A DNA stretch of 64,000 nucleotides from Candidatus Kapaibacterium sp. Its GTDB lineage: Bacteria > Bacteroidota > Ignavibacteria > Kapaibacteriales > UBA2268. Below the pieces are notes generated by a model. That model was not told the origin of the DNA. It made no database searches and saw only the letters and a program-made list of their open reading frames with translations. The first letter of the stretch is position 1, and every line of letters starts with the position of its first letter. The DNA is taken from the NCBI GenBank assembly GCA_013414795.1, contig CP058732.1, positions 422,501 to 486,500 of the forward strand, read 5' to 3'. A program made the position numbers and the translations under genes. This document shows positions 1 to 64,000 of the stretch, one piece after another.

Positions 1-620
<620 letters not shown>

Positions 621-710
621 TAAAATTTTTAGGTTGGCGCGCGCTTCGCTACCTTCTTGAATATGTGACCACTATCCCAGAAACTTTCTCATCTCGCACT
701 TAAACCTTTA

Positions 711-831
<121 letters not shown>

Positions 832-1110
832 TTTTTATTTTAATATGCTCAATTTCTTACTTTCTACAATCGTCGGCGTTCGCAATTGCAAAATGTATTG
901 TCCAGTTGATAAACTGCTAGCGTCAATGTTAATTGTCCTTTTCACATTTGATAATAAATACTTATATATAAATTAACTTGAAGTTACAAACTTTTTTCAT
1001 TTTTCAAATTCAACGAAGAAAGTAGCAAGCATTTTTACTTGAAAGAGGGCTTAACGAAAAACCAAAATGATTCAAACCTAAATTAAGTTTTCAACAAAGT
1101 GTTTCGGTAA

Positions 1111-2439
1111 TTATTTTAGATTATTTTTTTCGTAAACAACTTCCTTCAAAGGACAGGGATCTTCGTTGGAGAAACGATGGGCTGAATCCCAAAGCGCTTC
1201 CACTGCCATAGCAACATTACGGAAAAAGTGATCCACGCCGATTTTATAATAAAGTAGTGTTCGTTTCATTGTGTCAAGAACGCTATCATTTAATCCAGTA
1301 AAAAACAAGTCGTATCCTGCTTCGCGAATTCTATCAATGAGATTCCCAAGCATATAATCACCGCTAGCGTCAAATTCATTTATAGCATTACCAACAATGA
1401 CAATATATTTTAATTCTGGCATATTTCCAATTGTACGAAGTATTGTGTTTTCCAGATAATTCACATTTTTAAAGACAAGCGAACCATTGTAGCGAATCAC
1501 AGCGATATGTTTGCATTGCGCAAGACCAAAACGAGCGCGATTTCTAAAAGTTGTATCGGGATGCTTCGAAAGAAAAGCAATTTCAGGTCGCATCCCTCTT
1601 TGTATGTACAAAGCCAAGGAGAGTATCACTCCAATTAAGATACCATAATCTATATGAGGAGCAAAGTAAAGTGTGGTGATGAAAGTTATTAAGCCAATGA
1701 ACCCATCATATTTTTGGGCTTTCCAATCGTGAATAAATCCATAAAGATTTATCAAGCCCATTTTCTTTTGCAACAAACCGCTTTGGCTCACAATAAACAC
1801 GTCGGTATGCGAAGGTATCTCTTGGCTTTCGATTTTTTCTTTTAAAATTTCTGTATTAATTGATGCACGAATGATTAAAGGATTGTTGGTATTATTTGTT
1901 TTAAAAACTGAAATTGTAAAATGGGGAAATCCACGGAATCCCATAAAAACTTCACTTACATCGACTCCTTTGAAAACAACATTATTGAACCATTTTTGGG
2001 ATTTATAGTTTTTTCCCAATAATTGGTACGGTCCGACATAATTAATCTGCAAGCCATTTTCATCAATAATACCAATATCGACAAAGCCGCCAAAAGAGTT
2101 TCGCAAAGAATGATAGATTTGGAAAAGTATTTTTGGGTTGGAAAGTTCTTCCGATGTATAAGATTGAGCAATGTATTTTAATACTGAGATTCGCTCTTGA
2201 ATAAAGGACTCAAGATTGTTCTTTAGATTGTTAGTTTGCCTTGTTAATGGATAAATAATATCGGCTTCGTAGGCTTTCCTATATTGAAAATAATTAATAA
2301 CAGTTAAGATAATTAGCGGAGTAATTGCTACAAGAGAGATTAAAAAGATAGAGGCTCGTAAGAGTTTATCGTAATTACGCTCTGGCTTTCCGTAGAAGTT
2401 GGTTTGTTTGTTTTCAATTTCTCTTTTAAAAAGCCTCAA
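1111..2439 (-). CDS. Chimeric membrane protein: Cache sensor half fused to SulP C-terminal TM/STAS half
   Basis: 442 aa. Residues 29-50 form a membrane segment and 52-225 resemble the extracytoplasmic Cache domain of the histidine kinase at 31122-32843 (shared blocks such as F(V)D(I/L)G and GFR(G/H)FPHFTI). At about residue 226 the protein switches without a break into the last membrane segments of a SulP-type anion transporter (about 245-280), followed by a STAS domain (about 290-420) with the FDASG site where STAS proteins carry a regulatory Ser. The kinase core, the second Cache half and the first roughly ten SulP helices are all absent, so neither kinase nor transport activity is expected. 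Its ATG overlaps the stop of the upstream regulator gene (ATGA), implying coupled translation. I infer an in-frame deletion between a former kinase gene and a former SulP gene. An assembly misjoin is the alternative. Confidence 0.75.
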   Translation of the reverse strand: MRLFKREIENKQTNFYGKPERNYDKLLRASIFLISLVAITPLIILTVINYFQYRKAYEADIIYPLTRQTNNLKNNLESFIQERISVLKYIAQSYTSEELSNPKILFQIYHSLRNSFGGFVDIGIIDENGLQINYVGPYQLLGKNYKSQKWFNNVVFKGVDVSEVFMGFRGFPHFTISVFKTNNTNNPLIIRASINTEILKEKIESQEIPSHTDVFIVSQSGLLQKKMGLINLYGFIHDWKAQKYDGFIGLITFITTLYFAPHIDYGILIGVILSLALYIQRGMRPEIAFLSKHPDTTFRNRARFGLAQCKHIAVIRYNGSLVFKNVNYLENTILRTIGNMPELKYIVIVGNAINEFDASGDYMLGNLIDRIREAGYDLFFTGLNDSVLDTMKRTLLYYKIGVDHFFRNVAMAVEALWDSAHRFSNEDPCPLKEVVYEKNNLK

Positions 2440-3668
2440 GGTTTCTCTCCCTCGTTTAAATTTTTCATCCGATGTATTTTTTCATATGCTTTGCGAATTG
2501 TTTCCGATAATACATCAATATCTACTGGCTTTTCTAAATATCCGAAAGCCCCCAATTCGTAAGCGATTTGCTTTTCTTTTTCCGAGCCGTGACCAGTTAG
2601 TATGATAACTTCGGTTTCGGGATGTTCTTTTTTCACTCTTCGAAGAACTTCAATCCCATCTATGCCAGGCATTTTCAAATCTAGAATGATTACATCTGGT
2701 ACTTCTTTGGTTATATTCTCAATTGCTTCTTCACCACTATATGCCACGCTTGTTCTAAATTCTCGATTTGCCAACCTTTCTGAAAGGGTATCAACAAATT
2801 CAATTTCGTCGTCGACAAGCATTACTAGTCGTGGTTGCTCGAGTTTAACCGACATCGTTGAGGGTATTTCGATTGATTTCCCAGGAATTACTTCAACTTC
2901 CTTGATTTCTGGAAGGTTTGGGACAGATTCTTTAATTTTGTTAGCATAATTTTCCATTCTGATTTTTAACTTTTTCAAAAACACTGTCAATTTCCCATTG
3001 GAGAAAGCAGTTTCAACATCTTCGCCCATTAAAAGAAAATATAGTTGGACTTTGCAAGCAATGATAAAATCGTTGATTTTCTTTTGACCTTCGGCAAGTG
3101 GTTCTGTTATTTTGCTTTGCATCAGTTCAAATATTCGTTTTGCAACTTCTTCAACTTTATATTTGCTTACATCAATATTAGCATCAAAAAAATCGGGGGA
3201 AAAAGGTTTTTTGTTTAGATGATACCTCGTGAATTGCATCAATTGTTTATCATATTTTTTAACAATACTTTCTGCTTGATGTAAAGAAATTCTGGCATTT
3301 TTCGCATAGGTACCAATTCGGAATGATAAATCTGCTCCAAAGGCTAATCTTAAAAGATTTTGAAGATTGGGTGGAATAAAGTAAGTCCCCACGCCAAAAT
3401 AAATTTTATTAAAATCCAAAATGCTCTGTGCAAGTGCAATTTTAAAATAACACAAGTTCTTCTTATGTTTCAACTTATCGAAAACCCCAAAATTCGAGGT
3501 TTCGAAAAGTGATTTTTGGAGTTTTTTCTCTTTGACCCCAAACAATTGCTCGACTTTTTTAAAAACATCCTCATCACAAACTAAATCGAAAGATGTAAGT
3601 TCGACCAATTGTTTGATAATGAGTTGTTCATTGCATCCTTTCGGGCTTACTATTGAAATAATAAACAT
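2436..3668 (-). CDS. Response regulator with N-terminal cytidylate-kinase-like domain
   Basis: 410 aa from the ATG at 3668; an in-frame TTG nine bases upstream is the alternative. Residues 1 to about 190 resemble the cytidylate-kinase-like family (LRLAFGADLSFRIG, then the S/H-Q-A-E and D-K-Q segments). The P-loop is degenerate: SPKGCNEQ has no GK[ST], so catalysis is unlikely. After a helical linker a REC domain starts near residue 280, with the acidic pair in VDDE, the phospho-acceptor Asp in ILDLKMPG, Thr in ILTG and Lys in LEKPVD. There is no DNA-binding output domain. It overlaps the Cache/SulP-STAS chimera by 4 bp, so it is probably the regulator of an anion transporter whose gene is now broken. 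That role is inference from context. Confidence 0.75.
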   Translation of the reverse strand: MFIISIVSPKGCNEQLIIKQLVELTSFDLVCDEDVFKKVEQLFGVKEKKLQKSLFETSNFGVFDKLKHKKNLCYFKIALAQSILDFNKIYFGVGTYFIPPNLQNLLRLAFGADLSFRIGTYAKNARISLHQAESIVKKYDKQLMQFTRYHLNKKPFSPDFFDANIDVSKYKVEEVAKRIFELMQSKITEPLAEGQKKINDFIIACKVQLYFLLMGEDVETAFSNGKLTVFLKKLKIRMENYANKIKESVPNLPEIKEVEVIPGKSIEIPSTMSVKLEQPRLVMLVDDEIEFVDTLSERLANREFRTSVAYSGEEAIENITKEVPDVIILDLKMPGIDGIEVLRRVKKEHPETEVIILTGHGSEKEKQIAYELGAFGYLEKPVDIDVLSETIRKAYEKIHRMKNLNEGEKP

Positions 3669-3926
3669 AATTTTCAAATTTCATTTTTAAAAAAAAAATA
3701 AAAATCGAAAAGTTAATTCCAAGACAAATTAATCTCTATATCTTTGGTGTTGCATAATTTGCAAAATCTTTTGAATTTGTATCTTTTGGAAATTATTTGA
3801 AAGAAATATATACTACTTAAGCCTATAAAAACTTGTTCTAGTCAATTTTTAATATCGACTTACAAATTTACAGACAACTTGCTAAAATTTTATTCCAAAC
3901 TTACCAATTGAAAGAAAAACTTCTTT

Positions 3927-4012
3927 CTACTCCACAACGATGGGGACGGATTCGCTTCCGCCAGCCCAACGCAAAAGAATGAAATAGACGCCAGCGGGCA
4001 CCCCACTGCATT
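3927..4012 (-). repeat. Truncated copy of the sorting-domain cassette (3' end only)
   Basis: Read on the minus strand this encodes the last residues of the array sorting domain, CSGVPAGVYFILLRW through SVPIVVE, followed by a stop. The match with the array copies ends abruptly at 4012, just before what would be the E-W-E-C segment. There is no start codon or long frame, so it is a relic. It lies 46 bp downstream of the stop of the 4059-5048 gene, in the same orientation. Confidence 0.85.
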
Positions 4013-4058
4013 AAGTAATTAAACTCTTTATAACATATCAGAGAAATAGTAATTTTTG

Positions 4059-5048
4059 TTACTTGCCCCCGAAATTATATGCGAATCCAATCCAGGGCCA
4101 GACTGGAAGACCACTCGGTTCTTCTAGCAAAGTTTTAGTAGAAAAGAAACCGAAGTCGGCTGCCAAGTAATCGCCAAAAAATCTTAAACCAAACGAAAAT
4201 AAGATTTCTACTTCTCCTTCGGTGAAAATCCAATTTTCAGTGATAAATTTAACACTGTTGCTAAGCCTAACATCACCTCCTAAAAGAATGATGGGATTTT
4301 TGAATGTTTTCCACTCTTCGTGCGGCAATCCTAATCCTATAGTTAATGAATTGTTATCGGTCCCCCAAGTTCCACAACCATAAATAATACCACCACTAAA
4401 TTCATCGGGGATAGAGGTAACTAAACCTCCGACAGCGAAACTAAATTCGTTTAATTTAAGAGGTACAATTTTCAAATTTCCATAAAATATCTGCTTTTGC
4501 GCTCCGGGAAAGAGGCTTACACCGCCACTAATTGCAATAAAATTAGTTATTCCAATCGTTAACATAGGGAAAAATATTTGGCAAACGGAAAAATAGCCTT
4601 CACCTCCCTCCAAAGGTTTAGCAGTCGGAGCAAAAAATAACCTTGTTCTGTTAGGGTCAAACCTTATATATTTGCCCTCGACGAATTCTCCTCTCAAACG
4701 TTTAATATCCTTTATCATATCTTTGGAAAGTGTGATTGGAAGACCTATTTGTGTCTTTACGTAATATGTTCCTTTGACTACGCTGTCAATTTTTGCAATG
4801 ATTTCGGTATCATCGGTAAGGGTAAACAAAAAATATTGGTTAGAAAACTGAGCCAAAGATGAGTCTAATTCGGGAATTTGTTTCTGCGAATTCTCGTCAG
4901 AGTAATTTGCAAAAGAGTTTGCGGAATTAAATATAAATAGGAGGACAAAAGTAATCGTGATAAAACATAAAGATAACAGTCGAGTCGCTGATTCAATAAT
5001 TGATTCTTTTTGAAAAAATTTTTTAGAAAAGCAATAGAACACTAACAT
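4059..5048 (-). CDS. Putative secreted/outer-membrane beta-barrel-like protein
   Basis: 329 aa from the ATG at 5048, chosen because AAGAGGA precedes it at a good distance; a longer frame starts at 5075. The N-terminus has a long hydrophobic stretch (LLSLCFITITFVLLFIF) acting as a signal peptide or anchor. Residues about 70-120 resemble a small beta domain (FTLTDDTEIIAKID..TYYVKT). The rest is alternating Gly/aromatic strands ending in FAYNFGGK, like an outer-membrane barrel. I do not recognise a family. A relic of the sorting cassette follows its stop, but the protein itself lacks a sorting domain. Function unknown. Confidence 0.6.
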   Translation of the reverse strand: MLVFYCFSKKFFQKESIIESATRLLSLCFITITFVLLFIFNSANSFANYSDENSQKQIPELDSSLAQFSNQYFLFTLTDDTEIIAKIDSVVKGTYYVKTQIGLPITLSKDMIKDIKRLRGEFVEGKYIRFDPNRTRLFFAPTAKPLEGGEGYFSVCQIFFPMLTIGITNFIAISGGVSLFPGAQKQIFYGNLKIVPLKLNEFSFAVGGLVTSIPDEFSGGIIYGCGTWGTDNNSLTIGLGLPHEEWKTFKNPIILLGGDVRLSNSVKFITENWIFTEGEVEILFSFGLRFFGDYLAADFGFFSTKTLLEEPSGLPVWPWIGFAYNFGGK

Positions 5049-5114
5049 AGCAATTCCTCTTATTTTGTGATACAAAATTTATTTTGTCTTTTCAATAACA
5101 ATTATTAAAAGAGG

Positions 5115-5369
5115 CTACTTTTGTCTAATTACGCAGCGATTGTAAAAGTTGGGACATACAGTGCACGAATTGCTATTTCTACGACGAATGTTCTGAGTTT
5201 GAGACTGGCTTGCTGTAAGGAATTGCATAGCAAGAACTTGACCACAAACGAATAATCTAAAAAGTCCAAACCAGTGTATATCCTTCTGGACAGTCATAAA
5301 AATAAACGATTTTTTTAAGATAAAATTCCCCAAGAGAGCAATTAAAAATAAAAGTAGTTTGTGCTTCAA
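5115..5369 (-). pseudogene. Possible decayed small Cys-rich secreted protein gene
   Basis: An AAAGGAGG ribosome-binding site stands just before a TTG start at 5369, followed by a signal-like stretch (KHKLLLFLIALLGNF). Further on are scattered Cys (SCTVCPNFYNRC). In the next reading frame, just after a run of seven A, the bases encode YDCPEGYTLVW. That resembles the first mature residues of the type-B small array proteins (DCPPGW, DCPLGW). A one-base loss in the A-run would explain the frame change. It lies between two cassette relics (3927-4012 and 5795-5989). I read it as a decayed array unit. It could instead be an unrelated 84-aa secreted protein. Confidence 0.35.
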
Positions 5370-5794
5370 ATAAATATCCTCCTTTTATTGTAAAAATAAA
5401 ATAAATATTTGTTAAGCAAACAGGGCAGAGAACTTCTGAATATTAGATGGTGGCTGGAATTGGAAATAAAAAATTTGCGGAGAATAATCTGTTGTCAGAA
5501 ATTCGCAAATTTTTTTTGTGAAAAAAGACTGCGAGGAGTTACCAAACTGACTCGATGGCATTCGTGAGGGTATGAATGAATCGGTGTGTTTAGGAATTAA
5601 TAATATTTCGCCGAAACAAAACATCATATTTTGATTAATATCAAAAAGCAAAATAATAAAAAAATAAATTTTCAAGATTAAAAAATTACAAAAAATTTGG
5701 GGAAAGTCCTCAACCAAAACCCCCACCATTGTATAGAAATTGAGAAGAGGAATCAAAAGAAAGAGAGGGGAAAAAAGCCCGCTTTTACATTACA
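5370..5794. other. AT-rich gap with one long-loop inverted repeat
   Basis: No convincing gene. An inverted repeat AAATTTGCG / CGCAAATTT (5471-5479 and 5504-5512) is flanked by T-runs on both strands and could be a weak bidirectional terminator, although its 24-nt loop is long. Open frames here are low-complexity and lack ribosome-binding sites. Confidence 0.35.
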
Positions 5795-5989
5795 CTATTG
5801 TATGATTACTGGAATGCTTTCGCTACCTCCAAGCCAACGAATCACTATAAAATATACACCCGAGGGAAAACCCGTGCAATCCCACACCAACTCCGCTGTT
5901 GCTTTTCCTACATCCTCTATTGTTATCCTTCCTTTATCTTCTATCTTATTCTCCATAACATCGTAGACGCCATCGATTGCCAAAATCAT
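5795..5989 (-). pseudogene. Diverged orphan sorting-domain cassette overlapping the TauE stop
   Basis: 64 codons. The product starts MIL and then AIDGVYDVMENKIEDKG, and ends SGVYFIVIRWLGGSESIPVIIQ. It is the C-terminal two thirds of the array sorting domain, but with AT-shifted, diverged codons. Its ATG overlaps the TauE stop codon (ATGA). The DNA is almost identical to array copies only over its first 20 bases (GCAATCGATGGCGTCTACGA). It has no signal peptide, so it cannot be a functional secreted protein. It is either an old relic of a lost propeller gene or a cassette that landed at the end of the exporter gene. Confidence 0.75.
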
Positions 5990-6924
5990 TTCCAGACAAA
6001 GTTTAAAACATATCGTAAGCCGAGGAACAAAATGGCAATAGCCAGTATCATTTTAATGGTTTTTGCTGGAAGATGCTTTTGCAGACGCGCACCAACATAC
6101 ATTCCGACAAAGCCCCCAATCCCAAACAATATTCCCAATTTCCAGTCGGGTGCAATCGCAAGATTTGGATAAAAAGGCGCAAGCAGTTGATAAATGATGA
6201 CGCCAAATACCGACGTAATAAATGTTCCCATAAGCGCTGGTCCTGCAACAGTGTAGACTGGTAAATTGAAAAAGGTTACGTAAATCGGTGCCATAATCGC
6301 TCCACCACCAATTCCATAGATTCCGCCAACAATTCCGACAATTGAACTTATAATAAAAATTGGTATGGTTTTGACTTTAAACCGTTCGCCAACAAATTCG
6401 TATTCAAGGACTTTGAGCGAAAATTGAATAACTTTTGCTCTGGGCAACTTTATTTTGCCCAGCTCTGTTTTGTGTTGTTTCACAATTTCGTTGAATTTCT
6501 GCTCCGCCTCCAATGTATTATGCTTTTTTCGAGCAAGATTCTCACGCAAAATTCTAAAACCGATATACAAAAGGACAAAACCAGCAAAGATTTTGAATGC
6601 GGTTGGATTGCTTAAATAGTTAATTCTTACGATAGCACCAATCAATACGCCAGGCAAAGTTCCAGCAATGACAATCCAGGTCAATGGCCAAACCATCCTG
6701 CCTTCTCGGATGTAACGATAGACACCGCTCGGAATGGCAACAACATTGTAGAGTTGGTTGGTTGCACTTACTGCTGGGGAAGTGAAACCCAGAACACTTA
6801 CTTGAAATGGAAGAATGATGAACGCCCCGCTAACCCCGCCAGTGGATGTGAAGACAGAAATCAAAAACGCCACCAGTGGGGGTATAAAAGGATTTACAGT
6901 GATACCAGCAACTTCAAAATACAT
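5986..6924 (-). CDS. TauE/SafE-family membrane carrier (probable sulfite/sulfonate exporter)
   Basis: 312 aa, about eight membrane segments arranged as two similar halves, as expected for TauE/SafE (formerly DUF81). Each half opens with the family Gly motif: GGVSGAFIILPF near residue 29 and GGIYGIGGGAIMAP near 203. A polar cytoplasmic linker (about residues 130-180, rich in Lys/Glu) joins the halves. Members move small sulfur-containing or organic anions; the substrate here cannot be told from sequence. It sits 2 bp downstream of the glycosyltransferase-like gene on the same strand. A diverged sorting cassette overlaps its stop codon. Confidence 0.85.
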   Translation of the reverse strand: MYFEVAGITVNPFIPPLVAFLISVFTSTGGVSGAFIILPFQVSVLGFTSPAVSATNQLYNVVAIPSGVYRYIREGRMVWPLTWIVIAGTLPGVLIGAIVRINYLSNPTAFKIFAGFVLLYIGFRILRENLARKKHNTLEAEQKFNEIVKQHKTELGKIKLPRAKVIQFSLKVLEYEFVGERFKVKTIPIFIISSIVGIVGGIYGIGGGAIMAPIYVTFFNLPVYTVAGPALMGTFITSVFGVIIYQLLAPFYPNLAIAPDWKLGILFGIGGFVGMYVGARLQKHLPAKTIKMILAIAILFLGLRYVLNFVWK

Positions 6925-6926
6925 TC

Positions 6927-8471
6927 TTAATCTCCTGCTTTGAACACATAAAACGAAAAGGTTTTAAGTATGAGTTTGTATCTACTTTCGAGAATATTAC
7001 GATACAATAGATTTCGATTAAACGCTTCCCAAGAGGAAACTTCTTCGCCAAAGAAATGCGTGTGGTCGAAGTCTTGGATAACTAAATATTTAGCAGTTTG
7101 GAGTTCTTTCAAAAACCTTTGTTCCCATTCCTTTGGTTTTTTAAAACGAGAGAGAACAAAAACCGAAGTTGGGAAAGCCGAAATATGGCAATCATTGAGC
7201 ATTGTGTAAATTTGTGCCGCACCGCCAATAATAACTACTGTGTCGTTTGGCGTCAGATTTTGGTTGATTAAATTTGCTATTGTTGTGTGTTGGCGAAGGA
7301 GTGTGTTTGCGGTCGAAGTATTCTCGAAATAATCTATATATTTGTTCTTATTTGTGAAAAAATAATATGTTGGCAGTGCAGTTCTTATATAGCGTAGGAT
7401 TGGAGTGTAAAAAATAATCACAAAAATTATCACAGGATAGAGGAAAAAACGAACATTTTTAGGAATATGAATAAATTCTTTGAACATCAAATACAAGCCG
7501 AAACCAGAATAAATCGAAAGCACACTTGCAATTCGTAGGAAGTGGTAATTCAGAAATTGATGTTCAACAATGATAGAAAACGCAAGGCAGAAGAAGTTCA
7601 GAAGAAGATAACTATGGAGTAGGCTTTCAAAACTATCCAATGTCCTCCATTGCCCAAATATCTTCCAAACCCCATAAAAGAATGCAATAGTAAAAAATAA
7701 GGAATAGAAGACAGAAATAATGCTCTGTATATTATTGGTAACTCTAACAACTGCTTTCGGAGAAAAGAAACCAGTCGATTGATAATAGTTAATAAAATTC
7801 AACACGTTGTAAAAGTCTTTCAAAGTACCATTTTGTATTATCAATATTATGAAAGGTAAAGAGGCAGAGAAGATAAAGCCTAAAAATGTTGCCAAAAAAC
7901 CCTCAACCCTCGATGATTTTGCTGTATTTATGTATTGATATACAAGAATTGGGATAAGTATAATACCGAAAGTGTATTTTAATCCAAAAGCAAAACCAGA
8001 AAGAATACCAATAAATAGAGCCATTGTAAATGATTTTTTGGCTTTAAATAAGATTAGAGCGTTTATCATTAGAATGAAGTTCAGAGCCAATTCTGGCTCG
8101 AAAATATAATTGTAGTTGAAAGAAGCGGCAAAGAGAATCATCGGGATTGGAGCAAGAAAAGCAATCCATTTGTTTTTGAAAATCAAGTATGTAACTTCGA
8201 AAGTAAGGAAAGAAGTTGCAACAAATATAAAAGTATTTGCAAATTGGTATAAGAATAAATTGTTATTGAATAGAAAGTGCAACAGGGCAAAAATGTAATA
8301 AACAAGAGGTGGTTTTATGTCGATGAAATCAATAAAAAGTTTACCGCCGTTTGCGATTATCTTTCCACCAACGAAGAAAATTGAATAATCAAATCCAGTT
8401 GGTAAAAATAAAAGAGGAAAAATTAAAAGAGCATAAACCAAGTACGAAACAATTCTAAATTTCAATTTCAT
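6927..8471 (-). CDS. GT39/ArnT-like polytopic glycosyltransferase
   Basis: 514 aa from the ATG at 8471; the frame could start at a TTG at 8498. Multiple hydrophobic helices fill residues 1 to about 370, followed by a soluble C-terminal region. The first periplasmic loop carries FIDFIDIKPPLVYYIFAL, the acidic-plus-KPPL pattern of dolichyl-phosphate-mannose / ArnT-type transferases, where the Asp is catalytic. Such enzymes move a sugar from a polyprenyl-phosphate donor to lipid or protein on the outer face of the inner membrane. Donor and acceptor are unknown. It is divergent from the sigma-factor operon. Confidence 0.75.
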   Translation of the reverse strand: MKLKFRIVSYLVYALLIFPLLFLPTGFDYSIFFVGGKIIANGGKLFIDFIDIKPPLVYYIFALLHFLFNNNLFLYQFANTFIFVATSFLTFEVTYLIFKNKWIAFLAPIPMILFAASFNYNYIFEPELALNFILMINALILFKAKKSFTMALFIGILSGFAFGLKYTFGIILIPILVYQYINTAKSSRVEGFLATFLGFIFSASLPFIILIIQNGTLKDFYNVLNFINYYQSTGFFSPKAVVRVTNNIQSIISVFYSLFFTIAFFYGVWKIFGQWRTLDSFESLLHSYLLLNFFCLAFSIIVEHQFLNYHFLRIASVLSIYSGFGLYLMFKEFIHIPKNVRFFLYPVIIFVIIFYTPILRYIRTALPTYYFFTNKNKYIDYFENTSTANTLLRQHTTIANLINQNLTPNDTVVIIGGAAQIYTMLNDCHISAFPTSVFVLSRFKKPKEWEQRFLKELQTAKYLVIQDFDHTHFFGEEVSSWEAFNRNLLYRNILESRYKLILKTFSFYVFKAGD

Positions 8472-8576
8472 AATAAAATAACAATCACAAAATGGCAAAA
8501 TTAAAAATATTGGGTGGATTAAACTTTTTTCAAATTATTTTGTCAAATAATTGGTTGGTAATTAATTAATTTTGGG

Positions 8577-9167
8577 ATGTTAATGTTTCAATTGGCAATA
8601 AAATTGCAAGATGATAGGGAATTAATCGAGGAATTTGAAAAAGGGAATACCGAACAAGCAGCGGTAGAGTTGGTTCGTCGCTATAAAAATTTTGTTTATT
8701 TTGTTGCTTTGCGATATGTTAAAAACTACGACGACGCAGAAGACATTACCCAAGAAGTATTTATCGAAGCACTGGACAAAATGAAGTATTTTCGAAAGGA
8801 AAGTTCTTTGAAAACTTGGCTTTATCGAATTGCAGTGAACAAAAGTAAAAATATGCTTCGAAAACAGAAATTGGTCAATTTAATACCTTTTTATCGTGAT
8901 GACGAGGATGAAGAACGGCAACTGGATTTTCCCGACCCAAGTCAAAGTAATCAACTGGAAAGAAAAGAATTAGAGGAGAAATTGATTGAAGCAATAAGTT
9001 CGTTACCAGAAAAGCAAAGAGAAGTATTTTCTCTGCGTTATTTCGAAAAAATGAGTTTCAATGAAATTTCGAATTTGCTTGGAACATCTGTTGGCGGTTT
9101 GAAAGCCAATTATTTCCACGCAATTCGAAAAATTGCATCACTAATGAAAGAATATTTGGAGGAATAG
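8577..9167 (+). CDS. ECF-type RNA polymerase sigma factor
   Basis: 196 aa. Region 2 covers about residues 25-95 (DAEDITQEVFIEALDK, then the -10 recognition helix FRKESSLKTWLYRIA). Region 4 covers about 140-190 (LPEKQREVFSLRYFEKMS, then the helix-turn-helix NEISNLLGTSVGGLKA). No region 3 is present, as usual for the sigma-E-like group. The next gene starts right at its stop and encodes a single-pass protein that is probably its anti-sigma factor. A Spy-like periplasmic protein follows, suggesting an envelope-stress regulon. A second ATG two codons downstream could also be used. Confidence 0.93.
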   Translation: MLMFQLAIKLQDDRELIEEFEKGNTEQAAVELVRRYKNFVYFVALRYVKNYDDAEDITQEVFIEALDKMKYFRKESSLKTWLYRIAVNKSKNMLRKQKLVNLIPFYRDDEDEERQLDFPDPSQSNQLERKELEEKLIEAISSLPEKQREVFSLRYFEKMSFNEISNLLGTSVGGLKANYFHAIRKIASLMKEYLEE

Positions 9168-9869
9168 ATGGAACAAAAAATTTATAATCGGAAAGAAATG
9201 GAAGAGCGAATGCCCGATTTCATCTTTGGGAGGTTGAATCCCGAAGAGAAAGAAACATTCGAGCGTTCGCTTTCTAATTACCCAGATTTGCAACGGGAAG
9301 TGCAAGAAGTTCGAGAGGTGTTTCATAAACTCGATGATTTAGATTTAGATGCTTTCTTGGACAGAAAAACCAGAAACATTCCAGTACGAGTGAGTGCCCG
9401 ATTGCAACAAAAGAAGACACCTTTGAACATTTTTGCTCGTCCTGGTTTTGTTACTATTGTGGCTGGCATTGGTGTCCTTCTGATTGCGATTTCATTGTAC
9501 TTTTCGAAAGTACCAAATAAAGAACCAATCGTTCAGCCCGATGTTGCCAAAGAAGTTGTGGAAAACAAAGGAGAACCAGTTTTCCCGCAACTAAAGGAAA
9601 TAGACGCCCTTGCCGAAAAGGAAAACATAGATTTTTCTGCTTTGCCAGAAGTTAATAATCTTTCTTTCTTTGGAAATTACGAGCGTTCCTTTGAACCAGC
9701 AGGAAACATCCTCGATGAGTTAATTCAAACTCAATTGTTGGAACTTATCCCAAGCAATTCCAGGTCGTTTCAAAACATTTTCGACAATCGAATCTTCGAC
9801 AATTTGAGCCAACTGGATGAAAATGATTTTCAAGAACTAATAAAGGAGTTGAACAATGTTGAAATTTAG
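9168..9869 (+). CDS. Putative membrane anti-sigma factor
   Basis: 233 aa. An acidic N-terminal cytoplasmic domain (MPDFIFGRLNPEEKETFE, the fold seen at the start of many anti-sigma factors) is followed by one membrane helix at about 97-115 and an acidic periplasmic tail ending in short helices. The Cys/His zinc motif of the ZAS class is absent. The gene follows the sigma gene with no spacing and overlaps the next gene by 14 bp, so the three are one operon. Pairing with the sigma factor is inferred from position and topology. Confidence 0.75.
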   Translation: MEQKIYNRKEMEERMPDFIFGRLNPEEKETFERSLSNYPDLQREVQEVREVFHKLDDLDLDAFLDRKTRNIPVRVSARLQQKKTPLNIFARPGFVTIVAGIGVLLIAISLYFSKVPNKEPIVQPDVAKEVVENKGEPVFPQLKEIDALAEKENIDFSALPEVNNLSFFGNYERSFEPAGNILDELIQTQLLELIPSNSRSFQNIFDNRIFDNLSQLDENDFQELIKELNNVEI

Positions 9870-10395
9870 TTTCAAAAAAGCAGTTATTCTGGCAATCATT
9901 TTGATTGCCGCCCAAAGCAATATCTTTGCCCAACCCGCTTTTCGTGCAAAAGAAAGAATAGCAGAGTTCAAGAAAATGAAACTTCTTGAAGTATTGGACC
10001 TCGACGAAAAGAGTTCAGAGAAGTTTTTAGCCAAGTATAATTCCGCAGAAAAAGCAATACGAGAGAAACAAGAAAAACTCGACGAAGCAATCCTTGACCT
10101 CGAATATCTTATTCGTAAAAAAGCAAACAAAGAAGATTTAACAAAGCAATCCCAAAAAGTTATGGACTTACAGCGCGATTTGATGAACACAATGTTCGAG
10201 CAGCAAAAGGAAATAAAATCGGTATTGACAGAAGAGCAGTTTGCGCGCTATCTGGTATTCGAAAATCGTTTCCGCGAACAACTACAAAAAGCAATTATTG
10301 AACGAGCAAAAGGTCGTGGCTGGCAAAATAGAAACGGCGATACTCCTGGTCCACGCAAAAAAGGACCACCGAGTGATGACGATTTAATGAAATAA
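9856..10395 (+). CDS. Spy/CpxP-like periplasmic protein
   Basis: 179 aa. A cleavable signal peptide (FKKAVILAIILIAAQSNIFAQ) precedes an all-helical, highly charged domain. Near residue 120 it has the LTEEQFARYLVFENRF segment that recalls the LTxxQ motif of Spy/CpxP/ZraP proteins. These bind misfolded proteins or metals in the periplasm and in many FCB genomes sit behind an ECF sigma/anti-sigma pair, as here. The C-terminus is Gly/Pro/Lys-rich (GDTPGPRKKGPPSDDD). A strong terminator follows the stop. Confidence 0.8.
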   Translation: MLKFSFKKAVILAIILIAAQSNIFAQPAFRAKERIAEFKKMKLLEVLDLDEKSSEKFLAKYNSAEKAIREKQEKLDEAILDLEYLIRKKANKEDLTKQSQKVMDLQRDLMNTMFEQQKEIKSVLTEEQFARYLVFENRFREQLQKAIIERAKGRGWQNRNGDTPGPRKKGPPSDDDLMK

Positions 10396-10412
10396 TCTCG
10401 GTTTCGTTTGAC

Positions 10413-10447
10413 AATCCCTTCCCCGTTTTGCGGGAAGGGATTTTTTT
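10413..10447 (+). terminator. Rho-independent terminator of the sigma operon
   Basis: A perfect stem AATCCCTTCCCC..(C)GGGAAGGGATT with a short GTTTTG loop is followed by seven T. It lies 18 bp downstream of the Spy-like gene. Confidence 0.92.
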
Positions 10448-10549
10448 GTTAAACTCTACCTTCATAGGCTTGTAAATCTTTTGCTGAAATCGAACAAGAA
10501 AAATCAATAAGATTTGATTATTTTTGTAACGAATAAATATTTGGGTATT

Positions 10550-11119
10550 ATGATTTTCGACCCTGCAAACAAAGAAAAGTTGGACAACGAGGAGAGAAGG
10601 CGAATACTTCCCCCCGAAGAAATTCTACTTAAATCTGGGCTTACTGCTGGTTCAATAATTGCTGACATTGGCTGTGGAATTGGTTATTTCACCATTCCCG
10701 CTGGCAGAATTGTTGGAGCCAATGGGAAAGTATATGCTTGCGATGTCTCCGATGAAATGCTTGAAGAACTGAAAAAGCGGGTCCAGGCAATAGGACTTAC
10801 AAATATTGAGACATACAAAAGCAGTGAGTACGAGATACCACTCGATAGCGATGTAGCCGATTTTCTTCTTCTATCAAATGTCTTACACGAACCCAACGAC
10901 CGAGAGAGATTTCTTCGCGAAGCAACTCGAATTTTAAAAAATGGTGGAAAGTTGATTTTGATTGATTGGTTAAAAAAAGAGATGGAAGAAGGACCACCTT
11001 TCGAAGAAAGGTTGTCGGCAGAGGAAATCGAAACTTTGCTAACTTTGTGCAATTATGAAGTTCTCGAAAGGGAAACCATTGCTGGAAAATATTATTATTA
11101 TCTTGCGGTAAAGAAATGA
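10550..11119 (+). CDS. Class I SAM-dependent methyltransferase
   Basis: 189 aa from the ATG at 10550 (MIFDPANKEKLDNEERRR), the usual start of this subfamily; a TTG at 10514 is less likely. Motif I is IADIGCGIGYFTIPAG, with the acidic motif II at YACDVSDEM. Post-I is DFLLLSNVLHE and motif III is LKNGGKLILIDWL. It is related to UbiE/arsenite-methyltransferase-like enzymes, but the substrate is not evident. Its stop overlaps the hemL start (ATGA), so the two are translationally coupled. A role with tetrapyrrole synthesis would be a guess. Confidence 0.85.
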   Translation: MIFDPANKEKLDNEERRRILPPEEILLKSGLTAGSIIADIGCGIGYFTIPAGRIVGANGKVYACDVSDEMLEELKKRVQAIGLTNIETYKSSEYEIPLDSDVADFLLLSNVLHEPNDRERFLREATRILKNGGKLILIDWLKKEMEEGPPFEERLSAEEIETLLTLCNYEVLERETIAGKYYYYLAVKK

Positions 11120-12408
11120 AACTGGATTACAGTGAAAAATTGTTCGAACAAGCACAGAAATTCATTCCAGGGGGAGTAAATTCCCCTGTGCGTGCTTTCA
11201 AAGCCGTTGGGGGTACGCCATTGTTTATCAAACGCGGTCTTGGTAGCAGAATTCTGGATGTCGATGGAAATGAATACATCGATTTTGTTGGGAGTTGGGG
11301 ACCTCACATTTTCGGGCATTTGCCCAGGTTTGTAAAATCTGCTTTAATTGAGCAATTGGAGAACGGCACCAGTTTTGGTGCTCCAACTATCCAAGAAGTG
11401 CGTCTTGCACAATTGATTTGCGAGATGGTTCCTTCCATCGAAATGGTGCGGCTGGTCAATAGCGGAACCGAAGCGACGATGAGTGCAATTCGCTTGGCAC
11501 GTGCATATACAAAACGGGAGAAAATCATAAAATTTGCTGGTTGCTACCACGGGCATTTCGATGGGTTCCTTGTTTCTGCGGGCTCGGGTGCTTTGACTTT
11601 TGGTGTGCCGAGTAGTCCAGGGGTAACTACAAGCGTTGCAAAGGACACATTAATTGCAAGATACAATGACATCGATTCGGTACGCTTGCTGATTGAAGAA
11701 AATCCTGACCAAATTGCTGCAATAATAGTCGAACCAGTTGCTGGAAATATGGGCGTTGTCCCTCCGAAGCAAAATTTTCTCTCCGCCTTGCGAAAGATTT
11801 GCACTGAAAACAATATTCTATTGATTTTCGACGAAGTCATCACTGGATTTAGGCTATCCAACGGCGGAGCACAGAAAATTTATGGTGTTCTACCCGATTT
11901 AACCGCACTCGGCAAAATCATCGGAGGCGGTTTGCCCGTTGGTGCTTTCGGCGGGAAGCGTGAAATTATGGAATTGCTTTCTCCGATTGGTCCAGTCTAC
12001 CAGGCAGGGACATTGAGTGGGAACCCGCTTGCTGTTTCCGCAGGGCTTGCGGTCTTGAAGTTCATCCAAGATAACCCAACAATTTACACTTCCCTCGAAC
12101 AAAAAGCAAGTTTGCTCGAAGAAGGTATCAAGGAAAACCTAAAACGTTTAGGCTTGAACTACTCTTTGAACCGTGTCGGTTCGATGATGACGCTTTTCTT
12201 TACAGACAAAGAAGTTGTAGATTTGGAAACTGCAATGACTTCGGATACGAATCTATATGCAAAATACTTCCACAAAATGTTAGAGCGAGGTATATATCTT
12301 CCTTGTTCACAATTCGAAGCCTTTTTTGTCTCCTATTCCCACACAGAGGAAGATTTAAAGTATTTCCTCAAAACTCAATTCGAAGTTTTGAAGGAGGTTG
12401 CAAAATGA
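11116..12408 (+). CDS. hemL: Glutamate-1-semialdehyde 2,1-aminomutase
   Basis: 430 aa, the normal family length. It converts glutamate-1-semialdehyde to 5-aminolevulinate in the C5 route to heme and other tetrapyrroles, using PLP/PMP in the cytoplasm. The family opening FIPGGVNSPVRAFKAVGG is present. So are the PLP-contact segments NSGTEATMSAIRLAR, CYHGHFDG and IFDEVITGFR, and the Schiff-base Lys267 in ALGKIIGGGLPVGAFGG. It overlaps genes on both sides by 4 bp (methyltransferase and lipoprotein). Confidence 0.97.
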   Translation: MKLDYSEKLFEQAQKFIPGGVNSPVRAFKAVGGTPLFIKRGLGSRILDVDGNEYIDFVGSWGPHIFGHLPRFVKSALIEQLENGTSFGAPTIQEVRLAQLICEMVPSIEMVRLVNSGTEATMSAIRLARAYTKREKIIKFAGCYHGHFDGFLVSAGSGALTFGVPSSPGVTTSVAKDTLIARYNDIDSVRLLIEENPDQIAAIIVEPVAGNMGVVPPKQNFLSALRKICTENNILLIFDEVITGFRLSNGGAQKIYGVLPDLTALGKIIGGGLPVGAFGGKREIMELLSPIGPVYQAGTLSGNPLAVSAGLAVLKFIQDNPTIYTSLEQKASLLEEGIKENLKRLGLNYSLNRVGSMMTLFFTDKEVVDLETAMTSDTNLYAKYFHKMLERGIYLPCSQFEAFFVSYSHTEEDLKYFLKTQFEVLKEVAK

Positions 12409-13175
12409 AAGCATTGCTTTATACCTTTCTATTAGTTTTTGTATTCAACAATTGCCAATCAAAGCAAATTGAAAAGAACAAAATGAATTCGAAACCTACT
12501 GTTTTCGAACATTATGCCTATGTTGTTGACAAAGGTGATTTTAAAAAATATTTGATTTATATAAAAAAAGCAAGCCCTCGAATTTCTAAAATAGATTTGT
12601 TTTTACCAGAAGAATGCTTTACAAAATGCGAAGGGAAACGAATCGATTTTGCTAAAACTCCAATTGAAACAAACGATGAATACCAAGTTGCAATCCCCGC
12701 TTGGTTTTTCACTGTTGAAACGAAAAAGAACCTCGGAAACGAAAATTGCGAGGATTTAATATTTGTAGCAAATAAGATAGAATATCCTTTAAAATTTAAT
12801 ATAATCCAGACAAACGAAAAGTTTAAATCTTTCCCCCAAATTTTAATTCACGACGACACCACATTTCTCTTTGTACTCGACTTGTTACGACTGAAACCAG
12901 AAGAAGGTGAATATTTCCCCACATCTGAAAGATTGCGAATCGAAATACGCAACAAGCAAGGCAAGACAATTTGGAATTCCGACTTCGATTTGAACTTCCT
13001 CCAAGTTATTGGAAAAGTTGAACCAGAGGAAGTGGGCAAAATTCACCGTTACATTGTTCCTTGGAATCGTCGGGACAATTCTGGCAAATTTATTGAGAAA
13101 GGGGATTTTGAAGTAGCGTTTATCTTACCAATCAAGCCAACTAACATATTGAATATTATGGAATTAAGTTTATAG
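12405..13175 (+). CDS. Putative lipoprotein of unknown function
   Basis: 256 aa from the ATG that overlaps the hemL stop (ATGA); GGAGG lies just upstream inside hemL. The N-terminus (MKALLYTFLLVFVFNNCQSKQ) looks like a lipoprotein signal with Cys17, though the residues before the Cys do not match a textbook lipobox. The mature part is beta-rich, with a conserved-looking end (VPWNRRDNSGKFIEKGDFEV) reminiscent of the flexible 'W-D-G-x-D-x-x-G' turn of extracellular FlgD/CTD-like beta domains. I do not recognise a family. Confidence 0.75.
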   Translation: MKALLYTFLLVFVFNNCQSKQIEKNKMNSKPTVFEHYAYVVDKGDFKKYLIYIKKASPRISKIDLFLPEECFTKCEGKRIDFAKTPIETNDEYQVAIPAWFFTVETKKNLGNENCEDLIFVANKIEYPLKFNIIQTNEKFKSFPQILIHDDTTFLFVLDLLRLKPEEGEYFPTSERLRIEIRNKQGKTIWNSDFDLNFLQVIGKVEPEEVGKIHRYIVPWNRRDNSGKFIEKGDFEVAFILPIKPTNILNIMELSL

Positions 13176-13185
13176 GAAGAGTAAA

Positions 13186-14304
13186 ATGGACGCAACTGAA
13201 TGGATGAAAAAAGCAATTGAATTGGCAAAATTGGGAGCCAACTATGTCCATCCAAATCCACGTGTTGGAGCAGTTATCGTAAAAGACGGACAAATCGTTG
13301 CCGAAGGATACCATAAGTATTTTGGTGGACCGCACGCAGAAATCGAAGCAATTGAAAATGCGAAGGGTATCGACCTCGAAGGGGCGACTTTAGTTGTGAC
13401 GCTCGAGCCGTGTGTCCATTATGGCAAAACCCCACCCTGCGTTGATGCTATTATTGAAAAAAAGTTTGCAAAAGTAATTGTTGGAACGCAAGACCCAAAC
13501 CCATTGGTCAACGGCCAAGGGATTGAAAAACTAAAATCTGCGGGAATAGAGGTCGAAGTTGGTGTTCTCGAAAGGGAATGCAAATGGGTCAATCGTTTCT
13601 TCTTCAAAAATATTCTCGAAAATATGCCTTATGTTATTCTCAAAGTGGCACAAAGTCTAAACGGGGCGATTGCCACTCGAAACTATTTTTCGCAATGGAT
13701 AACTTCCGAGGAGAGCCGTAAACTTGGTCATCGATTGCGTCGGGAAGTCGATGCTATCATTGTTGGAAAAACCACTGCTTTGAAAGATAATCCTTCGCTT
13801 TTGCTCCACGAACTCGAAGGCAAAACACCCTGGCGTGTGATTCTCGACACGAATCTAACTCTTCCACTTGAATTAAAAGTCTTCATCGACGAAACACGGC
13901 AATCGACCATAGTTGCTATCGATGAAAATTTACCACATAGCCGCAAAGAAGAAAATTTGAGAATTGGAGGGGTAAAAATACTTCGAACACCGTCCCAAAA
14001 TGGATTAATTGAATTGCAACCCTTCTTGGAAAAACTCAAAAACGAATTTCAGGTGAGTGCAGTTCTTGTCGAAGGCGGGGCTGGCGTTCTTTCCAGTTTC
14101 CTTCGAGACCAAATTTGGGACGAAATGCAATTGTTCGTTGCCCCAAAAATTATTCCAGGGGGGAAAAATGCATTCGAAGATTATACAATCGACAGCCTCG
14201 AATATGTATCCGAAGTAAAAATTGTCTCGATTAGTCCCGTTGACAAAGATTTACACATTATTGCAGTGAATCCAAAAAGCGAATTTCTTTCCTTCTTGCA
14301 GTAG
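13186..14304 (+). CDS. ribD: Bifunctional riboflavin biosynthesis deaminase/reductase
   Basis: 372 aa. It catalyses deamination and NADPH reduction of the pyrimidine intermediate in riboflavin synthesis. The N-terminal deaminase (1 to about 145) has the zinc ligands His50 (GGPHAEIEA), Cys76 and Cys85 (EPCVHYGKTPPC), with Glu52 as proton shuttle. The reductase domain (about 150-365) has LKVAQSLNGAIATR, the DAIIVGKTTALKDNPSL substrate loop and VEGGAGVLSSFL. The ribosome-binding site GGAAGAG stands seven bases before the ATG. It closes the methyltransferase-hemL-lipoprotein run. Confidence 0.97.
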   Translation: MDATEWMKKAIELAKLGANYVHPNPRVGAVIVKDGQIVAEGYHKYFGGPHAEIEAIENAKGIDLEGATLVVTLEPCVHYGKTPPCVDAIIEKKFAKVIVGTQDPNPLVNGQGIEKLKSAGIEVEVGVLERECKWVNRFFFKNILENMPYVILKVAQSLNGAIATRNYFSQWITSEESRKLGHRLRREVDAIIVGKTTALKDNPSLLLHELEGKTPWRVILDTNLTLPLELKVFIDETRQSTIVAIDENLPHSRKEENLRIGGVKILRTPSQNGLIELQPFLEKLKNEFQVSAVLVEGGAGVLSSFLRDQIWDEMQLFVAPKIIPGGKNAFEDYTIDSLEYVSEVKIVSISPVDKDLHIIAVNPKSEFLSFLQ

Positions 14305-14554
14305 TTGTTAGGAAATTCTCTTCACATTTCAGTGGTGCAAACAATATAACCATAAGAAATATTTGAAAAAACTTAACAGTAGCAACAACGGTTAGGGGAA
14401 AAAGTTAATTTTCCAAGTCGTTGAAATTTAAAATGTTGTTTCTTTCCAAAAATATTTTTCTCTCTTTTTGAAACTTTCGTGACCACTTTTGTGTTTATAC
14501 GTTTGTAAAAAATAAAAACTGGATTTCTATGTTGTTTAAGTACGACACAGCAAG
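14305..14554 (+). other. Gap before the first array, nothing recognised
   Basis: AT-rich spacer after ribD. I see no gene, RNA or clear terminator here before similarity to the array intergenic repeat begins. Confidence 0.5.
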
Positions 14555-14806
14555 CGAAGATATCCAAAATAGTGAACCAATTATTATCCTTTTGGCATTC
14601 AGCGACAGAGCACATCAACTCGGAGGAAATGGTCTGAATATATATTCCTATGGCAGAGATGTTCCCAATGCTGTGGACCACCAGAAGGGGAAGGAGAAAC
14701 CAAGGACTTATACTGTACATAATTCCAAATCTCGTTCTTTGAAATTTGTTATTGTTAAAATTCTTTTAAACAAATATTTTTGTTAAATCAATAAGGAGAA
14801 ATTAAA
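14555..14806 (+). repeat. Array intergenic repeat R1 (degenerate left part)
   Basis: Matches the other intergenic repeats well from about 14605 to the start codon and only loosely before that. Where the others carry an (AG)n run, this copy has an interrupted AGCGACAGAG. It contains the segment around GGTCTGAATATATATTCC and CCACCAGAAGGGGAAGG, then the promoter and leader of the first small gene. No sorting cassette precedes it, so this is the left boundary of the plus-strand array. Confidence 0.85.
14751..14782 (+). promoter_or_regulatory. Bacteroidota-type promoter of small gene 1
   Basis: ATTG (14751-14754), a 20-bp spacer, then TATTTTTG (14775-14782). This fits the -33/-7 form TTTG-N19/20-TAnnTTTG known for the Bacteroidota housekeeping sigma factor. 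The leader is short, and AAGGAGA stands eight bases before the ATG. Confidence 0.7.
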
Positions 14807-15466
14807 ATGAAAAAATATATTATTCTTTTGATTGCAACAATAATTCTTGGCTTTGTAGCAGGGAACAAAGCCAGCGGACAATGTGAATATTGTCAATATC
14901 CCAAAATCTGCAATATTGTAAACTTTAATATTGTATGCAATGGGAATAGTTATCCAATAACAGCGGTGGTTTGTTATGAATGTACTGATCCATTAGTTTA
15001 TAATGTTCAGGTTTTAGAATTCTCATACCCTCCCGAACTCGAGAGGATAATGTATGACACGAATTACCAATATTATAATCCCGCTTGTGAAGATGCAATG
15101 TGGGACAACCTCTGGGCAATAATTCGCAGCAAAGCATTTGAACTTTGTGGATATGTAAATTGTCCAAACAGAGTAACAATTTTAAGGACCATACCAATTT
15201 GTGGTGAATTTATCTATGAAGGACCACCGGGACACGAATTCATTAGAAAAAGGTTTCATCCGGGTACTTGCAACTTACGATGCGTTGTTCGACTAAGCGT
15301 TTGTTACGATTACAATAATCAAACTTTTAATGAGCAGCTTGTCAGTCGAGAATATTTTGGGGTGTGCCCAGACGAAGCTATTTACCCACGCGAGATTTTT
15401 GACCCAACCACCCCCCCATTTAGACTCGAATGTGCCCAATTGTGGTCAACAAGATATTGTCCTTAA
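14807..15466 (+). CDS. Small secreted Cys-rich protein, type A (array unit 1)
   Basis: 219 aa. The signal peptide MKKYIILLIATIILGFVAG is shared with the other small array proteins. The mature part has 16 Cys, beginning SGQCEYCQYPKICNI, the type-A opening, and continuing with an ACEDAMWDNLW helix and a late CNLRC pair. It has no membrane anchor or sorting domain, so it is likely exported to the periplasm or beyond and stabilised by disulfides. It is followed 32 bp later by a type-A large propeller protein, its presumed partner. No known family is recognised. Confidence 0.85.
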   Translation: MKKYIILLIATIILGFVAGNKASGQCEYCQYPKICNIVNFNIVCNGNSYPITAVVCYECTDPLVYNVQVLEFSYPPELERIMYDTNYQYYNPACEDAMWDNLWAIIRSKAFELCGYVNCPNRVTILRTIPICGEFIYEGPPGHEFIRKRFHPGTCNLRCVVRLSVCYDYNNQTFNEQLVSREYFGVCPDEAIYPREIFDPTTPPFRLECAQLWSTRYCP

Positions 15467-15498
15467 TAGAAATATGTTAGAATATTTGGAGAAAAGCG

Positions 15499-18057
15499 AT
15501 GAAAAGCAACAATATTTTCAACCGAAGGGGTAAATTATACCCCTTCGGGGCTATTTTGACAATCTGTATGATAATGTTCGCTTCTACACTTGAAGCAAAG
15601 AATTTCGACCTAACACCACTTCGAAACGGCTTCTTTGGTTCTGTTATTATCGACTCTACAATAATAGTTTACGGGGACTTCGGGGTTATTTACCGATCAA
15701 CCGATTTGGGGACAACTTGGAAAATGCATTTGATAGGTGAAGATGCTATTATTCGTCGAATGGAAAATTTTAATGATACACTTTGGGGAATATTAGAAAA
15801 AGGAAGTATTATCCGTTCGACAAATAAAGGAGAAACTTGGGAAATCCTTGCCATTGATGTTCCCCGAAACGAAAGATTTTATTGGTTGCTTATTGATTCA
15901 AACTACTTTTATATTCGTTGTGATAGTTCAATCTTAAAGTTAGATCGGAATTTAAAACTTTTAAAATCAATAACAAATGAATTTCTTAAAATTCGTTGGA
16001 TTGATATTTATTGCGATTGTACATTGTTGAGTCGCGTAAAGTTTCCTACTCCAATTAAATTCTTTTTTGTTTTTGATAAAATCGTTGTTCCGATAAGATC
16101 TTCTAATACCTCTTTGGTAGAATCTTTTTGCGTTATTGACAAGGAATTAAATAATTTGAATTTGGTTACAATTTCTGACAAAATACCCAAACAAAAAGAT
16201 GAAAATTATTTGGCACTTGTGGATATATTTTATTTTGATAATACTTATACTTTTCAATTTATCCCCAGATATGGGCTTTTCAAAACAGATTCAACTTTCG
16301 AAAATTGGCAATGGTTTTTCAAAGATCCTTCTTTTCTAAATTACACATTCGAGGATTCAACCTTAAGATGGCAGAATTATAATAGAGTTGGCAGATCTTC
16401 TTTATTTACTGATAATACTACCCTTTATGGAATTTATAGTGAAATGGTAAAACATATTGTAGATACAATTGGTTCTTTTAAAATCCTATTTAATAAAATT
16501 TGTATTAAAAAATATAAAAGTCAACCCCAAGATACTTTTATAGTAATTGGTAATCCGTTTAAAGATATTTTCTTTGCAACTGTTGAATATAACTACTCCT
16601 ATTACAAACTAGTTAATGACATAATACCGAACCATTTACTCTTACCAAATGTTACAGTAAGCAATAATACCGCTGTTTTTACTTCAAACAATCCAGGAAG
16701 TTATTTAGCACAGGACAAGTTTATCCTTTTATCCCGTAACCAATTTTCTGAATGGGACTTTGTAAATCTTGTCCAAGGGCAACCCTTTTATATTCTCAAT
16801 GACTCAACCTTTTTCTTTGTAAAAGAATTGGAGATTTATAGAACATTTAATAGTGGTATTACTTTTAAACCATTTGAGGCATATACTGAAGGCGACACCG
16901 ATTCATATATTCCAGGCCATCTCAATCTTCGGAGAATTACTCAAATGTACATTGATTCCTCGGGCAAAGGTGTGTTATTAGGTATACCTCGAAATCCATT
17001 CCCTACTAAAACATATAACTTTTTCAAAAATATAGAACATCCAGTTTCTATCCCTTATTATGAAAGTATTCGTTCCTATCCTAATGAGTATCCAACTAAT
17101 ATTTCATTTATTGAAGACCAGTTTCTATTTGGTTTTTATGATACTAGTAGAATTAATTTTAGATATAAAATTTACGTTGGCGACAGTAGTTTCTTACGTT
17201 TCAAATTTATTACATTAGATTCCTTGTTTGCTCCGATGTATCTTGTACCTCGAACAATAAAAGATTTCCTTGCTATTGGCTTGGCAAACTTCAATTCAGA
17301 TACAACATTTGAAATTCGCAACACCACTGATACTGGGCACACTTGGACAACACCAGTTAAGCTCATAAATTTTGGTAAAATCAATCAGATTTATGCACAC
17401 AACCAAGATTCTGTGTTTATTACTTTCACGCAACCCGACAGAGTTTATCTTTACGACAGAACCCGCGATACACTGCAACTTCTTTGGCAACCAGAGACCG
17501 ACGAAGGTCAGAATCCTTTGCTTATGGTCATCTCCGACCGATTTTACCTTGTTGGGAAGGGGCTGTTCTTGGAAAATACTGATAGAAGCGACTTGACACA
17601 GTGGCGCCAAGGCGAATGGGACTACGGCAAGCCAAATTTCGAGAGCGTCATCTTCAAGGGCAATGTTGCAATCGCGGGATTGAGCGATTCGCTCCGTCCA
17701 TTCAACTACTACAAGATTACATTGAAGAAGGGAACTCCATCAAGTGTTGAAACCGAACTCGAGAAGCGGTACTACACGACGAAGTTCTGGGCGAGCGAGC
17801 CGTATCCACAGCCAGCGGGCGTGCGTGTCAAAGCACGAATTGCTTGGGACGGCAGTTTCGATGTTGTCGAAGCAATCGACGGCGTCTACGACTCTATGGG
17901 ACGCAAGGTTGAAGGCAAGGAGAGGATACGGATAACACTTCGGGACAAAGGCTACGGCGAACTGGAATGGGAATGCAGTGGGGTGCCCGCTGGAGTCTAC
18001 TTTGTCCTCTTGCGTTGGGCTGGCGGAAGCGAATCCGTCCCCGTCGTTGTGGAGTAG
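15499..18057 (+). CDS. Large secreted Asp-box propeller protein, type A, with sorting domain (array unit 1)
   Basis: 852 aa. GGAG stands upstream of the ATG at 15499. The signal peptide (GAILTICMIMFASTLEA) is followed by the type-A opening NFDLTPLRNGFFG. Asp-box motifs (S/T-x-D-x-G-x-x-W: STDLGTTW, STNKGETW, TTDTGHTW) mark beta-propeller blades, as in BNR/Ycf48/sortilin-like proteins. The last 180 residues are near-identical to other type-A members, starting at LLMVISDRFYLVGKG. They end in a Por-type sorting domain (YPQPAG, SMGRKVEG, SGVPAGVYFVLLRW, SVPVVVE). The 3' cassette is visibly richer in G+C than the AT-rich body. Predicted T9SS export and surface attachment or release; ligand unknown. 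Confidence 0.85.
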   Translation: MKSNNIFNRRGKLYPFGAILTICMIMFASTLEAKNFDLTPLRNGFFGSVIIDSTIIVYGDFGVIYRSTDLGTTWKMHLIGEDAIIRRMENFNDTLWGILEKGSIIRSTNKGETWEILAIDVPRNERFYWLLIDSNYFYIRCDSSILKLDRNLKLLKSITNEFLKIRWIDIYCDCTLLSRVKFPTPIKFFFVFDKIVVPIRSSNTSLVESFCVIDKELNNLNLVTISDKIPKQKDENYLALVDIFYFDNTYTFQFIPRYGLFKTDSTFENWQWFFKDPSFLNYTFEDSTLRWQNYNRVGRSSLFTDNTTLYGIYSEMVKHIVDTIGSFKILFNKICIKKYKSQPQDTFIVIGNPFKDIFFATVEYNYSYYKLVNDIIPNHLLLPNVTVSNNTAVFTSNNPGSYLAQDKFILLSRNQFSEWDFVNLVQGQPFYILNDSTFFFVKELEIYRTFNSGITFKPFEAYTEGDTDSYIPGHLNLRRITQMYIDSSGKGVLLGIPRNPFPTKTYNFFKNIEHPVSIPYYESIRSYPNEYPTNISFIEDQFLFGFYDTSRINFRYKIYVGDSSFLRFKFITLDSLFAPMYLVPRTIKDFLAIGLANFNSDTTFEIRNTTDTGHTWTTPVKLINFGKINQIYAHNQDSVFITFTQPDRVYLYDRTRDTLQLLWQPETDEGQNPLLMVISDRFYLVGKGLFLENTDRSDLTQWRQGEWDYGKPNFESVIFKGNVAIAGLSDSLRPFNYYKITLKKGTPSSVETELEKRYYTTKFWASEPYPQPAGVRVKARIAWDGSFDVVEAIDGVYDSMGRKVEGKERIRITLRDKGYGELEWECSGVPAGVYFVLLRWAGGSESVPVVVE
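15522..15548 (+). promoter_or_regulatory. Hairpin at small/large junction, unit 1
   Basis: Perfect 11-bp stem CCGAAGGGGTA / TACCCCTTCGG with a five-base AATTA loop. It lies within the first codons of the large gene, 56 bp after the small-gene stop. It is not followed by a clean T-run. Confidence 0.75.
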
Positions 18058-18421
18058 GATTTTGCAAAGAATTTTATTTTCATTTGCATATTTCAAAAAA
18101 TATTTATAATTTGCGAGCAATTAAAGTCGGGAATAGTATGTTGATAGTAGGCGACATAGTAGCTGAGATTATCCAGAAGATACAGCCGATACCTATGCTT
18201 ATTCCATTCAGAGAGAGAGAGAGAGCACATCAACTCAGAGGAAATGGTCTGAATATAGATTCCTACGGCACAAATGTTCCCAATGCCGTGGACCACCAGA
18301 AGGGGAAGGAGAAACCAAGGACTTATACTGTACATAATTCCAAATTTCGTTCTTTGAAATTTGTTATTGTTAAAATTCTTTTAAACAAATATTTTTGTTA
18401 AATCAATAAGGAGAAATTAAA
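18058..18421 (+). repeat. Array intergenic repeat R2, (AG)8
   Basis: Full-length copy between large 1 and small 2. It begins right after the large-gene stop (TTTTGCAAAGAATTTTATTT) and includes an uninterrupted (AG)8 run at 18210-18225. It ends in the promoter and leader of small 2. An open frame reading LIVGDIVAEIIQKIQPIPML and on through RERERAHQL runs through it in the same direction; whether it is translated is unclear. Confidence 0.92.
18366..18397 (+). promoter_or_regulatory. Bacteroidota-type promoter of small gene 2
   Basis: ATTG (18366-18369), 20 bp, TATTTTTG (18390-18397), identical in layout to the copy at 14751. AAGGAGA precedes the ATG. Confidence 0.7.
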
Positions 18422-19027
18422 ATGAAAAAATATATTTTTCTTTTGGTATTTATTTGGCTTATATTCTCCATATCTAATACTGCAAAATCTGATTGTCCAC
18501 CAAATTGGTATCAAAAAACGATCATCTTCTCAATTGGAAACTGCTTATACTTTGCTGATTATTGCTATAAATGTGGAGTAACCGGTCCCGACCCTTCTAA
18601 TGTTAAAGTCACTAAGTACGGAAAGATTCCAAATTTACAATGTGACGACTCGCAAATAACAATAGAAGAAGTAGTTAATGTGATGATGGAACAAATACGA
18701 CAGAAATTTTACCAAGATTGCATCATTCCACCCTGCGAACCATCTACCGAACCTTTAAGGTTTATCGTAGAATATCCTCTATGTCATTATTACATTAATA
18801 GACCCCCTTTAAGGTGGTGGGAAAGCTGTAATTCCGAACAATTTTATTGTCAAAAGGTTAGATACTGTTGTTACTTAAATGGTGAATTGTTTTGCTGGGA
18901 CGGACCAATTCAATCTCAAGGTAATGAATTTAGTTGCAATCCAGGACCGCCTGTTTTACCGCCACCAGGCTCGACGTGGGATGAGGACTGGAATAGTGAT
19001 TGCTATTATGATACTAGTTGCCAATAA
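18422..19027 (+). CDS. Small secreted Cys-rich protein, type B (array unit 1)
   Basis: 201 aa, 16 Cys. Only the first residues of the signal peptide (MKKYIFLLV) match the array consensus, and the rest differs (FIWLIFSISNTAKS). The mature part opens DCPPNWYQ, has CYKCGVTGPDPSNVK in common with the type-B protein at 54305-54892, and ends PPPGSTWDEDW..C..C like the one at 44220-44915. It precedes the type-B large protein at 19088. No known family is recognised; disulfide-rich export to the periplasm or outside is inferred. Confidence 0.85.
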   Translation: MKKYIFLLVFIWLIFSISNTAKSDCPPNWYQKTIIFSIGNCLYFADYCYKCGVTGPDPSNVKVTKYGKIPNLQCDDSQITIEEVVNVMMEQIRQKFYQDCIIPPCEPSTEPLRFIVEYPLCHYYINRPPLRWWESCNSEQFYCQKVRYCCYLNGELFCWDGPIQSQGNEFSCNPGPPVLPPPGSTWDEDWNSDCYYDTSCQ

Positions 19028-19034
19028 TTATAAT

Positions 19035-19055
19035 GGGGGTGTTAAAACCACCCCC
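19035..19055 (+). promoter_or_regulatory. Hairpin at small/large junction, unit 1 B
   Basis: Seven-base stem GGGGGTG / CACCCCC with loop TTAAAAC, in the 60-bp gap between the two genes. A moderately T-rich stretch follows, so it may act as a partial terminator. Confidence 0.7.
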
Positions 19056-19087
19056 GATATTTGTTTCATTAAAAATGGAGGAAAAGT

Positions 19088-21499
19088 ATGAAATGGGTAC
19101 TTCTTTATTTGATTTTGAGTTTAATTTGGTCGTTCAATTTTCTTTTTTCGCAAGTTCCGTTCACAGTTGAACGGATTGGAACTGACTATAATGGGGTTAT
19201 CGAAGCAAACGGTAGAATAATTGCATACGGGAACAATGGTGTTCTTACTTTTTCCGATGATTTTGGCGAACACTGGCGTCAGATAAATCTTGGCGAATTT
19301 ATTGACATTTTGAAGATTATAAAAGATGAATCAAATACACTTTATGCACTAACGAGAAACGCGATACTTGTCAGCAAGGATAAAGGCAATTTCTGGGTTC
19401 AAAAAAATATTACCAGCGATAGTGATTTAATCGATGTTGCAATAAAAGACAATTTAATCTATGCAATTTCACCAAATAAAATCTTTATGATTGATAAGGA
19501 ATTTAACAGTGAACCAGGAATATTTCTCGAATTCGATAATTTTACCTACTTTTCTAAAAGTGAAATCATTGGTAATTACCTTTTTGTTGTTGAGTCTGAT
19601 TTCAATATCTTTCGAATTCAAATTAATACAAAGAAAGTAGATACAATAGATATTCGCACAAAATACAATTTTGGTGGCTTATATAAAAGTATTGCAAACA
19701 TCAAAATAAATAGTAATGCCTTATACATTCTTGTTGAGAATGGGAACAACCAAATCCCAACTGAGTTTGATTATACGAACAAGAGACATTTGATACTTAA
19801 ATCCACTGATCTTGGTAATACTTGGGAATTTGTTACTTCTAACATACCGATTACAAAAGATTTTGATATTGATTATGATGGGAGTATTTTCACGCTGGCA
19901 CCCATATTGTTAACTCAAGATAATTTGCGCTATTTTAGTGTCAGTTTTGTAAAAGATAAGGATACAACATTTCAAGAACATATTCAAACTGATTCATCCG
20001 GAATTTGGTTTCCCTATTTCACTGCTGAAGGAGATGGTATACAAACAAAATATGCCTTTAGTTCTATTAGAAAGATTAATGATATAATAATTGCCGTAGG
20101 GAATTACAAAACAATTCTTTTATCAAAAGATGGGGGTGAAAATTGGAAAATGGTAAGTTTCTTTAGACCATTATTTAATAGTGCGGCTGAATTTTATGAT
20201 TTAATTATAAAAGCGGATACTTTTGTTGTTTTAACGGACCAGGGACCAAATTGTTTCGTTTCAACTGATGCTGGTGCAACTTTTGTTCCTATTTCACGTC
20301 AACACTGGATTGAACTTGCTAGGAATTTTTCACTCCAGAGAATGCCTTTAGCATTTCCCAATGGCAACTTTGCATTTGTTGGATGGAAAATCACATCCAA
20401 GGGAAAATTGACAGATACGTTAGTCGCAAAAGTTTCGAAAAACTTCGGCAAAACGTTTTCAACTCTTGAATATCCTATTGGCACAAAAATAATTAATGAC
20501 ACAATCTCTGCCTTGTTTAAATATAAATTTTTCATTAACGACAAAAATAGACTTCTCTTCAGTTTTATTTTGTATAGGGGCTCTGGACCAAAATGGATAT
20601 TTTGTTTTTTTGATACGGACTTTAATTTGGTTGATACAATTTTAATTTATGATTATTATTACTATTTTCAACCCTATGGTGGAGGAATTATTATTTTAGA
20701 TAGTTCCGGGATACATTTTTCATCGGACCTTGGAAAATCAAAAAGTTTGCTTTCTATTCTTCCTAAAAAAAGCTTTTTTAAGAACTATAATGATTATCTT
20801 TCTTATAGTTTATTGGGGATTTTCCGAAATAAAGCCCTGATTCTCGAATCGTCACCTTCAAATAAACAATTGTTAAGTTATGACATCGTGGGAAATTATT
20901 ACGACTCTATTCCTATACCAAATAATATTTATTCTTCTTTCATTATGAACGATACTGTTCTCATTACAACAAATGACACTATTTACATATTTCCCTATTT
21001 TGAAACTAACTTAAAGAATTATTTGGCTTTACCCATAACTCAAATTATTTCCGACGATTTTAAGTTTTTGTCTACTATTAGAAGAGATAATGTCTCTTAT
21101 CTATTAGCATTAACAAAAAGAATCAGTTCTGGTTTTGCATCTGTCAACCAACTGAATTTAGCGATAATTTCTCATAGAAACAATTATTTGAATGTTGAAA
21201 CCGAGGTGGATAAAAATTTTGTATATCTTTTTGCTTATCCGCCGTTCCCAAATCCTGTACATAATTATTTACATTTAAAAGTTTACTGGGATTCCGATTT
21301 TGGCAAAGATAACATTAGTATTTCTATTTACAACATCAAAGGTGAAAAAATTAACAGTTCTTTGGTGAATTTTGTCCCGGAGAACTCATTCAATGGCTTA
21401 ATTGAAATCGATTGTAGTGTTTTGCCCTCGGGTATCTACATTGTTACAATTTCTCTCGCAAATAGGACTATCTCGTTGCCATTTGTTGTTCAAAGATAA
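19088..21499 (+). CDS. Large secreted Asp-box propeller protein, type B, with diverged sorting domain
   Basis: 803 aa. GGAGG stands before the ATG. The signal peptide (LLYLILSLIWSFNFLFSQ) is followed by the type-B opening PFTVERIGTDYNGVIEANG. Asp boxes are SDDFGEHW, SKDKGNFW, STDLGNTW and SKDGGENW. The C-terminal domain is still of sorting type (YPPFPNPVHNYLHLKVYW, YNIKGEKIN, LPSGIYIVTISLANRTISLP), with the canonical PNP motif. It is not the near-identical array cassette. An intact copy of that cassette lies 15 bp beyond its stop. This may show the ancestral C-terminus before cassette homogenisation. Confidence 0.85.
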   Translation: MKWVLLYLILSLIWSFNFLFSQVPFTVERIGTDYNGVIEANGRIIAYGNNGVLTFSDDFGEHWRQINLGEFIDILKIIKDESNTLYALTRNAILVSKDKGNFWVQKNITSDSDLIDVAIKDNLIYAISPNKIFMIDKEFNSEPGIFLEFDNFTYFSKSEIIGNYLFVVESDFNIFRIQINTKKVDTIDIRTKYNFGGLYKSIANIKINSNALYILVENGNNQIPTEFDYTNKRHLILKSTDLGNTWEFVTSNIPITKDFDIDYDGSIFTLAPILLTQDNLRYFSVSFVKDKDTTFQEHIQTDSSGIWFPYFTAEGDGIQTKYAFSSIRKINDIIIAVGNYKTILLSKDGGENWKMVSFFRPLFNSAAEFYDLIIKADTFVVLTDQGPNCFVSTDAGATFVPISRQHWIELARNFSLQRMPLAFPNGNFAFVGWKITSKGKLTDTLVAKVSKNFGKTFSTLEYPIGTKIINDTISALFKYKFFINDKNRLLFSFILYRGSGPKWIFCFFDTDFNLVDTILIYDYYYYFQPYGGGIIILDSSGIHFSSDLGKSKSLLSILPKKSFFKNYNDYLSYSLLGIFRNKALILESSPSNKQLLSYDIVGNYYDSIPIPNNIYSSFIMNDTVLITTNDTIYIFPYFETNLKNYLALPITQIISDDFKFLSTIRRDNVSYLLALTKRISSGFASVNQLNLAIISHRNNYLNVETEVDKNFVYLFAYPPFPNPVHNYLHLKVYWDSDFGKDNISISIYNIKGEKINSSLVNFVPENSFNGLIEIDCSVLPSGIYIVTISLANRTISLPFVVQR

Positions 21500-21513
21500 T
21501 AATTAGTTTTCAA

Positions 21514-21821
21514 AAAGCCAGGTCGAGAAGAGGTACTACACGACGAAGTTCTGGGCGTCGGAGCCATATCCACAGCCAGCGGGCGTGCGTGTCAAAGCAC
21601 GCATTGCCTGGGACGGCAGTTTCGATGTCGGCGAAGCAATCGATGGCGTCTACGACTCGATGGGACGCAAGGTCGAAGGCAAGGAGAGGATACGGGTAAC
21701 CCTTCGGGACAAAGGCTACGGCGAACTGGAATGGGAATGCAGTGGAGTGCCCGCTGGCGTCTACTTCATTCTCTTGCGTTGGGCTGGCGGAAGCGAATCC
21801 GTCCCCGTCGTTGTGGAGTAA
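21514..21821 (+). repeat. Orphan sorting-domain cassette with sharp boundaries
   Basis: About 305 bp nearly identical to the 3' ends of the array large genes. It starts at AAAGCCAGGTCGAGAAG (the Q-V-E-K position) and stops exactly at the stop codon. The flanks on both sides match nothing in the array, and no intergenic repeat follows. An in-frame ATG at 21585 would give a 78-aa fragment without a signal peptide, so it is unlikely to be a functional gene. Confidence 0.9.
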
Positions 21822-21842
21822 GTTTTTATAATTCGATTAAAC

Positions 21843-21873
21843 AACCCCAAGCAAAACGCTTGGGGTTTATTTT
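21843..21873 (+). terminator. Terminator closing the plus-strand array
   Basis: Perfect stem AACCCCAAGC / GCTTGGGGTT with an AAAAC loop, followed by TATTTTG. It lies 21 bp after the orphan cassette and just before the convergent rluD gene. Confidence 0.85.
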
Positions 21874-21916
21874 GCCTTAAGATAAATTTAAATAATTTTT
21901 GTGGAGTTAATTTGAA

Positions 21917-22999
21917 CTATTCTTTACTAATCCAATTTTCTAATTCGGAGAGGACAAATTTGAAATCGGGCGGAAAATCTGCCTCGAAATGCATTTGTGT
22001 TTTTAGGACGGGATGGAAGAAACCAAGCGTTTTTGCGTGTAACATTTGTCTGGTGGTCGATTTCAGCAATTTTGTTGCAAATTGTTTGAATTTAACATTA
22101 TGCCCACCGTAGACAACTTTGTCTCCACCATAGGAGGGGTCGCCAAAAACGGGGTGACGATTGTGGGAAAAATGGACGCGAATTTGGTGTGTCCGCCCAG
22201 TTCGAAGTTTAATCTTTACCAAAGAGAGATAGTCGAAACGACGTTCGACCCAAAAATCAGTAATTGCCGGCTTGCCATCTTTTTTGACAACTGCAAAAAG
22301 CTTTCTATCGCGTGGTGAACGGCCAATATCGCCTTCGTAGGTTCCAGAATCAACGTCGAATTCGCCCCAGACGAGTGCGTAATAATATCTTTCAACAGTT
22401 CGATTCGAGAACTGCTCGGCAAGTTGTTGGTGGATGCTTGGGTCTTTCGAAATCAAAAGCAAGCCAGTTGTATTTTTGTCAAGTCGGTGGACAATACCAG
22501 GACGAATGCGACTGCTTGCAAAGATTTTCCCTTCATCCTGGTCTTCGTCCAATTCCTCGAGTTCTTCCCCCAAAACTTCAATGTCTTGGCGATAACCTAA
22601 ATGGTAAAGAATAGCATTGACCAGCGTCCCAGTCCGATTGCCATAGCCTGGGTGGGTCACCATTCCAGCGGGCTTATTAACAACCATAAGGTAATCGTCC
22701 TCGTAGACAATATCCAAAGGAATATTTTCGGGTGTAAGTTTCAAAGGGGGAAGTCTTCGCAACTTGCAAACGATAACATCATTTGGCTTGACTTTGTGGT
22801 TTGCCTTGACAATTTTGCCATTCACAAGGACTTCTTCAGCCTCTATTGCTTTTTGGACTTTTGTACGGGAAACATTCCGAAGATGACGAGCAAGGAAAGT
22901 ATCGATTCTTTCCAAGCTTTTACCTGGGGGGACAATAATTGTATGCTCGACAATGAAAAATTCGCCGTCGGAATTTACAACTTTTTCAATTTGCTCCAT
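21917..22999 (-). CDS. rluD: RluD-type 23S rRNA pseudouridine synthase
   Basis: 360 aa from the ATG at 22999; a TTG at 23041 is the alternative. An N-terminal S4 RNA-binding domain (about 25-85: RIDTFLARHLRNVSRTKVQKAIE) is followed by the RluA-family catalytic domain. The catalytic Asp lies in GIVHRLDKNTTGLLL, and RTGRTHQIRVHF and HPVFGDPSYGG are intact. Expected to isomerise uridines in helix 69 of 23S rRNA, though RluA/C/D subtypes are hard to separate by eye. It overlaps the 3' end of lspA by 14 bp. An acidic insertion (EELEELDEDQDEG) in the catalytic domain is unusual. Confidence 0.9.
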   Translation of the reverse strand: MEQIEKVVNSDGEFFIVEHTIIVPPGKSLERIDTFLARHLRNVSRTKVQKAIEAEEVLVNGKIVKANHKVKPNDVIVCKLRRLPPLKLTPENIPLDIVYEDDYLMVVNKPAGMVTHPGYGNRTGTLVNAILYHLGYRQDIEVLGEELEELDEDQDEGKIFASSRIRPGIVHRLDKNTTGLLLISKDPSIHQQLAEQFSNRTVERYYYALVWGEFDVDSGTYEGDIGRSPRDRKLFAVVKKDGKPAITDFWVERRFDYLSLVKIKLRTGRTHQIRVHFSHNRHPVFGDPSYGGDKVVYGGHNVKFKQFATKLLKSTTRQMLHAKTLGFFHPVLKTQMHFEADFPPDFKFVLSELENWISKE

Positions 23000-23603
23000 T
23001 GCTTGAATCAACTTGACTTTTCTTTTTGAAAATGACGGCAAAATTGGGAAGATATTTATTGAAAAGAATTAGCAGAAGCACACCAACGCTAACACAAGAG
23101 TCGGCAACATTGAAAACTGGCCAATGTGTGTAGTTAATTATGTTCCCAATATGAATATCGGGAATATCAACTTGTATAAAATCGATAACTCTACCATAGA
23201 AGAGGGGAGCGTAGCCAAAAATCATTCCGTAGAAAAGTCTATCGATAAGATTGCCAATTGCCCCAGCCAAAATCAACCCAAACGCAATTTGTATTATCAA
23301 AGGATAATTAGGAATTTTTAAAATAATGTAGGCAAGAATAATACTTGCAATGACTGAAAACAAACTTAAGGCAACTTTAAGTTCGCCGAATTGTATACCA
23401 AAAGCCATACCAGCATTTTCAACATAAACAAATTTTACAATATCCCCCAAAATTGAAATTTCAGTTCTGTCGGGAGAAGTGATGTAATATTCATTTCCAA
23501 TATGCTTCACCTGGAAATAATCGTAAATTAAGAATTTGGAAACCTGGTCGAGCAGAATTAATAAAAAAGCCACCATAAGTACAACTTTAGTACTCTTTGC
23601 CAT
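22986..23603 (-). CDS. lspA: Lipoprotein signal peptidase
   Basis: 205 aa, four membrane helices. It is the aspartyl protease that cleaves prolipoprotein signal peptides at the inner membrane. DQVSKFLIYDYF, VENAGMAFGI, GNLIDRLFYG, the catalytic Asp of RVIDF and that of FNVADS are all present. It is somewhat longer than the usual 160-170 aa because of an N-terminal loop (TSPDRTEISILGD) and a hydrophilic tail. It lies upstream of and overlaps rluD, a common pairing. Confidence 0.95.
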   Translation of the reverse strand: MAKSTKVVLMVAFLLILLDQVSKFLIYDYFQVKHIGNEYYITSPDRTEISILGDIVKFVYVENAGMAFGIQFGELKVALSLFSVIASIILAYIILKIPNYPLIIQIAFGLILAGAIGNLIDRLFYGMIFGYAPLFYGRVIDFIQVDIPDIHIGNIINYTHWPVFNVADSCVSVGVLLLILFNKYLPNFAVIFKKKSQVDSSNGAN

Positions 23604-23767
23604 TGACTATTATTTCACTCTTGTTTTACAAATAAAATTAAAAAAGGAAGAATATGCAAAGAAGGGAACATCCGAACTTCAATTGCATTTGCATTGGTTC
23701 GGTTTTTAGAAAAAATTTCAACAAATTGTAAATGTAAAGCCACATCAGTTAAGACTAAATTCAAAAC

Positions 23768-24763
23768 CTACTTTGCCACTGGTTCGATGCGGTCGATACC
23801 GTCTTCGGGACATTTCTTATGGATTTTGTACGAAGCAGAAAGAGTTGTAATCGGCACAGCAAGCAAACGCTCTTTGGCAATCAAAATGCCACAAACTCGG
23901 CAAATCCCATAGGTTTTGTCATCAATGCGTTTCAAGGCTTCGTCTAACTTTTTCAAATACTCGTTAATTCGTTGGATTTGGGCATATACTTTTTCTTTTT
24001 CGAAAATTTCAGAACCTTGCTCTGCCATATGCATTGAATAAATCGAGCCTTCCTCTGCTAAATCATAGGCGTTAAGGTCTTCCAGCCGTTCGCGTAGCAT
24101 ATTCAATTCTTCGAGTGCTTCTTTTTTCACTTCGAGTATGCGTTGACGAAATATCTCAAGGTCTTCGTCGGAATATCGAACTTGCGGTTTGGCTTGCGTC
24201 TTTTTTGCTTTTTCTGCTGCCTTTTCTTCTTCCAGTTGCTCTTCGTATTTCTTTCTGTCCTCTTCGCTTAATTTAGAAGTTTTTTTAGTAACTTTCACAA
24301 CAACTTCTTGCTTACTCTCCTCCTGGCTTTTCTTTTCGCTTTTGGCTGTTTTTGTGGTTTTTGTTTGGGTTTTTGTTTTAGCGGATTGTTTTTCGACTGC
24401 TTGGGGTTCCTTCGCCGCTTTTGTTTTGGTTGCCTTTGCTTTGGTGGTTTCTGCTTTTGCAGTGGCTTTAGTCTCGGAAGCACCTTTTTTGCTTGCTTTT
24501 GCCTTTGTCGCTTCGGATTTCGTTTCTACTTTTTTATTTTTTTCTTCGGCTGCTTTCTTTTTCTGTTTAGATTCTACTTTTGGTTTTTCATCAACAGTTA
24601 CTGTTTTCGAAGATTTTGCAGAAAGTTCAGAAGTGGCTTTTTGTTCCTTTTCGGGTTTTGCTTCTTCGACTTTTTTCCTTGGCTTGCAAACTCGCTTGGG
24701 TTTTGTTTCGCCAACTTTTTCAATTTTCACTTTTTCTTCCTTTTTTTCTTTCTTTGCTGGCAT
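23768..24763 (-). CDS. DksA/TraR-like zinc-finger protein with long basic N-terminal tail
   Basis: 331 aa from the ATG at 24763, preceded by AAAGGAG. Residues 1 to about 195 are low complexity, built of Lys, Ala, Glu and Thr (PAKKEKKEEKVKIEKVGETK, many KxTKAKA repeats), like the tails of bacterial histone-H1-like proteins. Residues about 205-325 are DksA/TraR-like: a coiled coil (DLEIFRQRILEVKKEALEEL), then YGICRVCGILIAKERLLAVP. The classic finger has four Cys. Here I see CRVC, then only one more Cys (HKKCPEDG), so the site is incomplete or uses His. It may act on RNA polymerase or as a DNA-associated protein; the role is not settled by sequence. Confidence 0.85.
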   Translation of the reverse strand: MPAKKEKKEEKVKIEKVGETKPKRVCKPRKKVEEAKPEKEQKATSELSAKSSKTVTVDEKPKVESKQKKKAAEEKNKKVETKSEATKAKASKKGASETKATAKAETTKAKATKTKAAKEPQAVEKQSAKTKTQTKTTKTAKSEKKSQEESKQEVVVKVTKKTSKLSEEDRKKYEEQLEEEKAAEKAKKTQAKPQVRYSDEDLEIFRQRILEVKKEALEELNMLRERLEDLNAYDLAEEGSIYSMHMAEQGSEIFEKEKVYAQIQRINEYLKKLDEALKRIDDKTYGICRVCGILIAKERLLAVPITTLSASYKIHKKCPEDGIDRIEPVAK

Positions 24764-24813
24764 ATTTACTCCTTTAAAAAATTTCAATATATTAAAATAA
24801 TATATTTTAACAA

Positions 24814-27800
24814 CTATTTAATTTTATTTAATTTAACTTCAAGTAGTCTGTCGTCGATTTCAATTTGGGTTGAATTATCAAGATTGTCGACAAATTCAAA
24901 CTTTTCTGCCAGTGTTTCCGTTTTGATGTATTCCCTCATAGCATTCAATGGTGTTACAAATTCCTCGGGGACTTTTGCGAAAATTTCAATTCTATCAGTT
25001 ACTTCAAAGTTCGAGTCTTTTCGCAGTTTTTGTATGCGGTTAATGAATTCGCGTGCGATTCCTTCGTTTCGAAGTTCGTCGGTAATGTGTGTGTCGAGAG
25101 CAACCGTAATGTTATCCTCTGTTCCTACCAGCCAGCCTTCCAAAGTATCGCTGTAAATTTCAATGTCCTCGAGTTGCAAGGTTTGTTCCGTGCCTTGGAC
25201 TTCTATTTTAAGCGAACCAGTATTTTCGAGTTGAACAATTTGACTATGCGACAATTGTTTTATGGTTTCGGCAACGCTTTGAGTCAACTTGCCGAATTTT
25301 TTACCAATTACCTTAAAGTTTGGTTTGGCTTTCTTCTTTACAATTTCAGTGTCGGCAGATACATACTCGATTTCCTTAACGTTTATTTCTTCTTTTATTA
25401 TGTCTTCGAAATATTGGATATTGCGTCGTTGTTGAGGATTGAGAACGGGAACAAGAATTCTTTGAAGAGGTTGTCGGGTTCGGATTTTGGCTTTTTCCCG
25501 CAATGAACGAACGATGCGGACAATGGTCTGTGCCAAACCCATTCGTTCTTCAAGTTCAGCGTCAATGAGCGATTCGTCTTCTTTGGGTAGGTCGAGCAGA
25601 TGTACAGATTCTGGCTGATTTTGTAGGCGAAGTCTTTGGTAGAGCATTTCAGAAAGGAACGGAGCGGCTGGCGCCATTAAAGTAACTATATTTAAAAGCA
25701 CATAGTGTAAAGTTTGATATGCAGAAAGTTTCTCGTCGTCGTTTTCGCCTTTCCAGAATCTTCGCCTATTTCTGCGAATGTACCAATTGGAAAGTTCGTC
25801 TATTACAAAAGATTGAATCGAACGTAAAGCACGCGTTAGTTCAAATTCGTCCATATTCTTTCGATATTCGCGAATCAAAGTATTCAATCGGGAAATAATC
25901 CAGCGGTCGATTTCCAACCGTTGGTCAATCGGAATTTGTGGTTCTTCGCCAGTATATTTGTCAATATTTGCATAAAGAGCAAAGAACGAATATGAGTTGA
26001 CAAGCGAGCGGAAAAAGTCCGAAAGTATTGATTTTTCTATGTCTTCTTCATTGAAAAGTGTTGCTTTCCAGGGCGGATTATTTACAAGAAGATACCAGCG
26101 AACAGCATCGGCGCTGTATTTTTCCATAACATCGAAGGGGTCTATTACATTTCCCTTCGATTTCGACATTTTTTCGCCTTTCTTGTCGAGAATAAGTTCA
26201 TTCACAACGATATTTTTGAAAGCGGGCTTGCCAAAAATAGCCGTTGCAATGTTGTGTAAAGTGTAGAACCAACCGCGTGTTTGGTCGACTCCTTCGGCTA
26301 TGAAATCCGCTGGAAAACTTTTTTCGAAAAGTTCTTGATTTTCGAATGGATAGTGGAACTGGGCAAAAGGCATTGCCCCAGAGTCGAACCAAACGTCGAT
26401 AACTTCCGTTACGCGTTTGAACAATTTACCATTCCGCTCGAAATAAATCTTATCGACAAATGGACGATGCAAGTCGATTTCAACATCTGCGTCTTTCAAA
26501 TAGACTCTATTTCCATTTTCGTCGATTAGGAAACCTTCTTTGAGTTCTTCGATTGAGCCGACTGCGAAACTTTCGGTTCCATCTTCGGAAATCCAAATTG
26601 GAAGCGGGGTTCCCCAATATCTATCGCGAGACAAAGACCAATCTTTAACTTCTGCGAGCCAATTTCCAAAGCGACCAGTTCCAATTTCGGGAGGCTGCCA
26701 ATTGATTTGCTTGTTCAGTTCAATCATCAAGTCGCGATATGCTGGCGACTTTATGAACCAAGACTCGCGAGCATAGTACATTATTGGGTTGCCAGTACGC
26801 CAGCAATGTGGGTAACTGTGAACATAATCGAACGAGGCTCGGTACACTTTCCCAGCCAGTTTAAGTGCTTTGATAATATCTTTGTCCGCACCTTCTTCTT
26901 TCCTATCTGGATAGACGAAATCTTTAATTGCTCGTCCAGCAAATTCACCCATATCTTCGGTGAAATGACCATTCGGAGTAACTGGTTGAATGAACGGAAT
27001 TCGAAATTTTTTGTGCATTTCGTAATCGTCCTCGCCGAAGGCTGGGGCAATGTGAACAATCCCACTTCCTTCCTCCGTCGAAACGAAATCGCCAGGAAGC
27101 ACTGTAAGTGCTTCGGGATATCTTTCCTTATCTATCTTTGCATATGGGAATATTTGCTCGTATTCGGTTCCAACAAGTTCTTTACCTTTAAATTTTAAAA
27201 GTATTTTGGTTTCGCCGTCGAGCACAGAAAGCCTACTTTCCGCAAGAACCAATCGAATTGTTTCTTCTTTGTCTTTAAACTTGCGAGTGTTTTCAACGAA
27301 CACATAATCGATATCTTCTCCGACAGCCATCGCAACATTAGCAAGCAATGTCCAAGGCGTCGTCGTCCACACAAGCAAATGGGAGCCAATGATTTCTTTG
27401 ATTGGCGAATTAACAATTTTGGGGATTATAAACAAATTTGGGTCTTTGACTTCCTTGTAACCAAGAGATAATTCGTGGCTACTCAATGGTGTTTCGATTG
27501 TTGGGGATTGCGGTACTACTTTGAAACCTTTGTAGATAAGTCCTTTGTCGAAAAACTGTTTCAATGCCCACCAAAGCGATTCAATGTATTCATTTGTGCA
27601 AGTAATGTATGCTTTATCCAAGTCGAGCCAATAACCCATTCGTCGAGTTAAATCCCGCCACCCTTGGTTCATTTCAATGTTGTAGTAGACAAATTCTTTG
27701 CATTTCTGGTTGAACTTGTCGATACCATACTTTTCAATGTCGGATTTGACTTTGAATCCAAGCAACTTTTCGACGGCAAGTTCGACTGGAAGTCCGTGGG

Positions 27801-28059
27801 TATCCCATCCCGCTTGCCGTCGTACGTAATACCCTTGCATTGTTTTGTATCGACAAACTGTATCCTTAATGGTTCGTGCCATTAAATGGTGGAGACCAGG
27901 CTTACCATTAACAGTGGGCGGACCTTCGTAAAAACTGAAAAAAGGAGAATCCTTTCTCAATTCAAGAGACTTTTCGAAAATTCGATTCTTTTCCCAAAAC
28001 TCAAGTATCTTGTGTTCTAATTCCGAAAAATTATATTTTTCAGGGAACGACTCAAACAT
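24814..28059 (-). CDS. ileS: Isoleucyl-tRNA synthetase
   Basis: 1081 aa from the ATG at 28059, preceded by GAAGG; an upstream in-frame start at 28116 would add 19 residues. It charges tRNA-Ile in the cytoplasm. The class I signature region GPPTVNGKPGLHHLMART stands at the start, with the editing domain in the middle. KMSKSKGN lies near residue 660, and the anticodon-binding domain with a long C-terminal extension follows. The form (PGLHH in place of HIGH, SYPHCWRTGNPIMYYA) is the long, eukaryote-like type of IleRS, often associated with natural mupirocin resistance. It is divergent from the CBS/REC operon. Confidence 0.97.
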   Translation of the reverse strand: MFESFPEKYNFSELEHKILEFWEKNRIFEKSLELRKDSPFFSFYEGPPTVNGKPGLHHLMARTIKDTVCRYKTMQGYYVRRQAGWDTHGLPVELAVEKLLGFKVKSDIEKYGIDKFNQKCKEFVYYNIEMNQGWRDLTRRMGYWLDLDKAYITCTNEYIESLWWALKQFFDKGLIYKGFKVVPQSPTIETPLSSHELSLGYKEVKDPNLFIIPKIVNSPIKEIIGSHLLVWTTTPWTLLANVAMAVGEDIDYVFVENTRKFKDKEETIRLVLAESRLSVLDGETKILLKFKGKELVGTEYEQIFPYAKIDKERYPEALTVLPGDFVSTEEGSGIVHIAPAFGEDDYEMHKKFRIPFIQPVTPNGHFTEDMGEFAGRAIKDFVYPDRKEEGADKDIIKALKLAGKVYRASFDYVHSYPHCWRTGNPIMYYARESWFIKSPAYRDLMIELNKQINWQPPEIGTGRFGNWLAEVKDWSLSRDRYWGTPLPIWISEDGTESFAVGSIEELKEGFLIDENGNRVYLKDADVEIDLHRPFVDKIYFERNGKLFKRVTEVIDVWFDSGAMPFAQFHYPFENQELFEKSFPADFIAEGVDQTRGWFYTLHNIATAIFGKPAFKNIVVNELILDKKGEKMSKSKGNVIDPFDVMEKYSADAVRWYLLVNNPPWKATLFNEEDIEKSILSDFFRSLVNSYSFFALYANIDKYTGEEPQIPIDQRLEIDRWIISRLNTLIREYRKNMDEFELTRALRSIQSFVIDELSNWYIRRNRRRFWKGENDDEKLSAYQTLHYVLLNIVTLMAPAAPFLSEMLYQRLRLQNQPESVHLLDLPKEDESLIDAELEERMGLAQTIVRIVRSLREKAKIRTRQPLQRILVPVLNPQQRRNIQYFEDIIKEEINVKEIEYVSADTEIVKKKAKPNFKVIGKKFGKLTQSVAETIKQLSHSQIVQLENTGSLKIEVQGTEQTLQLEDIEIYSDTLEGWLVGTEDNITVALDTHITDELRNEGIAREFINRIQKLRKDSNFEVTDRIEIFAKVPEEFVTPLNAMREYIKTETLAEKFEFVDNLDNSTQIEIDDRLLEVKLNKIK

Positions 28060-28295
28060 AGCGTAACCTTCAAAAAAATAGACAACGAAATTAATAATTT
28101 TAAAGGATTTAACCAAATAAATTGTCGAGGAAGTACTAATAATAATTTTTTTGAAGAATTTATAAGCAACACTGTTTTGATAACTTGCCGTAAGTAGGAA
28201 TTAGAAAACAACAAAAGAATTACAAACTTACCCTTAATGTTTATTAAAGAACCATAATTAAATATTTTTGTTTCACATAATTTATTGAGGGAAAA

Positions 28296-28877
28296 ATGAT
28301 TGGGCAAAAGAAAGTTAAAGACATAATGGTGCCAATCGAAATGTATCCAACCATACAAAAAGGGGCTTCGATGTTGGATGCTATTATTCGATTGCACGAG
28401 GCTGTAAAAAATGCTCCACCAAATGTACCACCATTCCGAGCGGTTCTTGTTGTGGACGAGAACAAGAAGGTTATTGGAAAAGTCGGGCACTTCGCCATTT
28501 TGAAAGGGCTTGAACCCAAATACAAGGACCTTTTCGATGTAGAAAAACTTTCCCGCATCAATCTAAGTTCTTCTTTCATTGAAACATTATTCGAAAAATT
28601 TTCCCTTTGGCACGAGCTTCCAATCGATTTATGTACAATCGCCTCTCAAAACAAAGTCGAAGACATTATGCAACCAATCGAAGAAAGCGTCGAGGAGAAC
28701 GAAACCTTGCCTTTGGCAATACATAAAATCATTATGTGGCAATGCCTTTCTGTTTTGGTAAAACGTGGCAACGAAGTTGTTGGCATACTTCGCACTTCCG
28801 ATTTGATTAATGAAATTGAAAATTGCATACTTAAGGAATGCGCTAAGTCCCTTAAAAAAGGAGAAAAAAATGAGTAA
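28296..28877 (+). CDS. CBS-domain-pair protein
   Basis: 193 aa. Two CBS motifs: about residues 5-70 (VKDIMVPIEMYPTIQKGAS, FRAVLVVDENKKVIGKVGH) and 120-180 (VEDIMQPIEESVEENETL, CLSVLVKRGNEVVGILRTSDL). CBS pairs bind adenine nucleotides and report energy state to attached or partner proteins. It is the first gene of an operon and overlaps the REC-transporter fusion by 8 bp, so it may tune that transporter or the kinase pathway. That role is inference from position. Confidence 0.85.
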   Translation: MIGQKKVKDIMVPIEMYPTIQKGASMLDAIIRLHEAVKNAPPNVPPFRAVLVVDENKKVIGKVGHFAILKGLEPKYKDLFDVEKLSRINLSSSFIETLFEKFSLWHELPIDLCTIASQNKVEDIMQPIEESVEENETLPLAIHKIIMWQCLSVLVKRGNEVVGILRTSDLINEIENCILKECAKSLKKGEKNE

Positions 28878-30639
28878 GTTGTTAATTATCGACGATGAGG
28901 AGTTGTTCCTTAATAGCATTTCCGAACAATTAAGATTGAGAAATTTCGAAGTAATTACCAAAACATCGGGTAGGGATGTTGAGAAAATTCTTACCAAGGA
29001 CGACTCGATTGACGTTGTTCTTCTCGATTTGAAAATGCCCGATATGAGTGGCGAAGAAGTTTTAAAGCGAATTAAACAAGTGCGCCCTGAAGTTCAAGTT
29101 GTAATCCTAACTGGTTATGGGGATACAGAAAGTGCTGTGCAAATGGCACAAATGGACGCATTCAACTATTTGCAAAAGCCCGTTGAAATTGACAAATTGG
29201 TTGATGTTTTGAATCGAGCAAGGTCGAAAGCAAAATTTCTTATTGCCGAGAAAAGCGGCAAGAAGGGAAAGTCGATTAAAGAAATGCTGTTGCAAATACT
29301 AATTTCTGTGGGCGCAGGTTTGATTTTGTATGCTTTGCCTACTCCCGAAGGACTTCCACCCGAAGGGCACAGATTTCTTGCGTTTCTTGTAACTATTGTT
29401 TTATTATGGGTTACCGAGGCTATTCCGATAGGTGTAACTGCCCTATTGGTTGGTGGGGGACTAATGTTACTTAATATTCAAAAGCCCGATGCAGCGTGGA
29501 GTCCTTATGCTAGCCCCGCGGTAATGTTTGTAATGATGATTATTATGTTCGGGGTCATCATTAATGAAGTGGGTTTGACAAATCGAATTCTGTTTGGAAT
29601 TTTAAAGATGGGTGGTCGCAAATTAATCCCATTTTCGCTTTTCCTTTGTCTGGTCTCTTCAATTTTATCCTCAGTTTTCCACGACGCAACCATAACAATT
29701 ATTTTCTTGTTTTCTATGATACCAGTATTCAACAAATTAAACATTACACCACACACGAGTACGAGTTTTTCAAAATTCTTTACAATTTTAATACCATTAA
29801 GCGCAAGTGCTGGAGGTTTTGGTACAATTCTCGGTGGTGGAAGAAACCCAATAGCAGTAGATTTTCTGGAAAAACATTCTGGAATTCACATTGGCTTTTT
29901 TGAATACCTAATTTGTCAATTTCCAATGGTTATTTTTGTGTCTTTGGCAACTTGGGTTATTGTTTATTTACTCTTTCCACCAAAAATGAAAGAGTTGCCC
30001 GCAAATATTCAATCAAGCAAACTACCTCCAATGAGTAAGCGGGAAAAAGGTGTGGCAATTATCTTCTCTCTGGCCTTTATTTTCTGGTCAATTGGAGATT
30101 TAACACATTTGCACGTCAGCGTTGTAGCCGCATTTGCTATAATTATTATTTGCGGATTGGGTTACGTTAGTTTCAAAACCATTATCGAAAAATTTGCTTG
30201 GGATGCTTGGCTGGTTTTTGGGGCTGGGGTGTCTCTTGGTGTTGCAATGCTCGATTCTGGGGCGGGCAAATGGCTTGCTTCTCAGTTTGCACCTATTCTA
30301 ATTGGGCAAAGCAAATTGATACAATACTTCGGAATTGGTATTTTTGGTTCCTTTATTTCAAGTTTTATGTCTAATTCAGCAGCAACTGCATTGTGTCTAC
30401 CGATAATGTATCCACTTGCTGAGTCTCTTAATCTAAGTTTAAAGCATATTACCCTAGTCCTCCCCGCTTCTACTTCTTTCATTTGGCTGGTCATAGGTTG
30501 TCCCCCAACTATAATTGCGTATAGTACTGGTTATTTCTCCCAAGTTGATTTTGTGAAGGTAGCAATTCCTTGGGCTATTGTTTGTGTATTTGTCTATTCT
30601 TTAATAATTTCAATTTATTGGCCATTAATTGGTTTTTAA
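28870..30639 (+). CDS. Response-regulator receiver domain fused to SLC13/DASS anion symporter
   Basis: 589 aa from the ATG at 28870, preceded by AAAAAGGAG. Residues 1-120 are a REC domain: acidic pair in IIDDEE, phospho-acceptor Asp53 in LLDLKMP, Thr in ILTGYG, Lys in LQKPVE. After a basic linker (about 130-145) come about 11-12 membrane helices of the SLC13/DASS family, with the pseudo-symmetric substrate loops SASAGGFGTILGGGRNPIA and SNSAATALCLPI. Family members import dicarboxylates, sulfate or similar anions with sodium. The fusion implies transport gated by phosphorylation, presumably by the histidine kinase two genes downstream. Confidence 0.85.
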   Translation: MSKLLIIDDEELFLNSISEQLRLRNFEVITKTSGRDVEKILTKDDSIDVVLLDLKMPDMSGEEVLKRIKQVRPEVQVVILTGYGDTESAVQMAQMDAFNYLQKPVEIDKLVDVLNRARSKAKFLIAEKSGKKGKSIKEMLLQILISVGAGLILYALPTPEGLPPEGHRFLAFLVTIVLLWVTEAIPIGVTALLVGGGLMLLNIQKPDAAWSPYASPAVMFVMMIIMFGVIINEVGLTNRILFGILKMGGRKLIPFSLFLCLVSSILSSVFHDATITIIFLFSMIPVFNKLNITPHTSTSFSKFFTILIPLSASAGGFGTILGGGRNPIAVDFLEKHSGIHIGFFEYLICQFPMVIFVSLATWVIVYLLFPPKMKELPANIQSSKLPPMSKREKGVAIIFSLAFIFWSIGDLTHLHVSVVAAFAIIIICGLGYVSFKTIIEKFAWDAWLVFGAGVSLGVAMLDSGAGKWLASQFAPILIGQSKLIQYFGIGIFGSFISSFMSNSAATALCLPIMYPLAESLNLSLKHITLVLPASTSFIWLVIGCPPTIIAYSTGYFSQVDFVKVAIPWAIVCVFVYSLIISIYWPLIGF

Positions 30640-30640
30640 A

Positions 30641-31132
30641 ATGAGTGAAAAGAAAATCAAACTTTTGGTTGTCGACGACGAGGTTCAATTCCTGGACTCA
30701 ATCTCCAAAAGGCTGGAATTGCGAGGTTTCGAAGTCTTTAAGGCAACTAATGGAGATGAAGCTATCAATCTTGCTCGAAATCAGAAATTCGACCTTGCTC
30801 TTGTCGATTTGAAAATGCCTGGTTTGGACGGCAAGCAAGTCTTGGAAATCCTCAAATCCGAACATAAATACATCGAAGTTATAATACTTACTGGACACGG
30901 GTCTTTGGATTCGGCAGTAGAATGCACCAAATTGGGCGCTTTCGATTATTTGCCTAAGCCATACGAACTGGAAGATTTAATTTTAAAATTAAAAGAAGCC
31001 TACAAGGTTCGCTTAGAGAAGAAATTTCAACACGATAAGGAAAAAATGGACAAAATCTTCCAGATTGCAATTGGGAATAGCCCTTTGGCTATTCTAGATG
31101 AAATGCGGAAACTTGACGACGATGAAAAGTAA
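30641..31132 (+). CDS. Stand-alone response regulator (REC domain)
   Basis: 163 aa from the ATG one base after the stop of the fusion gene. REC domain residues: VVDDE, Asp56 in LVDLKMPG, ILTGHG, LPKPYE. A short helical tail (VRLEKKFQHDKEKMDKIFQI) follows with no DNA-binding domain. It resembles the REC part of the 2436-3668 regulator. It overlaps the kinase gene by 11 bp. It may act as phosphate sink or shuttle between the kinase and the transporter-linked REC. Confidence 0.88.
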   Translation: MSEKKIKLLVVDDEVQFLDSISKRLELRGFEVFKATNGDEAINLARNQKFDLALVDLKMPGLDGKQVLEILKSEHKYIEVIILTGHGSLDSAVECTKLGAFDYLPKPYELEDLILKLKEAYKVRLEKKFQHDKEKMDKIFQIAIGNSPLAILDEMRKLDDDEK

Positions 31133-32843
31133 TTCCTTGGATATTGAGAATAAAACAACCCCAAACACACTCGGTTTTGAAATCGATGAAAGCAAGTATG
31201 CAATTTTATTTCGACGGAACTTTATAAGATTGTTTTTAACCTATGTTCTTCCATTGTTCTTGCTGACATTATTCTTTCTCTTTGAGTACAACAGAATTAT
31301 TAAGGAAAGCCTACATTTACATTTAAAATCCATTGCGGAGACTGAAGCCCAAACCCTTGATTTATTCTTGCGGGAACGTGTCGTAAATCTTACAAATGTT
31401 TTCGAGGACCCAAATTTTGAATTCACTAATGACCAAGTTTCGCTTGAAAAATACCTTGAAAAACTCCGCAAGGAAAGCGAGGCTTTCGTTGACTTGGGAT
31501 TTTTCGACTCTTCGGGAATTCAAACAATGTACGCCGGTCCCTTTCCCAATCTTCTTAACATTGACTATTCGAACGAAAGTTGGTTCCGAAAACTTATTGA
31601 AAAACAGGAGAGATACGTTATTACAGATATTTACCTCGGGTTCCGCCATTTTCCCCACTTTACTATTGCATTAAAAAAGTATCACAATGGAAATACTTTT
31701 ATTTTGCGTTCTACTCTCGAGCCCACCAAAATCTATGAATTCCTTCTATCGTCGACTGTTTTTCGCGATGTCCTTCTGACTTTAATTAACCAAGAGGGAA
31801 AATACCAGCTTAGCAATCCGAGGCTTGGCAGTGTTTTGGAACAATCGCCCTTTCTACCCCCATTGAAACCCAAGGTTGGAGTACTAAAAACCGAAATCAA
31901 TGGCAAGAACTATCCATATGGTTACTGCTGGTTGGCGCAAACTCAATGGTGCGTTATTGTTCTTTCGGAAAACCCCGAGGCTTTTCTTTCGACAAGTTTT
32001 GAAAGATATTCTCTGCTACTTTCCGCTGCGTTTATGTTCTTCTTGGCTATTGTAATCTTTTTCCGAGCAAAGAAAATTGTGCAATACGAAAAGGAAAAAG
32101 AAATAGCTGAGATGGAAAAAAATATTGCCCGCTCCCAACTTGAACACGCTAGCAAATTGGCAACCATTGGGGAACTTGCCGCTGGCATTGCACACGAAAT
32201 CAACAACCCGCTTGCCATTATTGCAAGCGAGGCTGGGCTAATAAAGGATTTGTTAAATCCCGAGTTTAAACAAAATGTTACTCCCGAGGAAATTATTGCC
32301 CATCTAGACATCATTCAAAATAGTGCCTTTCGAGCACGCGATATCACAAGGAAACTTATGACTTTCGTTCGCAAAGATAATTTGAAACTCGACTACTACG
32401 ACGTCAATCAGATTATCGAGGAATTGCTCGAAGGTTTTATTGAACACGAACTCTACGTTTCGAATATCAAAGTTGAAAAAAATCTGCAACCCAATTTGCA
32501 AAAAGTTTATGTCGATGCTAATTCATTGAAACAAGTTATTATGAACCTGCTTTCAAATGCTCGCGACGCCATAACTCCCCCCGGAAAAATTACTATTTCG
32601 ACACGACAAGAAGGTAAAAATATTCTTATCTCTGTAAAAGACACTGGATGTGGTATCTCCAAAGAGCAAATGGAAAAAATCTTTATGCCGTTTTTCACAA
32701 CCAAACCGGTTGGAAAAGGAACAGGTTTGGGGCTTTCTGTAAGTTACAACATCGTTAAAAGTTTTGGCGGGACAATCGAAGTCGAAAGCCTTGTTGGCAA
32801 AGGTTCTACTTTTACAATCGTTCTACCTATTAAAAATCAATAA
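31122..32843 (+). CDS. Membrane sensor histidine kinase with Cache domain
   Basis: 573 aa from the ATG at 31122 that overlaps the REC gene. Membrane helices lie at about 34-54 and 296-314 and enclose an extracytoplasmic Cache-type sensor domain. HisKA has His358 in GELAAGIAHEINNPLAI. The ATPase core has NLLSNARDAI (N box), DTGCGI (G1), FFTTKP (F) and GKGTGLGLS (G2). The sensor domain is recognisably similar to that of the 1111-2439 chimera. It likely senses a small anion or carboxylate and phosphorylates the REC domains encoded upstream in the same operon. Confidence 0.93.
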   Translation: MKSNSLDIENKTTPNTLGFEIDESKYAILFRRNFIRLFLTYVLPLFLLTLFFLFEYNRIIKESLHLHLKSIAETEAQTLDLFLRERVVNLTNVFEDPNFEFTNDQVSLEKYLEKLRKESEAFVDLGFFDSSGIQTMYAGPFPNLLNIDYSNESWFRKLIEKQERYVITDIYLGFRHFPHFTIALKKYHNGNTFILRSTLEPTKIYEFLLSSTVFRDVLLTLINQEGKYQLSNPRLGSVLEQSPFLPPLKPKVGVLKTEINGKNYPYGYCWLAQTQWCVIVLSENPEAFLSTSFERYSLLLSAAFMFFLAIVIFFRAKKIVQYEKEKEIAEMEKNIARSQLEHASKLATIGELAAGIAHEINNPLAIIASEAGLIKDLLNPEFKQNVTPEEIIAHLDIIQNSAFRARDITRKLMTFVRKDNLKLDYYDVNQIIEELLEGFIEHELYVSNIKVEKNLQPNLQKVYVDANSLKQVIMNLLSNARDAITPPGKITISTRQEGKNILISVKDTGCGISKEQMEKIFMPFFTTKPVGKGTGLGLSVSYNIVKSFGGTIEVESLVGKGSTFTIVLPIKNQ

Positions 32844-33031
32844 CTACTTCATTCATTCAATTTTTGTGAATTTTTCCTCTTTTCCAAAGTTTCCGTTTCA
32901 AAGTAGTTTAAGATTACATTACAAGTCAAAGGGAAACTTAGATTTCCACCATACTCCAAAAAAATACAAAGTATGGAAAAGCGAAACTTGTTGAAAAATT
33001 GCCTTCCCCAAAGGAATAATTGTCTTTGAAG

Positions 33032-36000
33032 TTAGATTATAACATCGATTTCCACATCTGGATAGATTTTATCAATTTGGGCTTGAAAATTTATTGTCTG
33101 GGCAATTGCATTGGCAATGTGAATGTAGCCAACTGGGTCGTCCATCGTTCTTCCTTTGCGGTCTTTCAAATACTTTTCCAAAACCTTGTATCCGCCAATA
33201 TGATAATTCCACATTTCGGGTGTAATACCTTCGAAATACTTATCGGAGTTGATGTTCACCCGTTTACTGTTGGGAAAGTAGCGAACAAATTCAATGCGGT
33301 CGCTACCGCGCCCTTGGTATTTGACACAAACCTGGTTCGAAACTTTGCTGAGCAAGTGCAAATCGATAAGTTCTTGCCCCAATTCAGCCATTTGGACGAA
33401 GACATTGGAGTTTGAAGTGAATGGGATGCGCGGGAAATCGATGCGTAGTGCCTCGGCGTATTTTTGGCGATAGGTTGGGCTGTAAAGAACGGCGTAGATG
33501 TAAGCCAGAACTTGCTCGGGCGTAGGTGTAAAGCCATAGGCGTCGGCAAGTTTGGGCAAGAGCCATTCGGCAAAGTTGGGAGTTTTGGCTTGCTGGAACG
33601 CATCAGGCGCTGTGGCCGAGGGGTAGAGGTAGAGGGGAAAGAGGTATCCAATCTCGCTCGTCCTGTTTGATACCAGAGAGGACTCGATGATAAGGTCGCT
33701 CACCAAGCAGTGCTGCCAGCTTTCGCCAGATTTGACCTGTCGGGTCATCGTCAGCCCCACATTACTCCCTGCCAACATGTGGCGCATGACTTCGAAGCGA
33801 GGGCGCTCGACGACGGCTTCATGGTAGAAAATGTAGCGCACATCAAAAGGACGATACAGGATGGGGTGAATGAGCGCCTGGGGGTTGCTCTCAGCCTGGA
33901 TGCGTTTGCGCGCTGCGCTCAACGACCAGCCCGGTTTGTCTTTCAGGCCATATGCCTGCGCCAGCACCTCATCAGGCAAGCCCTGCGTATTCTGGAATTG
34001 CAGGATGCGGTTTTGTAGGTCGGCCTCCTCGAAGGCAATAGCAAAGCTGTCCCGCGCCGTAACGATGCCGACGCTGTTGACGGGAAAAATCTCTGGAATG
34101 GATGGCCTGGATTGGTAGGCATGCGAGTTCTGGGTGGCGCGGGGAATGAAAAAGTAATAGGGCGAGTTGGGCTGGATGGGCTGATAACCGGCGCTGGTCA
34201 GGTCGTGCGTTTCGAGCCAGCGGTATTTCGTTTCCCGCAGGCCGTAGAGGTCGGCGTGATAGACGCCGCGCGCCTGCTCCTGGCCATGCTTGACGAAGAT
34301 GCCAATCGCCACGCCCTGGCGGATATCAAAGACATTCTCATCGGGGCCGCCATCGGGAACGGTCTCGCGCTTGAGGCTGTTGCCGTGCAGGTCCAGAATA
34401 TAGATTTCATCGAAGGTTTTCAGCAGGCTCTGGCGCATGCCGCGGAAGGTGGGGTTATCCAGGTAGCTGTGGTTGGTGATCATGGCGACGATGCCACGAC
34501 CGGCCTTGTGGACCTTCCACTGGGCAAAGCGCAGGAACTTAACGTAGTCATCCTGCAGCCATTTGGGGTTCTTTTCGCCCAGCGACTTGCCGTCCACCGT
34601 GTAGTAACTCTGCGCGCCGTCCAGGTCGGTCTTGAGCAACGTTTCCGTCCACTCGTTCCGGTTGGCCGAAATGCCGGAATAAGGCGGATTGCCAAGGATG
34701 ACCAGTATGGGTTTGTCTTTCTTGACCTCAGCAGCCTTATGGCTCTCTTCACTGAGCGAAGCCAAGCCGGGAATGGCAATTTGCTGCAAATCTTCCATCT
34801 CCAAGGTATTGGTTAAGTAGAACTGGAAGCGTTCGCCGTTGTGCAAGGGCGTTCCCAACGCATCGAGCAGGAAACCGATTTTCATATGCCCGATGGCGTA
34901 GGGGGCCATAAGCAATTCGAAGGCGTAAAAATGTGGCAAAATGTGCCGACGAAGAAATGTCTCCTTTGCGCCCCCGCCGTACTTGTCGGTGAACTCCTGG
35001 AAAGCCAGGCGGATGGCTTCAGCGGGGAAGGTAAGCGTCCCAGCAGCTGGGTCGAGCAAAGTTACGTTTCCATCTGCTAATCCATCGCTTAGGTTGAAAC
35101 GTTGTTTCAATAAAAAGTTAACCGAGCGAACTATATAGTTTACTACGGGTTGTGGTGTGTAATAGACGCCACGCCGCTCGCGGGTTTCGGGGTCGTATTC
35201 TGCAAGAAAAGTCTCGTAAAAGTGCAAAATTGGGTCATCGCCTTTGCCCTGGCGGTAATATTGAGATAAGATTGCCTGTACGTCAGCTGAATTTAGCACA
35301 GCGGCGATGTCGTCGACAATGACTTCCATCTGCTCCGAGGGCTTGCCGAGCGAGATGAAGTGAAAGACATCGCGCAGGATGCCGATGGTCGAGGGGATGA
35401 GCGCATAGGCCATCTGGCGGTTGAAAGGGCCTTGGGCGCGGGTACGGGCGGCAAAGAGGCCATAGGTGATGGTCTGGGCATAGAGGTCGGCGAATTGTGC
35501 CTCTGTCAAGCCAGCCACAAGATACTTTTTGAAGGCATCGTAAAAGCCAAAGAGGTCGCCTTGCCCTTTTGCTACTTGCTCCATAAGTTCTGGCAAAATT
35601 ACCTCGTCGCGAAGGAAGCGTGTCCGCCTTGCCAACTCTACTGAAAGGTCCTCGGGTGTTTGTGTGGGCGGTTGTGCGAAGGAAAAAAACTCTTCCAAAA
35701 GGCGCAAAACTGAATCGACTTCTTCCGCTGGTGGCTTGGTTTTAAGTTTTCTTGGAATGAAAGTCCGGGCAAGCCGGGCTTGTTTTAAAAATACTCCTTG
35801 GCGATATAGACGAAACACGTAAAAATCGGTAAGAATGAGATTCGGGAATGTATTTAAATATCGTTTAAGTTGCTCCGAAGTTTCTATTTGCTCTAAATTG
35901 GTTCCCGGAGTTTTGGCTTCGATGTATCCAATGACTTGGTGCGAGCCATCCCAAATTCGAAAATCTGGATTGCCGGCTTCGGTCGGCTTGGGCAGAACAG

Positions 36001-36142
36001 TTACTTGAATGGGTCGTCCCTTTTCCTTTGCAATTTCCTCGAGTAGGGTTTTGAGAAAAGGATAATAGCTTTCTTCTCTGGCGTCGCCTTGTTGGGTTTG
36101 CTCCGCAATCGAGTCCAGATATGAATACAAAATGTTAATCAT
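33032..36142 (-). CDS. Single-chain restriction endonuclease-adenine methyltransferase (Type IIG / ISP-like C-terminus)
   Basis: 1036 aa from the ATG at 36142; a TTG nine bases upstream is possible. The N-terminus has a PD-(D/E)xK-like nuclease pattern (NPDFRIWDGSHQVIGYIEAK, residues about 60-80). A helical linker leads to an N6-adenine methyltransferase with SAM motif LLDPAAGTLTFPAEA and catalytic NPPY in ILGNPPYSG. The C-terminal part resembles the specificity domain of Type ISP enzymes (GIVTARDSFAIAFEE, YRPFDVRYIFYH). There is no helicase and no separate specificity or methylase gene. Base composition is patchy: the middle (roughly 33.6-35.0 and 35.3-35.5 kb) is clearly GC-richer than the ends, suggesting transfer and partial domain replacement. 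Confidence 0.85.
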   Translation of the reverse strand: MINILYSYLDSIAEQTQQGDAREESYYPFLKTLLEEIAKEKGRPIQVTVLPKPTEAGNPDFRIWDGSHQVIGYIEAKTPGTNLEQIETSEQLKRYLNTFPNLILTDFYVFRLYRQGVFLKQARLARTFIPRKLKTKPPAEEVDSVLRLLEEFFSFAQPPTQTPEDLSVELARRTRFLRDEVILPELMEQVAKGQGDLFGFYDAFKKYLVAGLTEAQFADLYAQTITYGLFAARTRAQGPFNRQMAYALIPSTIGILRDVFHFISLGKPSEQMEVIVDDIAAVLNSADVQAILSQYYRQGKGDDPILHFYETFLAEYDPETRERRGVYYTPQPVVNYIVRSVNFLLKQRFNLSDGLADGNVTLLDPAAGTLTFPAEAIRLAFQEFTDKYGGGAKETFLRRHILPHFYAFELLMAPYAIGHMKIGFLLDALGTPLHNGERFQFYLTNTLEMEDLQQIAIPGLASLSEESHKAAEVKKDKPILVILGNPPYSGISANRNEWTETLLKTDLDGAQSYYTVDGKSLGEKNPKWLQDDYVKFLRFAQWKVHKAGRGIVAMITNHSYLDNPTFRGMRQSLLKTFDEIYILDLHGNSLKRETVPDGGPDENVFDIRQGVAIGIFVKHGQEQARGVYHADLYGLRETKYRWLETHDLTSAGYQPIQPNSPYYFFIPRATQNSHAYQSRPSIPEIFPVNSVGIVTARDSFAIAFEEADLQNRILQFQNTQGLPDEVLAQAYGLKDKPGWSLSAARKRIQAESNPQALIHPILYRPFDVRYIFYHEAVVERPRFEVMRHMLAGSNVGLTMTRQVKSGESWQHCLVSDLIIESSLVSNRTSEIGYLFPLYLYPSATAPDAFQQAKTPNFAEWLLPKLADAYGFTPTPEQVLAYIYAVLYSPTYRQKYAEALRIDFPRIPFTSNSNVFVQMAELGQELIDLHLLSKVSNQVCVKYQGRGSDRIEFVRYFPNSKRVNINSDKYFEGITPEMWNYHIGGYKVLEKYLKDRKGRTMDDPVGYIHIANAIAQTINFQAQIDKIYPDVEIDVII

Positions 36143-36418
36143 CGCAGTCAAACCAAATTTGGTAAACTCGACTTCTTTTGGGAAAACGGAATTTGGACTT
36201 ATTGGGTTTTTTGTAATAACTTAAAGGCGCAGAAAAAATAAATTTAAGTGAATGTAAATGGCAAAGCAAACTCAACTTTTGGCTCATAAATTCAACGCAT
36301 AAAAAGGCAAAAATAAAACAAAAAAAGAAAATTATAAAAATTAAATGGCAATTTTCATTATGAAAATTGAACCAATTTTATGCACTATGCAAGCAAAAGT
36401 CGATTTAAACGGGAAATC

Positions 36419-36688
36419 TTATTTGTTCATAAATAAAACCGTGGTTGTGTTGTAAAATTTTCCAGCCGTAAAGCGAACGAAATACACACCGCTGGGCAAG
36501 CCCGTTGCATCAAACACAATCGAATGTTCGCCCGGGTTTAGCTCTCCATCCACCAGCGTTGCCACTTCCCTACCGAGAACGTCGAAGCATTCAAGAGCAA
36601 CAACCCTGCGTTCTGACAAAGTGAAACAAATCATAGTAGTTGTAATAATTGAATTTGTAAAGTTTTGATACAACGCACGTATCACCAA
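36419..36688 (-). pseudogene. Orphan Por-type sorting domain
   Basis: Encodes a complete canonical T9SS C-terminal domain (TTTMICFTLSERRVVALECF, VLGREVATLVDGELNPGEHS, LPSGVYFVRF) but with no passenger or signal peptide. Its frame begins inside the end of the HAF-repeat gene, which already has its own, different sorting domain. It is probably the tail of a deleted secreted protein. Translation is doubtful. Confidence 0.7.
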
Positions 36689-38070
36689 ATCTTACCACAT
36701 AAAATCGGTTCGACCTCCACCACGGTCCCTGCCCGAAACCGACAGAAATAGATGCCCGCTGACAGAACAGGAAGTTCCACATAGTGCACGCCATCTGCAT
36801 ACCAGCCCTCTGCCAAAACTATCTTGCGACCCGTAAGGTCAACCAACTCCAACACTACTGTAGAAGGCTCCGTAAGACGAAAACGCACAGTCCCATTTCC
36901 CACAACTGGCTGTGGGAAGATGGAGAGAAGGAAAGAGGAGATAGGCTCTTCGCCGGCGCTGCTGGCTTGCTCTGTGTCGAGAAGAAACGCCTCTGTTCGC
37001 CCAGTCCTTGCATTGTAGCCAAGACCAACAATAAAGCGTCCTTCGAGTGAAATGTCAGTTGCGCTTAATAACTCCGAGCCATCTTGAAGCAGGTTAATGA
37101 AGACCTCATTCAAGTCTTGCATCCCTGTGGCTGCTGTCCAGCGAAAGGCGCGTCCCTGCCCAGATTCGTTGCCTGCCCACCCGACCACCACACTGCCATC
37201 TGCAGAGACTCCAAGAGCCCTGCTCGATTCCCCGCCAATTGTTCCCAAATCCTGCATACCCGTGGCGGCTGTCCAACGAAAGGCATGGTCCTGTCCAGAG
37301 GCATGGTTTGCCCATCCGACCACCACACTGCCATCAGCGGATACACTATTAGCATAACTCCAACCCTCACCAGTCAATGTACCCAGGTCCTTCATACCCG
37401 TGGTGGCTGTCCAGCGAAAGGCACGCACCCACCCAAAGGCGTTCTCTGCCGTGCCAACCACTACACTGCCATCAGAGGAAACATCATTAGCCCAGCTATT
37501 TCCCCCGCCAATCAATGTTCCCAAGTTTTCCATTCCTGTGGTGGCTGTCCAGCGAAAGGCACGCACCCACCCAAAGGCGTTCTTTGCCTCGCCAACCACA
37601 ACACTGCCGTCTGCGGAAACGCCATAAGCCAAGCTTTCATCCCCACCGAGGGATCCCAAGTCTTCCATTCCTGTGGCGGATGTCCAACGAAAGGCGCGTC
37701 CCTGCCCAGATTCGTTGTTTGCCCATCCGACCACCACATTGCCATCTGCGGAAACTCCATAAGCACTGCTTAAATCCCCACCTAAGGCACCCAAGTCTTG
37801 CATTCCTGTGGCGGATGTCCAGCGAAAGGCGCGCCAATTCCCAGAGGCGTTCTTTGCAAATCCAACCACAACACTGCCCTCAGCGGAAACACCATGCGCC
37901 CAGCTCCCATCCCCGCCGAGTGTGCCCAGCCAGGTAAGTGATTGAGCCTTTAAAGAAACCGATAAGAGTATACCGCCGAGAAAGAAACACAAAGTAAACA
38001 GCCCCAACGAAAGCATTAATCTTTGCACAAACATTTGAGAAACGCAAGAGAAAACTCTTGGAGATATCAT
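36682..38070 (-). CDS. Secreted HAF-repeat protein with sorting domain
   Basis: 462 aa from the ATG that overlaps the upstream stop (ATGA at 38067-38070). The signal peptide (LMLSLGLFTLCFFLGGILL) is followed by about seven tandem repeats of 47-48 residues of the form LGxLGG..S.A.GVSADGSVVVG followed by A..RAFRWT..TGMQD. These are HAF repeats, thought to build an extracellular beta-propeller. The C-terminus is a Por-type sorting domain (IFPQPVVGNGTVRFRL, LTGRKIVLAEG, LSAGIYFCRF). It is probably one transcript with the propeller/Fn3 gene. The function of HAF proteins is not established. Confidence 0.87.
   Translation of the reverse strand: MISPRVFSCVSQMFVQRLMLSLGLFTLCFFLGGILLSVSLKAQSLTWLGTLGGDGSWAHGVSAEGSVVVGFAKNASGNWRAFRWTSATGMQDLGALGGDLSSAYGVSADGNVVVGWANNESGQGRAFRWTSATGMEDLGSLGGDESLAYGVSADGSVVVGEAKNAFGWVRAFRWTATTGMENLGTLIGGGNSWANDVSSDGSVVVGTAENAFGWVRAFRWTATTGMKDLGTLTGEGWSYANSVSADGSVVVGWANHASGQDHAFRWTAATGMQDLGTIGGESSRALGVSADGSVVVGWAGNESGQGRAFRWTAATGMQDLNEVFINLLQDGSELLSATDISLEGRFIVGLGYNARTGRTEAFLLDTEQASSAGEEPISSFLLSIFPQPVVGNGTVRFRLTEPSTVVLELVDLTGRKIVLAEGWYADGVHYVELPVLSAGIYFCRFRAGTVVEVEPILCGKIW
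37095..37930 (-). repeat. Tandem ~141-147 bp DNA repeats encoding HAF units
   Basis: Six to seven consecutive units share long blocks at DNA level, for example the CACTGCCATC and TGTCCAGCGAAAGGC segments recurring at each unit. The units differ mainly in the A-N-x-x-S-G loop. The DNA similarity implies recent tandem duplication or slippage. Confidence 0.85.
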
Positions 38071-41000
38071 TTTAGTACCAAAATTTTTATTTGTTGTACA
38101 TAACCATCTGCTTGCAAGCGAATGAAATACACGCCGCTGGGCAAGCCCGTTGGCTTCCAATTGACTTCGTGGTGACCGCTTGGTAAGTTTTGGCTTAGCA
38201 ATGTTGCAACTTCGGTTCCAAGAGCATTGTATACTTTAATTGTCACAAAACTTGGTTTCGGCAATTTGAACTCAATTGTAGTTGAGTTAACGAAAGGATT
38301 GGGTCGGACGCTTAAAATTCCTTTTCCCTCCGTTTCCTGGGGTTCCGTTTCTTGTTTGGAGGACAAGCCCGAAATTGTGAAACTCCAAACTTCCGACCAA
38401 GGTCCAGTGTTAGTAGAATTAGTAGCGTCGACGCGCCAATAGTAAGTTTTATTTTCTGCAAGTCCACTAATTGTTACCGATGTATCTGTTAAATCTGTTT
38501 TCTCAAATTCTTTTTTTAAAAATATTTTGCTTGTGGAAACTTGAACACGATAGGTAAGGGCTCTTTTATTAAGTCTCCATACCAATGTTATTTCATTTGG
38601 ATCAACAGTTGCTCCGTTGGGAGGGGAGACAAGTATAGGAGCATCGGGAGGAAAGATAATTGCTTTGAAACTCCAAACTTCTGACCAGTCGCTGGTTCCA
38701 CCCGAGTTGCTGGCATTAACTCGCCAAAAGTAAACCACCCCTTCTAACAATTCACTCACAATCTGAAAAGTATCGGTTATACCACTTTTATCAAACACTG
38801 TTGTAGAGAAATCTGGAACCAGAGAGATTTGCAAACGGTAAGAGGTAGCATATTGAGAGGAGTTCCAAACGAATTTTGCATCAATTGTGGCAACATTCTC
38901 GCTGTTGTTTGGTGGTGAAACAAGTTTTGGTGGTTTTGGCTGGTACCAAATTGCTTTGAATCTCCAAACTTCCGACCAGTCGCCAGTTCCCGCTGAGTTA
39001 CTTGCATTTACCCTCCAATAATAAACAACTCCATTTGAAAATTCACTTGCTACTTGAAATGTGTCTTTTATATCGCTTTTATCGAATACTATTGTAGAGA
39101 AATCTGGAGTAGTTGAGATTTGCAAACGGTAGGAAGTTGCGCCTCTCGAAGAGTTCCAGATGAATTTAGCGCCAACAGTAGGAACTGTCCAAACATTATT
39201 TTGTGGCGAAACAAGTTTCGGGGGCTTTGGCGGAGTCAAAATAGTTTCAAAACTCCAAACTTCTGACCAGTCGCTAATAAAATCTCCCTTTTTTGCATTC
39301 ACTCTCCAATAGTAAACGAAATTTGGCTCAAGAAAATCAATTGCAAAGGATGTATCCTTTAATCCGCTTGTATCCAAAATTGTGGTTTGAAAACTTTTGT
39401 TCGTAGAAACTTGCAAACGGTACGATGAACTACTATCAACGGAATACCAGCATAGGGTTGTATAATAGGGAACACCATAAGTTCCATTTGGGGGCGAAGC
39501 AAGTTTTGGCGGTGGTGGGAATTTTAGCTCGCTTAGAGGTCTTTTAAAAACGCTATTACCAAAAGTCCCGGCAAACAGCATAGAATCGAGTATTGAGAGT
39601 GATTGCACATATAAGTTTTTCAACCCATCGTTTATCGGAAACCAAGTACTACCCTTGCTAACAGACATATATACTCCGTTTTTTTCCGTCCCAGCAAAAA
39701 CCATATTGTCTTGGGTAAAGATTGAAGAAATTTTTACATTAACAAGATCCGATTTCAACCAAGTTTCTCCGTTATCGGTAGAAAAGAAAATACCAATACC
39801 ACCACCAACAATAGTGTTTCCAACAACAGCCACGGCATAGGCGTTATCGCTTGTAAAACCATTCTTCACTTGTTCCCAACTTTCCCCAAGATTGGTAGAA
39901 CGATACACAGCGCCCGTTTCGGTTCCAGCAAAAAGGATTGTATCTTTTACAGCGAGGGAATAGACTCTTGTGTAATTCAAACCATAGTTCACTGGCCACC
40001 AACTTTCGCCGTTGTCGGTCGAGCGCCAAATTCCACCATATGTTCCAACAAAAATGTTCGCATAAATAAATGCAAAGGAAGAGCAATATTTTTTTGGAAA
40101 ACCATTATTGATTTCTTTCCAACTTTCCCCGTTGTCGGTCGAAACAAAAATACCGCTTCTTTCTGTTCCAAGATAAATGCTTGAGTCGTGAACAGCAACA
40201 ACTGTACAATTTAGATTTGGAAAGCCAATTGACAACTTTTTCCAACTTTTACCCAAATCTTTGGAAACATATAAATTCCCGCCGGCGACAGAAAACAAGT
40301 TCTTCTCTTTGATTGCAATTGAAAGAGCATTCAACGCTGGAAGTCCAACGGGGAGCCAGTTTTCCCCATTGTTTGTGGAACAATATATTCCATACTCTGT
40401 TCCAGCAAAAATTTTTGTCCCCCTAACTGCCACAGACCATACACGAAGATTGCCCAATCCATTGTTGATTTGCCTCCAACTTTCACCAAAATCCGTTGAA
40501 ATGAACACTCCCCCAAGTGTTCCAGCCAAAAGATATTGTCCAAAATATTCCAAGGATAGCACCCGAGTGTCGGTCAATCCATTGTTGACTTGCCTCCAAC
40601 TTTCTCCATTGTCAGTGGAAACGAAAACGCCATCGTTGCTTCCAGCAAATATCCTATTTCCAACGTTAATTATAGACCAAACCAAAGTTTTAGATATTCC
40701 ACGGTCCAATGTTCGCCAAGTTTCGCCAAGGTCTGTTGAAAGCAAAAACCCCCGCTCCCAAGTCCCAGCAAATAGATTTGAACCAATTGCCTTCAACGAG
40801 GTTACAGATGCGCTTTTAAGATTTGTCTCTACCCAACTTTCCCCATTATTGCTCGAAATATAAATGCCACCTCCGCCAGTACCAGCAAAAACATATTGGC
40901 CAAGTGTTGCCAACGATAGAATCAAGCCGGTCTTCAATCCCTTGTCGACTTTCTTCCATTCCTTACCCCAGTTGGTTGAAATATAAATTGCGTCGAATTG

Positions 41001-41288
41001 CGTTCCTACGAAAATGGTGCTGTCTTTGATTGTCATACACAAGATTGAATAATCCGAAAATTTAATACCTTCCCAATTTTCACCGTCGTTGGTTGAAAGA
41101 AAAATGCCGTTACCAGCAGTACCCGCAACGATATATGGTCCAGAAACACTAATGCATTTTACGATACCACCGTACGGACCGTTTGTTTGAATCCATTGGG
41201 CTTTCGCGAGGCTCAACTGAAAAACAATGGTTAAAATTACTACCAGAAAATTAGTTGTAGGCAAGGATTTGAGAAGGATTCTGAACAT
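38067..41288 (-). CDS. Secreted Asp-box propeller / Fn3 / sorting-domain protein
   Basis: 1073 aa. Signal peptide (NFLVVILTIVFQLSLAKAQ). Residues 30 to about 610 contain about 14 blades with Asp-box motifs (STNDGENW, STNWGKEW, SSNNGESW, STDLGETW, STDNGESW). Residues about 620-985 hold four fibronectin-III-like domains (each with PxLVSPxN, Y-R-L-Q-I-S, V-Y-Y-W-R-V-N-A, S-D-W-S-E-V-W-x-F). The last 80 are a canonical Por-type sorting domain (VRPNPFVNSTTIEF, LGTEVATLL, LPSGVYFIRLQ). Predicted T9SS cargo at the cell surface. The blades resemble those of the array proteins but this gene has no small Cys-rich partner and no array cassette. Confidence 0.9.
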   Translation of the reverse strand: MFRILLKSLPTTNFLVVILTIVFQLSLAKAQWIQTNGPYGGIVKCISVSGPYIVAGTAGNGIFLSTNDGENWEGIKFSDYSILCMTIKDSTIFVGTQFDAIYISTNWGKEWKKVDKGLKTGLILSLATLGQYVFAGTGGGGIYISSNNGESWVETNLKSASVTSLKAIGSNLFAGTWERGFLLSTDLGETWRTLDRGISKTLVWSIINVGNRIFAGSNDGVFVSTDNGESWRQVNNGLTDTRVLSLEYFGQYLLAGTLGGVFISTDFGESWRQINNGLGNLRVWSVAVRGTKIFAGTEYGIYCSTNNGENWLPVGLPALNALSIAIKEKNLFSVAGGNLYVSKDLGKSWKKLSIGFPNLNCTVVAVHDSSIYLGTERSGIFVSTDNGESWKEINNGFPKKYCSSFAFIYANIFVGTYGGIWRSTDNGESWWPVNYGLNYTRVYSLAVKDTILFAGTETGAVYRSTNLGESWEQVKNGFTSDNAYAVAVVGNTIVGGGIGIFFSTDNGETWLKSDLVNVKISSIFTQDNMVFAGTEKNGVYMSVSKGSTWFPINDGLKNLYVQSLSILDSMLFAGTFGNSVFKRPLSELKFPPPPKLASPPNGTYGVPYYTTLCWYSVDSSSSYRLQVSTNKSFQTTILDTSGLKDTSFAIDFLEPNFVYYWRVNAKKGDFISDWSEVWSFETILTPPKPPKLVSPQNNVWTVPTVGAKFIWNSSRGATSYRLQISTTPDFSTIVFDKSDIKDTFQVASEFSNGVVYYWRVNASNSAGTGDWSEVWRFKAIWYQPKPPKLVSPPNNSENVATIDAKFVWNSSQYATSYRLQISLVPDFSTTVFDKSGITDTFQIVSELLEGVVYFWRVNASNSGGTSDWSEVWSFKAIIFPPDAPILVSPPNGATVDPNEITLVWRLNKRALTYRVQVSTSKIFLKKEFEKTDLTDTSVTISGLAENKTYYWRVDATNSTNTGPWSEVWSFTISGLSSKQETEPQETEGKGILSVRPNPFVNSTTIEFKLPKPSFVTIKVYNALGTEVATLLSQNLPSGHHEVNWKPTGLPSGVYFIRLQADGYVQQIKILVLK

Positions 41289-41812
41289 TTTTACCCCCTA
41301 CAATTTTTTACATTGTTAAAACGATAAATTAATATATTTTTTGCTTTGATATGCTATTATAATAAAAAATTTACAACTTGCGTCCGACGCAATCCGAACA
41401 TTTGGATTCACCAAGCAAATCCAATAATATATAAAATCGATTAGTTTCGTTTTGTTTCACCGAAAAGAAAAATGGTTGCTTTGAACTTTCTAATATCTTT
41501 GTTGTTCTATTTATCAAGAAAACATCAAAAAAGATGAGAACTTTACTAAGACGAAAAGTAAAGTCAGTTTACATACAAACAATATCTTTTGTAAATAAAA
41601 ATCCTAAACCATTACTTATAAAGAAACACTGGTATTTTATCAAAAATACTTTTTCGAAGCAAATTATTAATGTCAATCTTAGAGATGTATCTTCTGGATA
41701 TTCTCGGCTAATATGTTGTCTACAATCAACATAATATTCTCGACTTTAATTGCCCCCAAATTATAAATATTTTTTGAAATATGCAAATGAAAATAAAATT
41801 CTTTGCAAAATC
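41289..41812 (-). other. Gap at the left end of the second array, holding a truncated repeat
   Basis: Positions about 41685-41812 match the stop-proximal part of the array intergenic repeat (GATGTATCTTCTGGATATTC on the plus strand to the large-gene stop). The repeat is cut before the (AG)n run and promoter part. The remaining 400 bp are AT-rich. I see no gene, RNA or strong terminator in them. Confidence 0.8.
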
Positions 41813-44146
41813 CTACTCCACGACAATTGGGACGGATTCGCTTCCGCCAGCCCAACGCAAAAGGATGAAGTAGACGCCAGAGGGCACCCCACTGCATTCC
41901 CATTCCAGTTCGCCGTAGCCTTTGTCCCGAAGTGTTACCCGTATCCGCTCCTTGCCTTCAACCTTGCGTCCCATCGAGTCGTACACCCCGTCGATTGCTT
42001 CGCCGACATCGAAACTGCCGTCCCAGGCAATGCGCGCTTTGACACGCACGCCCGCTGGCTGTGGATACGGCTCCGACGCCCAGAACTTCGTCGTGTAGTA
42101 CCTCTTCTCGACCTGGCTTTCAACAGAACTGGTATTTGCTTCTTTAACTAGATAAGTGTAGGAAGTATTAGCTGTTGTATCAATGAAAAATAAAGCAAAC
42201 AAATTAGTGTCAAAATTTGAGGGTATAACAGTAAGAGGTATTGCTTGCTCGTTTGAAATTTCGAACTCCTTAAAATGGATTTTATCTTCAAAAACATAAA
42301 TCTTAAAATATATTTTAGTAAAATCAAATCGATTTTTTGTATAAAATACTTTGTTCCCAACCTTAAAGATAGCGTAGGGGACATAATCGGTTGTATCCGT
42401 TTCTATCAAAGTAAACTCGTTGGTTTCTGGATTAAAATAGTATAAAACATCGAAAGAGGATTGAGTATTAATGTTAAATAAATTGAAATCAAGGTAAATA
42501 TCATCACCGATTGCCCAGGTTTTGAAGTTTGACAGGTCCCATTGAGAATTTAACCAATATTCTTTGAAAACTTCAATGGAATCCCAAGTTAAACCAAGAT
42601 TGCTTGATTTAATAATCCAATATGAAGGTTCACCATAGGTTACACCTTTAGGTCTTGCAATAGAAAAGCCAACAATGTAATTTTTGGTTTTTTGGGGATT
42701 AAAAATTTGCCGAAAAAGTGAGTAAGATTTTTTATAGAAGGAAAAATTTTTATCCAATTCCCAAACGATGAACCAAATGCCATAATCCGACATTGCATTG
42801 TTCGTAAAAACGAGTAGCTTATCACCAAGTGGAACGGTATAATATGAATCTTCTAAATAGTTAAAGTCAGTGCTATGTTCCAACTTTAAAGTTTCACCTT
42901 TGTCACGAGTTGTTATTATATTTGAGTCTGTTGATAATTGTTTTCTTTGAACTGATATTCCGTTTTGTGTATCAAAAAAATAATGAAACATTTCCTGGTA
43001 AGGATTGAACTGAGTCAAAATTTTGTAGGGATAATTTTTTGTTGGCAACCAAGTCACTCCTCCATTTGTTGTATAAAAGAAATTGTGGTAATTGTCTATT
43101 GCTCGTAAATTTAACGAATCGATAATGAATAAATTTTGGGAAGTTAATGGAAAAGCACCAAAGGACTTAACAGCCCAAGTTTTACCCCCGTTGCTACTAA
43201 AACAAACAAACTTACCATACCCCACGGCAACAACTACGCTGTCATCCACAAACTTTAATTTACTAAATGTAGATCTAACAACTCTTCGGTCGAAACTGGA
43301 AGTATTTAGTTTTTCTTTACCTGGTGTCAATTTGAAGAAAATAAGGCTATCCAGATTAACATTTGTCCAAGAAGAATAAATCAGATATAAATTTCCTTTC
43401 CAAAGTGTAAAAGCAGAACTATTTGGATTATTTAATTTTTCAATTAAAGTAAAATTCTGGTTGGCGAAATTGTATCTGTAATAAAAGTTTTTAACGAGAA
43501 AATAAAAATAATTATCGTCAGATAGAAATTTAGATGGAAGGTTGCAATCTGTGCATACATTATTCTGTTTTAAATCGATTATTTTGGTTTCTTTATTTTG
43601 AATATTAATCAAACCAATTTTACCGTTTCCAATTGGATATATAATTTTATTGTTTCCAACAACAAATTCATAAGAATTTGTATCTTTTGTATAACTGAAT
43701 TCTTTTACAAGATTAAAATTTGTGTCGAGCATTTTAAACTTGCTATCAGTCATATAATAGAAATAGTTTTTATACCAAAAACCTCGATAGATAGTTTCTT
43801 GCTCGTTCAATACGAATAATTCCCAGGTTCTCCCTTCGTCTTTGGAAACTATTGCAAAGTGTTTATTCAAAAAGCCAACATATTTTTGACCAACATATTC
43901 AAGCCAAACAATGGAATAATCATCTAAAATTACTTTTCGTTCCCAATTATTACCCATATCGGTAGAACGAATCACTTCATTGGTGTTACCCCATAAAAGT
44001 ATTGATTTACCGCTCGAGGCAATACCAACATACTTATACACTATTAAATTCTTTTCAAAACCTTTGATAATATCAAGTTCAGAATGAAGATTAATGTTTA
44101 TTGCCACAAGAATTAAAAAAACAAAAAATGACTTAAAAATTCTCAT
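41813..44146 (-). CDS. Large secreted Asp-box propeller protein, type B-like, with cassette sorting domain
   Basis: 777 aa. AGGAGGTG stands before the ATG. Signal peptide MRIFKSFFVFLILVAININL. The N-terminal region has Asp boxes STDMGNNW, SKDEGRTW and SSNGGKTW, and lacks the type-A F-D-L-T-P opening. It shares with the array only the last ~100 codons, starting at S-Q-V-E-K-R-Y-Y, and lacks the type-A-specific LLMVISDRFY block. It follows a type-B small gene with a hairpin in the gap. Its body is the most divergent of the large proteins, so assignment to type B rests partly on its partner. Confidence 0.82.
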   Translation of the reverse strand: MRIFKSFFVFLILVAININLHSELDIIKGFEKNLIVYKYVGIASSGKSILLWGNTNEVIRSTDMGNNWERKVILDDYSIVWLEYVGQKYVGFLNKHFAIVSKDEGRTWELFVLNEQETIYRGFWYKNYFYYMTDSKFKMLDTNFNLVKEFSYTKDTNSYEFVVGNNKIIYPIGNGKIGLINIQNKETKIIDLKQNNVCTDCNLPSKFLSDDNYFYFLVKNFYYRYNFANQNFTLIEKLNNPNSSAFTLWKGNLYLIYSSWTNVNLDSLIFFKLTPGKEKLNTSSFDRRVVRSTFSKLKFVDDSVVVAVGYGKFVCFSSNGGKTWAVKSFGAFPLTSQNLFIIDSLNLRAIDNYHNFFYTTNGGVTWLPTKNYPYKILTQFNPYQEMFHYFFDTQNGISVQRKQLSTDSNIITTRDKGETLKLEHSTDFNYLEDSYYTVPLGDKLLVFTNNAMSDYGIWFIVWELDKNFSFYKKSYSLFRQIFNPQKTKNYIVGFSIARPKGVTYGEPSYWIIKSSNLGLTWDSIEVFKEYWLNSQWDLSNFKTWAIGDDIYLDFNLFNINTQSSFDVLYYFNPETNEFTLIETDTTDYVPYAIFKVGNKVFYTKNRFDFTKIYFKIYVFEDKIHFKEFEISNEQAIPLTVIPSNFDTNLFALFFIDTTANTSYTYLVKEANTSSVESQVEKRYYTTKFWASEPYPQPAGVRVKARIAWDGSFDVGEAIDGVYDSMGRKVEGKERIRVTLRDKGYGELEWECSGVPSGVYFILLRWAGGSESVPIVVE

Positions 44147-44191
44147 AACACACCTCCTGATTTATTAAATTTTAAATTTTTTATTAGTTTT

Positions 44192-44212
44192 GGGGTGGGA
44201 ATATCCCACCCC
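44192..44212 (-). promoter_or_regulatory. Hairpin at small/large junction
   Basis: Perfect nine-base stem GGGGTGGGA / TCCCACCCC with a three-base loop, in the 73-bp gap between the small gene and the 777-aa large gene. No T-run follows in the direction of transcription. Confidence 0.75.
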
Positions 44213-44219
44213 TTGCTTT

Positions 44220-44915
44220 TCATCTTTTTTGACAAGGATTTGCGAAGCATTCTGTTTCCCAAGGCTCTTCCCAAGTTTTTCCCGGTGGTGGTACCTCCGG
44301 AGTAGTTGTTGGACAGGCTGGTGCACCATATTCCTCGACTGATATAAGCTCAATATGCGTTTCTGGTGGAGATTTCTCCCAATCAGTACAACAGGAGTAA
44401 GTATAAAGACAATAATTTGAAGTATCACAGTATTCAATTCCCCAAGCCCACTCGATAATATGCCCATCGTTTGTTACTATGGCTGGTTTGCTAACCCATT
44501 TTATGCAATTGCTAGCTTTTATTACAGAAAAAATCTTTTCTGATTCCCCACAAGGTGGACATTGAGGATAGCAATTGGGATCCGATTGGGTAATTGCTTC
44601 AACTTGTTGGTACAAAAAACTTAGAAAATTATACCATCTTAATTGATCGGAGTATATGAAAAATAGACAATTTCTGTAATCTCTATCAACATATACATTT
44701 TTTAAAATTATTTCTGGCCTTTGTAATTCTGGATTCCATCTGCAACAGAAGTTTACCCAAACTTTACATACATAAACTACTCCATTAACTTCATATTGAT
44801 ATATTATCTGATTCCAATGCTCGAACCATCCGGGTGGACAATCTGCCCTGGCTTTGTTCCCTGCTACAAAGCCAAGAATTATTGTTGCAACCAAAAGAAA
44901 AATATATTTTTTCAT
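44220..44915 (-). CDS. Small secreted Cys-rich protein, type B
   Basis: 231 aa, 16 Cys. The signal peptide MKKYIFLLVATIILGFVAG matches the array consensus exactly. The mature part opens ADCPPGWFEHWNQ (type B), has CC pairs (NFCCRW, SCCTDW) and ends PPPGKTWEEPWETEC, close to the end of the 18422-19027 protein. It precedes a large protein that lacks type-A features. No family recognised. Confidence 0.85.
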   Translation of the reverse strand: MKKYIFLLVATIILGFVAGNKARADCPPGWFEHWNQIIYQYEVNGVVYVCKVWVNFCCRWNPELQRPEIILKNVYVDRDYRNCLFFIYSDQLRWYNFLSFLYQQVEAITQSDPNCYPQCPPCGESEKIFSVIKASNCIKWVSKPAIVTNDGHIIEWAWGIEYCDTSNYCLYTYSCCTDWEKSPPETHIELISVEEYGAPACPTTTPEVPPPGKTWEEPWETECFANPCQKR

Positions 44916-44938
44916 TTTTTCCCTTTCTTTTTGTTATA

Positions 44939-44970
44939 CAAAAATAAATTTTCCAAAGAATTTTTACAAC
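44939..44970 (-). promoter_or_regulatory. Bacteroidota-type promoter
   Basis: Minus strand: GTTG (44970-44967), 20 bp, TATTTTTG (44946-44939), upstream of the small gene at 44220-44915. The spacer sequence differs from the plus-strand array while its length is kept. Confidence 0.7.
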
Positions 44971-44984
44971 AACAATTGTCAAAG

Positions 44985-45271
44985 AGCGGATTTGGATTTA
45001 AGTCGAACGCATATCAACTTCTTTCTTCTCCTTCTGGTGGTCCACGGCATTGGGAACATCTGTGCAATAGGAATGTATATTCAGACCATTTACTCCGAGT
45101 TGATGTGCTCTCTCTCTCTGAATGGAATAAGCATAGGTATCTGCCGTATCTTCTGGATATTCTCGGCTAATATGTCGTCTACAATCAACATAATAAACCC
45201 GACTTTAATTGCTCGCAAGTTATAAATTAATTTTTCAAATATCCAAAGAAAATAAAATTCTTTGCAAAATC
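44985..45271 (-). repeat. Array intergenic repeat R3, (AG)6
   Basis: Full copy between the 878-aa large gene and the small gene at 44220. The dinucleotide run is (CT)6 on the plus strand at about 45108-45119. The open frame crossing it is shifted by this length and ends at EREHINSE. Confidence 0.92.
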
Positions 45272-47908
45272 CTACTCCACGACAATTGGGACGGATTCGC
45301 TTCCGCCAGCCCAACGCAAAAGGATGAAGTAGACGCCAGCGGGCACCCCACTGCATTCCCATTCCAGTTCGCCGTAGCCTTTGTCCCGAAGTGTTACCCG
45401 TATCCTCTCCTTGCCTTCAACCTTGCGTCCCATCGAGTCGTACACCCCGTCGATTGCTTCACCGACATCGAAACTGCCGTCCCAGGCAATGCGCGCTTTG
45501 ACACGCACGCCCGCTGGCTGTGGATATGGCTCCGACGCCCAGAACTTCGTCGTGTAGTACCTCTTCTCGACTTCGCTTTCAACTGTTGTCGGCGTTTCCT
45601 TCCAGAGAGTAATTTTGTAGTAGTTGAATGGACGAAGCGAATCGCTAAGCCCAGCGATTGCAACATTGCCCTTGAAGATGACGCTTTCGAAATTTGGCTT
45701 GCCATAGTCCCACTTGCCTTCCCGCCACTGTGTTAAATCGCTTCTATCGGTATTTTCCAAAAACAGCCCCTTCCCAACAATGTAGAATCTGTCGGAGATG
45801 ACCATAAGTAACATATTTTCTGCAACTGAATCTTCGTATAACAATTTTAGTGATTTACTTTTGACTTCAAATAAATACAATCTGTGTGGATATGAGACCA
45901 CAAAAAATATTGAGTCCTTATTGTGAACATAATATTGCATTAGATCAAAGTTTCTATCAAACGAAAATAAAACAGTGCTTGTTTTACCGCTATCGAAAGA
46001 TTCGCGTATTTGAAAATTTTGATAATATTTAGGATTACTTGAATCGCAAACAATGGTGAATAAAATTAAGTGGCTGTGATTTATAGGAAAAACTTGGTTA
46101 ACCATTTGAAACTCGGGTGTTATTATTTTATCAACTTTTTTAAAAGAAGTATCTAAAAAGTAAATTTTGGTATGGTACCATTTAGCAGGATACTCGTAAT
46201 CTAATAAAGGAAAAATATACTTACCATCAAGTTTTTCAACCTTTGGTGGCAAAAGTTGGTTGGTATAAGTCCTGATTTTTAAAGAAGAATCAAACTTAAA
46301 ATGTTTACCGTAATCAGTAGTATAAGCAAAATTTAATAAAGCATAACCTCGAAAATCATCATTTGTACCAATAAAAAATCCTCTACCCGAACTATCAATG
46401 AAAAAAGCACTTGTCTGTTTAAATATGGCAAAGAAGGTTACAGTATCATAATTTTCATAGACAATATTCTTTATATTTCCTAAGGAATCTACCTCAGCAA
46501 TTCTCCTATAAAGAGTGTCGAGCAACAATTCAGTTGGTTGAAAAGTAATTCCACCGTCGAAGGAAACCGATGTATTATTGTAGTATGGTAATCTGTTTAA
46601 GAAAATAAAGGTAGAGTCATTCAAAATTAGCTCGGGAAAATGTGCTGCATTGCAAGATGTCAAATTCCAATTAAAACAACCGTCTCGGGATTGAATAATA
46701 GTTTTATACAATCCGGGAATAATTACAATAGAATCACCAACAAAAGATTTTCTTTTAGTAAATAGGTATCTTGTAGCATTGACTCTAGGGAAATATATCC
46801 CAGGTACATAAGCAATGCTTCTATCGTTAAAATGATTTCTAAATTTTACAAAATCACAGAATCTGTCTGTTTCATCTTTAATGTATTCCTTAAAATATAA
46901 TTTTATAGGACTAAGCTCAAAATCATTTATCGATAATTCACTAGGAATATATTTACCATCAGATGCAAAATTTATCACCATAAAAAGTTTATTGTTCCAA
47001 AAGAAATATTCATCTTGATATTCTCGCCAGGGCCATTTACTCCACTGATTTGGGTCATTGTTATTTAAAAAGGCGGTGTCAACAAATAAGAAGTCCCATC
47101 TTGAATGCACATCCTCTGTTTTGAATATGGTTCGGGCATTTGTTGAAATTATTAATATACTATCAAAAGGAAATAAGTAATTTATCATTTCATAATTTTG
47201 TGTGTTAATGTATCGATTAGTTGGCAAGGTGTCTAATTTGTTCAAATCATAATCTATTAGAATGAGGCCACGATAATATTTTCCTGATAAAAACAATAAA
47301 TCTCTCTTAAACTTAAAAATCTCATTGTGTGAATAATAGATACCATCTTTGAAGGTGGGTATTGGGTTTTCACTAAAATCATTAATAATATAGTTATTTA
47401 TATACAAAAGGGTATCCTTAATACTATTAATTAATTGCAAATTTTTATCAAATTTATATAATCCTTTATTAGAGCGAATAAATAAACAATCCACGGTTGG
47501 CAAAATGTAATAGAGTTGTTCATCGGGCTCGAGTGTTATCTCTTTCTTAAACCAATTATTTCCTTCATCGAATGAAAAAATTACAATCCCACAGTCTAAA
47601 ACACCCCACAGAGTATCTTTGTAACTCGTTATGTGAAGAATATTCCCGTATGGATGCGCGGAATATTCTTGCCAACTTTTGCCAAAATCTGTTGAAAGCA
47701 AATAAGAACCATTGGAACCATACACAAAAATTTTGTCTTTAAATACCGTAGCACCGTAAAAATGAATATTCATTGGGGTTAGGTCGAAGTCAAAAGAATA
47801 TAACCGCAAATTTTGAACTATCAACATCATTAGGATTATTAACATCTTGACATCTGTATTCTTCTTACTTTTCTTGTTTACAAATATCATTTTCATAGTA
47901 GCACCCAT
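45272..47908 (-). CDS. Large secreted Asp-box propeller protein, type A, lacking a small partner
   Basis: 878 aa from the ATG at 47908; further ATGs follow at codons 5 and 7 and none has a strong ribosome-binding site. Signal peptide (KMLIILMMLIVQNLRLYS), then the type-A opening FDFDLTPMNIHFYGA. Asp boxes STDFGKSW and SFDEGNNW. The last ~180 residues are the type-A block (LLMVISDRFYIVGKG) plus the sorting cassette. Upstream is an intergenic repeat but no small Cys-rich gene and no copy of the promoter, so this unit looks incomplete. It may be expressed by read-through or not at all. Confidence 0.83.
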   Translation of the reverse strand: MGATMKMIFVNKKSKKNTDVKMLIILMMLIVQNLRLYSFDFDLTPMNIHFYGATVFKDKIFVYGSNGSYLLSTDFGKSWQEYSAHPYGNILHITSYKDTLWGVLDCGIVIFSFDEGNNWFKKEITLEPDEQLYYILPTVDCLFIRSNKGLYKFDKNLQLINSIKDTLLYINNYIINDFSENPIPTFKDGIYYSHNEIFKFKRDLLFLSGKYYRGLILIDYDLNKLDTLPTNRYINTQNYEMINYLFPFDSILIISTNARTIFKTEDVHSRWDFLFVDTAFLNNNDPNQWSKWPWREYQDEYFFWNNKLFMVINFASDGKYIPSELSINDFELSPIKLYFKEYIKDETDRFCDFVKFRNHFNDRSIAYVPGIYFPRVNATRYLFTKRKSFVGDSIVIIPGLYKTIIQSRDGCFNWNLTSCNAAHFPELILNDSTFIFLNRLPYYNNTSVSFDGGITFQPTELLLDTLYRRIAEVDSLGNIKNIVYENYDTVTFFAIFKQTSAFFIDSSGRGFFIGTNDDFRGYALLNFAYTTDYGKHFKFDSSLKIRTYTNQLLPPKVEKLDGKYIFPLLDYEYPAKWYHTKIYFLDTSFKKVDKIITPEFQMVNQVFPINHSHLILFTIVCDSSNPKYYQNFQIRESFDSGKTSTVLFSFDRNFDLMQYYVHNKDSIFFVVSYPHRLYLFEVKSKSLKLLYEDSVAENMLLMVISDRFYIVGKGLFLENTDRSDLTQWREGKWDYGKPNFESVIFKGNVAIAGLSDSLRPFNYYKITLWKETPTTVESEVEKRYYTTKFWASEPYPQPAGVRVKARIAWDGSFDVGEAIDGVYDSMGRKVEGKERIRVTLRDKGYGELEWECSGVPAGVYFILLRWAGGSESVPIVVE

Positions 47909-47969
47909 AACGATTTAAAATTTTTCAAAATTAATTTTAAAATTCAAAATAAGTTACTCTATAGCAAAC

Positions 47970-47992
47970 TTAATTAATTATGAATTAATTAA
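47970..47992 (-). promoter_or_regulatory. AT-rich perfect hairpin upstream of the lone type-A large gene
   Basis: Ten-base stem TTAATTAATT / AATTAATTAA with a three-base loop, 62 bp upstream of the start, at the place where paired units carry a hairpin. Confidence 0.5.
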
Positions 47993-47998
47993 CTTTAC

Positions 47999-48254
47999 CT
48001 TCTTCTCCTCCCCCTTCTGGTGGTCCACGGCATTGGGAACATCTCTGCCATAGGAATATATATTCAGACCATTTCCTCCGAGTTGATGTGCTCTCTCTCT
48101 CTGAATGGAATAAGCATAGGTATCGGCTGTATCTTCTGGATATTCTCGGCTACTATGTCGTCTAATATCAACATAATAAACCCGACTTTAATTGCTTGCA
48201 AGTTATAAATTAATTTTTCAAATATCCAAAGAAAATAAAATTCTTTGCAAAATC
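47999..48254 (-). repeat. Array intergenic repeat R4, (AG)6, without small gene or promoter
   Basis: Begins at the 846-aa gene stop and is intact through the (CT)6 run (about 48091-48102) and the CCTTCTGGTGGTCCACGG segment. It then ends, where the other copies continue into the promoter and small-gene start. The break suggests deletion of a small gene here. Confidence 0.9.
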
Positions 48255-50795
48255 CTACTCCACGACGACGGGGACGGATTCGCTTCCGCCAGCCCAACGC
48301 AAGAGAATGAAGTAGACGCCAGAGGGCACTCCACTGCATTCCCATTCCAGTTCGCCGTAACCTTTGTCCCGAAGTGTTACCCGTATCCGCTCCTTGCCTT
48401 CAACCTTGCGTCCCATCGAGTCGTACACCCCGTCGATTGCTTCGCCGACATCGAAACTGCCGTCCCAGGCAATGCGCGCTTTGACAGGTACGCCCGCTGG
48501 CTGTGGATACGGCTCCGACGCCCAGAACTTCGTCGTGTAGTACCTCTTCTCGACCTGGCTTTCAACTGTTGTCGGCGTTTCCTTCTTTAATGTTATCTTG
48601 TAGTAGTTGAATGGACGGAGCGAATCGCTCAGCCCAGCGATTGCAACATTGCCCTTGAAGATGACGCTTTCGAAATTTGGCTTGCCATAGTCCCACTTGC
48701 CTTCCCGCCACTGGGTCAAGTCGCTTCTATCTGTATTTTCCAGGAACAGTCCCTTCCCAACAATGTAAAATCTGTCGGAGATGACCATAAGAAGGGGATA
48801 GTATGCGGATCCTTCGTCACTCCAAAGGATTTTCAATTGGTTGTTTATACGGTCGTAAAGATAGAGTCGGTCAGGAAATGAAGTTGTAAAAAATACGCTA
48901 TCGGAATTGTGCTGATAAAATTGGAGGATTTCACCAAAGGAATCAACTATTCGATGGAGTGTCAAAAAAGTTTTGCCGGTATCATTTGTTAAACGAATTT
49001 CGAACGATTCTTTGGTTAGGTTCGTTGTATCTTGAACCAAGGTAAAGCAAATGAAGTTTTTTCCCGAATTGCTTGGTAATAAATGCAAAATCCTTAAACC
49101 CCAGTTTAAGATGATTTCTCTTCCATTTAACAAAGAGGTATCAAGGACGATAAATCTAGAATAATATGGTTGATTTTGAGAAAAGGGATCGCAATTTGCT
49201 GCAACAAAATAAAAATTACCAATCCTAACTATGTTGGATGAATTACATTCTTTATAAGGGGAATATGTTCCAACACTAAGAAATTTATCCTTTATATAGT
49301 GATATGATTCCCAAAAATTATAAGTATGATAAATTCTGTTACATTGTTCATGCTTATTTAAGCCTTTAAGAAAACCACGCCCTGTTGAATCAATAAAAAA
49401 ATATGGCAAAGTGTAGAAACAAGTTATTGGTATTCTATTGGTATAACCTTCCAGAAAGTTTTTCGAGGGTAGAAAAGTTATCCCCCCGTCTGTTGTTCGA
49501 TTAACCTCGGTAATCTCTTTATCTTGTAAAACAAAAAAGAATGTTGTGTCGTTTAAAATTACTCTTGGAACTCCTGCTAAATATGAAATTAATCGCCAAT
49601 TATAACCCTTGTCTGTTGTAATAAACAAAAATTTATTTCTACTCGTAAATACCCAAAAACTGTCGTTTACTGCCAAAGAAGGTGTATTAATCCGTGTCGA
49701 TAAGTAGGGGTCAACAAGTTCACCATTTATATAATAGTAGCCATTATACACATCATAGAATGGGTTACCTTGTGCAACAAACGTATCTTTTGGGTTAGAA
49801 AGGTATTTTTTAACAGAATAAATATTAAATTGATAATATGCTATATATTTGCTTGGACCAATTGTATCGTATTTAATAGAATCGTCAGTTTTAGCAATGT
49901 AAAGCGTATCGTTAACAGTAAAATAAAAATGTGGAAACCCATAGAACAACCATTTTTTATAAACTTCATACGATGTATCGAAGTTCATAAATAAGGTATC
50001 TTTATAAAAATAATTAAACTTTGAGAAAATCGAATCTGTCGTATATAAGTTTTGATTAATTCGAAAAATTTTTGTTTCCTTAAAGTCCATAACTTTTAAA
50101 AACCCTTCGTAACCCTTAAAACCAGGGAATTTTTCAATTAAATTTACTAGTTCAAAATTATCTAAACTTGTGTCGACAGCAACGAAACCACTGTCGAAAA
50201 AACTTTCACTGCTAAGCAATATTTTTCGGTTGAATAAATAGATATCATCATCAAAATAATTATTGATAGGTTTAACCACTTCATCGGGATTACCTTCGAC
50301 TAATTTGTTCAAAGTTGGCTTGAAAACAGAATTTTTTATACTTTTTACTATTTTTCCATTTCTATCCAATTTGTACAAAGTTTGTAAGCCTCTAATATAT
50401 ATGTTGTTTTCTGTAACAAGTATTTTAAGAAACCTTTCGCTAGCCTCCAAGTCAAATTTCTTCAAAGTCCAATTATATCCGCCATCAGTTGAAATTATTA
50501 AATACCCGTTATACATCACCCCAAAAAGGGTATCCTTGAAACTAACCATTGACCTAATTTCGTCATAGACACCCACAAATCTTTGATTCCAACTTTTTCC
50601 AAAATCCGATGAGATAAGATAACTTCCAAAATCACCATAAACAACGATATTATTTTTGGCAAAAGCAGCGCCGTAAAACGAAATTTTAAGTGGGGTTAAT
50701 TCGTAATCAAAGCAAGATATTGTTTTATTTAAAAAGAAAAACAAAGGTATGCACCAAAGAAGCATACCCTTGTAAGATTTATTCTTCCTGCCCAC
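48255..50795 (-). CDS. Large secreted Asp-box propeller protein, type A
   Basis: 846 aa if it starts at the GTG at 50795, which has GGAG upstream and overlaps the small gene by 17 bp. An ATG at 50765 is the alternative and leaves the signal peptide MLLWCIPLFFFLNKTIS intact. Type-A opening FDYELTPLKISFYGA. Asp boxes SSDFGKSW, STDGGYNW, TTDKGYNW. It ends with the type-A block (LLMVISDRFYIVGKG onward) and the cassette sorting domain. It pairs with the type-A small protein just upstream. Confidence 0.85.
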   Translation of the reverse strand: MGRKNKSYKGMLLWCIPLFFFLNKTISCFDYELTPLKISFYGAAFAKNNIVVYGDFGSYLISSDFGKSWNQRFVGVYDEIRSMVSFKDTLFGVMYNGYLIISTDGGYNWTLKKFDLEASERFLKILVTENNIYIRGLQTLYKLDRNGKIVKSIKNSVFKPTLNKLVEGNPDEVVKPINNYFDDDIYLFNRKILLSSESFFDSGFVAVDTSLDNFELVNLIEKFPGFKGYEGFLKVMDFKETKIFRINQNLYTTDSIFSKFNYFYKDTLFMNFDTSYEVYKKWLFYGFPHFYFTVNDTLYIAKTDDSIKYDTIGPSKYIAYYQFNIYSVKKYLSNPKDTFVAQGNPFYDVYNGYYYINGELVDPYLSTRINTPSLAVNDSFWVFTSRNKFLFITTDKGYNWRLISYLAGVPRVILNDTTFFFVLQDKEITEVNRTTDGGITFLPSKNFLEGYTNRIPITCFYTLPYFFIDSTGRGFLKGLNKHEQCNRIYHTYNFWESYHYIKDKFLSVGTYSPYKECNSSNIVRIGNFYFVAANCDPFSQNQPYYSRFIVLDTSLLNGREIILNWGLRILHLLPSNSGKNFICFTLVQDTTNLTKESFEIRLTNDTGKTFLTLHRIVDSFGEILQFYQHNSDSVFFTTSFPDRLYLYDRINNQLKILWSDEGSAYYPLLMVISDRFYIVGKGLFLENTDRSDLTQWREGKWDYGKPNFESVIFKGNVAIAGLSDSLRPFNYYKITLKKETPTTVESQVEKRYYTTKFWASEPYPQPAGVPVKARIAWDGSFDVGEAIDGVYDSMGRKVEGKERIRVTLRDKGYGELEWECSGVPSGVYFILLRWAGGSESVPVVVE
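50742..50772 (-). promoter_or_regulatory. Hairpin at small/large junction
   Basis: Eleven-base stem CAAGGGTATGC / GCATACCTTTG with one G-U pair and a nine-base loop, followed in the minus direction by TTTTTCTTTTT. This is the most terminator-like of the junction hairpins and lies within the signal-peptide codons of the large gene. Confidence 0.72.
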
Positions 50796-51387
50796 ATTCC
50801 CTCCAATTTATAAAAGTACAATCTTGAGAAGGTGGATAAGGTAATGGCTTGCAATTTCCATTGCCTTCGATAGTAAATGAAATTGGGGCCCAATGTACGT
50901 GCGGATTAGGGCATTTATCATCCCAACACTGTCCAGGTACACAATTGCACCAACACCATTCCCATTCTTCTATACATTGCTTGTAACAATCCCAATTGCC
51001 CTTGTAAATGTTTATCCTTCCGTTGACGTATTCAACTTTACCACAAATTGGCCGAGTAAAAGTTAACTTCGCACTCTCAACTTCACAGGGAGTACTTCCA
51101 CATAACATTGCATAGTTGTTCAAAACCCAATTCCTTGCGTAATTATAAGCCTCGTCTTCCATACCCAAGCATACGTTCCTAAGATAAATTTGGAAATATG
51201 CTTGAAGATGAGTTACTGCACAAGTGTAGCAGATTACTGCTTGAATACCAGGACAATCTGGCAAATCAAATGTCAAAACATAGCACAAATTCGGTTGTTG
51301 GCAAACCTCACATTGTCCGCTGGCTTTGTTCTCAGCTACAAAGCCAAGTATTATTGTTACAACAGAAAGAAAAATATATTTTTTCAT
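50779..51387 (-). CDS. Small secreted Cys-rich protein, type A
   Basis: 202 aa, about 20 Cys, the most of any copy. The signal peptide MKKYIFLSVVTIILGFVAE differs from the consensus at a few positions. Type-A opening SGQCEVCQQPNLCYVLTF. A W-C-W-C-N-C cluster near residue 145 is unique to this copy. The ribosome-binding site GGGAG lies before the ATG. It is paired with the type-A large protein that overlaps its 3' end. No family recognised. Confidence 0.85.
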   Translation of the reverse strand: MKKYIFLSVVTIILGFVAENKASGQCEVCQQPNLCYVLTFDLPDCPGIQAVICYTCAVTHLQAYFQIYLRNVCLGMEDEAYNYARNWVLNNYAMLCGSTPCEVESAKLTFTRPICGKVEYVNGRINIYKGNWDCYKQCIEEWEWCWCNCVPGQCWDDKCPNPHVHWAPISFTIEGNGNCKPLPYPPSQDCTFINWRECGQEE

Positions 51388-51410
51388 TTTAATTTCTCCC
51401 TTTTGTTAAA

Positions 51411-51442
51411 CAAAAATAATTGTTTTAAGGTTTTTTTACAAA
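51411..51442 (-). promoter_or_regulatory. Bacteroidota-type promoter
   Basis: Minus strand: TTTG (51442-51439), 20 bp, TATTTTTG (51418-51411). A perfect -33 element. Confidence 0.75.
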
Positions 51443-51737
51443 TTGTCAAAGAGCGGAAGTGGATTTAAGTCGAACGCTTTTCAACTTCTTCTCCTCCCCT
51501 TCTGGTGGTCCGCGGCATTGGGAACATCTGTGCCATAGGAATCTATATTCAGACCATTTCCTCCGAGTTGATGTGCTCTCTCTCTGAATGGAATAAGCAT
51601 AGATATCGGCTGTATCTTCTGGATATTCTCGGCTACTATGTCGCCTAATATCAACATAATATTCTCGACTTTAATTGCTTGCAAGTTATAAATTAATTTT
51701 TCAAATATCCAAAGAAAATAAAATTCTTTGCAAAATC
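51443..51737 (-). repeat. Array intergenic repeat R5, (AG)5
   Basis: Full copy between the type-B large gene (stop at 51738) and the small gene at 50779. It has the shortest uninterrupted run, (CT)5 at about 51576-51585. The crossing frame stays open (FRERAHQLGGNG). Confidence 0.92.
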
Positions 51738-54230
51738 CTACTCCACAACCACAGGGACGGATTCGCTTCCGCCAGCCCAACGCAAAAGAATGAAGTAGAC
51801 ACCAGAGGGTACTCCACTGCATTCCCATTCCAGTTCGCCGTAGCCTTTGTCCCGAAGGGTTACCCGTATCCGCTCCTTGCCTTCAACCTTGCGTCCCATC
51901 GAGTCGTACACCCCATCGATAGCCTGCAAAAGGTTGGAAACTTCACTACAATAAATCTTTGTTCGAACGGCGTTGCGTGCAGGAAGTGGGTAGGGCGGGG
52001 TGTAGTACAAACCCACGAAGTCGTTGTTTTTCTTTGATTCTACTGGCAAGTATTTAGGCTTCTCATAAACTATCTTTGCAAGGTTAAGTTCAAAATAGTT
52101 TGAAAATAGTAAACTACCAACATATTTGAGAATGTGGCAAATTCCGAATCCGTTTCCGCTTGTTATATTATCAATATAAGAGTCCTCGTAATTAAGCAGT
52201 TGAGCGACATCGATCGAATCATAATTTCGAAGGTTTTCTATTCCGGAAGGGAAGAAATAAAGAATAGGCTTGCGGTATAAAAATCCAAAAATTGTATCAT
52301 TATAAATAAAGAAACTCATAGGGAAAGGATAAGTTTCTATCGAATCCAAACTAAAATTATTTAAGTTAAGTATTAGAAGTTTTTCAATAAATTTTCCAGG
52401 TTGGGGGTTGATATATTTGTTAATTAACAAATAGTTTTTGTAATAAAAGTTAAAACTTAAACCACTTTCGTCGCTATGAAAAGTATACAAAGTGTCCCAA
52501 TTTTTTCCGAAATCGAAAGTTCGAAGAAGAAAAGGTTTTATAATTAAAAAAGTAGTTGAATCAACAAATAAGTGATTAAGAAAACGTAGAAAAACTTTCT
52601 GGAAAACTAAAGAATCGAGTACGTTGAAAGATTTATCAAAAAAGTAACAATATGAATCGACTGTGGTATCAATTTGTTTTTTAATGAAAGCACTGAAAGT
52701 AATCAATACAGAATTGCCATAAACTTTTTTGGATACAATTTCAAATTGTAAGGAATCATTGTATAAAAAATAATCTCGTTTAAAAATCTTTTTAGAAAAA
52801 CTTTGACCAAAATCTTTTGAAAAAGATATTTCAAACAATAGAGAATCGTAAACAATAGTGTAACTATAATTATCCTTCTTTATTGTATGCGAAAAAAACA
52901 AGGTATTAACCAAAGCAAACGTTCCGTCGTCCCAAACAATTATTTGGTTGGCACGTTTTGGGAAGTTTTCGATTGTCCTTTTTGGTGGTAGAAAAGTTGC
53001 GCCTTTGTTGAAAGAAACATAAATAAATGGTCTTATAGTGGTTAAAACCAGAATTGTATCTTTCGAAAAAAATTTGACTTCCTTTTTTTGCTCAACTATT
53101 GGTTTGAAGTAACTTACCAATTCCCAGTTTAACCCGTTGTTTTTCGACCTTAAAATTGTTTTATTTGGCCCAACAGCGATTATTGTTTCTTTGTCAAGTT
53201 TAATGAACATATTTACCCGGAAGGTATTAGGTATAGAAATGTCTGAAGGGTGATACTGCCCCATATAAACAACTATTCTTCTGTCGAGAAGTTCATCTCT
53301 ATTGATTTCTTGTTCTTTTCCAGTGGAATCGATTTTGAAATATCTTATTGTGTAATAGTATTGGTAATTGGAAGTATCCATCCAACATTTATGAGTTAAG
53401 AAATAGATGGTATCGTCGATTATTTGATATTCTTTTGTCAAACGAATGTTTCGAGTAGCAATATCCCAATTTTCTCCCAAATCCGATGATTGTAAAACAC
53501 AATGACGGATATTATCATCGGCGTATTCAGGGTTGTTTGCCGCTAAAAAGTTTTGGAAAATATTCTCGGCTAACACAAATATTTTGGAACCAAAAACTTT
53601 CAAATGGGAAATATCACGAACTAAACTATCCCCCTTTAAAACTGTTTGATGAAGGTCTATTATAATGCTTTCCTTAGTTTCAAGATTTATCTTGTAAATG
53701 TAGTACCAACTTTCGATGCAAAAGAGGTAATTTTCTAAATACACAATTTCATTAAGAGAAGCAAACTCGAATTGGTAAATAGGTTCAAGGTTGCCTTGGA
53801 AAAGAACATCAATTCGCAAGATGGCACTTTCACTAATTATGTAAAAGAATTTACCATCGGTAGTGAAATCTCTAAAAGTTTGGTCTTCGAAAAATTGGCG
53901 CTGAGTCCAGTTTAAGCCATTGTCAGTGCTTTTCAAAATCGAGAATGGAGTAAGCGCGTAGAAATTGCCATCTATTTCGATGATTTTCAAAATATCAAGT
54001 TTATCCCCAAGACAAATTTGATTCCAGGTTTCCCCTTTATCTGTCGAATATGTTATTACTCCATATTTTCCGTAAGCAAGCAGATTTTTTCCATTATAAG
54101 CAACACCGTTGTAGTCTGTACTAATTCGCTCAATTTGGAAAGGGAACTTATCGTTGGAATTTGCATACGAAAGGCACAAGATTAAAAATGTTGATGTTAA
54201 TAAGAATTTTTGTAAAATTATTTTTTTCAT
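51738..54230 (-). CDS. Large secreted Asp-box propeller protein, type B, with half-converted sorting domain
   Basis: 830 aa from the ATG at 54230, chosen for the AGGTGAACTA just upstream; an earlier ATG lies inside the small gene. The signal peptide (MKKIILQKFLLTSTFLILCL) is followed by the type-B opening FPFQIERISTDYNGVAYNG, close to the 803-aa protein. Asp boxes STDKGETW, STDNGLNW, SSDLGENW, SKNNGLNW. In the sorting domain the first half (YYTPPYPLPARNAVRTKIYC) is unlike the array cassette, while from AIDGVYDSMGRK to the stop it is near-identical. The switch is abrupt, as expected at the end of a gene-conversion tract. Confidence 0.85.
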   Translation of the reverse strand: MKKIILQKFLLTSTFLILCLSYANSNDKFPFQIERISTDYNGVAYNGKNLLAYGKYGVITYSTDKGETWNQICLGDKLDILKIIEIDGNFYALTPFSILKSTDNGLNWTQRQFFEDQTFRDFTTDGKFFYIISESAILRIDVLFQGNLEPIYQFEFASLNEIVYLENYLFCIESWYYIYKINLETKESIIIDLHQTVLKGDSLVRDISHLKVFGSKIFVLAENIFQNFLAANNPEYADDNIRHCVLQSSDLGENWDIATRNIRLTKEYQIIDDTIYFLTHKCWMDTSNYQYYYTIRYFKIDSTGKEQEINRDELLDRRIVVYMGQYHPSDISIPNTFRVNMFIKLDKETIIAVGPNKTILRSKNNGLNWELVSYFKPIVEQKKEVKFFSKDTILVLTTIRPFIYVSFNKGATFLPPKRTIENFPKRANQIIVWDDGTFALVNTLFFSHTIKKDNYSYTIVYDSLLFEISFSKDFGQSFSKKIFKRDYFLYNDSLQFEIVSKKVYGNSVLITFSAFIKKQIDTTVDSYCYFFDKSFNVLDSLVFQKVFLRFLNHLFVDSTTFLIIKPFLLRTFDFGKNWDTLYTFHSDESGLSFNFYYKNYLLINKYINPQPGKFIEKLLILNLNNFSLDSIETYPFPMSFFIYNDTIFGFLYRKPILYFFPSGIENLRNYDSIDVAQLLNYEDSYIDNITSGNGFGICHILKYVGSLLFSNYFELNLAKIVYEKPKYLPVESKKNNDFVGLYYTPPYPLPARNAVRTKIYCSEVSNLLQAIDGVYDSMGRKVEGKERIRVTLRDKGYGELEWECSGVPSGVYFILLRWAGGSESVPVVVE

Positions 54231-54272
54231 TAGTTCACCTACTTTATTATTAGAAAATAAACATAAATAATA

Positions 54273-54289
54273 GGGACAATAACTGTCCC
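54273..54289 (-). promoter_or_regulatory. Hairpin at small/large junction
   Basis: Six-base stem GGGACA / TGTCCC with a five-base loop in the 74-bp gap between the small and large genes. A T-rich stretch follows in the minus direction. Confidence 0.65.
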
Positions 54290-54304
54290 CGAAAGTTTTT
54301 GATT

Positions 54305-54892
54305 CTATGGACATTTGCATTCATATTTAATAAAACAGTCCGACTCATAACCAGGCGGCGGCAGTGGCGGTCTTTGTGGTAAACAACTATTTGGGTCGCC
54401 ATAAGTTTGCCAACCCTCACAAGAAGATTGATATTGCCCATTCCCTGAATAACATATATTCATAACAAATTGACAATAATAATTGAAACTGCAAGGTATC
54501 TCAATCGAGGTATAGCCCAGATTGATTATTTTGGCGCATATAGGATATTCAACAACAACTCGTAAAGTATTTCCGGTGTTACAATCTGGTATTTGGCATT
54601 TGTTAAAGTAACTTTGGCGGATTGCTTCCCAAACTATTTCAAAAGGTTTTTCTCCTATGCAATCAGGGCTTTCTGGGTTATCCCAACCATAAAAAGTAAT
54701 TTTAATATTAGATGGATCAGCCCCGGTAACCCCGCATTTGTAACAATAAACAATTTTGATTCTACAATCGCCGATGTATGGTTGAATGATTGTTGCTTCA
54801 TCCCAGCCAAGTGGACAATCTGCCCTGGCTTTGTTCCCTGCTACAAAGCCAAGTATTATTGTTGCAACCAAAAGAAAAATATATTTTTTCAT
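54305..54892 (-). CDS. Small secreted Cys-rich protein, type B
   Basis: 195 aa, 16 Cys. Consensus signal peptide MKKYIFLLVATIILGFVAG. Type-B opening ADCPLGWDEATI, then CYKCGVTGADPSNIKIT, nearly the same as the 18422-19027 protein. It ends PPLPPPGYESDC with CKCP at the terminus. It is paired with the type-B large protein whose opening also matches the plus-strand type-B large protein. No family recognised. Confidence 0.85.
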   Translation of the reverse strand: MKKYIFLLVATIILGFVAGNKARADCPLGWDEATIIQPYIGDCRIKIVYCYKCGVTGADPSNIKITFYGWDNPESPDCIGEKPFEIVWEAIRQSYFNKCQIPDCNTGNTLRVVVEYPICAKIINLGYTSIEIPCSFNYYCQFVMNICYSGNGQYQSSCEGWQTYGDPNSCLPQRPPLPPPGYESDCFIKYECKCP

Positions 54893-54916
54893 TTTAATTT
54901 CTCCTTATTGATTTAA

Positions 54917-54948
54917 CAAAAATATTTGTTTAAAAGAATTTTTACAAT
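54917..54948 (-). promoter_or_regulatory. Bacteroidota-type promoter
   Basis: Minus strand: ATTG (54948-54945), 20 bp, TATTTTTG (54924-54917), followed by AAGGAGA before the small-gene ATG. Confidence 0.7.
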
Positions 54949-55253
54949 AACAAATTTCAAAGAACGAGATTTGGAATTATGTACAGTATAAGTCCTTGGT
55001 TTTTTCCCCTTCTGGTGGTCCACGGCATTGGGAACATCTCTGCCATAGGAATATATATTCAGACCATTTCCTCCGAGTTGAGGTGCTCTCTCTCTCTCTC
55101 TGAATGGAATAAGCATAGGTATCGACCGTATCTTCTGGATATTCTCGGCTAATATGTCGTCTACAATCAACATAATATTCTCGACTTTAATTGCTCGCAA
55201 GTTATAAATATTTTTTGAAATATGCAAATGAAAATAAAATTCTTTGAAAAATC
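54949..55253 (-). repeat. Array intergenic repeat R6, (AG)8
   Basis: Full copy between the 867-aa large gene and the small gene at 54305, with (CT)8 at about 55086-55101. It shares with R1 and R2 the promoter-proximal segment ACTTATACTGTACATAATTC. Confidence 0.92.
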
Positions 55254-57857
55254 CTACTCCACAACGACGGGGACGGATTCGCTTCCGCCAGCCCAACGCA
55301 AAAGGATGAAGTAGACGCCAGCGGGCACTCCACTGCATTCCCATTCCAGTTCGCCGTAGCCTTTGTCCCGAAGTGTTACCCGTATCCGCTCCTTGCCTTC
55401 AACCTTGCGTCCCATAGAGTCGTACACCCCGTCGATTGCTTCGCCGACATCGAAACTGCCGTCCCAGGCAATGTGTGCTTTGACAGGTACGCCCGCTGGC
55501 TGTGGATATGGCTCCGACGCCCAGAACTTCGTCGTGTAGTACCTCTTCTCGACTTCGTTTTCAACAGTTGTCGGCGCTTCCTTTTTCAATGTTATCTTGT
55601 AGTAGTTGAAAGGACGGAGCGAATCGCTAAGCCCAGCGATTGCAACATTGCCCTTGAAGATGACGCTTTCGAAATTTGGCTTGCCATAGTCCCACTTGCC
55701 TTCCCGCCACTGTGTTAAATCGCTTCTATCGGTATTTTCCAAAAACAGCCCCTTCCCAACAATGTAAAATCTGTCGGAGATGACCATAAGTAATGGATTT
55801 TGAGCATCGTCGGTTTCCGGTTGCCAGAGAAGTTGTAAAGTATCGCGTGTTCTGTCGTAAAGATAAACTTTGTCGGGTTCCTTGAAAGTTATGAACACAG
55901 AATCTGGGTTGTGGTCGTAGATTTGGTTAATGTAAGAATTAACGTTCAAACGATGCAGAGTTTTAAAAATGAAAACTGAATCGAATTTTTGGTATTTTTT
56001 AATTTCAAAATGGAAGTCTCTATAATTTAGTGGATTATTTACATAGGAAAAGGCGATAAACTCATAGAGGTTTTGAGGTAAAATATACAAGGCTGCAGAA
56101 AGTGTATCAACCAATTTTTCATTATAATTGTTAAAAGAAGTATCAAGATAACAAACCCAAGTTCGGTAACCTATGTTCCACCATTGTGAAATTGTATCGC
56201 TTTTTGTAAAAAAATAAAAGTTATTAAATTTTGAAACATTTGAGGTAAATTGTTCGACCGAAAAGCCATTAAATTGATAACTGAGGAGTTTAAAATTTTC
56301 TAAAATTTTAGAATCAAAGGAATCCCAAGCATCATCGGAGATTGTGAGTATTTGCGGGTCCCACCGTTGATGTCCTTTTGCGAATCCTTTACCATTTCTA
56401 TCAATGTAAAACAGTGAAAAAGTACTATATGGGATATCCTTTGCCGATTTGTAACCTTCCCTGAAATTTTTTGCCGGAATAAATGACAATCCACCGTCAG
56501 AAGTTTTATAAATTTCAGTAATTTCGTCATTACCCCAGTGATTAATAAAGAAGTAAATTGAATCGTTTATTATTAATCTTGGTTTTCCTCTCAAATATGA
56601 GATTAATTCCCAATCGTTTCCGAAATTTCTTGTGATTACTAAAGTTCTATTTTCTTTTGGGAATATTAAGAGTGAATCAAATAAAAGGTATGGCCACATA
56701 CTAAACATTTTAAAACTTACGTTGTTTACAATTCCGTATTTTTTATTGTAAAAATCATAATAGTGAGTATAGTAGGTATCAATGAAACTATTTCCAACTT
56801 GGACAAATGTGTCAGGGTTGGAAATATACTTTTTAATCCCAAAAATGTTGTATTTCTTGTTTGAAAGGTCGTTACTTTTTAAAAATAACATGTATAGACT
56901 GTCGTTGTGGAAAAAATAGGTAAAGGGATTTCCAAATTCATACCACTTTGGACTGGAGGGGTTGGTTTCTGTATTCATAAAAAGAGTGTCTTGGAAGAAA
57001 TATTGGTAATGTGCAAAAGTACTGTCGATAAAGTAAAGATTACCATTGATTTGAAGAATTGGTTGTCCCTTAAAATAATGTAAATTTGTAATACCATAAA
57101 AATTTGGTGGGTAAAAACCATATTTTTTACGATTTTGAATAATTTTATCCCGAAGGTCGATTACTTTGTAGGAAGATAGGTTCTTATCAACGAGCAAAAA
57201 TCCTTTATCGGCTAAATTTTCGCATTCAACTATTAATTTTTCATATACAAAAAAGAAATTGTTCATATCAAATTCACTGAATGAATAAGGTAGTCCAGGG
57301 TCAATATATTGGTTTTCTGACACATATAAAATTTCATCTTTAATTTCGTTGGTCTTTTTTAAGCCTTTATCAAAAAGTTGTAAAGTCGTTTTAGTTCTTA
57401 TATAGATACCAAAATCTGTGACAAGGATATTTGTTAACATATCGCCACTATCAAGTGGAATTATATTCTCTTCCCATGTGTTTCCACAATCCGAGGATAT
57501 AATTATAGTATTTGCGGAAGTAATTCCCCATAAAGTATCGTTAAAATTCACAATTTTATATATTTCATCAAATTCGCCTATGCTTTTTTGTTCCCAACTG
57601 ATGCCTCGATTTGTTGAAATAAAATATTGCCCCATATTTCCATAACAAATAATAATATTCCCACAAGCGGTTGCACCATTAAAATTAAAGGAAAGAGGTG
57701 TTAAATTAAAAGTTTCAGAGTTTGAACTTGTAGGGGACAAAAGGTATAAAAGAAAAACTGCGAATAAAATGGAAATAATTCGGGCCGTGGATTGGCAAGA
57801 GCCAATCCACAAACCAGATAAGATTTGGAAAAGAATTATTCGTTTTTGCCGAAACAT
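55254..57857 (-). CDS. Large secreted Asp-box propeller protein, type A
   Basis: 867 aa from the ATG at 57857, preceded by GGAGATGAA; a TTG at 57911 would add 18 residues. The N-terminus has an extra stretch (LWIGSCQSTARI) encoded by an inverted repeat, then the hydrophobic signal (ISILFAVFLLYLL). Type-A opening TFNLTPLSFNFNGA. Asp boxes STNRGISW, SSDCGNTW, TRNFGNDW, TSDGGLSF. It shares with the 852-aa protein an even longer 3' block, from D-R-T-R-D-T-L-Q-L-L-W on, through LLMVISDRFY and the sorting cassette. It pairs with the type-A small protein upstream. Confidence 0.85.
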   Translation of the reverse strand: MFRQKRIILFQILSGLWIGSCQSTARIISILFAVFLLYLLSPTSSNSETFNLTPLSFNFNGATACGNIIICYGNMGQYFISTNRGISWEQKSIGEFDEIYKIVNFNDTLWGITSANTIIISSDCGNTWEENIIPLDSGDMLTNILVTDFGIYIRTKTTLQLFDKGLKKTNEIKDEILYVSENQYIDPGLPYSFSEFDMNNFFFVYEKLIVECENLADKGFLLVDKNLSSYKVIDLRDKIIQNRKKYGFYPPNFYGITNLHYFKGQPILQINGNLYFIDSTFAHYQYFFQDTLFMNTETNPSSPKWYEFGNPFTYFFHNDSLYMLFLKSNDLSNKKYNIFGIKKYISNPDTFVQVGNSFIDTYYTHYYDFYNKKYGIVNNVSFKMFSMWPYLLFDSLLIFPKENRTLVITRNFGNDWELISYLRGKPRLIINDSIYFFINHWGNDEITEIYKTSDGGLSFIPAKNFREGYKSAKDIPYSTFSLFYIDRNGKGFAKGHQRWDPQILTISDDAWDSFDSKILENFKLLSYQFNGFSVEQFTSNVSKFNNFYFFTKSDTISQWWNIGYRTWVCYLDTSFNNYNEKLVDTLSAALYILPQNLYEFIAFSYVNNPLNYRDFHFEIKKYQKFDSVFIFKTLHRLNVNSYINQIYDHNPDSVFITFKEPDKVYLYDRTRDTLQLLWQPETDDAQNPLLMVISDRFYIVGKGLFLENTDRSDLTQWREGKWDYGKPNFESVIFKGNVAIAGLSDSLRPFNYYKITLKKEAPTTVENEVEKRYYTTKFWASEPYPQPAGVPVKAHIAWDGSFDVGEAIDGVYDSMGRKVEGKERIRVTLRDKGYGELEWECSGVPAGVYFILLRWAGGSESVPVVVE
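57787..57810 (-). promoter_or_regulatory. Perfect hairpin in the signal-peptide codons
   Basis: Ten-base stem GTGGATTGGC / GCCAATCCAC with a four-base loop, 47-70 bp inside the large gene. It sits in the junction position seen in the other units. Confidence 0.72.
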
Positions 57858-57892
57858 TTCATCTCCAATTTTTTTAAAAATATGCAAAAAAA

Positions 57893-58549
57893 TTAGGGAT
57901 ATTGTGGGCAAGTTGGCTTTGCAAGATTTCTAACACATTCCAATCGCCAATTTATGTTTGGGTCATATTGGTACTCCGGTGGGGTCCCAGGGGCATTACC
58001 ATAAGGGAAATACTCACAAGTACCGTTTCCACTTGGATACCTTTCCACTAATCGACGTTGTGTAGTAGGTGGGGTTGTGGAGTAATCGCGGCACCACTCA
58101 TATTTTTCGGTACAGCGTTTGTCGCAAGACCCAGGGTGAGCACGCACTGTAACTCGACCAGTTGCCCCATTCCATTGTACCTCTGCACAAACAGGTACAG
58201 TATAGTAAACCTCGAAGGGTGGTGGTGTATTGCAAGGCCAACTACCACAGAGTTTATCAATATTGTCCAGTGCCCATTGATGAACAAAATCCCAGGCTGC
58301 ATCTTCACATTGTGGACAATATGATATTTCGGCCACATATAAGGTAATGGAAGGTCGTGTAACACCACATTCATAACAGAATACAGCAGTCAAACTATCG
58401 CAACAACCAGGAATACTAAATGTTAATTCGTAGCACGATCCCGGCAATGGAGAAACACATACTTCACAACCAACTTGTCCGCTGGCTTTGTTCCCTGCTA
58501 CTAAGCCAAGAATTATTGTTGCAACCAAAAGAAAAATATATTTTTTCAT
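57893..58549 (-). CDS. Small secreted Cys-rich protein, type A (first gene of the minus-strand array)
   Basis: 218 aa, 18 Cys. Signal peptide MKKYIFLLVATIILGLVAG. Type-A opening SGQVGCEVCVSPLPGSCYEL, then CEDAAWDFVHQWALDN, matching the ACEDAMWDNLW helix of the plus-strand type-A protein, and a CDKRC pair like CNLRC there. It is paired with the type-A large protein 35 bp downstream. No family recognised. Confidence 0.85.
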   Translation of the reverse strand: MKKYIFLLVATIILGLVAGNKASGQVGCEVCVSPLPGSCYELTFSIPGCCDSLTAVFCYECGVTRPSITLYVAEISYCPQCEDAAWDFVHQWALDNIDKLCGSWPCNTPPPFEVYYTVPVCAEVQWNGATGRVTVRAHPGSCDKRCTEKYEWCRDYSTTPPTTQRRLVERYPSGNGTCEYFPYGNAPGTPPEYQYDPNINWRLECVRNLAKPTCPQYP

Positions 58550-58572
58550 TTTAATTTCTCCTTATTGTTAAA

Positions 58573-58604
58573 CAAAAATAATTGTTTTAAGGTTTTTTTA
58601 CAAA
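58573..58604 (-). promoter_or_regulatory. Bacteroidota-type promoter
   Basis: Minus strand: TTTG (58604-58601), 20 bp, TATTTTTG (58580-58573). Perfect match to the -33/-7 pattern. Confidence 0.78.
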
Positions 58605-58886
58605 TTGTCAAAGAGCGGAATTGGATTTAAGTCGAACGCATATCAACTTCTTTCTTCCCCTTCTGGTGGTCCACGGCATTGGGAACATCTCTGCCATAGG
58701 AATATATATTCAGACCATTTCCTCCGAGTTGAGGTGCTCTCTCTCTCTCTCTGAATGGAATAAGCATAGGTATCGACCGTATCTTCTGGATATTCTCGGC
58801 TAATATGTCGTCTACAATCAACATAATAAACCCGACTTTAATTGATTTCAAATTATAAATAATTTTTGAAATATGCAAATGAAAAA
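58605..58886 (-). repeat. Array intergenic repeat R7, (AG)8, right end of array
   Basis: Copy upstream of the first small gene, with (CT)8 at about 58737-58752. The repeat runs to the stop-proximal end (GAAATATGCAAATGAAAA on plus) but no sorting cassette lies beyond it. The next 90 bp lead into polA on the other strand. Confidence 0.9.
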
Positions 58887-58980
58887 ATTTTGCGTTGGGG
58901 GTGTAAAAGAATTTTCATTTACAACAAATCTTGGTTTTTTCTATTTTTGAAAATTAGATTTAATTAGAAATGGTTTGAAT

Positions 58981-61869
58981 ATGGAAAAAGTTGCGGGCGG
59001 TGGGAAAAAGGTTTATCTTATTGATGGAATGTCGTTGGTATTTCGGGCTTACCACGCAATGAGCCGTTCGGGATTGAGATCCGCAGTTACGAACGAACCA
59101 ACCTATGCAGTTTTTGCCTTTGCGAATATCCTTGTAAGTTTGATTGAAAAGGAGAAACCGGAATATATTGCTGTTGTGTTTGATAGTTGCGAGCCGACTT
59201 TCCGCCACGAAATTTACAAAGAATACAAGGCGAACCGCGAGGCATTCCCCGAAGATTTGGTGCCCCAACTGCAAAGAATAAAGGAATTGCTGGACGCTTT
59301 CAACATCAAGCGAATTGAAATCTCGGGCCTGGAAGCAGACGACATAATCGGAACTCTTGCAAAGAGACTTTCGAAAGAAGGGTACCAAGTTGTATGCGTT
59401 ACAAACGATAAAGATTATTATCAACTTGTCGATGAGAAAGTAATTCTTTACAAAACGGGGAAAAATGTAATCGATGGGCTCGAAATTGTTACAAAAGAGA
59501 AAGTTATCGAAAAGTTTGGAGTACCGCCGGAACAGATCGTCGATGTTCTGGCAATCATTGGGGATGCGGTCGACAACGTGCCGGGTGTGAAGGGACTTGG
59601 CGAAAAGACCGCAATTCCACTTGTTCAACAGTTCGGAAGTTTAGAAAACCTTTATGAAAAATTAGATGAAATTCCCAAAGAGTCTATTAGAAAGAAACTG
59701 GAAGAGCATCGAGAGGAAGCATTTTTGTCGAAGCAGTTGGTTACGATTAAAACCGACGCAGATGTCGAAGTTAACATTGAGGAATTAGCATATCAAAAGC
59801 CAAATTTCGAACGATTGGATAAGTTATTCAATTTGCTAAATTTCAAAGCATTAAGAGAGCGAATTGGAAAGATTTACGACTTTGAATTTAATAGCGAGCA
59901 ACTTCCTTCTACTTCCAAAGAGGATGAAACCACAAACTTCAAATCTGAAAATGTTAATTACACGTTAGTGGACAGCATTGAGAAATTCGACAAATTGATT
60001 GAAATACTGAGCAAAGTCAATGCTTTTGCAATCGACACCGAGACCAGTTCGCTCGACAAGTTGTATTGTGAACTCGTTGGCATTAGCATATCATTCAGGG
60101 AATTCGAGGGGTATTACATTCCCGTTTACGGCAAGCCCGAGGAGGTTATTATTTCTCCACATAAAGGAAGTTCAGAAACACAAGAGTTAACTTTATTCGA
60201 AACATCAGATGATGTGAATTCAACCAAAAAAGAAAATTCTTCTGAAATATACGATAAAAAACTTGGGTTCCCAGCGAGTTTCGTATTAGCCAAATTGAAA
60301 CCAATTTTGGAAAATCCCAAAATCGAAAAAATTGGGCAGAATGTTAAGTTCGACGCATTTATTTTAAAGCGATATGGAGTTAATCTTTCCCCAATCAAGT
60401 TCGATACAATGGTTGCAAGTTATTTGCTGAATCCCGACGAACAGCACAATCTGGATGCTCTTGCGAAGAAATGGCTGAACTATACACCAATTTCAATAAC
60501 CAGTCTGATTGGAGAAAAAAAGAGCAATCAAATTTCAATGCGAGAGTTGAGCCCAGAAGAAATTTCGAATTATGCCTGCGAGGATGCCGACATTTCCTTT
60601 CGCCTGGCGAAAATATTAAAAGAAGAATTGATAAAGGAAAATCTTATCCAACTTGGCGAGGAAATTGAATTCCCTTTGATTGAAGTTCTTTGCGAAATGG
60701 AGCACAACGGGGTTTTCGTAAGCAAAGAGATATTATCGAGTATTTCAATAACATTAAATAGGGAGGTTGAAGAATTAAAAGAAAAAATTTTCAAAGAGGC
60801 TGGTGTTCGGTTCAATCTGGATTCGCCAAAACAACTTGGACAAATCCTTTTTGAAAAAATGCAACTTCCAGTGATTGCCAGGACAAAAACTGGATATAGC
60901 ACCGACGTAAGCGTTCTAACGCAACTAGCGGAAAGTTATCCTATCGCTGGCGATATACTCGAGTATCGCCAAAGAACAAAGTTGCTTTCTACATACGTCG
61001 ACGCTTTGCCCGAATTGATCTATCCAAAAACTGGCCGTATACACTCAACATTCAACCAGACAATCGCAAGCACTGGAAGGCTTTCCTCGACCGACCCAAA
61101 CTTGCAAAACATTCCTGTTCGAGGTGAATTTGGGAAAGAAATTCGCAAGGCATTTGTCCCACAGCAAAAGGGGTGGAAAATTCTTTCCGCAGATTATTCT
61201 CAAATTGAACTTCGTATAATCGCATATATCTCTGGCGACCCCAATCTAATCGATGCATTTAAAAAGGGACTCGATATCCATTCGGCAACTGCCTCTCTGC
61301 TTTTCAACAAACCAATTGAAGAGGTAGACGCAGGAATGAGAAGAGTGGCAAAAACAGTGAACTTTGGAATTCTTTACGGACTGGGAGCCTATGGTTTGTC
61401 GCAAAGACTTGGAATTGGCAGAACCGAGGCCCAAAAAATAATTGATGACTATTTGAACAAATACCCTGGCATAAAGAAATATGTCGAGGATACGATTGCC
61501 ACAACACAGAAAAAAGGCTATGCTGAAACGCTTTGCGGGCGACGGCGGTATTTCCCAAACATCAACAGTCAAAATAGAAATTTACGCAGTGCAGACGAAC
61601 GAGCAGCAATCAATCTTCCAATTCAAGGAACAGCAGCAGATATGATGAAAATTGCGATGATTGGCATACACAAAAGATTTAAAGAAAGGAAACTTCGAAC
61701 AATGATGATTTTGCAAATTCACGACGAATTACTTTTCGAAGTACCAGAAAATGAGTTGGAATTAGTACAACAGATTGTTCGTGAAGAGATGCAAAATTCA
61801 TTGAGCCTTGGAGAAGTGCCCGTGGTTGTGGACATCGGTATTGGAGATAGTTGGTTCGACGCTCATTAG
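58981..61869 (+). CDS. polA: DNA polymerase I
   Basis: 962 aa from the ATG at 58981; a TTG six bases upstream is possible. It fills gaps and removes RNA primers. The N-terminal 5'-3' nuclease (about 1-290) has YLIDGMSLVFRAYHAM, EADDIIGTLA and GDAVDNVPGVKGLGEKTA. The 3'-5' proofreading domain (about 320-560) appears intact, with FAIDTETSSL, IGQNVKFDAFIL and YACEDADISF. The polymerase domain has motif A DYSQIELRIIAYISGD, motif B RRVAKTVNFGILYGL and motif C QIHDELLFEV. It is divergent from the secreted-pair array and not part of it. Confidence 0.97.
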   Translation: MEKVAGGGKKVYLIDGMSLVFRAYHAMSRSGLRSAVTNEPTYAVFAFANILVSLIEKEKPEYIAVVFDSCEPTFRHEIYKEYKANREAFPEDLVPQLQRIKELLDAFNIKRIEISGLEADDIIGTLAKRLSKEGYQVVCVTNDKDYYQLVDEKVILYKTGKNVIDGLEIVTKEKVIEKFGVPPEQIVDVLAIIGDAVDNVPGVKGLGEKTAIPLVQQFGSLENLYEKLDEIPKESIRKKLEEHREEAFLSKQLVTIKTDADVEVNIEELAYQKPNFERLDKLFNLLNFKALRERIGKIYDFEFNSEQLPSTSKEDETTNFKSENVNYTLVDSIEKFDKLIEILSKVNAFAIDTETSSLDKLYCELVGISISFREFEGYYIPVYGKPEEVIISPHKGSSETQELTLFETSDDVNSTKKENSSEIYDKKLGFPASFVLAKLKPILENPKIEKIGQNVKFDAFILKRYGVNLSPIKFDTMVASYLLNPDEQHNLDALAKKWLNYTPISITSLIGEKKSNQISMRELSPEEISNYACEDADISFRLAKILKEELIKENLIQLGEEIEFPLIEVLCEMEHNGVFVSKEILSSISITLNREVEELKEKIFKEAGVRFNLDSPKQLGQILFEKMQLPVIARTKTGYSTDVSVLTQLAESYPIAGDILEYRQRTKLLSTYVDALPELIYPKTGRIHSTFNQTIASTGRLSSTDPNLQNIPVRGEFGKEIRKAFVPQQKGWKILSADYSQIELRIIAYISGDPNLIDAFKKGLDIHSATASLLFNKPIEEVDAGMRRVAKTVNFGILYGLGAYGLSQRLGIGRTEAQKIIDDYLNKYPGIKKYVEDTIATTQKKGYAETLCGRRRYFPNINSQNRNLRSADERAAINLPIQGTAADMMKIAMIGIHKRFKERKLRTMMILQIHDELLFEVPENELELVQQIVREEMQNSLSLGEVPVVVDIGIGDSWFDAH

Positions 61870-61989
61870 TATAAATTGACAATTTGAAAAGAGGAGAAAA
61901 AAGTCTGTATAAGTTTTGTTTTAAATTATTTTAAAAATTTTTTTTACATTGTAAATCCAAGAATGTTGTATTTTAAAAAGAGTTGTTAA

Positions 61990-62868
61990 ATGGAAATTAA
62001 AAAAGTTTTTGTGCTTGGTGCTGGAACAATGGGCAACGGTATTGCCCATACTTTTGCACAATTTGGTTACAATGTTGTTCTCTGCGACGCTTTCGAGCCA
62101 GCCTTGAAAAACGGAATGTCCACAATCGAGAAAAACCTTGGTCGACAACTTAAGAAAGGGACGATAACTGAAGACCAAATGAAGGAAACGCTTGCAAGAA
62201 TCACGCCCACGACAAACTTCAACGATGGTGCCGATTGCGACTTCGTTGTCGAGGCAATTAGCGAAAACAAGGAGTTGAAATTCAAAGTTTTTGCCGATTT
62301 GGACTCCCTGGTTCGACCAGAAGTGATACTTGCTACAAACACCTCGACAATTTCAATTACAGAAATTGCTTCGAAAACCAAGCGCCCAAACAAAGTTATT
62401 GGTATGCACTTTATGAACCCAGTGCCGATGATGCGTTTAGTTGAAGTTATCCGAGGGCTTTCTACAAGCGATGAAACATACGAAATTGTTAAATCTCTGG
62501 CGGAAAAACTTGGGAAGGTTCCCGTATTGGCAAACGATTATCCTGGCTTTATTGCCAATCGAATTTTAATGCCATTTATCAATGAAGCAATTTGGGCACT
62601 TATGGAAAACATTGGAACAGTTGATGGTATTGACGAAGTAGCTAAATTGGGCTTTTCCCACCCGATGGGACCACTTGCTCTTGCCGACTTAATTGGATTG
62701 GACACTACGCTTGCGATTATGAATGTGTTGCACCAGGACCTTGGAGACCCAAGATTCCGTCCAGCCCCGCTTTTGAAGAAGTTGGTAGCTGCTGGTCACC
62801 TTGGACGAAAGTCTGGACGTGGATTTTATGATTATTCTGGTGAGAAACCTGTTCCACTAAAATTTTAG
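61990..62868 (+). CDS. 3-hydroxybutyryl-CoA dehydrogenase
   Basis: 292 aa, usual length for the short stand-alone Hbd/PaaH type. It catalyses NAD(P)-dependent oxidation of 3-hydroxyacyl-CoA or the reverse. The Rossmann motif [19 protein letters not shown] opens the protein. The catalytic His lies in [18 protein letters not shown], and the C-terminal dimer domain has [18 protein letters not shown] and [15 protein letters not shown]. It may serve fatty-acid or amino-acid oxidation, or butyrate-type metabolism. The TPR gene follows after 8 bp. Confidence 0.94.
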
Positions 62869-62876
62869 GGTGAAAT

Positions 62877-63572
62877 ATGAGTGAATTTCAAAGATTAGAT
62901 TCGGACGACCCCGATATCCTTTCTGCTTATCAAGCAGAAACGGAGGGGCAATATTTCAAAGCCATTGAATATTACAAAAAAGTAATTGAACGCGACCCAC
63001 AGCGTGGGATAGTTTACAAGCACTGCGGAAATGTTTACTATCGAATTGGGGACCTCGACCAAGCGGTCAAGTATCTTGAAAAGGCTGTTGAACTTTTGCC
63101 CCAGTTCCCAACAGCCCGATACGAGCTCGCTCTTGCTTACTACCGTCAAGTTCGCATTCGTAAAGCGATTGAAACAATGAAAACCGTTTTGGAATTGGAC
63201 CCGAACTTCCTTATGGCTCGCTATTGGCTTGGTATTTTAAACTACCATTATGGACATCTTCGAGAGGCACGCGAACATTATAAAGCAGTAATCGAAAAAA
63301 ATCCAAACTTCTATATTGCCTACCATCACCTTGGGGTTACAAATCTACGATTAGGAAACTACGAGGAAGCAGTTGATAATTTCACCAAAATAATCGAGAA
63401 GACACCAGATTCTGCGGCAGCATACGCCCTGCTTGGAGATGCCTATCTTTATCTTGGAAAGAAATACGAAGCGAAGTTAGCCTACCGTAAAGCGTTGGAA
63501 CTCGACCCGCTCGACAGAAAAGCCCAGCGACAACTTGAATTGCTCGACGAATTCAAAGACGTTACTTTTTAA
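62877..63572 (+). CDS. Tetratricopeptide-repeat protein
   Basis: 231 aa, no signal peptide, so probably cytoplasmic. About six 34-residue TPR units run from residue 12 to the end, for example YFKAIEYYKKVIERDPQRG, QAVKYLEKAVELLPQFP, AREHYKAVIEKNPNFYIA and AKLAYRKALELDPLDRKA. AGGGTG before the ATG acts as ribosome-binding site. TPR arrays bind protein partners; the partner is unknown. Probably co-transcribed with hbd. Confidence 0.9.
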   Translation: MSEFQRLDSDDPDILSAYQAETEGQYFKAIEYYKKVIERDPQRGIVYKHCGNVYYRIGDLDQAVKYLEKAVELLPQFPTARYELALAYYRQVRIRKAIETMKTVLELDPNFLMARYWLGILNYHYGHLREAREHYKAVIEKNPNFYIAYHHLGVTNLRLGNYEEAVDNFTKIIEKTPDSAAAYALLGDAYLYLGKKYEAKLAYRKALELDPLDRKAQRQLELLDEFKDVTF

Positions 63573-63625
63573 GAAGTACGAAAGTTGATTGAAATTACCA
63601 ACTTCCTTTGGACGAGGTTGGTAAC

Positions 63626-64000
63626 TTATATCAACATCGACTTTTGTCGTTCGGTAAGATAACGGTCGTAGTCTTTGATAAATTTTTCCAAGCCAATATC
63701 AGTTAAAGGATTTTTCAAGGATTGCATAAGCACATTGTACGGTACGGTGGCGATGTCGGCGCCAGCACGTGCAGATTCGACAATGTGCAATGGATTGCGT
63801 ATCGAAGCAGCAATTATAAGCGAATCATAACCTTGTACGTCCCAGATTTCGCAAATATCGTTCAATACAGCAATTCCATCGTATGCAATATCATCCAATC
63901 GCCCAAGGAAAATCGAAACATAGGAGGCTCCTGCTTGTTGTGCAGCAATCGCTTGCGTCGCAGAAAAGATTAAAGTTACATTTGTTGGTATACCACGTGC
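63626..64000 (-). CDS. Transaldolase / fructose-6-phosphate-aldolase-like protein, N-terminus outside window
   Basis: The C-terminal 124 residues are visible and the frame stays open to the window edge. [19 protein letters not shown] and [13 protein letters not shown] match the TalC/FSA-type small transaldolases, as does the later [22 protein letters not shown]. The enzyme family moves a three-carbon dihydroxyacetone unit in the pentose-phosphate pathway through a Schiff-base Lys, which would lie upstream of the visible part. Convergent with the TPR gene. Confidence 0.88.

Follow-up and report, generated by a model that had tools for sequence, protein, structure and literature searches.

Type-matched pairs of small cysteine-rich and large propeller-like proteins with homogenized gene ends in Candidatus Kapaibacterium

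A 64,000-nucleotide stretch of the genome of Candidatus Kapaibacterium sp. (hereafter the window; G000:C1:422501-486500, in a genome that consists of one contig of 2.66 Mb) carries cassettes in which a small gene is followed by a large gene of the same type. Each cassette can be divided into a core, made of the mature small protein and the body of the large protein, which is inherited as a block, and a frame, made of the leader and signal peptide, the secretion tail and the intergenic DNA, which evolves in concert with the frames of the other cassettes. We think it probable that these cassettes encode diversified forms of a surface module that consists of two proteins and is exported via a type IX system; the small protein would be the dedicated partner of the large one, and the frame would be copied between cassettes around cores transmitted as blocks.

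The window contains two clusters, one of two pairs on the plus strand and one of four pairs and one lone large gene on the minus strand, for a total of six pairs and one lone large gene. On the plus strand, a frame leader (14576-14806), 91% identical to 18191-18445 and including a boxA-like motif (14733-14744), precedes pair 1, which is composed of a type A small gene (14807-15466) and a type A large gene (15499-18057) whose final ~660 nt belong to the frame. An inter-cassette frame segment (18058-18421), long stretches of which are ~90% or more identical to the remaining inter-cassette segments, separates it from pair 2, with a type B small gene (18422-19027), a type B large gene (19088-21499) and, behind it, a solo frame tail (21514-21827) that is 92-95% identical to other tails. 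On the minus strand, listed in the direction of transcription, a frame leader (58550-58885) precedes pair 3, with a type A small gene (57893-58549) and a type A large gene (55254-57911; final ~660 nt in the frame). After a first inter-cassette segment (54893-55253) comes pair 4, with a type B small gene (54305-54892) and a type B large gene (51738-54320; final ~180 nt), and after a second (51388-51737), pair 5, with a type A small gene (50779-51387) and a type A large gene (48255-50795; final ~540 nt). A third segment (48000-48254) stops short of the region immediately upstream of the lone type A large gene (45272-47908; final ~540 nt). A fourth (44916-45271) leads to pair 6, made of a type C small gene (44220-44915) and a type C large gene encoding 777 amino acids (41813-44146; final ~300 nt), behind which the cluster ends with a cut-off copy of the frame (41686-41812). 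All these genes were found where the original prediction had placed them. The order A then B along transcription, which it had described in each cluster, is not a rule: the minus cluster reads A-B-A-(A)-C, lone large genes being in parentheses, and (A)-A and (B)-(B) arrays occur elsewhere in the genome. The boxA-like motif was rejected as a family-wide element because it is present in the frames of two species only, and an Rfam scan of the window returned rRNA as its sole match.

Comparing the cores within the genome gave three groups, A, B and C, with the same membership in the small and in the large proteins. All six pairs of the window are type-matched, as initially claimed, and so are all nine pairs of the genome. 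Of the two types first proposed, A was retained, whereas B had to be split into B and C, the latter being represented by pair 6 (44220/41813), whose large member had been noted as a divergent 777-aa form; its relatives g532159/g532912 and g2397991/g2395561 also join C with C. Two of the sequence hallmarks that had been used for typing did not withstand the comparison. The PPPG..W motif assigned to type B small proteins is missing from the type B small protein at 54305 (PPPGYESDCF), and LLMVISDRFY, taken as a marker of the type A large body, instead opens the 3' frame segment that is copied between cassettes and has species-specific spellings. When HMM profiles trained on the pairs of this genome alone were applied to the rest of the genus, the types assigned to the small and to the large protein agreed in each of the 13 other pairs. 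We restricted this three-way typing to the genus, typing beyond it having been dropped because many pairs there are of other types, with weakly B-like small proteins next to weakly A-like large ones. We propose that the three types are ancient, each being a lineage of the pair as a whole.

The genome encodes nine pairs and six lone large genes, that is, 15 large genes. Outside the window, type A is represented at 2.02 Mb by one lone large gene and one pair, type C by one pair each at 0.53 and 2.40 Mb, and type B by lone large genes at 0.26, 0.74 and 1.88 Mb (two at the last position). The two-gene family was present in 33 of 100 related genomes, belonging to Candidatus Kapabacteria and allied MAGs, most of which are fragmented, with contigs that break at the frames. 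In a phylum-wide sample (395 genomes, at most seven candidates scored per genome), it was confined to this order. Across the order, the arrangement small then large is conserved (median gap, 58 nt), while the identity of the small and large proteins falls as low as 20-25%. Among 82 small-protein matches in relatives, 66 were directly followed by a large ORF, seven more had large-family sequence behind them and five were cut by contig ends; small genes with no adjoining large gene are thus almost absent.

The original prediction had named tree comparison with more copies as the appropriate check, and random pairing as the result that would speak against matching. We therefore compared distances between mature small proteins with distances between large bodies. 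For the nine pairs of the genome, the two sets were correlated (Mantel r = 0.81, P = 0.0008), as they were within the genus (r = 0.925; largest value after shuffling, 0.54) and for 70 pairs from 26 genomes of one order (Mantel r = 0.68; maxima of 0.13 for random pairing and 0.45 for shuffling within genomes). ML trees of these 70 pairs had 24 splits in common, against at most three with random pairing and 11 with relabelling within genomes, and matching was thus upheld. Thirteen of the 15 strongly supported splits of the small-protein tree were also strong in the large-protein tree, and 14 of the 15 contradicted no strong split of the latter; the sole strong conflict concerns two members on long branches (G012 C15 and G018 C77). 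Because the deep branches of both trees conflict weakly, some very old re-pairing may have occurred.

The division between core and frame runs through both genes. The framed cassettes of the genome are nearly identical to one another in their intergenic DNA, leader and signal peptide and over the final 180-660 nt of the large gene, and within the genome this DNA was found at cassettes only. The junctions between core and frame are sharp and differ among cassettes, lying about 660, 540, 300 or 180 nt before the end of the large gene, or being absent from it. Within the genus, distances for the mature small protein and the large body, which belong to different genes, are correlated (r = 0.91) almost as well as those for the N- and C-terminal parts of the large body, which belong to the same gene (r = 0.935). 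Conversely, the signal and the mature part of the same gene vary nearly independently (r = 0.09), as do the large body and its own tail (r = 0.15), whereas signal and tail, encoded by two genes, vary together (r = 0.76). Signals of framed cassettes show 88-100% identity when cassettes of one genome are compared and about 60% across species. For the upstream DNA, identity reaches 95-99% within a genome (70-87% when two leader subgroups are compared) and is 40-56% across species, the overall range between species for signals and upstream DNA being 40-65%. The block that follows VISDRF has one spelling in this genome and another in G002, each common to non-orthologous cassettes. Orthologous cores of two species share 63-73% DNA identity (mature small genes), yet the frames of each genome resemble one another; frames therefore evolve in concert, and the sequences point to gene conversion or recombination as the process acting on these ends. 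Recombination passes through the repeated outer parts of the cassettes, which are very similar in DNA sequence, there being too little identity inside the cassettes for partners to be swapped. Signals and tails are also homogenized within genomes of other genera (e.g., G007, G019, G027), and homogenization is weak or absent in several genomes (e.g., G003, G022, G064).

Pair 2 is a candidate for a past exchange. Its small gene begins with the frame leader and retains frame identity over about the first nine codons, after which the sequence is foreign up to the stop codon of the large gene, including a different secretion tail, and the solo frame tail at 21514-21827 starts at the same point as the frame in the type C cassette. 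This arrangement, seen in one genome, is most simply read as the replacement of an older cassette's core by a complete pair, a direction that we regard as putative. Solo tails in G001-G004 were considered as similar recombination scars and left uncounted, as they are located at contig ends and represent assembly cuts.

Six of the 15 large genes of the genome have no small partner. The G002 ortholog of the lone large A of the window (48% identity), which belongs to one of the 13 pairs typed above, is preceded by a type A small gene, whose frame is broken near its start in that assembly, and the G001 ortholog of the lone large B at 0.74 Mb retains a decayed type B small gene; partner decay in relatives was seen at G001 C43 and G004 C15. 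The type-matched small partners of these orthologs indicate that lone large genes descend from former pairs whose type was as predicted. Lone genes and decayed partners together also indicate that a large protein can persist alone and that the small partner is not always needed.

The small proteins have a size of ~200 amino acids, with 12-13 conserved cysteines. The nine of this genome have 13 invariant columns in common, mostly cysteine, and an alignment of 70 small sequences from 26 genomes contains 13 cysteine columns, each occupied in 79-99% of rows. They have a signal peptide and no secretion tail, and no lipobox was seen by eye. No relevant match was found in Pfam, NCBIfam, PADLOC, PHROGs or PDB sequences. 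The AlphaFold2 model is compact (three strands, two helices and five strands; pLDDT 87). Kinship to solved or viral structures was rejected (best Foldseek E-value 0.06, best Z 3.7, no sequence match), and the predicted fold is left unassigned, as poor structural matches would not by themselves make it new.

The large proteins show weak BNR, Ycf48 and Sortilin-like similarity. The Asp-box model PF02012 matched the two type B large proteins of pairs 2 and 4 (30.4 and 29.7 bits; cut-off 27), matches to Sortilin PF15902 (28.5, 22.5 and 13.2 bits) stayed below the cut-off of 33, and matches to PDB sequences of HCF136/Ycf48 covered profile positions 33-109. The type C large protein is predicted to form two tandem beta-propellers (residues ~30-322 and 323-669), with structural matches at Z 20-22, followed by a C-terminal beta-sandwich tail (pLDDT 81). 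The tail of the pair 2 large protein matches both sorting-domain models, PF18962 (36.1 bits; cut-off 27) and TIGR04183 (29.3 bits; cut-off 23). Framed tails match none of the sorting-domain models of Pfam and NCBIfam; they align with the tails of their paralogs and are predicted to form a separate beta-sandwich. The genome encodes PorU (NF033707, 773 bits; cut-off 420) and SprA (PF14349, 96.7 bits; cut-off 27). From these features we infer that the large protein is exported via the type IX system, whose cargo passes the outer membrane folded (PMC9251779), and is attached to the cell surface.

Under the reading that we favor, both proteins would cross the inner membrane by means of a Sec-type signal, and the type IX system would carry the large protein over the outer membrane and fix it to the surface. 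The small protein would be a dedicated, disulfide-bonded partner, binding to the propeller of the large one, and the pair would face outward as a recognition or adhesion module, a role in which a varied repertoire may be rewarded. The core would diverge as it is inherited as one block, and copying of the frame from one cassette to another, through gene conversion or homologous recombination, would provide different cores with the same start and export ends, the common frame holding expression and export constant while the cores vary. That the two genes form a functional unit is favored by their conserved order, by the rarity of small genes without a large one and by the presence of a whole foreign pair in one cassette; an obligate partnership is disfavored by the lone large genes and by partner decay in related species. 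It is possible, if doubtful, that such a recognition module behaves as an exchangeable unit, recombination bringing diverse matched pairs into constant export ends and taking them out again in such a way that matching survives the shuffling.

The co-segregation of types had been put forward as an argument for specific pairing. It holds as a statement of congruence and is not in itself evidence of binding, since linkage of neighboring genes could suffice to keep the types matched. If adjacent genes of an operon were simply duplicated and inherited together, types would match without specific binding, the small-large correlation would approach that between two halves of one gene, as is the case here, and both the confinement of recombination to the repeated ends and the existence of lone large genes would fit. 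We nevertheless hold linkage alone to be a rather unlikely explanation, given that gene order is kept across the order at 20-25% identity and that small genes rarely stand alone, which argues for joint function, though not for type-specific binding. The signal peptide, the conserved cysteines and the absence of a secretion tail, together with the position of a type-matched gene directly before its partner, are also what would be expected of a periplasmic helper, a chaperone or quality-control protein acting on the large protein during export and staying outside the surface complex. However, large genes persist without a small protein in this genome and in relatives, and the small sequences are as diverse as those of their partners, unlike those of a general helper, which makes this role unlikely. 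Finally, the pairs recall polymorphic toxins in that they are multicopy and diversified, their export ends are conserved and recombine, and their partners are matched, so that the pair might be a conflict system made of a contact-dependent effector and an immunity or carrier protein. This seems very improbable: no toxin, nuclease or defense domain was found with Pfam, NCBIfam, PADLOC (no match) or PHROGs (one weak match, of unknown function), the large body is predicted to be beta-propeller throughout, an export signal is found on both partners, which sets them apart from cytoplasmic immunity proteins, and lone large genes are tolerated.

A surface module with a dedicated partner, as favored here, resembles known type IX cargo (TIGR04183/PF18962) in its N-terminal signal, its predicted C-terminal beta-sandwich tail and the occurrence of PorU and SprA in the genome, the pair 2 large protein even matching both models, and differs from it in that the tails of framed copies match neither. 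To our knowledge, no known type of such cargo has a small cysteine-rich partner of its own encoded in front of it. Likeness to the Ycf48/HCF136, Sortilin-Vps10 and BNR/Asp-box propellers is limited to local repeat similarity over short stretches, whereas the present proteins combine two tandem propellers and a secretion tail. A literature search on T9SS with gene conversion, concerted evolution, multigene families or cysteine-rich partners returned nothing on this system. In Porphyromonas gingivalis, exchange of domains and allelic recombination have diversified the gingipain/adhesin proteins, which are surface proteins of the type IX system (PMC5266723). In their case, domains of single large proteins vary between strains, whereas here a two-gene core varies inside ends that are homogenized among many loci of one genome. 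The data thus define a two-gene family that joins a cysteine-rich small partner, with no sequence relative in Pfam, NCBIfam or the PDB, to a putative tandem-propeller surface protein, and in which parts evolving in concert are cleanly separated, within single genes, from parts inherited as a block with the neighboring gene. It also offers natural matched and mismatched pairs for tests of partner specificity, with lone large proteins as controls. In pilin or vls systems, which are likewise multicopy surface families, variable middle parts recombine via conserved ends. Here, unlike in those systems, the variable unit spans two genes, and no layout of silent cassettes around one expression site was seen: as read from the sequence, all cassettes have a leader, a start codon and intact reading frames, and only the solo tail at 21514-21827 looks silent.

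The six paired cassettes of the window, each made of a small cysteine-rich protein gene and a large surface-protein gene, share a short motif in their leaders. CGYTCTTTGAMA is found at positions 14733, 18348, 44977, 51444, 54955, and 58606, that is, in exactly these six cassettes, approximately 50–75 nt upstream of the small gene, where chance would account for 0.1 sites. It also occurs in the frames (the shared cassette ends) of the related species G002, and a family-wide check found it absent from the rest of the family. The motif resembles boxA, an antitermination element known from rRNA leaders.

The frame leaders, of about 300 nt, also carry a (GA)n repeat, located between a promoter-like TTTG-N20-TAAYTTG site and the start codon (for example, at 18190–18290, 55060–55160, and 58700–58800). 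Its length differs from copy to copy, and it is a possible slippage site. In relatives, frameshifts disrupt the small genes at two loci, L163 (G002, contig C28, around 3000–3080) and L098 (G004, contig C15). The L163 break lies close to where the signal peptide begins, in A-rich sequence, and may reflect an assembly error, slippage, or decay.

At the other end of the clusters, an identical terminator-like hairpin, CCCCAAGCAAAACGCTTGGGG, follows the last tail in two separate clusters (window 21828–21870 and locus L038, 9300–9350), whereas the inner cassette tails continue into the next leader. Two decayed fragments of the large-protein tail (3927–4012 and 5795–5983) were also observed, distant from all cassettes and flanked by unrelated genes.

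Among the other genes of the window, 28810–30639 is an odd transporter–receiver fusion, a single open frame joining an N-terminal response-regulator receiver domain to a sodium:sulfate symporter (Pfam); beside it are encoded a Cache histidine kinase (31098–32843) and an additional receiver protein. A 492-aa protein built of 45–46-residue repeats (36682–38160), for which a Pfam search returned no match, overlaps the gene of a 1073-aa protein (38067–41288) with Sortilin/BNR and fibronectin domains, a type IX tail, and a 97-residue tandem repeat. Between both cassette clusters also lies a type ISP restriction-modification enzyme (33032–36151).

Follow-up and report, generated by a model that had tools for sequence, protein, structure and literature searches.

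A sorting tail stranded behind a secreted-protein gene in Candidatus Kapaibacterium is probably the leftover 3' end of a lost array unit

Introduction

The silent donor loci of antigenic variation, such as those of the pilS/pilE and vls systems, are promoterless partial gene copies that lie near expressed relatives. The locus described here resembles them in that a free-standing copy of a sorting tail is likewise a promoterless piece of a gene close to expressed relatives; it differs in that this copy holds the conserved end of the gene, is nearly single, and is only a candidate for donation. For cargo of the type IX secretion system (T9SS), a report on Porphyromonas gingivalis (PMC5266723) describes domain rearrangement and allelic exchange at hagA, rgpA and kgp, with adhesin domains shuffled inside genes. 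The two cases are alike in having type IX cargo genes with identical repeats in common, which are rearranged among genes and break assemblies; they differ in that adhesin domains are shuffled there, whereas in the present arrays the middles diverge between homogenised leaders and sorting tails. Unlike P. gingivalis, the present lineage consists of hot-spring and other environmental metagenome-assembled genomes (MAGs). We found no account of homogenised or stranded type IX tails in the literature searched.

The tail itself is closest to the type A sorting tail of the type IX system (PF18962/TIGR04183). As in that family, the present tail is C-terminal in nine genes, is about 80-100 aa long, and has motif positions in common with the tail of the 803-aa protein encoded just upstream; its beta-rich structure model, with Ig-like matches, may be a further likeness. 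Unlike curated members, it scores below the family cut-offs, and its free copy is attached to no protein.

Results

The window analysed here is a stretch of 64,000 nucleotides (positions 422501-486500) of a Candidatus Kapaibacterium sp. genome that is assembled as a single contig of 2.66 Mb. At 21514-21821 of its forward strand stands a copy of a sorting tail with neither gene body nor signal peptide; its 308 bp comprise 100 intact codons and a TAA stop, with no frameshift or stop inside, which bears out a free copy of about 305 bp picked out in an earlier note on this DNA. The copy was correctly placed behind the 803-aa gene, from whose stop codon (21497-21499) it is separated by 14 bp rather than the 15 bp given. 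It lies in a different frame from that gene, and a TAG stands upstream at 21504 in the copy's own frame. A read-through or frameshift product of the 803-aa gene is ruled out by this TAG and by the two in-frame TAA codons with which the gene ends. Given the stop just upstream and the lack of a signal peptide, continued translation of the copy is unlikely and probably no exported protein is made from it. Inspection by eye found no Shine-Dalgarno-like sequence just before a possible GTG start at 21585, and an Rfam search of the whole window returned rRNA only.

Genome-wide, the stranded copy has 12 matches including itself, nine of which form the ends of open genes. Among the 11 other places, seven match over 298-307 bp at 94-96% identity, and partial matches cover 185 bp at 94% (an 860-aa gene), 212 bp at 75% (1.884 Mb) and 85 bp at 95% (3928-4012), the shortest being 32 bp at 174903. 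On the reverse strand of the window, tails of this type end genes of 777 aa (41813-42120), 878 aa (45272-45579), 846 aa (48255-48562) and 885 aa (55254-55561); the 860-aa gene has a mosaic tail (51738-51923), which is of the cassette type in its last ~185 bp only. The gene copies, nine in all, stand at the end of a secreted protein; the stranded copy does not, having an in-frame stop upstream and no body.

The earlier note read the copy as a cassette with exact edges, running from a Q-V-E-K position to the stop codon. That start is nearly right, but the DNA common to the copies begins 5 bp ahead of the QVEK codons. The left edge is sharp: in 50-bp blocks 5' of 21514, no more than 14-38% of the bases agree with the end of the 846-aa gene. 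As a fixed module boundary, however, it fails, in that the tails of other genes begin elsewhere. Counted along the stranded copy, the tail starts at base 1 in this copy and in the 777-aa gene, which have the same left edge, at base 44 in the relative of the 777-aa gene in a congener (G003), and at about base 120-123 in the 860-aa gene; in six full genes, the 846-aa reference included, tail similarity already sets in ~550 bp ahead of the stop. No other tail has upstream sequence that matches the 14 bp preceding the left edge, and the breakpoint therefore cannot be placed. Short direct duplications at both edges, a check that the note had proposed, do not exceed chance; the longest common words are 6 bp, a length that 610 and 715 of 2000 shuffles also attained.

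The right edge does not fall at the stop codon as claimed. Blastn aligned 21514-21878, stop codon included, to the end of the last gene of a related array at 2.03 Mb (92% with gaps), and the similarity takes in a hairpin terminator, AACCCCAAGCAAAACGCTTGGGG, at 21843-21865 (+). Allowing up to 2 mismatches, the genome has this hairpin at exactly two sites, behind the stranded copy and after the final full gene of the 2.03-Mb array. The stretch from stop to hairpin differs between the two places; what was kept or moved may therefore be no more than the terminator.

The genome encodes a T9SS, with a sortase model hit (NF033707) of 773 bits, over cut-off, and about 98 type A sorting tails over cut-off. 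The stranded cassette reaches 12.3 bits, against cut-offs of 27 (Pfam PF18962) and 23 (TIGR04183); this is below both, yet it is the cassette's sole family match, and all 17 of its 17 aligned relatives match PF18962 at E values up to 1. The structure model of the cassette (pLDDT 77.5) has beta strands throughout, and its top Foldseek matches are mostly Ig domains, none at E <= 0.001.

The upstream neighbour (19088-21499, +) encodes an 803-aa secreted BNR-repeat protein of propeller type, a label based on BNR-type hits only; its structure model is poor (pLDDT 54). The earlier note credited this protein with a sorting domain of its own, unrelated to the cassette. The domain is there (~21245-21496; 36.1 bits to Por_Secre_tail, PF18962, cut-off 27); it is not unrelated but a distant member of the cassette's sorting-tail family, 23% identical to the stranded cassette in a common alignment. 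Directly ahead lies the gene of a small Cys-rich secreted protein of 201 aa (18422-19027, +), whose first ~8 codons fall within the array leader. The best relatives of the 803-aa protein are encoded by an 812-aa gene elsewhere in the same genome (39%) and, in congener G001, by an 806-aa gene (37-40%). Ahead of the latter we found a piece like the C-terminal half of the 201-aa small gene (38% over 94 positions) and no relative of its N-terminal half. The 806-aa gene has its own tail and is followed by an opposite-strand gene, with no cassette between. This matching arrangement suggests a long-standing partnership of the small gene with the 803-type gene, which has its own tail in both species. 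Since the congener's 803-type gene, with partner and own tail, has no cassette, the cassette would belong to a lost neighbour or slot.

Both genes sit in one of two opposed arrays, each built of units of a leader, a small Cys-rich gene and a gene for a protein of ~800 aa. The forward array (14.3-21.9 kb), flanked by ribD and rluD, comprises a first unit with a 219-aa small partner (14807-15466, +) and an 852-aa gene (15499-18057, +; tail in frame at 17759-18057), then a conserved intergenic leader with a (GA)n tract (18058-18421, +) and the 201-aa and 803-aa genes. The reverse array covers 41.8-58.9 kb; further units lie at 2.03 Mb and diverged ones at 1.88 Mb. Within the conserved block upstream of the unit genes, the (GA)n tract is 10-18 bp long and varies among units, making slippage-driven expression switching possible. 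Other leaders with the tract lie at 44916-45271, 47909-48254, 51388-51737, 54893-55253 and 58550-58960, with more outside the window (L013 8664-9029; L014 6231-6610); the 14.3-kb leader is without a clean tract. At L014 6231-9094 (genome 1.884-1.887 Mb), a leader and an apparent small-gene signal-peptide start run directly into an 833-aa large gene, which looks as though it has captured a 5' end without the small gene. The opposed arrays also carry an inverted repeat (17380-18307 and 55004-55931; 928 bp, 90% complementary), through which the intervening ~37 kb, with household genes, could invert.

Leaders and tails are alike across units and the middles are not, the six other large proteins of the window being 16-30% identical to the 803-aa protein over their whole length. 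A PHI-like site-compatibility permutation gave a recombination signal of 0.004 over the eight full tails of this genome, a set without the mosaic tail of the 860-aa gene, the copy at 1.88 Mb or the 85-bp piece. In a pairwise run test of 28 pairs, none survived correction; the lowest uncorrected p was 0.037, in a pair without the stranded copy. The pattern of concerted evolution shows in congener G003, where identity among four tail stretches (three of them at contig ends) is 93-98%, against 76-81% to the stranded copy. Tail GC is 57-59% in eight of nine copies and 52% in the mosaic one, with GC3 about 0.69; gene bodies have 30-32% and conserved leaders 32-35%. GC-biased gene conversion is not supported as the general cause of the GC-rich tails, because the leaders are also alike yet only 32-35% GC.

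The stranded copy carries two private changes, one synonymous and one from stop to stop (TAG to TAA), and none that is nonsynonymous; the eight other copies compared have 0-13, the 860-aa gene being counted from base 120 only. Mean pN/pS between the stranded copy and six coding tails is 0.0088/0.168, and among those six 0.0105/0.127. Neither mean includes the tail of the 852-aa gene, with which alone the stranded copy gives 0.029/0.194. With no pile-up of nonsynonymous changes, either the stranding was recent, or the copy has been overwritten from expressed copies, or translation, unlikely as it is, has continued.

Other pieces of this kind occur in the genome. The 85-bp match (3928-4012, -) is a stranded piece of tail that follows a 338-aa gene from outside the array family, and a truncated leader, 127 of 388 bp (41686-41812, -), forms another scar behind the last unit of the reverse array. 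Within 36419-36691 (-), at about 36419-36640, a sorting tail of another subtype lies without a body, behind a 492-aa gene (36682-38160) with its own tail, and a tail fragment sits within a 72-aa frame at 1.288 Mb; among the 117 tail matches listed, these two sites are the ones in open frames of under 100 aa. At L084 2449-4517 (genome 128 kb), a large gene is followed by a sorting tail in another frame, an apparent frameshift.

In all four congeners ribD and rluD were located on different contigs, never together nor beside a joining unit. A relative with a full gene at this position, the case by which the earlier note would have been refuted, was not found, the locus being syntenic in none of the four, and the loss is thus not seen directly. 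Beyond the genus, a DNA search for the tail found none in 31 other genomes of the family and, at the level of the order, one 25-bp match among 24 genomes. A scan of the relatives' contigs yielded seven tail loci, most of them interrupted by contig ends, so that isolated copies cannot be counted. The relatives with the tail are MAGs labelled Bacteroidetes/Chlorobi group, Ignavibacteria and Candidatus Kapabacteria; the first of these presumably comes from a hot-spring mat.

Discussion

We consider the stranded cassette to be what remains, at the 3' end, of a secreted-protein gene whose body was lost from the terminal unit of the array, a reading to which we give a probability of roughly 0.7; the copy is most likely a recombination scar from deletion or replacement of the rest of the neighbouring gene. 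Of the three origins offered in the earlier note, a remnant left by the removal of another gene is the best supported, by the retained array-terminal terminator and by the comparable scars elsewhere. Such retention, in which surroundings of the lost gene persist, indicates that the copy is the tail and terminator of an array-terminal gene without its body. A standard leader stands upstream, so that leader and terminator mark the two ends of an array slot whose interior is different. In the course of events that we propose, recombination, probably gene conversion, would keep leaders and sorting tails nearly identical while the middles diverge, and at the array end the body of the terminal unit would have been lost. 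A deletion may have fused the region behind the 803-aa stop to the tail of the next gene; by another route, the 803-aa unit may have replaced a resident unit between its leader and its tail. Because the 803-aa gene kept its own tail, the old tail lies stranded out of frame, with its terminator, which may still end the transcript of that gene.

Alternatively, tail and terminator may have been copied behind the 803-aa gene from an array-terminal gene by ectopic gene conversion or break repair. The recombination signal among the copies, the terminator's company with the tail in both places, and the 85-bp piece behind a gene outside the array family would all fit; we nonetheless think this unlikely, as the left flank offers no homology to guide the copying, and as both the standard leader upstream and the truncated leader behind the reverse array would go unexplained. 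Another suggestion of the earlier note was a silent donor for gene conversion. A maintained donor of this kind, renewing the tails of expressed genes in the manner of the silent loci of antigenic variation, would account for an intact copy without decay, for recombinant haplotypes common to the copies and for the six gene tails in the window as possible targets. It is a candidate role, though a less probable one still: after correction, no tract among the 28 pairs is traceable to the stranded copy, expressed genes are able to donate to one another, and donating tails would bring little diversity, tails being the conserved part.

Two further explanations are less probable again. An assembly error at a repeat is very improbable; the tail is indeed a repeat of ~300 bp, within or next to which several draft contigs of the congeners break off, but the left junction has no detected common sequence to mislead an assembler, and the genome is a single contig. 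The least probable is self-insertion of a discrete mobile unit, ~305 bp long and exact at its edges, as the remaining suggestion of the note had it. Although the sharp left edge coincides to the base with that of the 777-aa gene, left edges vary among the other copies, similarity crosses the stop into the terminator, and no target-site duplication beyond chance is found.

More speculatively, and we rate this as improbable, the arrays might serve surface display, with recombination making both ends uniform, the leader with its signal-peptide start and the sorting tail. Were this so, any middle set between the standard ends would be exported, and stranded tails would be failed or unfinished swaps that may still serve as templates; the system would then amount to antigenic-variation-like shuffling in a free-living lineage, aided by the variable (GA)n tracts of the leaders.

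For annotation, the locus warns that open reading frames consisting of a single sorting-tail domain can be relics and not small secreted proteins. As a marker, the stranded copy, a young example of such a scar in that it has not begun to decay, suggests that array units are gained, lost and joined at their common ends, and that the sorting tails of type IX cargo undergo concerted evolution within a species.
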